From contig JASJOG010000106.1 of the NCBI GenBank assembly GCA_030142905.1, positions 869,001 through 933,000 of the forward strand: a stretch of 64,000 bases of DNA, in the 5' to 3' direction. The stretch comes from Heliopora coerulea. Taxonomy: Eukaryota > Cnidaria > Anthozoa > Scleralcyonacea > Helioporidae. The notes beneath the pieces are model-generated. The model saw only the letters and a list, made by a program, of their open reading frames with translations. It did not search any database and was not told the DNA's origin. Each line of letters opens with the position of its first letter. Within the stretch, counting starts at the first letter, position 1. Positions 1 through 64,000 of the stretch are shown here, piece by piece. A program made the position numbers and the translations under genes.

Positions 1-417
1 CTCATCAATAAGATGATACTAGAAGATTGTATGAGTAAGGAAAAGAACCTCACCACTGCTTGGATTAACTACCAGAAAGCATTTGATAGTGTCCCTCATT
101 CTTGGATCATCAAAGTTATGGAGATATACAAAATGTCCCCAACCGTGACCAAATTCGTGGAACAAAGTATGACCAGTTAGAAGACCACCATGAAGTTAAA
201 CTGCAACCAAGATTCAATTACTACAAGGTCTATTAATATCAGACGGGGTTTCTTGCAAGGCGATTCCTTATCGCCACTATTATTCTGTCTTTCTCTTGCC
301 CCCCTGAACAATATGCTTAACAACACAAGATGTGGCTATGAAATATATAGGAAGAAAGTTAACCATCTGTTCTATGTCGATGATTTGAAAATATACGCGA
401 AGAACGATGGTCGATAG
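1..417 (+). pseudogene. Non-LTR retrotransposon reverse transcriptase fragment, broken
   Basis: Frame 1 reads as the middle of a reverse transcriptase. It has an AFDSVPHSWI block (RT motif A region), then RRGFLQGDSLSPLLF (motif B region), then FYVDDLKIYAK carrying the YVDD catalytic box. One in-frame TAG at 178-180 interrupts it, and it ends at a TAG just after the YVDD block. The 5' part lies outside the window. The fragment is degenerate and unlikely to be active. The RT assignment is firm; the clade (LINE-like, not PLE) is inferred from the AFDSVPHSWI style of motif. Confidence 0.8.
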
Positions 418-1056
418 GAGGGGCTTAATTTCCCCTCAGGGACATCCGTCTCAGTGGATGACTCTGGGAAGGGGCCAAAGGACCTCCAAGAAACCCTTTT
501 GAGATGTTAAAAATCCCATAACTCTTTAAAGCTCATGCTGGTACCAGAAGTAAAAAAAGTACGGTCTAAATAGGGTTAGTTACAGTTATGAAAAGCTTTG
601 CAAAGGTTTGAAAGAAACAGGACCTTTCGGGAAAAATTTGATTATATGGTCGTTTCTCGGACTTTAAATGACTTTGATCTTTACGTGGGTTTTGAGTTTA
701 CTCTGAAACTACAGGAAACGTTTGAGTTGATTCGAGCCGAGTATGTTCTTTTCGTCTGGTGTCAACTGGGACGTTTGAGTAACTTTCTGCATTTACTTCT
801 TTGTACTGTAGAGAGCGTTTAAGATTAGTGTCTGTTGATAAGATTGCTTTTAAAAATGCGTTGTCATACTTGACTTCCAGAAGTTCTAATCTTGGTCGCT
901 CGAAGTCTGTTTCAGATCAAGCATCAAATAACCCGTGAAGACGGCTCGTTACTTCTTCATAGGTTTTCAACTTTTCATGAATCGAGGGCTGATCCAGAAA
1001 TCCTGGAAAGGAGAGACAGGAAAGAATGTTCTGTCTTAGGTTTGAATATATCGAAC
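418..1056. other. Intergenic, nothing recognised
   Basis: No coding, RNA or repeat signature that I can support. It may be decayed 3' sequence of the adjacent retroelement. Confidence 0.4.
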
Positions 1057-1510
1057 TTGTCCTTGTCCTTATCCGTGTGCCTGTCCTTGTCTTTATCCTT
1101 ATTCCTGCTCTTATCTTTATCCTTATAATCGTCCTTATCTTTTCCCTTATCCTTATCCATGTCCTTGTCTTATCTTTATCCCTATCCTTATTCTTATCCT
1201 GATCCTTATGTGTATCCTTATCCTTATGTTTACCCTTATCCTTATGTTTATTTCTATCCTTATGTTCATCCTTATCCTTATGTTTATCCTTATCCTCATG
1301 TTTATCCTTGTCCTTGTCCTAACCGATAGTATTATCGTTGTCCTTATCCTTATCTTTATCCTTATCCTTATCTTTATCTTTATCCTTATCCTTATCCTTA
1401 TCTTTATCCTTATCTTTATCCTTATCTTTATCCTTATCCTTATCTTTATCCTTATCCTTACCCTTAGCCTTACCCTTACCCTTATCGTTGTCGTGTGTCC
1501 TTGTACTTAT
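1057..1510. repeat. TTATCC/TTATCT hexamer-type satellite
   Basis: About 450 bases of variant CCTTAT/CTTTAT units (CTTGTC, CTTATC, TTTATC, CATGTT), grading out at 1510-1560 into CCTTAACC/CCTTGGCC variants. It is imperfect but clearly tandem. Translations of it (Leu/Ile/Ser-rich on one strand, Asp/Lys-rich on the other) are artefacts. Confidence 0.9.
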
Positions 1511-1559
1511 CCATGCCCTTACCTTTTTACCTAATCTTAGACTTAACCTTGGCCTTGGC

Positions 1560-4500
1560 CTTACCCTAGTAAGGCATGTATTGTATGTGCAACCAACAGC
1601 CTACACTTTAACAATATATGAGTTTCTGTCTCGTTTCTTCTTCGCACATTCTTTCTCACTCTCTTTCTCCGAACATATTATTATTATCATGATTATCACA
1701 GGGTCGTAGCAACCAACTTAGAATTGGTGGGACATATGCAGTCAAGGGCGAAGGCCAAGAATATTTAGGGGGTCCGGAGGCATGCTTCCCCGGAGAAATT
1801 TTAAAAATCTGAAGGCTCTGAAACGGTATTTCCTGCATTCTGAGACTACTTTGATCTTCAGATATACATAGAAAATGTGTCGTATTTGCTTGAACATCAT
1901 TATCATCAAACAGGCTGTTTAATAGTAAAATGGCTGTTGAAAACAGTGTAACTCCTTCTATCATTCAGACATCAATCACTATTTAGTCTATCACCAAAAC
2001 ATCACTTACAATTTAGTATTTAGTTGAAGTATTTCGGAAAAGTTTGTGTTCCGAAAAATTATCGGTGCGACAAATGTTGCACTTGTCCCACCGGTTGCCA
2101 TGGTACTGTATCATCGCTATAATTATTATTACTATAATATTATTAATATTATTAACATCACTATAATTATTATTAACGTATTGTCAGTTGATATTGTTTT
2201 GTTTGTACCCAATTTGATGTCATTTTAGTATTGCGTAAAATATATAATAAGCGCAGTTTTTTTGAAGGCATGGCTAAGTTGTTGGTTCAATTTGAAAATT
2301 CGGGCGACGCAAAAAATTTTCGGGCAACAGGCCTCAGCTCCCCAGTTGAAATTGGTCCCATACGCTTATGTTTCGAAATGTATATGTCTTACCTAATCCT
2401 TATCTCTTCAGTTCTTTACACGAACCAGTACGGGAATACTTATTGCATACACGAGCCTTTTCGTGTTTTTTGCCAAACCATTGATTCACTCGGATGAAGG
2501 TTTTCGGTCAAAACGTTGATAGAATTTTTACCCATTTCGACTCGATGCCTAATTCAGAAAAACAATTTGTTTTTTATCGTAAAATTTTTGTTGTCAAACT
2601 ATAATACTCTGGAAAGAAGTAGTAGTCTGAGAAAAAAAAAGTTTAAAAATGTGAAGTTAAAGGTACTCTGAAATTCACGCGAAATAGGTTTTTTCTAGGA
2701 AATACGAAATTCAAAACTGCCTACCCAGCCATCTGTTTTGAATTTTACAGTATCAATGGGCTTCAATGGCTGAACTAATGTGTTTGATATTAAAAAAGGC
2801 CACAGAAATAAACATCTAAATAAAAGCAACAGGTTTAAGAGGAATGGGCTGGACAACTAATCTCACAAACACTTTTTTTTTGATTTTGCTCAAGATGGGG
2901 TTGTTTATAAGATACTTTTAATTAAGTTTGATTATTTCTGAAATATTATTGACTCCATCCAATGAATAGGCTAACAAGAAAGGCCTATCAATTCGATTAC
3001 TATTATTTCGCGGTTAAAATTAGCCATATCCACCACCCACCCACCCCCCACATGCATAACTGGGAGACAAAGTGGGGTCTTGGTTACGTGCAGTGTCGTA
3101 CGAGATTGCATTGTATTAGGTTGTGCAGGGCGGCCTGTCAGGCAGCCGCGTGTAATTATAATAAAATTCACGCCTATTACAGTAAATTGTATGCAATTTC
3201 ATGCCTTTCTTTTTCGCAACTGTTCTTACGTATGGTCAGAGATGATACTGAGTAATCCGCTGGTGACGTATGCCAGATTTCTGGCGTTCTCTTGCATGTT
3301 GGGCCGTCTTCTCATGCACTCCTTAATATTTCGTTCATCCTTGCTCAGAGAACTGCATGTTTAATTTTGTTAGTAACCTATTATTACAGTATTATTCTTA
3401 TTCATATCGCTATTATTTTTTATGAATCACTATTATTTATCGATCACTATTATTGATCGCTACTATTTATTTTATCGCTATTATTTTCTATGAATAAAAA
3501 AATAATAATAGTACACGGGCGGTCAAAAAGAACTGCTCACTTGTGGTGCAAATAGTAACTTGGTTTGCGGCCGTTGGGACTAGCCTCTCTCAGTCTTCGT
3601 CGGGTAATGGAAGTAAAGACACTGTCACCATGTTCAATTTGCATTTCTGCTTAATTTTCCGGTGCAGTCTTAGAGCGACTTAGCTTGCTTTTCTCACCAT
3701 GATTCTGTCCTCTCTCTTCGTAGTTTTCCTTTTTTTCGTCCAGGGATCTTCGAATCTCTAACATTTCCAGTAAGTCTCGGCTTCTTCGAAATATTGCTGA
3801 CACGTCTCTGGCTACAGCCCACTTGATCAGCAGCCTCCCGTTGTGAGTAACATTCCCTCCATTTTCAAGGCTGATCCTTTGCCTTAGACACCTGACTTTG
3901 CATGTTGCTTGAAATTCTTGTTTCACCAACGATTTAAAGTAATCTCCTGGGGGACCAGGAATACATCTTCATTTGCATATAAAAGATTGCTTAAAATGAC
4001 TGGAGCTCTATCAAAAATTGTGGGAGGAACGTTAAAATTATCTGAAATTGACTGTTTGGCACAGGATTGGGCAAAAGCCATTGCTGCAAACTTTCATTAC
4101 CCAAGAAATGGAGCTTGAGCTGTTCTTTTTAACCGCCATTGTAATAACAGTAAAATTGTTTTTATAAAAAAAAAAGTGTTTTATATCTCAGTATAAATAA
4201 CTTAATCTACATTAAAGTCATACGTAGAATATGAATATTTATTAGCGGTAAAACAACGACTATACTTTTGCTTGGGTTTATGATAAAATTTCATGGTTAT
4301 TTTACTGCATGTTAAGTAATTGAAATTGCTCATTAACTACCAGTTCAAACAACCAATAAGGGAGCAGCAAGCGATCACTTGATGAAAGTCATGACTTATG
4401 TTGTACAGACTCCCCATATAGAAGAATTAATGCAAATATAGGAAATAAGGCTTTCTTCCAATGATACAACGTACATTGATCCCATGTCTATCCCAGCCAG

Positions 4501-7500
4501 ACTTTCGAAACTTTCTGACGTTTTTTAGGCCAAAGTCGGATATAGAGGAAAGCTGAAGGAGCCACCGCCTCTTGTTTTTCTGGGAAATAATTTCTTGACT
4601 CGATAATAGATAACAAAAATGCAATTTTTATAATCCAAAATATCGCTATAGTAAATAGTGGACTCTCGAAGCTTAAAATTTCTGCGGAGAAATTTATCCT
4701 CTTGATAGGACAGCACCTTATATGACATTACTTGTGCGATAAAATAATTTGCATGAGCATTTTTTAGCGTTTCATTCCTATAATTGCTTACATGATCGAG
4801 GAATTTTAAAGACATTCACAACCCACCTCCTAGTTCCAATCAAATCCATTGATATTGACGTACCACGATCGATGCTGATCTCAATCAAGATCCCGATAAT
4901 TTTGCACCGTGTAAAATGTGGTATAGTTTTGATGGTTGACATAAATGTTTGCATTTGAAATTTACTAGATTATAATAAACCTTTTCACTTAATTTGGTTT
5001 AAAAACTTCCACAAAAGATATAATTTTCTGTACATTAAATGCTCTGCAGGGCACTCGGGTTCCTCCTTTTCAGGATTCTGGGATCTTCCCTTGCGGATGA
5101 AACGCTGGGTACTCTCTTTGTTGTCAAGATACAGTTTAGATTGGACAATTTTGAACCTCCGGTTATACCTCTCCTCGTTACCCTTAGTGGCGGGGTGAGA
5201 GAGAGCACGGGGAGCATTTTTTCCTTCAATAATAATCCTTGCCTCCCATTTTGCCCCCCTCCCCAACTCATAATAATAAGTAACAAATGAAGAATGTCAT
5301 TACAGTGTTATGATATTTTATAGCAATCATGGAAGCCGTGATCCTAATAGCTGTAATATTTTGCCCTGAATTTTGCTTATTCTCCTGGAGGTTTGGCTCC
5401 ACCGAGAAACTCTGATGCAGCTTTTTTGCCCCTCCCCCCTCCCACACTTGGATGTCTGGTGCTTCTACTGGTTACCCTACATTTAGACTAAGCGGTTAAG
5501 TGCGTCTGTCATGTCAAACGACACTTAAATTTGATGATAAAGAAAGCGTAGTAAGCGCCAAAATTATTTAATATCGCCCATTTTGATCGTCATGAGTCAC
5601 TGTTAAAATGACTACTTTTTGCACGTGTGTAGCTTTCGGTAGACAATACGATCTCAAAATATCAAACGACTGGCGACTAAATTACATACGTGTGCGCAAA
5701 GCTCAACTATCCGGTGGATACTTATCCGGGCGGATATGGCAGGTGCAGTGGTGGACCGCTTTATTCCTCCTTTGAACAACCGAATTTGAACAATGGACAG
5801 ATCAGGGCTTAGGAAAATATGATTTCCATGGTAATCATGATACGAATCTTCTGGTATGAGACATCATTTTAAACAGATCCCAAAAAAAATGCTGACCAAG
5901 GAAAGCGAATGAAGATGTCTCTTCCGAGATCTGTCCAATGAAGCTGAAAAACGATGAAGTATTCTGACCATGTTTATTTGTCTAAAGAGAATAATTTTTC
6001 ATTATGTTATACATTTATATTCGTTCTCTTTAGTAAATCACAATATTGACCAATTGACCAAGGATATCTTAGGCTTATTGCACGGTAAAAGTATGTGCGA
6101 AAATGGGGCTAAAAAAGGCACGCGTGCAATTCTTTACAACCTCATATGTCAGTCTTGTATGTTACTTTAAATATTCTGGTTGTTTCTTATGCTACTAAAA
6201 AGGACATGTCGGAAGTTAGCCTCTAAGCAAACTTACCAGCATGCCAGAATGACTTCTTATCGTATCCTGAGTGAGTCTTGGCAATGTTAGTTTAAGATAC
6301 TCAATTACAAACCTTAAGAACTAAATATAGTTGCTATTCTGCCACAACAACAGCAACAACCAAGCAATAAGCAGAAGTAAAGCATACACAAGACGGCTGT
6401 CAAAAACATCAAATAGTAAGACTCATATTATTTTTTTTATTTATTAACAGACTGCTCGGCGCACATCACGTTACCTATTTCAGGTGGGAGAGCGAAGAGG
6501 TCCTTGTCAGCCTCAGACAAATGGTTTTAGACTGTACACTATCGGTCATCTGACTCGACATTTTTAAAAACAGGAAGACGTTGCCATGGTAGTCTCCTAC
6601 GATAATGACCCAAAAAGTTCAGTTTCGTCTTCAAAAATTCAACAAGGGCAAGATGCCAAAACAAAGAATATTTGCCAGAGAATGCAACTTATAATCAGAA
6701 GATTTTTCATTTTAACGTCCATGATTTTCAACAATTATTCTGAATTGCAGCAGACTACCTAGTAACATGTGTCGAGGAAGAGAAAAGGTCAATTTTGAAC
6801 AGTTTTATTGGGATATGTACGCGTCGGAAAACAGGTGGTCCGCGTATCTCGCGAGCTACAAACAAAAAATTAAGTGGCCTGGGGAATTGTTCCTAAGTTT
6901 ATACCAAATGGGGATATTAAAAAAGATTTAAAACAACTTCCCCTCATACAAACTCAAGTAGACACGAAGTTTGCACTATTCACTGACTGTATTAACGCCA
7001 TTAGCCAAAGTAATTCATGGGGTTTGTCCAAATTAACTTCTTGCCATGAATTAACAGAAGAAAATGAACTATACATGTAATGGACTAAATATAGGTTCTG
7101 TTTGTTTATGACGAACAATAATTGCCTTTTGTTTGATGTATTCTTCTGTACTTATTCATTTAGGGGTTAGAGTGGACATATTGAAGATTGGGCCGGTATA
7201 ACTAAGTTTTCAAATACGAACCCTCACTCAAGGTTTGTTTGGCTTGAAGAAAATCAACAAACAGAACTGACCGTTATAATGACGTGATCGTATTAACGAA
7301 AAGGCTATATGGTCGGTTTCTTCTGAACCTCGGAATGCAGAGTACAAATTCATTGGAAAATTTTCCATATACCCATAAACCTAAGACCGACATGTTTAAA
7401 AACCAAGTAATAAAAAAGGTAGTGACAATAACATGAAGTTGGGAACCCAACATCCTAAGATTCGACATGTTTCAAATACAAAGACTAAAAACACTAAGAA

Positions 7501-8500
7501 GGTTATTGTCTTCATGATATTTAGATATTTACTGATTACGACAATCAAGGTCTGACGTCATTCAGGCCTTGAAATTTGGCCCGTCAACCCAGCACTCAGG
7601 AATTTACAGTTTAATGAAAAGAATTAAGCAGTCAGCTTTGCAACATCTGCTAATCTCTCAAAAAATACTAAAGCATGTGGAACTTTCCTTATCCATTTCT
7701 TATTGAACTTCACTTGGGCCTGATTACGCTAATCTTAAATAATAAATTTATAACTGTAGTTTTGCTTCCTTGTTCCTATTTTCCAAATCAGACTAATTTC
7801 ATTGGACAAGTCGATTTTTAGAGACACGACTTGAAGACTTGATTAAAATTGTATAGTTTTGACCATGGCATCAGCATTTTGCATAGGCAAAAACATTTTG
7901 TCGTGATTTTTTTGATAATCTTAGGTTATGTAAATTGTTTCTTAAATTTACTCATCATTGCGCTGTCGTCTCAATTGTGTTTTCAGTTTTGTGAAGGTTC
8001 CTACGTTGTCAAACTTATCTCGCTTACGTTCAAATGTTGGCATGCGTATTTACTCCTCTGTTTTGTGTTAAGTTGTTTTTTTGGTTCTCCTCTATTGCGC
8101 GTGATTTCCGCGTGTTTTTAAAGATTAAATTAGAGGATTGTCCAATCAATGAACAGAGCGGCAGACTCATTTTATTGAATTCTCGTGCAGTGCGTGTGTT
8201 TGTCAGACTTGGCACATTACAAAACCAAAGAACAAAACAACTTCGGGAAATGCAGGATTTCCTACCATTTTGGAGTGGAGAAGCTTAGCTTTAAAATCCC
8301 GAAGTTTAAAAATCGTGAATTTCTGACATAGTGCCGTTACCACAGGTATGAAATCTAAAATCTGGCAGAAATCTCATCTCACTCTCATGAACACCAAGCG
8401 ACGTGCCATGGTCAGAACGAAAACAAGTGTGGACGTTTAGTGGTCTGTCAATAGTTCTATCAGCTGCCGAAAGACATGATTCATCTGCAAAGAAGTTAAA
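1560..8500. other. Intergenic region, no supported gene
   Basis: No multi-exon or domain-bearing frame recognised. Local AT-rich microsatellite-like tracts occur at about 2118-2172 (ATT/TAT) and 3365-3515 (TATT with ATCGCTATT variants). A minus-strand frame at 3651-3929 is rich in Lys, Arg and Glu toward its C terminus and could be a terminal exon, but it has no motif I know. The promoter and any 5' UTR of the downstream GEF gene should lie in the last part of this interval; I see no decisive core element. Confidence 0.4.
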
Positions 8501-8995
8501 ATGTTACCAAAGCTCAAGAAATACCTTACAAGACCAAACAGAACTCGAATGAAAGCAGGAACAGTGAACAATGAACTGTCTGTCGGACTACAAAATGTGC
8601 TAGACCAGGACACCAGTTCTCTTTTCAACGAGCCGTTTCGAAGTCGGGCGAGTTTTGTGGACGACAGTATTACAAGCCAGGAATTGCACTTTATTGTGGA
8701 CTATTTAGGGTATTGTCAAGTGTCCGAAGTACAGTCAATCTCGCTGCTTTTAGAAAGTGTTAAGCGAGTTAAGAAGGGATGCACGGAACCGACCCGAGTT
8801 GACTTTGTTATTAAGGAAGGTGTTTTGAAGATTTCTTCGGTCGGATGTCATGCTCTAATCTTGACTGTCCCGTTATATATTGTAGCTTTGTGTGCACAGG
8901 AATCGCTAAGGGGATTTGACAAGTGCTTTGGTGTCAACATCACAAGAAAAAATGCCCATCTTTGCTACGTGTTTCAGGCTGGCTCGAGTCTCGAG
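8501..8995 (+). CDS. GEF gene exon 1: N-terminus and most of PTB domain
   Basis: Residues 1-165. The basic N-terminus is followed by FIVDYLGYCQVSE, the typical PTB strand-1 'YLG' motif. Further on are LKISSVG, the VPLYIVALCAQE strand pair and CYVFQAGSSLE, the usual 'C-HVFQ' end of a PTB sheet. Donor GAG|GTAAGT, phase 0. PTB domains bind NPxY-type peptides or phosphoinositides (family knowledge); the ligand here is unknown. Confidence 0.9.
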
Positions 8996-11900
8996 GTAAG
9001 TTCAAAAGAGAAAACAGTCACATTGATTTCTAGTGGTGTCACCTCTCAATTTAAAGATTAACCATGGAGTGAAATGCAATTTAGAAGAAGCCGATCATGC
9101 AGTTGTACTGAATATAAATGTTTTTATTACCTTGAATGAGGTCACAAAATGTCATCCAATTCTAATAACCTTGTGTAATAAAGCCAAACGCGGGATATCA
9201 CAGCATGTAACCCGAAGCGACGTTGCATCTGTCGGACCTGATTTCGAGCGTCGTGTTGCTTTCTTTGGGACTTGCGCTGCGAGAAAATTCCAAATTTATT
9301 ACTCTGTTATACAACAATAGTGTATAAACTGCGTCAAAACTTGTCCGTGTTTTAAAAATTGCCGCGTTATAGAAATGCGATACCTTCCAAACGAAGGTGT
9401 TGTTTTCGCTACTGGTCCGGCCTTGGCCGTTGAGCAACGTTTTTTATTGGTGCTTTCCATTGTTGATCATTTCTTTGAACTACATCATTCAGCCAAGCGG
9501 TATTCATATAACCTCAGTCAGAAATATAAGATTTCTCGGTTGCAGTTTGACGCAAATAACTATCGTTAAAATTAGATAAAACGAAAGCTCTGATTCGGTT
9601 TGGGAACGTCTTCACAGACGCAAGGTCCCGACGATAACGTGACAACTAGTCGTATAGGGGGCAACTAATTATGGCAATATAGACATCATCAACTTTTATA
9701 AGACTTCCAGCGATACGTATGCCTCACTAGGGATATTTCACCATAGTTAAACATCCCACCAGTTGTTACAAACTCAAAGTTTTATTTGTTTACTGAAGGT
9801 CCTTAATCTACGATTGCTAAATTAAAGGGGGGGAGAGGGGAAATTCATTGACTCAACAAACCCACTCAAGAGTTAAACCTCCCTTGGGTGAAATTGTTTA
9901 ACTGGAGGAAAAAACAATCTTCTGGAAAGATTTAGCGCATGTTATTCTAAGTGAAAGCAACACTGATGTGAGGAAGATGAGCATGAAAAGTTTATAATGG
10001 TTAACTGTTTAACTAACGGTTTACATGTACTGTTGATTATCATTTTGCGCTGCCCTAACTGTGTTGAACTTGTGGGATTTTTCCGGTTTGATTGGCTGGT
10101 CTTTGTTCTTATCTGTAATATTTCTATTATCAACAGCAAAATCGTGGCATGCTTGGCATTACTTTTGTTTAAATGCGAGGACAGAATAAAAGTAGAAACA
10201 GTTCAATAATACTGGCACACATACTGTGGCAGGGCCATCAAAATACTGATTAATAATTAATTGTTGACAAGGTTGATGAAAATCTCTAACTGAGCTTGAG
10301 TTTAAGCTGGTTGCATGTTAGCTTCCAAAATGAATGTTGGAGAACTTCAGTTGTCAGCTGTTACTAAATTTTGATTATAGTTTGGCTTGGTCTGATGAGT
10401 GGGCTAACATAATTTTCTGCTGTGTAAACAACTCCTGAACAAGCTGTATAAACCATCCTGCCCAAAAAAGTGAATATAACAGTTATAATGTTGATTTTGG
10501 CCATTATAGTTGTTTATTGATGTCACATGAGATGAAATCAGGATATAACAGCAGTTAAGTTTTAAAAACATAAAAACAATGATTGTTGCAGTCATGTTTT
10601 GAAGGGAATCTGAGGGTCCAATATCTCCATTGTATATACTGCAGGGCCCTTTGTACCCACCCTGTCATGGTTGGCTAGATAATAGTTATTTCCAGCCCAA
10701 ATTAGCCTATTATGCTAAGTTAATTAGTTTGTGTAGTACCTTAACCTTTCAGTAGCCTGTAGGTTACTGTAGTGACTTTACTAGGAATTGTTTACAGGCC
10801 ACTATGTTTGCTTTATGCTGATTGAGAATAACTTTTAGTGACAGTAATTCATGATACAGTTTTATCCAAATCCTAGCCAGCCATTTTGCTCTTGGAGACC
10901 AAGTCACCCATGTTCCCAGCTTTGGCTAAAATGGTTGAGAAGTGTTGTTGTTGGTCCTTTATTGAAATAACCGCATCCAATACCAAGTACCTGTAAGGAT
11001 TTCTTAGAAAGTTATTATGTCAAAGCACATGCAACAATAAGAACTATAATTTTCCAGTTACAATACTGTATAAAACCTGGTACTAAAAAGGTTTGTTTGA
11101 TGCAGTTAAGGCAAATAAAAATTATTAAGCCAACCAATTGTCAGCAGTGGGTATGTATTAGTTTTCCTGATGTAAGCCAAAGATAAATTGCTTCACATTC
11201 CTTTTAAAATGTTCATGTAATAATCATAAATTTTGGATAAGTTGTACCTATAGTTTGTTGGTTAGTTGCCTTTTTTATACTGGACATGACAGATGTGGCA
11301 TTTTTGTAACTAGATACAGTATTATTGTTACAAATGACCTTAATAACAGATAAAAGAATGATCTGCAAGAGAACAATCATGTCTAACTTATACTAGCTGG
11401 CCTGGTACAGTTACTGAGTGGTGAAATGATCTTTTATCTAGCCAGATATTTTAAATGGTGCAGCACTACTTACATAGTTTTTGACTTCGTAATATTAATT
11501 GGTATTTCAAAGCCAGGGTACATGTATGATAGCTGCTCTACCAGTAGAATTGGTTGATTTACTATTATACCATTGTTTGGAATCACACAAATTCTCCTTG
11601 TCATAGATAGATCCTTTGTCCTCAAGAAGTATATATAATTTGGGGATGCCTTTTTCTATACTTGAACCCATTCAAATTTGTTGACAGTTAAACCAGTATT
11701 CATGTGACTCTAATAAAGAAAATGTGGTTAGCTCTTTTGGTTCTTGTTTAAGGCTTAAATAACTCAATTGCAACATACTGTTCCTTTATAAATGGACAAG
11801 ATTCCTTGATATTTTCAACAGGGACATTGTTTAATTGAATTTACATGTGCCAAGTATTAAATTCTCCTCAATCACCTACTTTTGATTGATACTACCATAC

Positions 11901-14900
11901 AACATCTAGAATAATTAAAAAGAGTGTTTCAAGAAAAATAAGGGGATACACTGTAACTTCACCAAGCATTATCAAAAAATATTGTCCCATCAAAGGAGGA
12001 GGAATGAACATTAAAAGTGAAACAAGATGATAACAGCATTTGTATTCACACAGTACTACAGAGCATATTCCCTTTTTACTTGTATAGGACAATCTGGAGT
12101 TTTTAACATAGTCTAGTAATTCCTATTTAAGTGATGTTTCACACATTTTAAATCCATTATCATGACCATGTTGGCTATTTGTAACTTTGTATAAGTTGTT
12201 GAAAACTAATGCACAGATGTGATGTGACCATTGTCTTCATAAATTATCAGACTGTCGAAATAATAGTCTCCTTATTCAATTAAATTATTTGTAGTAATTT
12301 ATATTTTACTAGAAAGGTAACACTGTCAAATAAAGATTGAATAATTTATGTTATTTCTATCTACTATATTGTGATTTTGATTGCTGTAAAATGAATTCAA
12401 CTGTTCCAAACATGATGCAATTTGAAAATATACCTGACATGCACCATTGCATACTTAGAAGGCTTATACAATGTGATTAGTCACATTTATATGATTTTAT
12501 ACAATGTACTGTATCTGGTATGGTCTGTATACCCATAGTGAATCACTTATTGCTTATGGGGAAATTTTGTGTAGCTGTTTAGTATTTGTCATAATTAACC
12601 TCTATCTTTGTGGCAATATGTACGTATGTTGCTTGCTTGGTGTGTACTGTACATAGAAAAAAAGAATTAGAATCAGCACTGACCAGTAGGCTACTTTCAT
12701 GATACTGTTGTTTCAAATTTGGGATTTGTCTGTAGTTCTGTCCACCCTATGAACATTAATGTCATATAAACTAGTATACTGATCCAATACTTTTGGACAT
12801 ATACTAATGCTGGATATTCCTCTTACTGGCCAAAAATGAGGAAAATCAAGCAATACCTTGCCACATGCATAATGGAGTGAACTGAACTTGCTTGAAGGCA
12901 ACCTTGAGTACATATCACACTGAATATACCTGTGGGACACTTCAAAAAATACTTGAGACATACTACTGGCCATGAAATTACTTTCTGAGAGGGTGGTTGT
13001 GGAGGAAAAACAAACAAACAGATAACAAATGCCATGCAGTCCAAAGCATGTGAACCCAGAGGTAAAGTTGAGGTATTACATGTGCTGCAACAATTCTTTG
13101 GAATACCATAAAGATACTGCCACTGGTTGAAACTGCAACATAGTGATAGACCCTTTATCAGAATAGCAAACTTGAGATGAATGCAGACTATTTTTGACTG
13201 ATTGTTGACTTCATCTTTGTTTAAAGTGTTTACTAACTTAACTTACATTTTCAAAATGTTTCTCAATACTTGACCACACCAATGAAAGTTTACATCATTT
13301 TGAAATGTGCATAAAGCTCTGTTGTATGTTGGTCAAATGTGATTCAAGATTCAAGATGATTATTTAATAAGAACTACATGGCAGCCCATAAGGCTGAATT
13401 GCACAGACTTCACAAATACAATTTAAAACTACGATAAAAGAAAAGAGTAAAGTACTTATTTACAGATAAAATATTAACACACTGATTATATGCAACTTAA
13501 CATTTCGACATTGAAAGGATAAACGTATTTTTGAAACATTTCATGTGGATTAATGGGAGAGTATAAGTGTGTTTATGTCTTAAATTATACATTGGTTCAT
13601 TCTTAAGAGGCAAATTATGAAGTTTATGACAAACATCTTTTGCCACAGATTGAAACAGTCTTTTGTTCAAGTCCTGCCATTGGTCGTATAAGGATTTTAG
13701 GCCAGATGTGTTTCAATGTGTTTGAAACCTAGTGTATACTAAAAAGGCGGTATATTTTCATTGTTATCCTACTGTAGAAGGATAATCAACTGAAGAATTT
13801 GATCATTTGGCAAAAGTGGAATTTTGACTTGCATTTTTTTGGGATTCTTGAACAATGACTGACCAAAATGAGCTGTTTGTGAGTCTTTCAATAACAGTGT
13901 TCTATTTGAAGTCAGCATGTGAGACATCTTCTGGACAGCATGACATTCAGCATTCAAATTATAGTTCCCAGAATTTTTATTTTTCCTAGAGTGATTCCAA
14001 AATAGTATGCTCAGCTCTGGCAAGGAATAAAATAACAGGTTTATTTGCCCAAAAGAGTAATTTCTGTGATCAGAAAACCAAATATGGCTCCAGTTTGAGA
14101 TGAAAAGTTAAAATTGTCATTAAATGTGATCGTTTGAAATGGAGAAGTAATGCCACGAAGTTGACTTGGGTTGATCAAGAATTCTATTTGGGTTCATAAT
14201 TTATGCAATATAATTTCAATAAACGTGCACCTAAACTAAAATTTGCTTTTTTCAGGCTTCCAGCATTGTACGATCTGTTGCACTTTCATTCAAGTCTCTT
14301 GGCAAAATGTTGCGCGAGAAGAAAGAAAAAATGCGAAGGCTCATGAGGAGAAAAAGACCCCCATACTACCAACAGAACTCCATGGAATCAGATTGCTCGA
14401 TTCAGTCATGGTTTAATGATTCCAACGTGGATCCATGGCAGCAGTTTGAAACTTTGTCAAGGGTTTCCAGCATTACAAGTAAAGGTTAGTTGCAGTAAGC
14501 TGTGGCCAAGAATTTGTCTAAATAAATCAACAAAACTGTAATCTGTAATCTTCAGAAAGCTTGTGTAGCACTATGCCTTGACTGAATCATGGTAGAATGG
14601 TAGTGGTCTGCTGTGCTATACCAACTGTTTGTTGACATTCACTGATTGTCTCCTACAGTATCTTTGTATGTTTATGGTAATTCAAATAACCTTGACTGGA
14701 ATAGAGTACTCTCATCTTGACCAAAGAGCTCCTTTGTCTACCCTAGTTAAGGTGCCCTTCTTTAATCTTTGGGGAAATGCTGTAAAGTGGCTATCATCCA
14801 CCTCACTCTATTGCTTACTAAAGTTGGAAAATGAGTAAAACGAAAACTAATTTAATTTTATTTTCATAATACGTTTCAAGGAATCCGCAGGATTTGATTA

Positions 14901-17900
14901 TTATGTCTACGTCACTTTTCAACGTTAAAAGCTACCATGTCTATATTATTTTATTTGTTTCTTGTCCAACGTAAGTCTAGTCCTGAATGAATATCATTCA
15001 GCTTTCTCCCAACCATACCCTTCGCAGGGGGCCTGGAGATGATTCCAAAAAAAATTTTGATTCAGATAAAAGTTTTCCGCTTTGAAGCTAAAAATCTACT
15101 AACACCCCCCTCTGCTTGTTGCGTGGGTTTATATCCTGTGGATATAACAATTAACATTTATGTGGGAGCAATGTGTTATTTGTTGCTCAGTTGCAACTTC
15201 TGGGCAGGCATCACATTCTGCTGAATAAAGTTGCTTGACAAAGTAAATGATTTGAATCCGGAAGAGTCAATGTTTGTTGATGAAAGTACAGTACATCGTT
15301 TAGCTTAGTGTAGCCTTGAGAAAGCCTGCTAGTAAGTGACTGACGTTTCGACGGCCTCAGAGGTCATCTTCCGAGTCTAAAGAATAGAAACAGTTTGCCT
15401 ATTTATATATCTGGTCCATTAGATCTTGTGTGTTGGTGGTTATTTACGAGAAGTCTGCGGTTTCTGGGTGTAATGTGGGTGGAGTCAGTGCTGTGAGTTG
15501 GCGTATGTGGGAATAGTCTGTTTAAGTCGTCGGCGTCCTTTGGAGTGAGCCTGTTGTTTGTTTGTTGGAGTATTGTAACGAGTCTTTTGCAAGGTGCTGG
15601 TAATTGTTCTGATCGGTTCAGTGATTTTTGTTTCAAGTCAGTATACATACCAACTTTCTATTGTAAGCCGTTGCTTGTAGTTTGTGCTGTAAGTTATACA
15701 TTCTGCCGAGCCCCGGTTGAAGTAAAAAGTAAAGCAAATTCCGAAAAATAACATCTTGTAAATCCTAGATTTGAGTTGTATAAACGACTCAGATGTTGGG
15801 TTTACAAAATGTTATTTTTAGGAATTTGCTTTATTTTTTACTTTTGAAACTGTCGGTTTGTAATTACTTTCCCCAGTTAACGTTGTAGTTATAAAACAAT
15901 TATCGGTGATTTTCAGCTGTGTGGTTCGATCTTGTCACCGTTCGTGTTCTGTACTCTTAGTCTAGTTATCACGTTACCGCCGGTTTCACTGTGGGCTGAC
16001 AGTTGGCAAATTTGATCTTGTAGACTGCGCCTGTTTGTCTTGAAAATTTTCCAGTAAATGTCGTAAAGTTGTCACGTGTCTGGATGCAACACGAACGTTG
16101 TGAGGTCGTGAGACACGCAAGTTGGTCTGAGACGCAACTTTGACGTAAGATATCGTAGCTGTTACGGTAGTCGAATTGTTGGTTTTGTTGGATTCGTTGT
16201 CTTTGTTTGTGTTGAGTTTGATGAAGTCGGTGTTGAGGTTATTCTTGCGAAATGGTGAATCACAAATGAGTTGTGGGCTTCTCTCGTCAGTCTCTTGATG
16301 GTGGTGTCTTTGTGTGAAGTTAGGTTTCAGGGGGATTTATCAAGTAGCCTGTCGTTTTGAGTTGGTTTTCTGTAAACACCCGTCTGTTTCGACATTGTCA
16401 CGTTTTGCCAAGGAATCTAAGAAAGGGAGTGAAAGTAAGGGAAGGAACAGTCTAAGGAAAGATGCGAAAGGAAAGAGGAAGGAAGACTTCCTTTGCTATA
16501 CCGGTTAGTACAACATCACTATGAGGAGTTACGGACTAGAATTTACAGAAAACTAACTCATTCTGGAAGACTTCTTGACGTATCATCCTATAACCTAACT
16601 TCTTACAACGTCACCGCCATCAAGACATTGAAGAGTGGAGCACAACTATTTTGCGATTCACCTGACGCTTTGCGTAATCAAGCTCAGCACCTTCTCAGAC
16701 AACTAACGGAACGAAACCATCAATTCGACTGTTGGTACAGGTATGATAGATTACAGGTACGTCTGCTTACTCTGCTAACAATGTTACGACTTCTTTTGAC
16801 GAACGTTGAAGATAAAGAACACCCACGTGACAGACAATGTGCTCGGATTTTCCGAGTCTATGAGGCCACAAACATGTATGCAGGTGAAAATGGCAGAAAC
16901 GCGAAAACCAGACTTATTAAATGCAAATGGCAACTAAGAACTGTGGGAGAACGAACAACATTGCTGAACATCGCGGACAAAGTAACCATAACATTTACTG
17001 GAGCTCGGCAGAACATATAACCTACAGTTATATTTTCTGTGAAAAAATGAAAGTTGTTACATTAGAAAATTGGTTTACCGAATGGGGACGAGAAACACGG
17101 AATCGACCACCACAGTTACTTAAGACTTATGACAAACCATAAAACTACTCCGACATAATGTACGCCAACACAGTACTGACTTCACTTTCAAACCGCAGAC
17201 TTCCCAGACCAGCACAAACAACCACCTACACAAATGACGTAATGAACCAGGTACAGAAATATGCTCACTGTTCCCAACTCTTCCTGTTCTTTCGACTATG
17301 AAGATGACCGCCGCTGAGACCGTTGAACCGTCAATCCCTGGTAGTGTTTCTCCAGACTATACTAACGTGGACGATCTACTTTCACCTTCACGTGAAAGCT
17401 CCAAAGTTCTCTCTTGTCGCTCCGTGGGTCAACCAAGCAGGCAGTTAACCCATTAAGGGGCAGACATCCCAATCTGCTGAATAAAATTGTCTGGTGTTAG
17501 AGAGAACGAAATCACAAATTGCACCATTGTCCCTCAGTGAGTTAATATTGAGTTCTGCTCTGAAGATTAGGGCATAGACAACAAGCAAAAAGCTCAACAG
17601 TAAATGACTGGCAAACTTTCACTTTGATGTTTGAGAAACACGAGAGCTTGGATATATTGAGGTAGATGAACGCTCTTCAAGCTCGATACTCAGGAAATGA
17701 TTTCTTAGCCCCAGACGGGGATCGAACCCGCAACCTTCTGATGACCGGTGAGACGCTCTAACCATTGAGCTACCAAGACTCAGATGGTGAGCTAAGGTGC
17801 AAATTCGATATATATGTGCGACCTAAGCGGAAGCCACTATATATTGATAATGATTGAAGCAGTTTGATATATTGATAATGATTCAATCATTATCAATATA

Positions 17901-20900
17901 TAGTGGCTTCCGCTTAGGTCGCACATATATATCGAATTTGCACCTTAGCTAACCATCTGAGTCTTGGTAGCTCAATGGTTAGAGCGTCTAACCGGTCATC
18001 AGAAGGTTGCGGGTTCGATCCCCGTCTGGGGCTCAGAAATCATTTTCTGAGTATCGAGCTTGAAGAGCGTTCATCTACCTCAAACTTTCACTTGTTAGAT
18101 TTTTTGAGACTAAATACTGATCATTTTGCTTCACAGGAGGAGACTCTGGCCATAATAGGTTGAGTGAAATCTGATTTGTTACTTTGACACGTACGAGCAT
18201 TTTAATCTAATATTATTGTCTTTAACTGCCCCTTCCTACTTCCGCCTTCTCTATGTAGTTTTATAAAACAACTCGCGTCCTACACGCGTTCTGATTAGAC
18301 GACAGTAAAGAGACACACTGCCGTTACCTTCATTTTGTATTAGAGTACAGAAATATGGATGACGTCACGAAAACTCGAAAAACATTGGTTATTTTATGAA
18401 ACAGATAAAAAGTAGCTTTGGTGTCTCTATACTGTGATAGAAACATTCATGACGGCCTTTCAACCGGAAAAATACCAGAAAACACTCGTCCACGACTCGT
18501 GTTTTCACTAGGCATTTTTCCAGTTGAAATGATGCCATTCATGTTTCTATCACTGCACAGAGACACTCAAAAGATTTTTCATTTGTTAAAACGAATTCGA
18601 TTTGAAACATTTCCCGAAAACCTTGAATCGACTTCTATATTTTTAGGAAGTGAACAGCCAAGGCAGTGTTACGTTATTCGACATGCATTTAATACACCCA
18701 CAGCAAAACGGTCGTCCACGCATCACTCGCTCAAGCATGTAGAATTCACCGCTCTCTCTCCTGTCCCATCCAACAACAGCAGCAATGAGAACAGTGCAGA
18801 AAATCTGAGTCCTGAAATAGGCGTACGTACCATACCTATTGAAGAAAAAAGAAAGGGTATGTTCTGAGTTCATGAGAATTAGCAATAAATTGCAACCACT
18901 TACAAACAGGTATACTTTTTGGTTTTATGTATCAACATTACCAGGTATATGTTTTAGCGGCAGCATGGAAATATGATGTTCTGGCAGACGTTAAGGAGCA
19001 CGTTTAACTTTAGCACCCAGTACATATTTGCTAAACTAAAACACTATGTAGAGAACATCTTCGATTTTGAAATACGTTGCCTGCAATGGTGGCATATCCG
19101 TACCTGTGTTGCTTCATTGAATGGTGATGATGGTGGCTGATATTTGAAGAACTATTTTCTATTAGTCAACTGATTACGTGTGTGTGAACGATTGTCCTAA
19201 GAGTCCTACGTTTTTGATGTGAAATGAGTTCACTGACAAGTTCGGCAATGCAGTGTCTGAGTTCACTAAATTGACCCTGAACATTTTTAAACTTTGCTTT
19301 TACCATTCGTTTTCGTTTTTTCTTCCCAATCTGGGTTCAATCATTGTTCTTATTACAAGATTTTCGTTCTAGGTGCGTTTCAAATTGAAGTAGATGTGCA
19401 TAAAGAACTAAACCAGACGCTGGGGAGTGTTGAAGAACCTAACAAAACTGTTCTTCAGCAAACCTGTGAATTATCAAGAGAGGAATCGTGTATCCCAGAT
19501 GATTATCCCGAATCAAGGTAGCGGATAAATTTCTTGTGGGCTGTTTGTTAGCTGAACTGTTTAATCCATGTTCCGTTGTTTCACACACCTTGTACGATAT
19601 TATTCTAAGGTAGCAACTTCTAAATTTGTATATTTTTAGTGTTTTCTTGAAGGACTCCACTGTTGATGAAAGGATCGAAATAGTTTTATCAGCCATACAA
19701 AGGTAAAAATGAAACTATTAAGAGTTTACGTGAGGAATGCATAGACATACTATAACAAGTCAGTTAGAAGACACAAGATAAATGGCTACAACAGCGTTCA
19801 GGTTATTCAAATTCCTTACGTGAGATCTTTCTAAAAGTCCATAAAATGTCACTGGCCTTTTGTATAAGACTAGTAAATTTTTCACGTATTTTGCATCTTA
19901 AGAATCACGAGAAAAGTTGATTTGACTTTTAAGCCGAAAAGGTTATTTTGGTACACTTGTGCCAATAGGTAGAGAAAACACAGTGTTTCAAAATACCGAA
20001 CACACTGTCTTTGGCGGAATTACTTACCGTCATTGCCAAAATGGAGATCTAACCGATTGTAAACAGAGTAGTTTGCATATTAAGGTGATAATATTTATTT
20101 CTAGGTAATTAAATTCTTGTGCGTTCTGGGTTTTTTCGAATTAACGTAGTTTTCTTTCATCAGGTTTTTCAATATTAATTCCCTATGAAAATTTCCCCTT
20201 TAAACCTTGAAATTTCCTGAGAAAATTACCCCGCTTTGTGGATCGGTTCACGTTCGGTGATGGTTCATACGTAGTGAGGGGAATAAAGAAAAATCATATG
20301 TATCGAACACTGTCAAGTGCTTACCGTATTTCGGTTATATAGCTCCTCCCGCCCTTCTGTTAAGCCTCCCTCCTGTATGGGGGTAGTTTTATTCATTGAA
20401 AAGGACGTATATTTCGATATCAAGCACTACGTGACAACGTTCTATCAAGAAACACGATCATTTAATTGAAAGTTGGTATATTTAATCACCAGTGTAACAT
20501 ATTTATATTATTATGAATTAGTATATTTATTTATAAAATTAGGAATTTTAATTGAGCATAGAAATTTAAGTCCCCAGCCTCTATTTAGCCCCTTTCTAAT
20601 AAAACCCCAGTCCAGAAACACTTGGAAAAAAACCCCGATCGGGGCTAAATACGGTTTCTTGGAATATACCACGATTACTGATGAAGTATCTTCGCGCGTC
20701 AACGTCGTCAATCAAGCATATTTGTGCTTTTTACAGGGGAGACTTGGTTTGTTTGGCTTCTTATCTTGACGATGGCGTCGAGGTAGATCTTGCTGACTCC
20801 ACAAGACGAAGCTTGCTTTTTCACGCTGTTAATTATGGCCAAATTGGTGCCGTACAACTGTTGCTCGAAAGGTATGATTTATGTTTTGACATTCTGAAGT

Positions 20901-23900
20901 ATCGTAAACTACACCAACTGCTTTTCATTTCGATTTTCCTTGAACGTATAGTATTAAATACTAACCTACTGTTGATGACTGAGATATTTTAGAGTTCAAA
21001 CAACCTTCACCAGGGGTTGAATCTTTGCATATCCTGGCTTTTGATAGTATATGATGGGAGTTGAATAAACAAAATCGTACGTAGAATTGCGATTTAAATC
21101 AATATATTCAAGGACACGTCGAATTTGTCCCTTCTGTTAACATTCTCTTCTTTGAACCTATATTTCCAATATTTAGAGGAGCTACCGTGAATTGGGAAGG
21201 CCCGAACGACATGTCACCTCTCCACCAGGCTGCAGCAAATAGGGATAAATCTATAGCTCAGCTGTTGTTGGCAAAAGGAGCGAATGTACGAGCGAAAGAC
21301 TGTGAATTGTAAGTTGTGAAAATTACCAGAAGCCGTATACGATAAACAAATTAAGGGGAAAACATACTTTTTCGTGCATTTTTAATATATGTGAAGTATC
21401 TCAAATTGAAACAAACAAACAAACATCCTTTTCCCCATCGTGCCCCAAAAACGTTTTTCCATGAGTTTGTTTCCAAGAATTTCATTGCTATTCGATGAGA
21501 TTTTGCCAAAAACCAAATATCTCACCGGATACCGTTATCCGGGTCCGACATATTCCTGTCAATGGATAAAGGGTACTACCGGCGTTTAGAATTAAAATTT
21601 CACAGAAAATCGGCACGTAATAAATCACAGAGAGATCAAGAGATCACCAGCCAACGCAGATTTGTAACTTGTGCTTGCTATCAGAGACTATTTAGTTAGG
21701 TAATTGGGCAAATTCCACTGATGATTAAGGAGTTACGGTCTGTTTGCTTTCAGCAGGTCAAAACGCTTCTGAGATTACGTCTTCAGAGTATGAGCAGTGA
21801 TACATTTACCCCAATCCAGCACATTCTTCACCCTTCAGTACATAAATGAGATTGGTTATAAGTGTACCGGAAGATGAACTTAGAAGTCCAAATTAACGCC
21901 GTATAAACCGGAACAGAATCCCTGAAGTATCATTCTGGTTTTCAAAATGCGACTGAAGCCCAATTTGCGTGAAAGAAGGGTAACCCTCCTAATCACGTGA
22001 CCCTTGTAGCAGGGTCAAAAGATAGCCCCCGCTTACATAATGTAGGGTGACCCTTCTAGCAGGGGTAACTGACGTAGTAGGGTCACCCTACCTTTGCGTG
22101 GTTACTAAGTATCGTCTTTTTCACAGGTGTCATTTTCTTTGTTTGTTTCTAAATTGATTGATTGTACCGGATGTTTCGATGCTGAAATAGTTCTCTCTTT
22201 ATTAGTTACACCATTGTTTGTCCGATATCTTTGAAAGATTTCGCTTGGGATATTCACGCGCGAAGCTAATGCTGACAATACAGCGGACTATAATTTACGC
22301 GCTTTTACATTGAAACATGACCTGACTGGGAGGGTTTCCGTACCCAATACGATTATATGCCTTAAATAGACGAAAAAGATGGCCCTGCTGCAAAGGTTAC
22401 CCTAGCAAACTGGTAGGGCCATTCTAGCACACATAGTAAACGAAACGCGGAAAGACAATAGGCTAAGGTAATCCTCTTATTGGGGTAACCCTACCTTCAT
22501 GTAAATAGACCCTGAAAAACACGAGACAGTGACGAAAAAGTAATTGGATGATAATTCTAGGAGTTTGATTCCGATATTCTGTTGAAGTTTGCTTTGGTTT
22601 ATTTTCGGTTGATGTTCAGCTTTAGTCAACATACTGTTATTGAGGTTCTGAAAGTTGGGATTTTTTTTGTATTTTAATCTTTAAATTTGTTTTCACAGTT
22701 TTTCCTGAACAGTGTGACCCATGTCTGAATCACATTCCAGCCCATCCCTCTCAATCTAGGTCAAACTACGTAGATTTTTTGTCATGTTTTTTTGTTTACT
22801 CTGTTTTAACCGCTTTAGCCGAACTCCATTACATATGTGCGCGGGACACCCGAGTGGCACTGAGATGTCCTGTATTCTTGTTGAGCATGGTGCAAGAATT
22901 TGCGACAACAGCATAGATGGAACCAGACCTTTAGACCTTTTGCCGGTGGGTAATTTAAAATTTTGGCCTCCCACTTGATATAACATCCAGTACATGTAGT
23001 CCAGTAATTTCCTCATTTTAGCAGTTTTACGTATGTACTAATCAAACACGTGAGTGAACAGATTTTCCAAATGATAGTTTCCATCTACCTCCTCTGACGC
23101 CCTCTTCATACTTCATGGAAACAGGGGCGTAGTTATCCGATTTTGATTGAAGAGGTGTCCAGCTTAATTTCCCGAATATTGAATCCTTTCATGCATTGCC
23201 CGACTGTAGTTTTACGTGCATTCAGGTCATGTATGCTGTACCCTCGCTTCCTCAGCCTTAATACGTAAATTAAGTATAAACCAGAAACCAAAAGGGATTT
23301 TGACCGACCTTACCGAACCAAATTTTGCCGAATTACTATCTACTTTTGCCCGACTTTTCTGTTTTTCGACAAACTTTGGGGGATGTCACCTCCTTCCCCC
23401 ACACACACACACACACACACACGCCATAAACTATGCCCTTGCATGAGAAGCTGACTGTTACGTGAGGGCTTGCTAGATGTTGTTGGACATTTTGTACAAA
23501 ATGGCTTTTAACTCGTTTAGAATGAAACTGACATTTCGACTTACAAATCGGAAGCATATGAGGTCTTCCATGCAACTCAAATTTGTAGAAAATTGTTTTA
23601 GTTATTGGTAGGAAATTTGAATAGATATGATCGGTGGCCATTTTTCACAAGATTTACTCAGCCATAACGAAAGTGTTTCCCACCGTCCATGAAACATGGT
23701 GAAAACCTGTGGAGGAAGCAAGTTTTTCACATTGCATGGGGTTGTATATAATTCCCATGAAGCCTTGCTGCGACGTCTGTTGCGAGTTTTTCCTCTTCCT
23801 CGACATGATGACGTGCAAACTCTAGAACCCATGGTGTACGAAATTCATCCGTGAAAGTATTTATTTGAGAACGTATTTTCGGCAACCCAACGTAAATATC

Positions 23901-26900
23901 TATGCCTGGTCTAATCAAATACAGCTTGACGGTTTCTTAATGCCCGAAAGCTTTTAAGGTTTGCCTCTTGTGTTTCTGTCACTTGAATGTATTATTTTCC
24001 CTCCAGGATTTAAAGGAACTACAAAGTCGCTTGGTACAGTCAGTATGCGAAGCTTTCATGGCTGCGGATACCTCAAAGTCTCGGTCAAATTCCGCCACAT
24101 CTACTCAGTCATATCAATCAGGTTTTTCAGCGTTATCTGGAGGCTCTCTTGTAGCACATTTGGGAAGCTTAAGGAATCTCCATAATCAATCACCTCAACT
24201 GAAGCAAGCCCGACACGCCAGCTCTCGCTTTACAGCAAACTTTGACTTAGGCAGTTTTCAGTGGAAGAAAGATGCCAGATGGACAGTGGAAGACAATGTA
24301 GGAGGTTAGTGATCCTCTGGGATATAATCAGTGGCTTGTTGTGGAAGTTCGAAGTATAGTAAATGGGGGACATACGTTTAAGCGTCAGTGCTCGAAATGA
24401 TAGAACTTTTAGGGATATATGGGAATTCTTTTGCGATATGTGGATCTCAGTGATGGGAAAAGACGAATCGATTCTTGGGAACTAAATATATATATCACTG
24501 AATAAATAGAAACTGAGAAAATTGAGAAAAAATTGAGGAAAGGCTCAATTAGCGGACATTTGAGATGTTTTATTGGAGATTGACGAATTCTAGAAATGTG
24601 CAATTTATCTTTTCGGAAACCTAATTGGTAAAAACTTATCGAACGTCAAGGTCTTAACGTATGGGGCACGGTTTAATAGTTTTAACTTCAAGACCTGTGG
24701 CACTCGATTACACCTTTAATGAAGGCCAAGGTTAAAGATTTAACTCTACAAGCCAAGAACAAGAACAAAACTGCAATGTTGGTGGAAGTTAATGGAAATT
24801 TGGTCGTTGGGCGTACTTTATACTCCATGAAGATTTGCAGTAGCACGTAAGAGAGTAGACAGAGGTGTTCAGGTCAACCACCTGAAAATACTTGTCATTT
24901 GGTATCTCAAAAGAAAATATGAGTTGATGGCTCGCTTCCTACACGAAGATGTAAAGAATATATGGAATTCCTTACATGTGAAGAACATATGGAATTCTAA
25001 CATTTTTTCATAGATAAAATTTTCATTTTACATATGAAATGAGAACGTTTTCACATATGAAATGAACTGGTTCAAAATTTCACAAGTGAAATCTTGGTAT
25101 ACGAATCATGTGTTTCACATATAGAATGGAACTTTCACATTTGAGAGTAAATTTCACATCTGAAATTTTCATTTGGCATTTGGAATTGAACAGATTCACA
25201 CTTGAAATATTATTTTCATATGTGAAGTTGTATGTGAAATTTTTGCAAGGGTTGACCTCCAGGATAAAAACCTTACTTCAAAATGAGGATGGGGGATAAC
25301 TAACAAACACAAATGCAAAAAGTTACGGATGAAGACAATTTTCTTATAAGATGTAAATGTTCGCGGGACATGAAGTTTTAGTGGGCCGCTACTCTGCCGG
25401 TCCGTCCCCAATGCCATGCCGCATACACTGTAGTGTTTGAAAATAGTGCTTTACATTCATGTTGTGCATATGGGACACAGTAATGTTGTTTTTCATAAAA
25501 GGTGAATTGATTGTTAACCCATCCTTCTATGTCTACTACGTTCTGCTTCAGTCTTAATGTTGTGAGAGAGAGATGGCGTCTTAAAAGTTAACAAAATGTT
25601 ATTTAGGATCGAATGTATGGTTACTCAACATAGTTAAGTTTGACGTGGCCGCTTAAAAGTTTTAATCTTAATCCATCATTAATATTGTTATTATGAATGT
25701 GATCTGACAAAAACTCTAATTAGAACATTATTACCTGAGGGCGATATTATTGACTGGGATACCCAGAGCCGTACCTAGGGGGTAATTCGTCTGGGGCAAA
25801 TTCTATTGAAGGCGCCCCCCCCCCTTTGGCCCTTTCTAACCACCCAAGCTCCTTATATTATCATGATTGTATACCGGTATACGACTAAATGAGGTATTTA
25901 TGCCGAAAGGAGGGGGGTTTTTTGCGCTTCTTGTTTTCTATCACTCAAAATATAATTAAAAACTTGAAACAGACACTCCCGAGCCTTGGCAGCTACAACG
26001 TCGGCAACTGGCAATGAGAAGTGGAGACATTGATTGAACATTTTGTTGAGCTTTGAAAAATGCTATTTAATCTACAAAAAGACCAAAGACTTCTGTTTTT
26101 GTTTCTTTTGTTTCTGTGCGACGAAGATGATGTCGAATATGGGTGCCGACACTTGTACCAACACATTGAAGAACACAAAGTCACGGCGATCGGCAAGCAT
26201 ATCAAAGAAAACCGTCATGTAGATGTTGACCACAATGAAAAGTGCTTTTCAGTTCTATGGAAATGCTAAACCAAGTTTGACTGTCTGTTATATGGGATGC
26301 TGTATATCAGAGAACTGAAACCTAGCTTAAACTCACAGTCTAATTCAACACTCCACAATATCTGTCTAACAGTTTAATTCTTACTTTATATATCATTTCG
26401 TTATTTGTTTTCAATAAAATATTATTATTACTATTTTCTTTTACTAAATAATTTCCTCCTAGTAACGTTTAGTAGGTTACACATTAATGATTACCTCTTG
26501 CTTACTGTAATTAGCTTCACTTGATCGCCTAACTACTTGTTAACGCCTTATTTTTCCGCCTGTCTTACGTCACCAACTCTGTGTGAATCAACGCGCTTGT
26601 AATTTTCATCACTAGAACTTGACAATAATGTTAAGATGACATCGAAACGTTCAATAAACCTTATTCTTCTATCGCTTACATTTGTTGTGTGAAATAAATA
26701 TATTGCCCTGCAAAATTTTGCGCCTGGGGCAAATTTCCCAGCGGCTTCCCTCGTTGATACGGCGCTGGGTATAGCGTAACATTAGCTTTAACTGTGTAAA
26801 ACATTTAGGTGATGTAGTTTCGATATTGATTTTAGTTGACAGAGTTTCATTCGGATTTTCTAAAGTAAATTCATCTTAATTTAGAGAATACGATACGGAA

Positions 26901-29900
26901 GCAAGATTGGAGTTCCAAACCTATGGAAGATGCTGGAGCTGCTTACAGAAACGTCGAGGACAACGTTTGGATCACCCGTGAACATTCGGAAAAAAGACTT
27001 ACTAGAAAATCATCATTTAAGCAAGAAGCTTCTTTCACCTTACCCTTGCACGACACTGTTTGTCAAATACGAAGGTTTTCAACAGGCAGTACAGCTCGAC
27101 CACCTCTGAGCCTATGTGAGACCACTCTTGCAGAGAACATCTTGGCAGAGCACCAAAGTGAAACGGTGGTTGTTGGCTCGGTAGGTACGTGGAACAAGGG
27201 CAATGATACAGCAATGTTGATGAGTTCAACGCCTGCGGATGCCTTGCTATCTGATGACACGAAACAGTCCTTTACGGACGATCTCTCGCGTCCTTCGCCT
27301 GTTACCGGAGAGCCAAGTGATAGTGGGCAGCTGATACAGACCAAAGAAGAACATGGAAACGAGTCTGCTTTAAATCAGGTATGGTTACAGGAGTCTGGGA
27401 GCTGTTGTGATTTATCGGATTCAAAAGACGAGACATCAACCGAGTCTTTCAGAATCGATAAAGTCCGTACTGTGAATGTATTCGACGGCTTCCAGAAAGA
27501 TTCCCGTTATACATTTGTTTAAAAAACTAATTTTGTAATCAAGTGCTGCCACAGCTAAACCAACTAGAAGTGTAACGGAAACCGCCAGATTGTCTTTATT
27601 GCATTTCAGTACAGATAATGGTCATGATTTTCAGTTCTGTTATCCTCATTAATTATTGAGTTGTTGAATTTAATGAAGTAATGAGTTTTTGAGCTTTCTG
27701 GGTACATGTGAAAGCTTCGTACAATGTAGAAACCAAAAAGCGTGCTTCTAATATTTGCTTAAATTGAAAAATTTAGCGTTCCACTGTGCTGTAGACCCTT
27801 GTTATCAATTTCATGACGGTATTGATAAATGAATAGATAACCCTTTCTAGTCCCGTGCCCGAGTTTTTGATTTTACTCTGACTAACGTCAGACGATTTTA
27901 CTTGTCAAGAGGAGACGCCTCAGACAGAAAAGGGATAAGTTCTGGTCTTATCGGGCATGACCATGGGCATTTAATTATTTCCTGGAAGCTTATCATAAGA
28001 GGGTATTCATCATTTTCAAAGGTAATGAATGTATATTTAAGTACAATTTATTGTTAACGATTTCAAATCCACGTAAGAATAGTTAATGCGCCGTAAGTCG
28101 TTGAAAAATAATGGAACTCCAAAACATGGGCGGCGGAATTATGCTGTAATTTTTTAACATTGGTACTATGTTAAGAAATTTATGAGCAGTGTCGACACAG
28201 TCATTAAACTGGAAAAATAACCCTCACGTTGGCAATATTTTATTTCCCTTCCAGAGCATTTTGCACAATGGGAAAATGTACTCTGAAACTGTGAGAGGGA
28301 AAAGCAGGGGTGACTCGGTTCGTTTCCAGGACTCGGTTGGACCCAGCAAAGAAACGGATTCAGGTTTAGGGTATCCTGAGACTAATGCAACATACATGGC
28401 TGACGGAAAAGAACTGTTAGGTCGGGTAAGTTGAAGATAAACTTTTAATTCGGTACAACGAGAGGTAAGTTTGACGCTTCGTAGTTGTCTTGCAATTTAA
28501 CTATATTTCTTATACTTTTCGTTCTTTGCTTTAATTTTGTAGTTTCGTGAAAGAACTCGTTCAATTGCTGATAGTTGTTACGGCTCAATATCGCCTTACG
28601 CAAGAGAAGATGATCCGGTTTTACTGGCCCTGAACTCGTTAGTCAAGTTATGTTTTAATCCCGAGTGCCAGCCTTTACTCCTCTCCTATCTTTGCTTGCC
28701 AAAAGCTTCATCACAACTCTCTGTTCTTGCTCGATCGCCAACATCAAGTCAGTGGGTTGCAGAGTCTGTGGCAATACTAATCAAGAACCTTGCCAATGTA
28801 AGTAAACTGTGACTTAAATTGCTCACCAAGAATAAGTTGGAAGGACTGCCAGAGGTCTCTGTACCAATAAAAACATCGTATACAATATGTCGATTTTGTT
28901 TATAAGTGTCGGAATACTTACACGTAAACAGTTCAACGGAATAAGTGGGTTCATGCTTTAAAGGGATGTGGTAACTGTAATAATAACTGTTGATATCGTT
29001 ATATAGTGCTGTATTATATGACTGAGCTCCTCGTCCTGTCTGTACGCAAAATGACGTGCTCTGATTGGCTGTTTAGCTGTGCAATAAGTTTTTCGTACAG
29101 ACTGGGAAGTTTAGGGAAAATTTTCGACTTGATTTGGAGACAAAAAAACAAATTGAGGTACGTTTTACCAAAGATTAACAACGACAAACTGATAAAGACA
29201 TGCTTGAATCTTTTCAACGTTGATTTTAAGCAGAAAACTGGATGAACAGATACGAAAAATACGAAGTAATAGGTAAAAACAAGCTAGAAAACGTAAGTCT
29301 TTTGTTCATTATGAAACGATACTCTGGGTATATAGACGTCGTATCCATGGTATGATTTTTCTAAAAAATTGCGATCGTCCAAAATATGAACGCTGATAAT
29401 TTTTTTAAAACGTAGATCGAAGGTCCAGATAGTCGACGAAGAGCTGCTGAAGCTGGCTTTGTAAGGACTGTGTTGGAACTTGCTGAAGCACAAGAACCTG
29501 TACAGGTATCAGGATTGTCTATTTTGTTGTAAATGGGAACCCAGCGTTACCATGATTTCAAGTAATTATTTAAGTTTTCGAAACCCTGGCTTAATCGCAT
29601 TATGAAAACGATATGGGTCAGTAAGGGAGGTTGGACTGTCAAAACAAATAAATGGAAGCGTACTTAGTGCTTCGTTGTACATTTTCCTTTAATCTGGTCA
29701 TGGTGCCCCCAGTAACGATACGTCATGGTGGGAATGGAGGGTAAAGCGCTGGACCCCAAGTAAAAGAAAGGCGTAAGGTGTTCCCCCCGGAGTAGTTAGT
29801 GACCTCATAATGTTTTGATTATAATCAATTTTAATGGCAGTGAGTTCAGTTGAACAAATTTCAAACCTTTGGACAATCAACCTCGATCAATCACAGATTC

Positions 29901-32900
29901 TCTGCTAAGTTGTCTACGGGTATAAGAAACTACAGTTATTGAAACTTCGGGCCTAGTTTACCATTTTCTGCATACAGTTGTTATACAACAATATTGCATC
30001 ATTAGAACAAATTAAAGAACAAAGGAAAAAACCCCAAAAGAGAACAAAAACCAAATGGGGAAAAAAAGCATGCACGAAGTGCTAATTATGCGATTGAAAT
30101 GGGTCATATTCTTGTGCATCTGAAATTTATATCTATTTGTGTTAATCCAAAGGATAATTGACCGGTCCTACAGGAATATAGGTGTGTGATTTTCGTTTTT
30201 TTTCCTTTTTAATTTTTATTTTCAGTTATATTTAATATGTTGTGACAAAAATAGAAAAATCATTAGAGTAATGGATCTTTTTCTCTTGCCCTAGACAACT
30301 TGCTTGGAAGTTCTTGATAATCTTTTAAAAGACGTAAAATGCGAGCGTGAGTACAACTCTACTATGAGCAGTATTCCATCTGGTCCATTATTGAACCTGC
30401 TGCACTGTGAAAGTGATGTTGAAAGTCAAGTCCAGACTATGGCGCAGGAGACTTCAGACACCACTCTGATTGCGATGAAAAGAAGTACCTGCCCTCAACC
30501 ACGGTGAGTTAATTTCAGGGTTCGCGTAAGACTTGAAAATCCTTTAACGTAATTGAGCGTCCTTGAAATTCAGTCCCTGAGCCCAAATTCAGATCATGTG
30601 AATCCTTTCAAAAAGAATGTGCAGTGTTCTAAATTTGTCGAATTTAGTGATTTGATGATTAGTTCTTTTCACCTTTGGAGCGGCAAGTGATTGTAGATAT
30701 AATACCATACCTTTTAATATCCGTAGCAAGATATTAAACTTATAATACTATGCAAATCCTTCGAAATTGGGGCCGTAAAAAATCAAATATGTACTGAAAG
30801 TCCTTGAAAAACACTTGCTGTTTGCTTGTAAAAATGTAGGAATCTTGTAAGTTAACATAGGACCACTGGTAACGAAGAAAGAACTTTACGGAATACCGCG
30901 TCAATTTATTTTACCGTTCACCCTTTGAATAACGCAACTGAAGATGATGAAGTATTTTTACTGTATGTCAACTCTCCTATCTCGCGTAATCAACAACGAA
31001 TTTCATGAGTTTGCAATTTGTCAACGCTGAAGTTACTACCCTTTTCATTTTGCTATTGACAGAGAACTACAAAGTGGCAAACCGAAAAACGTTCTTATTT
31101 CTAAAGAACCATGTAAAGTTGATGGCGTCGAAGATGCCTCGCTGTTTGACAGGTTTGTCATTTTCTAATGGTCATTAATTTTAGTCCAGTGCTTGATATT
31201 TTTGAAAATTAAAGGTGTAAAGAATTGGGCTAAAACGTCTACTTTCCCACCCATCAATTATAGTCGGAGTTCCAGCTCCCTAAAGGAGACTAAGAGAAAA
31301 CATTGAGTTCAAAATAGACGGTTTGAATTTTAAACTATATGCATCCTATATGCATCGAACAGGCATATCCGGAATGGGTTGAAATCTCAAATTTTAAGTT
31401 GCAGCATATTGAAATGGATCAGTATCTCAAGCTTTATAAGACGTAACCAGGTACCTGTGCTGAGGCACACTTCACAACGTGACTGAGACAGAGATATATG
31501 TGCAGTAATGGTATGCCGTATGTTTAGCTTCCAAAATCTGCTTAGAGTCGATTTTGTGTGAGTGAAAGGCGGAGTAAGGAAAATATTCTTAGAGCATTCG
31601 AGCTATGAACTGATAGCCATGCTGAAAACACCTGCTGCAATGAGATGTCGACTGTATGGATCTGTAGGGATTTTAGGGTTTTGGTTATCCCTCTGGCAAA
31701 CGTCTGCACATCTTGCTGTCAACTGTGTCAAAATTCAATCCAAACATTTCCTTCGCCCTATTTTTTTAGAAAGCATAGTAAAAGTTTTCTGCTTTGAAGG
31801 CGAGGAGAACGTACATTTTGTCGAAAAAAAAAAATAAACTAAATTGAATGTACTATGATACCTGGATGTGCCTGCACGTTCACCCTAATTGTAAGGAACT
31901 GCTTTTAAAAAACTTTTTTTCTGTTCGTCAGCTACCAGCAATGTTGCTTACCAAAGCTCAGCCCTCGACTCGTTGCCACTCGATTACTTGCGGCTTCGAG
32001 CACTCACTTGAAAATGCAACGTGAACTTGGGACGTCACGGTAAGAGAAGACCTATAACTTATGAGTGAATGATGAAAATCCCCTTGTATATACGTAGATA
32101 TAGACATTGACATAGATAAAGTACATAGACATAGACAGACATAGACATATACATTTACACGTATGGTTGTTTTGATTTCAACATTTTTAACGTAATTAAA
32201 ATAATTTATAACAAATGTGAGCAATAGAAGAATAAAGTTTATTGAACGACGTTTCGATGTCATCTTAACATCATTATCGAGTTCTAGTGATAAAAATTAG
32301 AAGTGCGTTGATTTATACAGTAAAAATAAAACAAAACATAATCCGAAGATGAGCATCTTGAGAAATCCAAGATTGTTTCAATCCATATCTTGGATTTCTC
32401 AAGATGCTGATCTTCGGATTATGTTTTGTTTTATATTTTTTCAAATTGTCGGCTGGTATTGGTTTTTTATACAGTAAATTAACTAAACCAACAATGCGTT
32501 GTGTATATAAATTCAAATGTGTTCTGTGCGACGCTGATTACGACGGATTTAGGTGCCGACACTTCCACCAACGCATTGAAGAACACAAGGTCTCAGCAAT
32601 CGGCAAGCATATCAAAGAAGTCCATCATGGAAATGTCGACCACATCGAAGACTGTTTTCCAATTCTACGTAGATGCGACTGTCAGTTTGTCAGACTGTCA
32701 GACTGTGACTAAAAGTTTGACTGTCAGTTACATGAGATGCTATATATCACAGAACTAAAACCTAGCTTAAACTCACAGTCTGATTCAATACGTTCAAAAA
32801 TCTTTGTCTGACAGTTTAATTCTTACTGCTTTCAGTAAATACTATTATTTCCTTTTACGATAACGTCTTGTTAACTGTAATTAGCTTTGCTTAATCACCT

Positions 32901-35900
32901 CACCACTTGTTTGCGGCTTATTTCGCGGCATGCCTTACGTCATCAATTCTGTATAAACGCGCTTGTAATTTTAGTCACTAGGTCTTGATAATTATGTTAA
33001 GATGACATCGAAAAGTCGTTCAATAAACGTTATTCTTCTATCGCTTACATTTGGTTATGAAATGTTTTTCAAAACCTTCCTTGAATAAAATAATTTTCAT
33101 AAATAAAATAAAATTTCGAAAAAGTGCTCGGTGATTGCCCGAAAGCTGTGTGATTATATAACTTGATACAAACACGGAAAAGTTCTCGCCAAACAACATT
33201 TCCGTTTCTATTTTCGTCGTGAATTATTGACCTGGGATTACCATGTGCTTCATCGTACGAAAATATCACACCTTGCCCAGTGTGGCTATATTTTCCAATC
33301 CTTTACTGTTTTCAGGGCGGTCTCGTTACTTCTTGAAGCTTTGGAGGAAAACAACAAGGAGATTGTTTATAATGCTGTTGTAAGTCTGGCCAACATAGCA
33401 ATGCATCATGGGAACCATGAACTTCTTTTGAACTCTGGTGCGGTTGAAAAACTCAGGAGGCTGATACCCAGGGAATCAAAGTAAGAAGGCAATCGTCACT
33501 CGTTGTCATTTTTAAAACGTTGTGTATGGTGGCCCAGGACTGCCATAATGATTTTTTGTGAACTTCGGAAAAATTTTTACAAAAACGTCAAAATAAAATT
33601 AAAATAAAATGAAAATAAACTAAAAACAAAATTAAAATAAAATGAAAATAAAATAAAAATGAAAATAAAATAAAAATGAAATTAAAATAAAAATGAAATG
33701 AAACTAAACTTAACAAAATTGAAATAAAAGTAAAATGAAAGTAAATTTCTCCGTGGCCCAAAACTGCCATAGACCATAATGCCTTGCTTCTCCCTATGAC
33801 CGATTGAAATGCAGCATGCGGCAGTGTGCGACTGTAGCCGTCGAAGAGTCTTTGTGTACAAATGATTGCGTTAACCAAAGTGAGTGACCGGATTAACCCA
33901 ATGAATATTTTAGATAATACGATGGGAGATTTTGACCAGTGTGTCTGATATTAAATGAAACTCCAGAGCACGAAATAAAACACGAGATACGCTTAGACGA
34001 TCACAACGCATTGTATTTTTCAGTCATTTATGATATGAAAATGTTTGACAAGGATTCGAAAATTGATGTTAGAGTACCAAGATATCAGTCGTGCTCGGAG
34101 AGTTTAAAGGACGTTTAAATGACTATGTAATGTCATTTAAATGACTATGTAATGCGTACTTCAGTGGTAAATAGTAACGTAAACGCCGTAGGTTTCAATA
34201 TCCCTGCCAAAGATCAGTACCTTGAATCTTAAATTCGCTTACGATGAATTCTACGGAAATCAAAAGAAACCACTTCGTGGTCCATAACTGCCATAGATTA
34301 TATTGCATTGCAGTTCTGCTTGCTGGCCGATGGAAGCGAGGTACTAAGGCAAAAGTTTGCTTATTCTGTATTATGGTGTTTAATACTCAGAGCGTCGTAA
34401 ACGAACTTAAGATTCAAGGTACTGATTTTTGACAGCGATATTGAAACCTACGACGTTTACTTTACTATTTGCCATTGAACTATGCATTACATAGTCATTT
34501 AAAAGGCCTAAACATTGCGAGCGCGACTGGTGTCTTGGTACACTAACACCAATTTTCGAATCCTTTCATGATAACCTTGACAACCTTGATAACAACTGAT
34601 AGATCCACAGTAGCCTCCTCGTTATAGTCAAATAACATTTTGTCAAATATTTTCATATTATCAATGACCAATGCATTGTGATCGTCTATTTGCATCTCGT
34701 GTTTCATTTTGTGCACTGGACTTTAGACACACTGGTCACAATCTCCCATCATAATATCTAAGATACTGATTGGGCTTATCCGGTCACTCACTTCGGTTAA
34801 GGCAATCGGATGTAAACAAAGACTCTTCGACGACTACAGTCACACTGCTGCATGCCGTGTTTCAATCAATCCTAGGGAGAAGCAAGGCATTATGGTCTAT
34901 GGCAGTTTCGAGCCATGGAGAAATTTACTTTCATTTTGTTTTTATTTTATTTTTATTTTATTTTTATTTTATTTTAATTTTGTTTTTATTTTAATTTGGT
35001 ATTTTTGTAAAAAATTTTCCAAAATTCGCAAAAAATCCTTATGGCCGACCTGGGCCACCAGTTGTGTGATTAAGTTGTATATTTGCAAACAGATATTTCT
35101 GGGATTGCAGTGGCTGGCGCACTTGATTTTTAGGGTTGGTTTCTTTCGTTTCAGGTTATTTCTCTTTCCAGCGTTACAATGGTTGTTGACATATTCAATT
35201 ACCTTGTCAGAAGATGGGTTTTCTCGGGTTTTTTTTTCGTTTTATTACAAATCGTCACGTAGACGACCCATGCATGATAGCCGCTGAGTACACCGAAGGC
35301 TCGTAGCCCTGAAACTTCGTTCGTACCTAAAATCAGTAAAACTCAGAAAGTCAAATCCTACTTGATATTTGAAACATCAAACACACTGATCAGGCCTCTT
35401 TTCGTTCAAGGCCTCTCCAAGCGAAGTTATTTCGTCGGTTCGTCCTGCTAAATACTCTGATTTCTCATACGAGTCCACACACCAATTTGCGAGATAAACA
35501 TGCACTAAAAGTTGACGAGTGATTTCAGAACGGGTTGTTACAGTCACTTGGAGTTTCTTAAACAAACACGCCTGACAAAACGTGCCGCGCTCTGGTCCAT
35601 CAACACAATGTCCTGATACACATTCTAACCACAGCGGTTGAGCCTTTCTCACTGCGAATGTGCCATGTGCAGTTCGTCCTTTTTGTCTCTTCATATCGTG
35701 TGATCGGCGATAATACATAGACAATTCATAAAGCTACTTTCGTGGAATTCTCAAACACTTTCTGCTCTTTCCGTTCCTGGTCATAAGATCTATAAGCCCG
35801 CCTAGAGTGTCTTGTTTGTATGGAATCGATAAGAGTTTCTTGCCGTTCAGCGCTCGCCAGAAACCTGTGTTGGTACAAGTTTTGCATACTGTAGCATTTG

Positions 35901-38900
35901 ACTAGAGCAACATGTATTTACTCCTCGCGAGTCATAAAAATATAAAAGAAAATGAAAATTTTCACATACTTCCTTCAATATACCACCCTTAGTGAAATGT
36001 GTTTGGATTGGTTTTGATCTAGTTACGAATACAGGCTAAGAATGTATTTATGAGTATCATTTTTAGCAAGAAACGTCGACTTTGTGTCCCTAGTTTTGTG
36101 CATGCCGACAACTGTTGTTTTTCTTTATACCACGTCGGAATTAATTCTTTTATATTGCTCTCCTTCTAGGGCGTATTATCACGTCTGTCGTGCTTTGGTT
36201 TATTTAAGTGAAGATGACGAGCAGTGCGACTATCTCTTTGACTCAGACAATGAAGAACCGCAGCCTCTGTTTGCAGAGCAATTACCTAACGAAGAGCCTT
36301 ACATCAAAGGTGGGAGCTTGGAAACGATCGTACGTATTCTTACCACGAAAGCTGACGCACTTTGGGGAGGCGTCATGTTGATGTCTTCATCACCCAAGAG
36401 TAGGTCACGTGGTGGACGAGGGAAGGGACCAAAAAGGAAGACAAAGGTTTCCGAAGACCACGTGGTTGAATTCTTCTTGGCGACGTATCCTACGTATACC
36501 AATGCGGTGGTATTGATGAGGCTGTTGACACATAGGTTAGTAAACGTCACTATATAACCATGGTATTAATGAGATTGTTAACACAGATTAGTAAACATTG
36601 CTAAAACCACGACAATGATGAGATTGTTGACAAGTAAGTTAGTAAACATTGCTATATCACCAAAATTTAATAAGGTTGTTGACGCATAGGATAGTAAGTA
36701 TTACTATCACTATGATATTAATGAGGTTAACACATTGGTTAGTACACATTGCTATCACCAGGATATTAATGAGGTTGTTAACACATAGTTTAGTAAACAT
36801 TACTTTCACCATCATATTGACGAGTTGTTGGCACTTAGGTTAGTAAATATTACCGTCGCCATGATATTAGTAAGATTGTTGATACAGATTAGTAAACATT
36901 ACTGTCACCAAGTGTAATTGCTCCATGTACGGATCTAACATTTTGCAGCTACTAGAAACCAAGCACAGGCATTTGTAACCTAGTCCTTCCCCCGTAGTAG
37001 CTTTAAACTTGGAAAAAGTGTTTAGTCTAATTAACTGGGTGAGATTAACGATCAGAAAATGCTGTTGCCTGTTGCTTCTGGTGATGGACAAAATAGCCAC
37101 ATCTTTAATTATCTGGTTGGTATTTTGCATTAGTTTTGAATTTTTTCCTACTGGCATTCCAACACTCATCTGCACTTGACCTTGCTGAAATAAGTAAGCA
37201 CTGGTGCATTCAATGATAATCCCTGCGATTAATGAAGTTTGTATCTTACTAAAATGTAGGAAGATAAGGTTTCGAAGAAGATTAGATTTGATGAAGCAAA
37301 GGCTCTTGCCCACGTAATTCACATTAACTGGTTTAATGTCCTTTAGCTGCTATTAGAACGAATTGAAGTTTTCAAAGCATTGTTGTTAGAGGTATATACG
37401 CCATCGTTTTGCTACCGTGAATTGGGTTTTGTCGAGGTGATTGATGATGAATTAAATAATATTTAAAACAACGAGCAGTGAGTTTAAAACAAGAGGCAAC
37501 AGCAAAGCCTTTTATGTCTAACAAAGCACGTTTAATGCGAGTTTTTTGACCCGAACGAACCCCTTTATAAGCTAATCTACCAAGACAGTTTGAAAATTAA
37601 GGTTTCTGGAACCGCAAAGTTTGAAGAGAAAGCAAATGGCGTTTTTGTCGCATTTAAAGACGCGACACGGTTATGATTTTCCATTGTGTTTTCCTAAAGA
37701 ATTGTTCATGAGTAACTGAATGTCAACGAAAAGACTCCTCAAGTATTTAAGACGATTTATTCCGGTTTAGCTACTGGGTCACAGAAGAAAAGTTTGCCAA
37801 CTTTCATTCCTTTGTGCTAAGGAGCTACTAGAAAAAACTTAACTTTAGTCCTTAAAGATATGCAGCATTTCCCTTCTGCCGCAAAATCACGTGCTCCTCA
37901 GTACATGGTTCTATCTTACTCAGGACGGTGGTATTGATGCTACTGAATTTTTGATATTTAAGGTTTCATGATCCAACTTTAGAAGATTTGTTTGATAAAG
38001 AGACTGGCGTTTTTAAGAGTAATAACGACTGTTTGCCAGCTCTTCACATGGCACTGATGAGAATTTGGGAAATCTGGCTAGAAAAGTTCCCGGCAGATTT
38101 CAGAGAAAATTCATTATTGCAGGTTTGAATTTACTTTAATTTCGTTTGTAACGATGCTGTAAGCTGAGTTCTTATTTCTTTGGATCTGATTTTGTGAAAT
38201 TAATTCTGAGACAATCTCAGACTCTCTTAACTTTATCTTTATCTTTATATTTATATTTACATTTTTGAGGAAATTTTCTTATTGCATTTCTTAACACAGA
38301 CAGTGAACTAAGAAAACAAAATACAAGTAACAGTCGTGAAGAGAATGTTGTTTCGAGATATAAATGTGCAATTCGTAGATAGCAGTGTTCATCATGGAGT
38401 ACCTCACTGGGGAGCTCATGCAATTCCGAAAATTTAGGTTCACAAAATGTACGTTGGCCAGTCAAACCTGGCTTACAAAATTTGTTTTGAGATGCCTAAA
38501 TGTCTTTTTTTTTCTTAAATGAAGTCTTTGAAAAGCCAAAATAAAGCTAACAAATCAAAATTAGTGCGGTTGAACATAACAAGATAATGGATACAAAACT
38601 CCAGAACCATTATTTGCTGAGAGTCCCATGGTCTCCGGTAAAAAACGAACCAGCCAGTCTTAAACCAAGATAACAGCATCAACTTGCTGAGCAGTTGGGC
38701 ACAGAAGGTGGTAATGATATGCTGACGTTTGTAGAGTATTTTGGTAGTGCTTTCATCAGAAAACACATTCTGGCCTCTACAACGATTCTTCTGTAATTCA
38801 AAAATTTAGACAGTATAATTCAATTCACTTATTCCTAGACATCATTTTCTAAGTAGGTTTTCAAAAAGGACGAAATGTGTTATATTTATGCACGGTTTCA

Positions 38901-41900
38901 TAGCCAGTTTTTGAAAACGCAAATTGTAAAAACTACAGATTATTTATTCTACCAGACGTAATGACTATTTTTATGTTATCTAGCTCCAACTAAACCATTT
39001 GATCAAAACTATGGCTGGTTACGGTGGTCCTTATGTGGTGTGTGCAAACCGCCTTGAAGATCTAATTGTCCACTATCAAGAAGTGGAGTCAATTCCTTTG
39101 CCTTCCCAAGATCATTGTCATCACGATGTTTTGTTCAGAAACGTAAGTAACTCAGCCAAGAAGCTTTTCTACTGCTCAGGTTTTTATTGATAGCTGACTG
39201 TAATATGAAATCTTTTATGGAAGCTATGTAGAGGTTATAATTACATTTGGAGAGATACTGCTCAGCTTTAATTCATGGAATATTAGTTGAGGTGTTCTGG
39301 ACAGAAAAAGATATTGTTTCTGTAGGACGTGCAAGGGTGTCTGCTATTTAACTGAAAAAAAATTATTTGATCACCTTGCTTGCAATACGACTATTTTATG
39401 CCTGACACTGGACATGGTGTCCCCTTGTGCGTGTATAATGAAGTACTTCGACATCTCCAAAGCTTACTGATTCCTAAGCATCCAGAAAAATTTGAATCAA
39501 TCGTTGATGGAAATGAGATGTGAGTTGAGTTCCCTCTAAGTAAATTGTAACGCATGTTCGTTATCGGATATTGTCGTGCACGATATAACAGAGTAGACTG
39601 AAGCCTCTCCAACGACAACTAGCTTGTATTGGCTTCGTTTTAAAACAGCTTGATCACATTTCGTATTCCGAAAAATGATAAGATTAGTGGACATAATCAG
39701 AATCAATTTTTATTTGTTTGTTTGTTTGTTTGTCTGTGTGATACCATTGTTTTATTAGTTGTTGTACCGTTCAAAATGCAGTTACGTACGTGTCTTTTTT
39801 GCATAAGTTTATAAGGAGGCCCTTTGACAAATCGTTTATGTCAACTCTTGTCTTCTTTGAATTTGAATAAAAACTTATTTTCGTCAGAAATGTTTTGCGT
39901 ACGTCGTAAGATGAGAACTAAATGTTTCGGAAAAGCCTTGCTTGGATGGCCATCACTTACGCAGTGAAGGAATCAGTTGTATCACTCGATTGGACTTATA
40001 CATATTAACTGGTTTTTATAACCTTATAGTGTCATCAATCTGTGCTCAATGGATCCCTGCCTGCTAAAATCGATGATGCTATTTACCTGGCCGCGTTACA
40101 ATTGTACATTGAGGTAATTTTATTCTGTGTCGTACAATTCTTGACAAAATAGTTTGTTCCTTTACAACAGCGATTTTCAAGTTGGGAGCTTAACTGGGAG
40201 TTCTAGAAGTTTACCGATTTTACCATCACCACTCAGAGTTTTGCGTCTCTGACATTGGTGTTATGAAGAGAGAGAAGGGATATGGCAACATAAATTTAAA
40301 GTACTGAATGAACTGAAGACTAACCAGACGAACCCATTATATGGAGTTTGTTGCATGACTTTGATTCGCTCAGAATATTTTGTACGAAATAAGATTTATG
40401 CGTTGTCGTGGTAACTTTTAACATATACCCGATTCACTTTTAATCTGAAGAAGAAAAGAGCTACCTGTGAAGAATTTTATTGTTATGGGATCATAAGGTT
40501 ATCAAAAACTAAGCGACTAAAGGAGCGATCGAAAATTGTAATCCCCAAGCAAGCTTCTCTTTTTACTGTACTAGTAGGGTTTTCTAATCATGTTAGTTAT
40601 TCACCTAACCGTAGTTTGATAACGATCTGATTCCTTCCAGATATCGTCACTGGGTGACCAGTCCCCTGCAAACAAGGTCTTCCGCACTGATAGTGGTATA
40701 GAGAAAGTTTCCACGTCCCGAGTGAAGCTCTGTCTTAATCCTGCTTTCCACAAAGTGAAAAATGTCTTCAAGCGAGTGCGTGCGTATTACGAACAAATTG
40801 CACGTGACGCACCTTCCCAGCGTAAGGCGAAGCACGACTACATCGATTGTTGCCAAGGAATGGTTGGATATGGTTGCAGGTTTTTTCGTGTAAAGGTAAG
40901 GGATGGCAACCGGAATTCTTATCAGTTTCGAACCATACTGTAAGATGTCAGAGGTTGGTATCTGCCGTGACTGATGGCAAATTGAGACTTCTAACGTTTC
41001 GCGCAAAGGCCCTTCATAATTTTTTACGTTACTCAACACTGTCTACGCAGTATCCTGTTTATCATTGTAAAATGTCATTGTAGCAGTGGAGGAGTCGGGT
41101 TAATTGCTCCTTACGCCTGGCAAAACTAAAACATTTTTCTGGAAGCAGCCGGTTGTCAGATTTTCTGGTTTTGCCGACTGACACAGATGTTACAGAAGCT
41201 AAGTTTCTGGAACGCGTGACTCATTTTTCGCGTGGGACAAAACTAGGAGACCTAGTAAATGGTTTCTATAGTGTTTGTAGTAGTGTCTCTCAGTTTTGTT
41301 AAGCGATTATATTGGGCTCATGATTTACATTAAAGAGGACTATCAAACCAAAAGTCACGGAGTCGAAACTGCTTAGCGACGAAAATAGCCTTGTTTGCTT
41401 GATTTTTATCCGTAGGTATTCTGTAGTTAAGGTTTAAATTATGATTTATTTGCCGTGTCCGCAAACCATGTGGACATTGCCAAAGGTGCGTACATAGTTC
41501 GCCACAGTCGCCAGTGCCGAACATTCCTTCAGTTGTGGTAAAAATAAATTGTATGCTCACCACATTCGTGAAAACAATTTAAAGAGCTGAAATATGAGGT
41601 ATTTAAGTAATATTTATCAAATCAATCTAAATGCATAAAATGCTGAGGTGAAGTGCCATTGAACTTTCACCCGTAGTCCTGGCTGTCAGGGTGAATTTCA
41701 TATTAACTCGTTCAACGCATATCCGAAGGCAGGGAAGTTTCTAAAACTACCAAAAAGTATTACCCAGATACTATAAAAATGGTTAAACATGGCTGGAAGA
41801 AAATTTTCACTTTGGTAGTCATGCAACTGAAGAACAATCAAGATAAAATTTTCTAACCTGCAACTGGCTAATGCACTGTCTGGTAAAAATTAAGTTTTGA

Positions 41901-44900
41901 CAAAATGTTAAAACCGAGGTTCAAAATATAATATGAAAATAAGAGCCCAAGATGGAGAACCATATCGTCAGAAGTGAATAAAAACGATTAAAATAATTTT
42001 GTTGACGTCTCGTCGCCTGCGTTCAACTTCATCATAGTAGCAGTGGGGTCGTGCAGGCCTTTTCGAACTATACGGGTAGTTTTGTACGTCATGAACGCCT
42101 GGACGCCCGGGCTTTCAGATTCAAATCTACGTGGCCGCGTGAACTCGAATTCCAGCATAAAATTAGTGGCTGCATGCTGTTAGAAACAAATATGTGGTAC
42201 TTGTTTATCATAAAAAATATTAATGATTGGGAATTGATGATCATTTTGATCATGGCTTACAGGAATTCTCTAGTTGCAACAAATCGCATATGAATAAACG
42301 ACTGATTGGAATAAGTCCAAAAGAAGTTGTCCTCCTCGATGGAAAGACGCGATATATTGTGAAAAAATGGGATTTGAAGAATCTACTTGGCTGGAAAGCT
42401 GAAGGGAACGAGGTGTTACATTTGTTGTTTTCGGAATCTAGTTTTCACTTGGTTTCTGACAGCAAAGCTGGGCGAGAACAACTTCAAGACACCATTAAGC
42501 AATGCATATACGAGAGAAACTGTGAGGTATTTTAGAAACATCTTCATATCATAACATTTATAGTAAGTGATTGGTTGGCTTATGCCGGATATGGAAAGTT
42601 AATCACCAAACGTTTTGATGTTTGCATAGCTCATATCTTCGTATTATTGTATATAGGGAATAATCAACCGCTTTTAGCGTTCGGATATTGTGACCCAAGC
42701 ACTTCGATTATTGCTCGATTTTTCAAAATAAGAAAATACCTCTGGCTGCTCATATATATATTTTTAAACACATTTCTCCAGTCACGCAGCATACCAAATG
42801 TTTGGATCACTGTATCCAAACGTGGAAGACCATCAGGTACTTCTTAAATCATTTGATGTATTCAAAAGAAATATTTGATAAATTTGATAAACCATTTTAA
42901 GAAGGAAAGTACCATCGGCTACCTCGGGTTCCATGGTAACCATAACATGCAAAGCAGAATATCTAAGTGAAGTTCATTTTTTTGCTAGCGTAGCTTGGTG
43001 ACTTCGAATATCGCAGCGGACAACCTTTCTTCAAGCGCTAATTCGACCCAAAAATATGTTCAAATGTATATCAGCAGTCAGTTTGTAACTATTAAGCCTT
43101 GATCACCCTACTTCTAAGAATGTACAACAATCGGGGACCGAGCTGTCTCCGATTTTGTACAATTCTACAGATTTTGAAGTTCATATTGTTGAAAGAATTG
43201 CTGACTACTGAAATCATTAAGTCTGCATGATCGCCAAATAATCAATGCAAGTCGCTGGAAGTTACAACCTGCCTTCTGTATGGCCGCCAACTTGCATCAG
43301 CTTTCACTGATTTGCTGCCAGATTAGGCGTGCTCATATTTTATAGTCAGGTTCGAAGGTTTTCTTTGACTTGCGTCGAATTGCTATCTTGTTCGACCATC
43401 ATCTCTGTTCAAGTTGCAGCAGGTTGTTAACTTGCGACGACTTTTATCCGAGTTTCAGTGGTTTTTTAATGGGAAAACGTAAACTCTGAACTGATGATAA
43501 ACACGATGCCGGGTATTTCTCATACTGACCTTCCTAGACTAACAAAGTAAACGTCATCCTTCTTATGAGCTTTTATTTTCTTTAAAGCTACGATTCTTTT
43601 ATTTTCTTTAAAGCTACGATTCTTTTATTAAGCCCATTTATGTGAAAGGAATAAGACGCAGCTTGCATTCATGAGACACGAACTTACCCGAGTTTTGCAT
43701 TGGATGTGGGGCTTACGTAAAACGTGCATGGGCATCATTTTTGAACTATTTTAACAAGCATTGTCTCGCCTCACATAAGGTGTGTGTCTTGTAAACTGTG
43801 TCTTATTCCTCTCGTATGAATGTTCCTGTTGCTTTATTCTCTCAGTTTTCATTCAATCTCAGTTTATTTATCAACGACTTGCTCATTGCCCGTGTTCCTG
43901 AATATCTTAGGGCTTGAACGAAAACGACTTCTTACCTTGGAGTCGGAGATCTGAAGAAAAACGTAACTGGGGTAACAAAGCAATGGAGGAGGAATTGAAG
44001 AATAGGCTTGAAACCCTTTCAAAAGAGACAAAAATTTCTGAGAATCAGGATGAATGGAAATCTCTCTGTTTGTTGTACAGAAAGCCGGAGGGAGAAGGTT
44101 GGTCAGCAAGTGTTCATTTTTACGAACACCCGATTATCTTTCGTGGTGAATTTATAAATCGTCGGTTGTTCTTTTATATTCACTAGAGCGTCGGTTCCGA
44201 CGACATTCTTCGGCTTCTGCGAAATCTTCAGAGAGGCGTCGCGTTCGTTTGAGTTCCACTGTTCAACAACCATATAGTACCAGCACTACTGACGAAGACC
44301 CTGACTGTGGTGACCATGGTGTCTCAGTGCCAATGATGGCGTACAGCGTTGGTACCCTTGAACAAAGAGGTTTCGAAACGCCAGAGTTTTCGAGATCTCG
44401 TACAAGTGAGTTTGTCAAACTTGTATGTACATCAGCTATCAATTGACCAGGCAGGAAGCATAATCTAATTGGGAATATAAAAGGTCTGCGTAATACATTT
44501 AATAATAGTATTCTAACAATGAAAACGTAAAATATAACGTAAAATTGTGAAATGTAAAGTAAAAACGTAAAATGTAACAAAAATGTAAGAACGAAACGTT
44601 AGAATACTATTTAATATTATGATTTTACTTGTCTCTCAATGGCTTTCATAAAGATGTTATGCTGAGTTTTGATATTCGTAATTAGATTGAGCTTGTACGT
44701 ACGTCTTGAGTTAGAATAATCAATAGCGAATTTTCCAGTTTTCGACATTTTCAGTTTTTTCGCATTAAAAATTTCCTAACGTTACAATGCTGCATACTAA
44801 CGTTGTAGAATGCAGACCGAACAGACTCAGTAACTTGCTCACTATAATGCCCGCCTGAAAATTGGGAGTTCTTCGAAGCCCGAAGCGTTCTGAAACAGAA

Positions 44901-47900
44901 ATTTAACACGTTCACGCTAATTACTAAGCGTGAAGTGAGAAATAGGTAGTCAATGAAGTTAATGTATGCGCTTCTTAAGTATTGAGGTTATTATTATAAT
45001 TGTTATTTTCAGTTCGTATCAAATTCCCTAAACGTCTGATCATTGAGATGTATATTTTGTAAATATGGGAGCTTGGAGATATCTTGAATGATCGCTAAAC
45101 GTTCTTCAAGCTCTATCCTCAGAAAACAATTTCTGAGCGTCAGACGGGGATCAAATCCGCAACCTTCTGATGACCCGTGAGACGCTCTAACCATTGAGCT
45201 ACCAAGACTCAGATGGTGAGCTAAGGTGCAAATTCGACATATGTGCAACCTAAGCGGAAGCCACTGTAATATTATGAGATACATATTTTGGAAATGTGAG
45301 CTTGGAGCCATCTTGAATGATAGATGAACGTTTGCCAAGCTCTGTCCATCTGAAAGCGTTATTAACATATAATGGCTTCCGCTTAGGTCGCACATATTGT
45401 CGAACTTGCACCTTAGCTCACCATCTGAGTCTTGGTAGCTCAATGGTTAGAGCGTCTAACTAGTCATAAGAAGGTTGCGGGTTCGAACCCCGTCTAGGGC
45501 TCAGAAATCTCTTTTTCTGAGAATAGAGCTTGACGAACGTTCATCTATCATTCATGTCTGATCATTGTTCGGACATCAGATCTGGTTGACTGTATATCAA
45601 GCATATCGGTGAAAGCAGAGGTAATTAAGGAACTCACAGTATATCCCAAATATTTTTCTTATATAGCCTCGATCAAATGAATAAACCATGATGGTAAAAG
45701 TCCTCCCATCATTATTTCGTAAAGCATGTACTTGTTTGTAGTCTTGTTTCTACCACTTATGATCTGCGAAGTACGACGTGTCAAAACCTCCTTCAGACAT
45801 CCTCCAACGCCTCGTGCACATTATCGCAAGTGTTTGATGAACACTTGTCAAGAGATAAAAGGGTTAGAGAACTGCGAAAACTTTCCAGGCAAAATACTTA
45901 AATTCGTACTGCAGACAGACTGACGACAGCGGGCGTAGAGGGCGTATGTTTGTGTGTAGATTTGTACATACTAATTTAAAGCTTAGATATAAATCATTTT
46001 CACCTTGCAGCTTGTACGAAAACGTCGTCAATTCCCAGTCATTCTAGAAACTATTCGGAGAGTAGGACTGGAAACCGCAGCAAAGAAAACTCGAATGAAA
46101 ATCACGATGGGTTCAATTACGGGAATGATGAGAGGATTTCGTCAAAGTTTAAACTATGTCTGTGTCCACCTGATGCGGAACTGCAAGGTTTCAATCGAGT
46201 TAACTTCACGTACGTCAAATAAGTACTATTTCTATCTTGTTTAAAGTGAGCCCTATTTACGGTTTAAACTGCAAAGCAACCTACATACGTATTGACATTA
46301 TGATGGCAATTTGTGGCACAGGAGTAAGATATTAGTGAAAAAACCTGTCATTGAAAGTATTTGAAACATCGGAACATAATTTGTCAGCTATTTGGTGCTT
46401 TTTATTTCAATTTCGTGACGTTCCCCATACAGTTTAGTCGGCCATCACCATGATGCTTTACGATGGATATAGCTCTTATGTAATGAACAACTGTTGCAAA
46501 CCAACTTTACGGACATGATGCTTTACAAACACTTTCAGGGGTACATATATCAGGCTTACGAGTGGTGGGGATGTATGACATACGACGAATTTGATCGTCT
46601 TTAAAAGAGTATTAACGTATTCTTGATTTGTGTTTAAGAATATGTTCCTGTCCACAAACGATGAAACAAATAAAACTTTGAAAAATTTTGTTCAAATTAT
46701 TCATTTTGACATGTTGTGATGAATTCGATCTACTTTGTCACTAAAATGACTTTGAAGATTTTGCTAACGTGACGTTTGCCTGTTTTCTCAGTCCTTTGCA
46801 GCTTCTTCAATTTCCTCGTGAACTTGCTCGACAAATAACCCTGATCGATCATGAACTCTTCAGAAAAATAACCACCGCGGATGTACTTAAACGGGTGTCT
46901 GAAGGCACGTCCAAAAAGCGAAAGAAAGGAGAGGAGAACTCTGAACAAACTACCGTCAAAATGTTCTCTGATCGGTTTAATCAGTTGAGCTCTTGGGTTG
47001 TCTCAAGCCTTTTGAAAGAGAATTCCGATCAAGATACTGCAGACATGGTAGTGCAATTCATCGAAACGGCCAAGGTAAGACATGTGTCATTCTGTTCGTG
47101 AATATGTTGCTGTGATTGCATACAATACTTGTCGTGATGAGGTAATGAGCGTCTTACGTAACTATATGATCGGCAACAGTCCTTTGTTAAATCTAGGAGA
47201 AAAGGGTAAAATTTGCGTCAGCCTACACCGGCTATCAGCACAAGTTTCCGTCACAATGTAATTGGTCTCCTCTGTTTACACATGATCTTTTGGAAATTAC
47301 TTTTTCAACTCGTCATATTCATCATTACATATATTATGTAGAGTCTTGGGCATTAAAACAGTGGTTTACAAAGAGAGAAGTCCCGAGCTGTATTGTGTAA
47401 ACGAGGATGACAATCGCGGAACTCACTTACGAAAAAAGACGTTGACTGAAAGCAAAGTCTATAGGCCCTTAACACTGGTTCTTTGTTTCGTACTAGATTT
47501 AAGTATTATTTTGTCTCTGGAATTCTTTTTGTTGTGATATAAGTCTGATTTCAAGTTTAGCTTCCAAGTTTACAAAGTCACAAACTTCAGTAGGTTTCTA
47601 ATGACGCAACAAATGCATAGTCTTAGTTCACATCGGTTAATTCCGGATGGAATTGACACATTACCTTTGGCTTGTGTCCCAAACTGCTTTCCACCAGGCT
47701 TCCTAGTGACCCTAGGGAATTCATTGACACAAGGCTAATTCCGTATCTTTGTTAAAGCCAGACATTTAAATTTTTTACTTACGGGCCATAATTATTCGTT
47801 AATACCAATTTCCCAGGCAATATGAAATTCGACAATGACAATGACATGACTCTACAAGTAACGCAAGCATAACGAGGAGGGATTATGATGGATTTGGGAC

Positions 47901-49836
47901 TACAAATTTTTCATTTTTGTTGTTCTGAATGGAAAGTTCTGTCGCGAGCAAGACGTTGACGTAAGATATTCCCATAGTGTTTGTTTAACTCTTTCCCGGC
48001 GACAAAGGACTTATATTATTTTCCTCTTGCTAACGCCAGGCAATTTTACTCTTCAAAGGGAGAACTCCCACAGTGAACGAGTTAGTACACTTATCGTCAT
48101 TAATCAGCTATCCCACTGCTCAAACTTTTAACATTTTCAGCAATGCCTCGAGCTACGAAACTATAATGCAGTGATGGCGATTGGCGTTGGAGCTCTATGC
48201 AGTGCCCCCGTACGGCGTTTGCGCAGGGTTCGCGAGTTGATTCCTAAGTTGTATCTCGACCAACTGCACATAATGGAGGTACTGATGGACTCCAGGGAAA
48301 ATCACAAGAAATACCGCGACTCATTAAAAGTTTGTCCAAGTCCAGCTGTGCCGTATTTTGGTAGGTACTGAAAGGTTCCAGTGTTGTATGACTTACGCTT
48401 GACATCCTTGAAGAGTTAGACTTAGAAATTGAATGGAAAAGCCGTTGCATTTACTTTTTATGTAAAAGGCAGGTATGTTGCCATCTTAGTTCCCAATTAG
48501 TTCCCAAGGTCTAATCGTTATTGGAAATTCGACGTCCTGAATCCTCACAATTCACATTTTACTTTAAGTTTCATCATTGTGGTCCGCGTTAGCTGTTGGC
48601 ATGCTGGTGCACTGTGACGGTATGTTAATGTTAAAACAAGCCCTCGTAGTCTGTAGCGAAGAGATCAAATGGAGGCTCGTAAGATCTCAAGAGGCTCCTA
48701 AGATCTCCAGAGGCTCCCAAGAGGTTCCCTTGTGTGTCTCGAACAATTGCTCCGTCTTGACAAGGTTAGGTTGGAGTATTGTATAGTTACATGTGCGATC
48801 CGAATGTTCCAGAGTCTGGGATGTCTGCCAGGCTTCTGTCAACGGTGGGTGGGTGGGGCTTATAGCAGTACATTATATACCTGATATAAATCCAGGTGGT
48901 TTCGTGTTTTGTCAGGTGTGTACTTGAAAGACCTTATTTACATCTCTGAGGGTAATCCTGACTACCTCAATGGTGGAATGATCAATCTTGGTAAACGAAG
49001 GTTATTGTATGCTGTGCTGCATCAAATCCGTCGCTTTCAAGTAAAATCCTATAATTTCGAACAGGTGAGATGGAGCGAAACATGATGAGCTGGAAATGTA
49101 GATAATGTTTGTGATTGAGAGAAATGTTTAACTGCTAGACTTCTTGCCAGATTAAATGAGAACTAGACTTAGAAATCCCTTCTGACGCAGACAATGGATT
49201 TGATAAGTAATTTTAAAACAGAATCTATATATTTACAAGTATAATGATAAAAGAACCATGAATTTAGTAAAAAAATCCCCGTTACAATCTAAATATTTTA
49301 GCTAATCCTTTTAAGCACGATAATTTCAAATTTTTAATTGAAGAGCACTCGTTTTTTTTCACTCACTTTTTTTCATGATGCAAAACGAACAGTTTTGCAT
49401 CATCGAGATTTCATTTGAATTTTTACCGATCTTATGAAAAATTCGTCAAATTTCCAACGTTTGCAGTCAGTCATTGATCCACCAACTTAGGAATTGAAAG
49501 AATAACACATTGGGTAATTACCCTACAAGGCTGTCATGGACTCGGGCCCACACTGTTTGTAAATCCACGATTCTTTGACAAGAGGAAACTGCAGAGAACA
49601 TCCCACCGAAAACAGTTTTGAGTATGGTCTGAAGTCCTAACAATTTTGGGAGTAAGAAAACTCAACTTGTTGCTTTTCAGGTTTCAGAAATTCAGGAGTA
49701 TCTCTTAAACACCGAGAGATATACTGAAGAAGAACTGCACCGAATGTCGCGTAAACTTGACGTCAGCTCTAGACACACTGTCTCCGAAGGAAGTCAGGAG
49801 GTACCAATGTCTGTGTCAGCAGTCTCATTAGCTTAA
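8501..49836 (+). CDS. PTB-ankyrin-armadillo-REM-FERM-RasGEF multidomain protein (29 exons, 2,002 aa)
   Basis: Probable cytoplasmic scaffold and guanine-nucleotide exchange factor for a Ras-family GTPase. Reconstructed exons sum to 6,009 nt; all donors are GT, all acceptors AG, and every phase is compatible. Approximate residues: PTB 61-185; ankyrin repeats 381-512; Ser/Thr-rich linker 513-833; armadillo-like helical repeats 834-1130; RasGEF-N/REM 1149-1310; FERM F2/F3-like 1320-1532; basic/Ser-rich linker 1533-1730; RasGEF catalytic 1734-1965; short tail to 2002. Start: the first ATG of the open exon lies 60 codons before the PTB fold, with no acceptor-like need for an upstream exon, though a further 5' exon cannot be excluded. 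Stop TAA is at 49834-49836. GTPase specificity is not readable. Symmetric exons could be missing in long introns, for example intron 22, because their loss would not show in phase. Confidence 0.88.
9062..10200. other. 5' part of intron 1, CpG-rich, nothing recognised
   Basis: Ordinary AT-rich intron with frequent CpG. Short open frames occur but none shows a domain or splice logic. It contrasts sharply with the CpG-poor block that follows. Confidence 0.5.
10201..14255. other. CpG-depleted block filling the rest of intron 1
   Basis: Reading line by line I find about 12 CpG in roughly 4.05 kb (about 3 per kb), against roughly 30-45 per kb in the kilobase just upstream. TpG and CpA are plentiful, as expected if methylated CpG has decayed. 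No open frame with a domain and no transposon ends were recognised. The low density continues past exon 2 to about 14.83 kb, interrupted only by CpGs inside the exon. Confidence 0.75.
14256..14484 (+). CDS. GEF gene exon 2: PTB C-terminal helix and linker
   Basis: Acceptor TTTTTTCAG; phase 0 in, phase 1 out; donor AAG|GTTAGT. It begins ASIVRSVALSFKSLGKML, the amphipathic C-terminal helix that closes a PTB groove, then a Lys/Arg-rich coil and a polar linker. Confidence 0.88.
15285..17400. mobile_element. Penelope-like element, diverged inverted pair (locus A)
   Basis: Two decayed PLE 3' halves point away from a centre near 16.4-16.5 kb. Left, minus strand: VYRKPTQNDRLLDKSP near 16.36 kb (end of RT), GAVYKIKFANC near 16.0 kb (start of GIY-YIG), and SLNRSEQLPAPCKR near 15.6 kb, ending with a GACGTTTCGACGGCCTC-type 3' tail. 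Right, plus strand: IYRKLTHSGRLLDVSSYN near 16.54 kb, AQLFCDSPDALRNQ, YAGENGRNAKTRL, then TLENWFTEW in another frame, and the matching 3' tail near 17.3 kb. Both arms carry frame breaks, so neither is functional. It lies in intron 2 of the GEF gene. Confidence 0.82.
15721..15843. mobile_element. 123-bp MITE nested in PLE locus A
   Basis: Near-perfect hairpin. The left end AGTAAAAAGTAAAGCAAATT pairs with the right end, with short unpaired sequence around 15770-15790. It is flanked by TTGA on both sides (15717-15720 and 15844-15847), a likely target-site duplication. It is non-coding. Confidence 0.7.
17708..17779 (-). tRNA. tRNA-Thr-like sequence, probably a mobile-element head
   Basis: Cloverleaf-compatible: D-stem GCTC/GAGC, T-loop TTCGATC. 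The anticodon loop reads CCGGTCA (GGT, Thr) with C instead of U at position 33 and a mismatch in the anticodon stem. The acceptor stem relies on several G-U pairs. It is probably a tRNA-derived repeat, not a working gene. Confidence 0.4.
17961..18032 (+). tRNA. tRNA-Thr-like sequence, mirror copy of the previous one
   Basis: Reverse-complement partner of 17708-17779 with one base change in the anticodon stem. Same loop CCGGTCA (GGT) and same intact internal pol III boxes. Same doubts about function. Confidence 0.4.
18647..18856 (+). CDS. GEF gene exon 3: polar linker
   Basis: Acceptor TATTTTTAG, donor AAAG|GGTATGT region with GT at 18857; phase 1 in and out. Encodes residues 242-311, rich in Ser, Asn, Glu and Pro, with no recognised fold between PTB and ankyrin parts. 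Confidence 0.78.
19373..19517 (+). CDS. GEF gene exon 4: acidic linker
   Basis: Acceptor TTCGTTCTAG; donor CAAG|GTAGCG, a weaker donor; phase 1 in, phase 2 out. Encodes an acidic stretch with ELNQTLGSVEEP and DDYPES, no known domain. Confidence 0.75.
19640..19702 (+). CDS. GEF gene exon 5: short helical segment
   Basis: 63 nt, phase 2 on both sides, acceptor TATTTTTAG, donor AAAG|GTAAAA. Encodes SVFLKDSTVDERIEIVLSAI, which looks like the lead-in helix of the ankyrin stack. Confidence 0.75.
20737..20871 (+). CDS. GEF gene exon 6: ankyrin repeat 1
   Basis: Phase 2/2, acceptor TTTTTACAG, donor AAAG|GTATGA. The pattern GDLVCLASYLDDGVEVD then LLFHAVNYGQIGAVQLLLE fits the ankyrin helix-turn-helix consensus. 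Confidence 0.88.
21177..21308 (+). CDS. GEF gene exon 7: ankyrin repeat 2
   Basis: Phase 2/2, acceptor ATATTTAG, donor AATT|GTAAGT. Encodes GATVNWEGPNDMSPLHQAA followed by AQLLLAKGANVRAKD, a textbook ankyrin repeat with the SPLHQAA helix start. Confidence 0.93.
21968..22503. mobile_element. MITE-like element rich in GGGTNACCCT motifs
   Basis: Roughly 530 bp in intron 7. Inverted ends GAAGGGTAACCCTCC and GGGGTAACCCTACCTTC bracket several internal copies of GGGTGACCCT/GGGTCACCCT. It is non-coding. The exact edges and target duplication are not resolved. Confidence 0.5.
22819..22945 (+). CDS. GEF gene exon 8: ankyrin repeat 3
   Basis: Phase 2 in, phase 0 out; acceptor CCGCTTTAG; donor CCG|GTGGGT. 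Encodes RTPLHMCAGHPSGTEMSCIL then VEHGARICDNSIDGTRPLDL, a canonical ankyrin repeat plus the beginning of the next. Confidence 0.92.
23399..23422. repeat. (CA)n microsatellite
   Basis: About eleven CA units in intron 8. Confidence 0.95.
24007..24304 (+). CDS. GEF gene exon 9: Ser-rich linker
   Basis: Acceptor TTTTCCCTCCAG, donor GGAG|GTTAGT, phase 0 in, phase 1 out. Starts with a helix (DLKELQSRLVQSVCEAF), then SRSNSATSTQSYQSGFSAL, a low-complexity Ser/Thr region likely to be phosphorylated. Confidence 0.85.
24945..25250. repeat. Cluster of TTTCACATGTGAAA-like palindromes
   Basis: About nine degenerate copies of a 14-bp palindrome (TTTCACATATGAAA, TTTCACAAGTGAAA, TTTCACATCTGAAA and others) in alternating forms. 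A second cluster lies at 55.94-56.11 kb. Non-coding; probably a palindromic repeat family. Confidence 0.7.
25760..26771. mobile_element. TA-flanked DNA transposon remnant carrying a nested PLE fragment
   Basis: Ends TA-CCCAGAGCCGTA at left and TACGGCGCTGGG-TA at right are inverted (one mismatch) and flanked by TA, as in Tc1/mariner-type insertions. A second paired block CTGGGGCAAATT lies just inside each end. Between them is a PLE fragment. No transposase frame remains. Confidence 0.65.
26030..26690 (+). mobile_element. Penelope-like 3' fragment (locus B)
   Basis: Degenerate GIY-YIG block with GCRHLYQHIEEHKVTAIGKH, followed by the 3' tail that contains AAGATGACATCGAAACGTTC and TTATTCTTCTATCGCTTAC, shared with locus C. 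It is a single 5'-truncated copy, coding broken. It is nested in the TA-flanked element of intron 9. Confidence 0.78.
26885..27378 (+). CDS. GEF gene exon 10: large polar linker
   Basis: Acceptor CATCTTAATTTAG, donor CAG|GTATGG, phase 1 in, phase 0 out. 494 nt encoding an acidic, Ser/Thr-rich, probably disordered segment. The frame stays open past the donor for 47 codons to TAA at 27520-27522, giving a possible short isoform (see findings). Confidence 0.85.
28255..28425 (+). CDS. GEF gene exon 11: linker before armadillo repeats
   Basis: Phase 0/0, acceptor TTTCCCTTCCAG, donor CGG|GTAAGT. Polar sequence with FQDSVGPSKETDSGLGYPE, no known fold. Confidence 0.83.
28543..28797 (+). CDS. GEF gene exon 12: first armadillo-like repeats
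   Basis: Phase 0/0, acceptor AATTTTGTAG, donor AAT|GTAAGT. Contains VLLALNSLVKLCFNPECQ and ESVAILIKNLAN, hydrophobic spacing typical of ARM helices. The exon has no ATG near its start, so simple ORF lists miss it. Confidence 0.85.
29416..29505 (+). CDS. GEF gene exon 13: armadillo-like repeat
   Basis: 90 nt, phase 0/0, acceptor AAAACGTAG, donor CAG|GTATCA. RRRAAEAGFVRTVLELAEA is the ARM 'aGgv..Lv.Ll' helix start, continuing the preceding NLAN helix. Confidence 0.86.
30295..30503 (+). CDS. GEF gene exon 14: armadillo-like repeat and loop
   Basis: Acceptor TCTTGCCCTAG, donor ACG|GTGAGT, phase 0 in, phase 2 out. TTCLEVLDNLLKDVK completes an ARM unit; the rest is a polar insertion. Confidence 0.83.
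31063..31152 (+). CDS. GEF gene exon 15: polar insertion in ARM region
   Basis: 90 nt, phase 2/2, acceptor GCTATTGACAG, donor ACAG|GTTTGT. Encodes ELQSGKPKNVLISKEP and an acidic tail; no fold recognised. Confidence 0.72.
32091..32155. repeat. Short degenerate (ACATAG)n microsatellite
   Basis: Imperfect ACATAGACATAG-type units next to PLE locus C in intron 15. Confidence 0.7.
32213..33052. mobile_element. Penelope-like element, inverted pair with internal deletion (locus C)
   Basis: Ends are reverse complements (AAATGTGAGCAATAGAAG... and ...CTTCTATCGCTTACATTT). On the plus strand a GIY-YIG block reads CRHFHQRIEEHKVSAIGKH, upstream of the tail with AAGATGACATCG. On the left a shorter minus copy retains only the tail (32213-32320) and a 50-bp piece (32327-32376) that forms a near-perfect hairpin with 32392-32443. 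Non-functional. It lies in intron 15. Confidence 0.82.
33316..33480 (+). CDS. GEF gene exon 16: armadillo repeat
   Basis: Phase 2/2, acceptor CTGTTTTCAG, donor CAAA|GTAAGA. Contains EIVYNAVVSLANIAMHHGNH then LLNSGAVEKLRRLI, the clearest ARM repeat in the gene. Confidence 0.93.
33527..35060. mobile_element. 1.53-kb fold-back (long inverted repeat) transposon
   Basis: Begins TGGTGGCCCAGG and ends CCTGGGCCACCA. Arms of several hundred bases pair through the element, including AT-rich AAAATAAAAT arrays (33590-33735 opposite 34930-35005) and a block around 33770-33880 opposite 34820-34905. Flanks GTTGTGTA (33519-33526) and GTTGTGTG (35061-35068) look like an 8-bp target duplication with one change. 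Only the central 150 bp or so are unpaired. No transposase frame. It lies in intron 16. Confidence 0.85.
36170..36535 (+). CDS. GEF gene exon 17: end of ARM region and start of RasGEF-N (REM)
   Basis: Acceptor CTCTCCTTCTAG, donor ATAG|GTTAGT, phase 2/2. AYYHVCRALVYLSEDDEQCD closes the ARM solenoid. An acidic spacer leads to IKGGSLETIVRILT, matching the REM 'GTLekLVe.Lt' start, then a basic insertion (SRGGRGKGPKRKTK) and VEFFLATYPTYTNAVVLMRL, the REM 'FLlTYrsF' motif. Confidence 0.92.
36505..36912 (+). repeat. Minisatellite derived from exon 17 end plus its splice donor
   Basis: About seven to eight diverged copies, period near 50-57 bp. The first unit is the exon end itself (GGTATTGATGAGGCTGTTG... 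then ACATAG|GTTAGTAAAC). Later units repeat ATTAATGAGGTTGTTAACAC and TTAGTAAACATT, with CACCATGATATT between. Some units keep GT donors. Confidence 0.8.
37963..38122 (+). CDS. GEF gene exon 18: RasGEF-N (REM), second part
   Basis: Acceptor GATATTTAAG, donor CAG|GTTTGA, phase 2 in, phase 0 out. PALHMALMRIWEIWLEKFP and DFRENSLL correspond to the REM helix 'vl..Wle.yp.DF...p.L'. Confidence 0.92.
38984..39142 (+). CDS. GEF gene exon 19: REM end and lead into FERM
   Basis: Phase 0/0, acceptor TATGTTATCTAG, donor AAC|GTAAGT. LQLNHLIKTMAG completes the REM helical bundle; the rest (EDLIVHYQEVESIPLPSQDH) is a linker or a degenerate FERM F1/F2 boundary. Confidence 0.85.
39709..39736. repeat. (TTTG)n microsatellite
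   Basis: Five to six TTTG units in intron 19. Confidence 0.85.
40030..40113 (+). CDS. GEF gene exon 20: FERM F2 start
   Basis: 84 nt, phase 0/0, acceptor AACCTTATAG, donor GAG|GTAATT. PAKIDDAIYLAALQLYIE matches the FERM central helical lobe ('d.A..LAALqlq.e'). Confidence 0.87.
40641..40895 (+). CDS. GEF gene exon 21: FERM F2 and start of F3
   Basis: Phase 0/0, acceptor GATTCCTTCCAG, donor AAG|GTAAGG. It begins SLGDQSP, continuing the previous helix. It ends AKHDYIDCCQGMVGYGCRFF, the hallmark FERM stretch ('A...Yl.l.q.l..YG..fF.vk') joining F2 to the PTB-like F3. Confidence 0.93.
42263..42526 (+). CDS. GEF gene exon 22: FERM F3 (PTB/PH-like)
   Basis: Phase 0/0, acceptor ATGGCTTACAG, donor GAG|GTATTT. 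KRLIGISPKEVVLLDGKT then IVKKWDLKNLLGW and FHLVSDSKAGREQLQDTI follow the FERM C-lobe pattern of strand, strand and final helix. Confidence 0.92.
43565..43628 (+). repeat. Tandem duplication of about 30 bp
   Basis: Two back-to-back copies of TTTTATTTTCTTTAAAGCTA plus CGATTC in intron 22. Confidence 0.85.
43911..44097 (+). CDS. GEF gene exon 23: charged helical linker
   Basis: Acceptor ATATCTTAG, donor AAG|GTTGGT (weak), phase 0 in, phase 1 out. Lys/Glu-rich helix (KAMEEELKNRLETLSKETK) with possible coiled-coil character. The long preceding intron may hide a further exon. Confidence 0.8.
44187..44405 (+). CDS. GEF gene exon 24: basic Ser/Arg-rich linker
   Basis: Acceptor ATTCACTAG, donor ACAA|GTGAGT, phase 1/1. 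RRFRRHSSASAKSSERRR is strongly basic with RRxS-like sites (candidate basophilic-kinase sites or a membrane/nuclear signal). An acidic Ser/Thr stretch follows. Confidence 0.83.
45137..45208 (-). tRNA. tRNA-Thr-like sequence, degenerate
   Basis: 72 nt. Loop CGGGTCA (GGT in anticodon position), G at position 33, T-loop TTTGATC mutated. Probably a pseudogene. Confidence 0.3.
45429..45500 (+). tRNA. tRNA-Thr(AGT)-like sequence, best-preserved copy of the family
   Basis: 72 nt. Acceptor GTCTTGG pairs with CTAGGGC through several G-U pairs. D-stem GCTC/GAGC is intact. Anticodon loop CTAGTCA has U33 and anticodon AGT. T-stem GCGGG/CCCGT encloses TTCGAAC. One mismatch in the anticodon stem. It sits in a repeat, so function is doubtful. 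Confidence 0.45.
46011..46209 (+). CDS. GEF gene exon 25: linker into RasGEF domain
   Basis: Acceptor TTTCACCTTGCAG, donor CAC|GTACGT, phase 1 in, phase 2 out. In the phase-consistent frame it is fully open: TKTSSIPSHSRNYSESRTGN, then FKLCLCPPDAELQGFNRVNF leading into the GEF fold. A different frame is also open (reads LVRKRRQFPVILET) but does not fit either junction. Confidence 0.82.
46792..47074 (+). CDS. GEF gene exon 26: RasGEF catalytic domain, part 1
   Basis: Acceptor GTTTTCTCAG, donor AAG|GTAAGA, phase 2 in, phase 0 out. FPRELARQITLIDHELFRKI is the diagnostic CDC25-homology start. RFNQLSSWVVSSLL matches 'rFN.ls.wV...Il'. A Lys-rich insertion (TSKKRKKGEEN) lies between. Confidence 0.96.
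48141..48360 (+). CDS. GEF gene exon 27: RasGEF catalytic domain, part 2
   Basis: Acceptor ACATTTTCAG, donor TTTG|GTAGGT, phase 0 in, phase 1 out. QCLELRNYNAVMAI matches 'C..LnNfns.maI'. RRLRRVRELIP replaces the usual 'RLkkTWe.lp', so the Thr-Trp pair is absent. ENHKKYRDSLKVCPSPAVPYF matches 'NfknYR..l....PciPf'. Confidence 0.95.
48916..49064 (+). CDS. GEF gene exon 28: RasGEF catalytic domain, part 3
   Basis: Acceptor GTTTTGTCAG, donor CAG|GTGAGA, phase 1 in, phase 0 out. GVYLKDLIYISEGNPDYL and INLGKRRLLYAVLHQI are very close to the family consensus 'GvyLtDLtfieegNpd' and 'iNf.Krr'; RRFQVKSYNF follows 'i..fQ...Y.f'. Confidence 0.96.
49681..49836 (+). CDS. GEF gene exon 29: RasGEF end and C-terminus
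   Basis: Acceptor TTGCTTTTCAG, phase 0. VSEIQEYLLNTERYTEEELH is the closing GEF helix and 'S..iEP'-type region; a Ser-rich tail ends at TAA 49834-49836. Confidence 0.93.
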   Translation, partial: VSEIQEYLLNTERYTEEELHRMSRKLDVSSRHTVSEGSQEVPMSVSAVSLA

Positions 49837-50523
49837 GACGACTGGATGTTAGCGTAACATTTTTGGTGATAACAATTGGTCTGTTGTTTGAGTCCTGCCT
49901 TCCACCGCAAACTTCCTTCCGGTATAACTATTTCCTTTCTTCATCGAGAACCCGAAAGATTTCCTGGATCAGTCCAATTTTGAAACAAAGAGATAGTGAA
50001 ATTCTACCAAGAATGATTACGAGTGTTTCAACCACGCAAGCAGAAAGAGGACTATTTAATCGTCATATCTAATGTCAAGTAATTTGAAATCGCTGTCAGA
50101 TTTCCGTATTTAACTGTACTTTTACGTCTGCATATCTGTATTTGGGAGCCCTCAGGGCCGCCATGTCTCGTTCTCTAGTTACTACGATAAAATTTTCTCA
50201 GCATTTTACTGGAATTGGAGTTGTAACTATCCCTGATATAATACCTAACGTGTTCGGAGAAGTGGTTTTACAAACAAGGCAGCTTTAGATATTTTCATTG
50301 GCCATTATGGATTTGAAAAGGAAACTGAAATCAATTTGTAAACACTAATACGGATTGGAAGTATAATCCATTGTTACTGAAAGTACTAGACGTCCACAGA
50401 CCATTGCTCAACACGCAAGGAACAATCAAATTTTCCAAAGAATTTCGGTGAAATTCGGTCGGAAAAAAGTTTGACAAGTTTCGTTTTGATGAAATTAGAT
50501 CAATTAATTCCACGGAACAAAGA

Positions 50524-50529
50524 AATAAA
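50524..50529 (+). terminator. Candidate poly(A) signal of the GEF gene
   Basis: AATAAA about 690 nt after the stop codon; an alternative AATAAA lies near 51355. No transcript evidence. Confidence 0.35.
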
Positions 50530-52160
50530 AGTACTATTATAAATTTATATGATTGATTTTTGAGTTTTGAGACTTCTGTATGTATAGTGATTGTTATGGA
50601 AATTGTCTACGCATTAAATAAGGACCTTTGTTTTCTCGGAAATTCAAAATTGTAGTTTTTCACTTCGATTTCATTGTTTTTAGATCTCATTTTTAGTTAT
50701 CTTCTCAATTCCTAAATGGCTGATTGGAAAGTCAACTCGTGGAGTTGGCGAGTAACTTCCTACAGTTAATTCTGTTCGAACGTGACACGCTGAATTTGAA
50801 ACTTGATCAGTGCCAAATTTGGTTCAGAGTAGATTCCAGTAGATCGATATAGCTAAAGATAAGCGAAAAATACAGTGTGATGATTCAATCAAAGATACTT
50901 ATATAAAACGAAATTTACGTCTTTAAGCCATTTTTTTCAGTCGGAAATGCTATATTATTTTACCTCCTCCTATGCATCCAAAAATTTACTATTTATTAAC
51001 CCCATTACCAGTTTTGGTATTTGCTTGACTACCACATTAAGAAAACGTTTGTACAATCTTTTTGTACGATTTGTTAGTCTAACAACATCTTCTTGTACTT
51101 ATCCAGTTAAGAATTAAGTTTATTGTAGTTTAGCTTCGGTTATTACGTACTACTTTTTTGTCTTTACTCTGTCACTTTTCGTCGTAGAAAACTTGATCTG
51201 TTGTGTAAGTAGAGTAGATGATGTTGATGTGAACTATTTATAAATTATAGAGTACTACTTCTAAAAACTACGTCAGAAAAGAGACAGCAAAATCGAAGCT
51301 ATCGTTAGAGTTGTATATTTATAGAAACATGTATATGGAAAGATTTATTTATTTAATAAAAGTAAAGTGAAAATTATTCTTCATGAATAGACTTAACGAT
51401 CTATAGCCATCGGAGAACACTTACCCTTGTAACAACACAAGCCATTCAGAAATAGTGCAAGGGCCATTGTACAGTGGCGAATATTAATAATACTCGCACT
51501 TGTACCTTGTACTTGTCACTACTGTTGGGAAATTGAAGTTTGTGAAGTTTAAGAAGAGATGCAACTTTTATATTCTAGAATGTGCAAAAGTGAACACCAA
51601 GCGTGTTGCACTGCAAGAACAAGGCTTGAACCTCCACGTACTTTCCTACTCTAGAAAACCAATCATCATTAACTCTGATTTTTAACTCTGCGTGTTAGGG
51701 TAATACAAGTTGAAGCAGCGAACTTACAGTCTTGTCTCCATCGTAGAGGAAGGGGAAGGCGAACAACACTCAAAAATCTGACAAAATTCACTTCAAACCA
51801 CCCCAAAGAGTTAAGAAAAAACATCTAACAGGGCATTGTAATCACGAGGTGACTCGACGTTGCTTCCATATGGAGAATAGACGAAGGGAATATTGGAATA
51901 TTAGAAATTTAAACATGTCCTGTCATGCTTTCTTGTAGAATCAAACTTAACGCGTGGAATATGTCCAGCTGTGGCATAGAAGATGTTACCCTCATCGGTA
52001 AGATTCTCTATTCAAAATAACTACCTTGAAACTTGCTTTGTGAAACAATTACTTCAATATCGTCCAAGGAGGTGAGAAACATGAATCTGGAGACATTTTT
52101 AGCATCGGGTATTTCTCGTCCAAAAATTTGGTTACGAATCTTATGGCTTGGCTTTAATAA
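50530..52160. other. Intergenic, nothing recognised
   Basis: AT-rich, with no domain-bearing frame and no repeat boundary that I can support. Confidence 0.4.
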
Positions 52161-52163
52161 ACA

Positions 52164-52166
<3 letters not shown>

Positions 52167-52223
<57 letters not shown>
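52167..52223. repeat. (TA)n microsatellite
   Basis: About 28 TA units immediately left of the tRNA-like hairpin element; a second tract lies at about 52598-52630. Confidence 0.95.
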
Positions 52224-52226
<3 letters not shown>

Positions 52227-52540
52227 ATAGTACTTCTTCCAAGTGAATCGAACCCATATCGGGTAAGTAGAGAAAAATTCTACTTGACCGCGGCTGGATA
52301 GGACCGCAGAAGCTTTACAGATATAGTCTGGTCGACATGGAAGAAACTAGCGTTTCGATATGTCATATAAATACCATCATCCCATGGCCTCCTCCCGGCT
52401 TGGCCTTGTAGCTCAGTTGGTAGAGCGTCGGACTAGTAAACCGAAGGTCCCGGGTTCGAATCCCAGCCGCGGTCAAGTAGAGTTTTTCTCTACTTACCCG
52501 GTATGGGTTCGATTCACTTGGAAGAAGTACTATCCTTATA
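52224..52540. mobile_element. Inverted-repeat element containing a tRNA-like sequence
   Basis: Arms of about 70 bp (52224-52294 and 52464-52536) are reverse complements, sharing GATAGTACTTCTTCCAAGTG at the outside. The inner arm overlaps the 3' end of the tRNA-like sequence. CAGAAGCTTTACAGATATA is directly repeated near 52306 and 52582. (TA)n tracts flank both sides. Confidence 0.7.
52402..52475 (+). tRNA. tRNA-Thr(AGT)-like sequence
   Basis: D-arm TAGCTCAGTTGGTAGAGC is perfect. Anticodon loop CTAGTAA gives AGT. T-loop TTCGAAT with box B GGTTCGAATCC. Acceptor GGCCTTG pairs with CGCGGTC with one mismatch. Placement inside an inverted-repeat element suggests a tRNA-derived repeat, although it could still be transcribed. 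Confidence 0.5.
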
Positions 52541-52593
52541 TCATCTCACCCAAGTGGTTAATCTTACTAATAGTTCTTATACAGAAGCTTTAC

Positions 52594-52597
<4 letters not shown>

Positions 52598-52630
<33 letters not shown>
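52598..52630. repeat. (TA)n microsatellite
   Basis: About 16 TA units right of the tRNA-like element. Confidence 0.95.
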
Positions 52631-52631
<1 letters not shown>

Positions 52632-52797
52632 CATGGTAAAACTACATGTAAATTAAAATATTTTCGTCACTACTCTAAATTTTGCGCGTAGGCGATCTTC
52701 ACGTCTTCACGCATCTTCCTATTATGCCATTTCGCTCTAGCATTGATGGCATTGACCACTCTCTTGCTTCCGCCTTACTGAACCTTATCAGATCTAA

Positions 52798-52890
52798 TAT
52801 ACATACATACATACATACATACATACATACATACATACATACATACATACATACATACATACATACATACATACACACACACATACATAC
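52798..52890. repeat. (ATAC)n microsatellite
   Basis: About 20 ATAC/CATA units, with an ACACAC interruption near the right end. Confidence 0.95.
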
Positions 52891-54227
52891 AACCATGCAC
52901 GCATGCACGCACGATTGCACCTACGCATAGGTACATCCATACAGAGAAACAGACATGGAAATATCCAACTTCTGTTCGCAGTGATCCTTCACTTCAACCT
53001 GAGTGGTTTAAATGTAACAGCTGAAACGTTGTGGCAGAATATACCCAAGAACGTTTTATCTCGTTTTCGAGGTGTACAGACTAGTACAGAGATGTCTTGA
53101 CTCATTGATTTCATAGACAGCGAAGAGTCTCGACTTATTTAAACAGGGGCAGTAAAATTCACATCGAATATCTATACAGTATGTGTATATATATATATAT
53201 GAAATGAAATGACGTATGTATGAAATGACGTTCAGGAGTATTTGTCATAGCCTTCGCACTGTAACAGAAGATGACTGCTTGTTGCCAAACTACACAAGAA
53301 TTTCGTACTGCCATTTTAAAGTTAGTTTCACAGTGTTAAGATTATGTGAAGGTAGCTTGGAGGATCAAATTTTCACATTGGTTTGCTGCCCAAGCTTGAA
53401 CGACAAGCACAAAATTTACTTTAAACTTATTTTAAATTTTGTGTAATAAAACGATATTAACATGTTTAATTTTTCGTGTGAGCGGGTTTAACTATAACAA
53501 ATTAATTGTTTTGTGATAGTTGACGGCGGCTTAGTATAACTCTTAATAAATACCATATAAGTAGCGTAGGAAGGTTAATATATCGCTAACCCAAGCTGAA
53601 TACTTCTAAGTAGTATAATAATGTTGGAAACAAACGAGATTTGGTGAAATCGAGCATATTCTTAACTTTAACAAAAACATTTTTTGATTTTAATGGTGTA
53701 TGAAAATGATTCTGGAACCATTAGGGCAACAAAAAATTCGCTTACTTAACAAATACAAATTTTGCCATACTATGCGATGTTGTCCGTATTTATTGAGAAA
53801 ATGATTTCTGAACATGTGTATAGGGTATTTTTCTTAAACTTAGTTTAGTGTCTCAGGAGTAAGCTTCATGTTCTGAAAATTGCAAATGTGTTACTTAGAT
53901 TTCTCGGTTTGTATTTGCAAGACATAGTAAAAATGCAACAAATACAACTATAACCTGAACTGGTGCAAGGTAAACGATAAGGTGAAACCAGCTGACGAGG
54001 ACTATTGACTCAAGCTGCCTGATTTATATTTTCTGAGGGATACGTTTAATATTCGTTAGAATATGTAGGAGTATAAACAAACAAACGTGGGAAATGAAAC
54101 AGATCTTCTTTTCACTTTATTATCAGGGGTAAATGAAGAATTCTATAAATTGATCACGAAAAATACTAAATTAAAGTACTGCCATCGTTCAATCATTTAT
54201 AGGCCTACGTTAGAGCAAGGAAATAAC
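52891..54227. other. Intergenic, upstream of the astacin gene
   Basis: A short (TA)n tract near 53190-53200. Otherwise AT-rich with no supported gene. The astacin promoter should lie in the last part, but no core motif is decisive. Confidence 0.4.
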
Positions 54228-63769
<9,542 letters not shown>

Positions 63770-64000
63770 GTGAGATGGACCTGGGATAGAATGATCGAAC
63801 ATAGAATTTGAATTTTAGTTTAACACGATAATAATATTTTATATAGGCTGAGTTTATTTGGAAATTGTTTACTTTGTATTGACAATAATAATGAACGAGA
63901 AATATTGAACGCTCAAATGACTTTCTAACGTAACGAATTCATTAGAAAGGCCATTATTACAATTAATTATACGTCCAAAATTATTTCATGTAAATAGCAT

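What the first reader, a model, noticed from the sequence alone, without database searches (positions are those of the whole stretch)
8501..49836. One gene joins PTB, ankyrin, armadillo, REM, FERM and RasGEF domains
29 exons with unbroken phase give a 2,002-aa protein with two peptide/lipid-binding folds (PTB and the FERM F3 lobe), two solenoids and a CDC25-type exchange domain. Known RasGEFs such as SOS, RasGRF, RAPGEF and KNDC1 have other partners. I cannot name a characterised protein with this order, so it may be an undescribed link from receptor tails or adhesion to Ras-family GTPases. Domain calls are seen in the sequence; function is inference.
Basis: partly seen in the sequence, partly recalled or inferred. 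Interest (0 to 1): 0.88.

Follow-up and report, generated by a model that had tools for sequence, protein, structure and literature searches.

The report
Coral RasGEF with talin-like receptor-binding module
This coral gene encodes one large, uncharacterised protein that joins two receptor-tail-binding folds, one of them closely like the integrin-binding part of talin, to an enzyme domain that switches on Ras-type signalling proteins; related proteins occur in other cnidarians but were not found in bilaterian animals in our searches.

The parts
8501..49836 (+). whole coding gene, 29 exons, 2,008 aa
8501..8995 (+). exon 1: start codon, N-terminus and most of PTB (aa 60-186 span exons 1-2)
   Evidence: PID; Numb/ARH/GULP-type by profile
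14256..14484 (+). exon 2: end of PTB and basic helix
18647..19702 (+). exons 3-5: linker; exon 5 runs into the ankyrin block; acceptors of exons 3 and 5 uncertain
19656..24030 (+). ankyrin repeats, aa 366-520, exons 5-9
   Evidence: model, VIA
24031..28605 (+). long poorly conserved linker, exons 9-12
   Evidence: 51% to Dendronephthya, 13-23% to the other family rows; coordinates
28606..36233 (+). armadillo-type helical solenoid, aa 855-1130, exons 12-17
31063..31152 (+). possible cassette exon, 30 aa, phase-neutral, no match in the Dendronephthya protein; not in the 2,008-aa model
36291..39091 (+). REM (RasGEF_N), aa 1150-1320, exons 17-19
39113..40865 (+). talin-like F2 lobe, aa 1328-1440, exons 19-21
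40854..42526 (+). talin-like F3 (PTB-fold) lobe, aa 1437-1538, exons 21-22; tryptophan at the column of talin W359
43926..43973 (+). conserved motif after F3 (majority form DFSPWSKYAEE..TWG), function unknown
43980..46195 (+). poorly conserved linker before the catalytic domain, exons 23-25
46196..49779 (+). CDC25-type RasGEF catalytic domain, aa 1736-1990, exons 25-29

Best explanation
The gene encodes a multi-domain guanine-nucleotide exchange factor for a Ras-family GTPase, recruited to receptor tails at the membrane. Shown by sequence or model: PTB - ankyrin - armadillo - REM - talin-like F2-F3 - CDC25 in one chain, conserved as a unit. Inferred: the Numb/ARH-type PTB and the talin-type F3 each dock NPxY-like motifs in receptor tails (integrin beta tails are the leading candidate for F3) and F2 adds membrane contact; this places the REM-CDC25 unit next to prenylated Ras or Rap, which it loads with GTP. 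Ankyrin and armadillo solenoids would hold further partners or keep the protein closed until a tail binds. Because F2-F3 sits directly between REM and CDC25, tail binding could change REM-CDC25 geometry, so F2-F3 may be a regulator as well as an anchor. Ras is a slightly better guess than Rap.
Confidence: 0.6

Rival explanations
1. F2-F3 is an internal regulatory lobe: it packs on REM-CDC25 and gates catalysis (as PH-DH or cAMP domains do in other GEFs, recalled), binding lipids or nothing outside; only the PTB or solenoids recruit the protein.
For: F2-F3 lies directly between REM and CDC25 and lacks F1. The R358 column is G in the two octocoral rows.
Against: The tryptophan equivalent to talin W359 is kept in 14 of 16 rows, and the lobe pair resembles talin, including integrin-bound talin, most. 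Inter-domain confidence was not given by the tool and not examined.
Confidence: 0.2
2. Mainly a Rap GEF that drives adhesion (inside-out integrin control), so that F2-F3 brings it to the integrins that Rap controls.
For: Talin-like module; weak similarity to the KRIT1 ankyrin and FERM C-lobe models (6 and 5 of 14 members at E<=0.1); RasGRP2-Rap1B in the fold list.
Against: By sequence, Ras GEFs score above the Rap GEF Epac2 and RASGRF above RAPGEF in the family profile.
Confidence: 0.15
3. Two or more separate genes chained by the model.
For: No RNA evidence; a 5.3 kb intron between exons 1 and 2; long unconserved linkers.
Against: A single 2,003-aa Dendronephthya protein aligns end to end; the order recurs in the 13 of 16 rows with the whole PTB, including a protein that EukProt gives as a complete ORF of one assembled transcript (P0013); three domain junctions lie inside exons.
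Confidence: 0.04

Closest known systems
Talin (F2-F3 of the head)
   Same: F2-F3 fold and sequence, including the tryptophan in the integrin-binding strand
   Different: no F1 seen, no talin rod family in Pfam scans; carries REM and CDC25 instead
RASGRF1/2, SOS, yeast Cdc25, RasGRP
   Same: REM plus CDC25 catalytic domain
   Different: their partners are PH/DH, SH3, EF-hand/C1 and so on (partly, partly recalled); the family's CDC25 domains form one side of a branch, 100/100, against 17 chosen other RasGEFs
RAPGEF2/6 (REM-PDZ-RA-CDC25)
   Same: a regulatory domain between REM and CDC25 (order recalled)
   Different: PDZ/RA in place of F2-F3; lower CDC25 similarity
P0027, an unnamed REM-RasGEF with ubiquitin-like segments
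   Same: RasGEF chain with a stretch matching the talin-head F0 model (FERM_f0 1.4e-14)
   Different: no F2-F3 match with the family profile, no PTB, ankyrin or armadillo; outside the family in the tree
KRIT1 (CCM1)
   Same: ankyrin followed by FERM; weak matches to its ankyrin and FERM C-lobe models
   Different: no GEF; full three-lobe FERM (recalled)
Numb / ARH / GULP PTB adaptors
   Same: PTB of that class
   Different: small adaptors without enzyme domain (recalled)

Membership tests
RasGEF (CDC25-type GEF) | CDC25 catalytic domain | tested here: met
   Pfam 4.3e-52; PDB best 2.5e-31
RasGEF (CDC25-type GEF) | REM (RasGEF_N) upstream | tested here: met
   Pfam 3.2e-8, 34.2 bits against cut-off 28.3
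RasGEF (CDC25-type GEF) | exchange activity on a Ras-family GTPase | not testable with these tools
   conserved core residues only
Canonical FERM protein | F2 and F3 lobes | tested here: met
Canonical FERM protein | ubiquitin-like F1 lobe before F2 | tested here: not met
   the stretch before F2 is REM; the model has no beta-grasp there and no FERM_N family appears or among the 25 families shown; the model's mean pLDDT is 61
Talin | helical rod with vinculin/actin-binding modules after the head | tested here: not met
   no talin rod family or among the 25 families shown; a linker and CDC25 follow F3
Talin | binding to integrin beta tails | not testable with these tools
   W359-equivalent kept in 14 of 16 rows
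RASGRF / SOS / RAPGEF subfamilies | CDC25 domain groups with the subfamily | tested here: not met
   17 family rows form one side of a branch, 100/100, apart from 17 other RasGEFs chosen; RasGRP, RalGDS and KNDC1 were not in the tree
KRIT1 | ankyrin plus FERM without a GEF domain | tested here: not met
   RasGEF present; F2-F3 nearer to talin (8e-23) than to KRIT1 (3.7e-5)
Numb/ARH-type PTB | PTB fold of that class | tested here: met
   profile E 4e-10 to 3e-8; predicted strands and C-terminal helix; the PTB model alone was not searched by fold

The most novel reading that the evidence does not exclude
A pre-animal, single-chain switch that reads integrin-type NPxY tails through a talin-type F2-F3 (and a second tail through a Numb-type PTB) and directly loads Ras or Rap, kept in Cnidaria and lost in Bilateria, where the same job is split among talin, adaptors and separate GEFs.
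Probability: 0.3. Interest if true: 0.8.

Novelty: new variant of a known kind. Interest (0 to 1): 0.62.

Why it matters
Among the 142 proteins that the three homologue searches listed, only the 27 family rows match the talin-type F2-F3 profile. If the inference holds, this is a one-molecule path from adhesion-receptor tails to Ras-family signalling, probably older than animals and missing from the usual bilaterian models, and testable in Nematostella or Hydra, where the gene is present but unnamed.

Tried and rejected
A first gene-finder run without a realistic intron cost overfitted to 266-521 exons and was discarded; penalties were raised. From the 34-exon model I dropped 16509-16981 and 17304-17443 (no counterpart in Dendronephthya), 17715-17747 (overlaps a tRNA-Thr-like element on the other strand), an empty exon at 35155, the cassette 31063-31152 (kept as a possible alternative), 48593-48764 and 48813-48844; the exon 18441-18856 was shortened to 18647-18856; exons 19640-19702 and 40030-40113 were added.

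Rejected: 'two genes' (see rivals); 'full FERM'; a MyTH4-FERM reading (myosin rows align about 300-320 residues at rmsd 15-18, so not informative). PTB fold rows were not seen because ankyrin filled the lists; that absence says nothing.

Shorter hits P0132-P0140 and P0142 (no RasGEF in their domain lists) were first taken as a second architecture. The two that I read (P0132, P0137) look like long exons read out of context: they start inside the solenoid and stop soon after F3; the others were not read. A regular-expression look for the F3 tryptophan in P0131-P0142 matched none of 12 because the pattern was badly written (it misses P0131, whose sequence shows LKRW); it is not used as evidence. 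On re-checking I saw that P0027 carries a talin-head F0 model (PF16511); it was scanned and has no F2-F3, so it is reported as a neighbour, not a member.

The genome search did not complete. Papers: ten searches listed no paper that, by title, abstract start or term counts, describes this order; I opened passages of PMC6040629, PMC10198623, PMC11597407 (no match) and PMC8931153 and no whole text. The library lacks most subscription journals. I recall a 2009 CDC25-domain phylogeny in a subscription journal that was not seen.

Full report
WHAT IS THERE. A Viterbi exon-chain search with GT-AG sites and codon preferences trained on the window gave first exon 8501-8995 and last exon 49681-49836. 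With frozen parameters the target scores 280.3, the other strand 14.5, and 6 of 6 first-order Markov sequences 0.1 to 4.7; training on the target favours it. tblastn with the nearest homologue placed the exons one by one. The curated model has 29 exons, 2,008 aa, no internal stop and 28 GT-AG introns. The acceptors of exons 3 and 5 are the least certain. Junctions between armadillo and REM, REM and F2, F2 and F3 lie inside exons 17, 19 and 21 (domain limits set by me).

DOMAINS. On the 2,008-aa model, Pfam reports above cut-off PID (21.1 against 20.9 bits), ankyrin, RasGEF_N, FERM_M and RasGEF; IRS/PTB at F3 falls below its cut-off and armadillo-type families stay below theirs. In the earlier 2,341-aa model, which lacked one F2 exon, FERM_M and PID were just below their cut-offs. 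Among 14 homologues at E<=0.1: RasGEF 14, FERM_M 14, Ank_2 13, RasGEF_N 13, IRS 12, Arm 9, PID 7. AlphaFold models of the Dendronephthya homologue (8- and 7-row alignments; mean pLDDT 61.3 and 64.5, with long disordered linkers) show a PTB with C-terminal helix, ankyrin helices, a helical solenoid, REM, a helical F2, a seven-strand F3 with helix, and the helical CDC25, whose C-terminal part is low in confidence. No beta-grasp F1 lies before F2.

PTB AND CATALYTIC DOMAIN. The PTB profile (9 rows) matches Numb 4e-10, ARH 6e-9, GULP 3e-8, ANKS1B 3e-4: NPxY-type adaptor PTBs (binding class recalled). The CDC25 domain matches 2ije (RASGRF1 by recall), yeast Cdc25, RalGPS1 and SOS1 before Epac2. With a CDC25 profile built from the family, 17 family rows score 368-451 bits and the best other RasGEF 187. 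In a maximum-likelihood tree of 34 rows (17 family, 17 others chosen by hand) the family forms one side of a branch with 100/100 support; the deeper order of RasGEFs is unresolved and several outside rows are long-branched.

WHO HAS IT. The first search (region REM to CDC25; 4,321 candidates) gave 14 hits. Eight carry organism names, all cnidarian: Dendronephthya, Oculina, Actinia, Nematostella, Rhopilema, Acropora, Actinostola, Hydra, called 'uncharacterized' or 'hypothetical'. A search from P0013 (only the 7,999 candidates sharing most words scored; 141 hits, 120 listed) added P0015; 5 listed rows belong to the family and the other 115 are other RasGEFs, led by an unnamed REM-RasGEF (P0016) and RASGRF. 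A search with the family consensus of REM and F2-F3 (lengths of about 373-1186 aa; 4,887 candidates) gave 12 hits; the one with an organism name is the coral Desmophyllum. In the tree, 14 cnidarian-type rows form a clade (98/94); P0013 and P0015 pair together outside it (98/93); P0014 lies between with weak support (88/63). P0013's name has the form of old Trinity/TransDecoder output; the choanoflagellate study PMC6040629 used those programs (passages), so a choanoflagellate is likely but not verified. P0013 and P0015 carry PID, ankyrin, REM, FERM_M, F3 (IRS) and RasGEF matches, REM just below its cut-off in both. Domain identity to the window is high and linkers low: for Nematostella PTB 65, ankyrin 51, Arm 45, REM 36, F2-F3 40, CDC25 50 against linkers 16-23%. 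13 of 16 rows cover the whole PTB; P0002, P0007 and P0014 lack most or all of it, P0007 most of the ankyrin block and P0008 part of REM, perhaps through incomplete models.

A NEIGHBOUR. P0027, an unnamed 1,922-aa REM-RasGEF, holds a stretch that matches the talin-head F0 model (FERM_f0 1.4e-14) and other ubiquitin-like segments, but no F2-F3, PTB, ankyrin or armadillo. It lies outside the family.

HOST. Window and Dendronephthya pair with 100/100 support and 85% identity in CDC25; Dendronephthya is an octocoral. So the window comes from an octocoral or close kin, judged by this one gene.

MECHANISM. Most likely a receptor-tail-recruited GEF for a Ras-family GTPase: PTB and F3 read NPxY-type tails, F2 adds membrane contact, REM-CDC25 exchanges nucleotide, and the solenoids scaffold or close the protein. 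Shown: the parts, their order and their conservation. Inferred: each binding partner, the GTPase, and regulation. A rival gives F2-F3 an internal gating role; both could be true. Integrin is a leading guess only, since talin-type F3 also binds other tails.

NOVELTY. New variant of a known kind: a distinct RasGEF family with a talin-type F2-F3 between REM and CDC25 and two further scaffolds. Ten paper searches listed nothing that describes it, and none of five gene identifiers was found; the library is partial and listed papers were mostly seen as titles and abstract starts.

Noticed in passing
58242-59765: Two GIY-YIG ORFs (58202-58768 minus, 59230-59796 plus; Pfam 1.4e-5 and 1.5e-6) form an inverted repeat, arms 451 nt 97% and 86 nt 99% complementary; probably a Penelope-like or other mobile element remnant (inference).
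   Followed up: partly
17706-17780 (-), 17961-18034 (+), 45429-45502 (+), 52401-52476 (+): Four tRNA-Thr calls, three within introns of this gene and one downstream; probably tRNA-derived short repeats rather than tRNA genes (inference).
   Followed up: no
1056-1512, 33590-33708, 36511-36910, 52799-52891, 59860-60037: Tandem arrays: degenerate hexamer CTTATC, a 17-base unit, a 51-base unit (also read as 99 and 151), ATAC and TA repeats.
   Followed up: no
43926-43973 and 46157-46180: Two conserved motifs outside named domains: after F3 (PWS..AE....WG) and CxCPPDAE just before CDC25 (C, C and the first P invariant in 16 of 16 rows); functions unknown.
   Followed up: partly
18736-18771 (exon 3): A short motif HVEF(S/T)xLSPVPS in the first linker is kept in the two octocoral rows and the aligned sea anemone and stony coral rows, not in the medusozoan-type rows or P0013-P0015; possibly a docking or phosphorylation site.
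   Followed up: no
P0027 (unnamed source, 1,922 aa): A REM-RasGEF with several ubiquitin-like segments, one matching the talin-head F0 model: a second, apparently separate pairing of a talin-head element with a RasGEF.
   Followed up: partly
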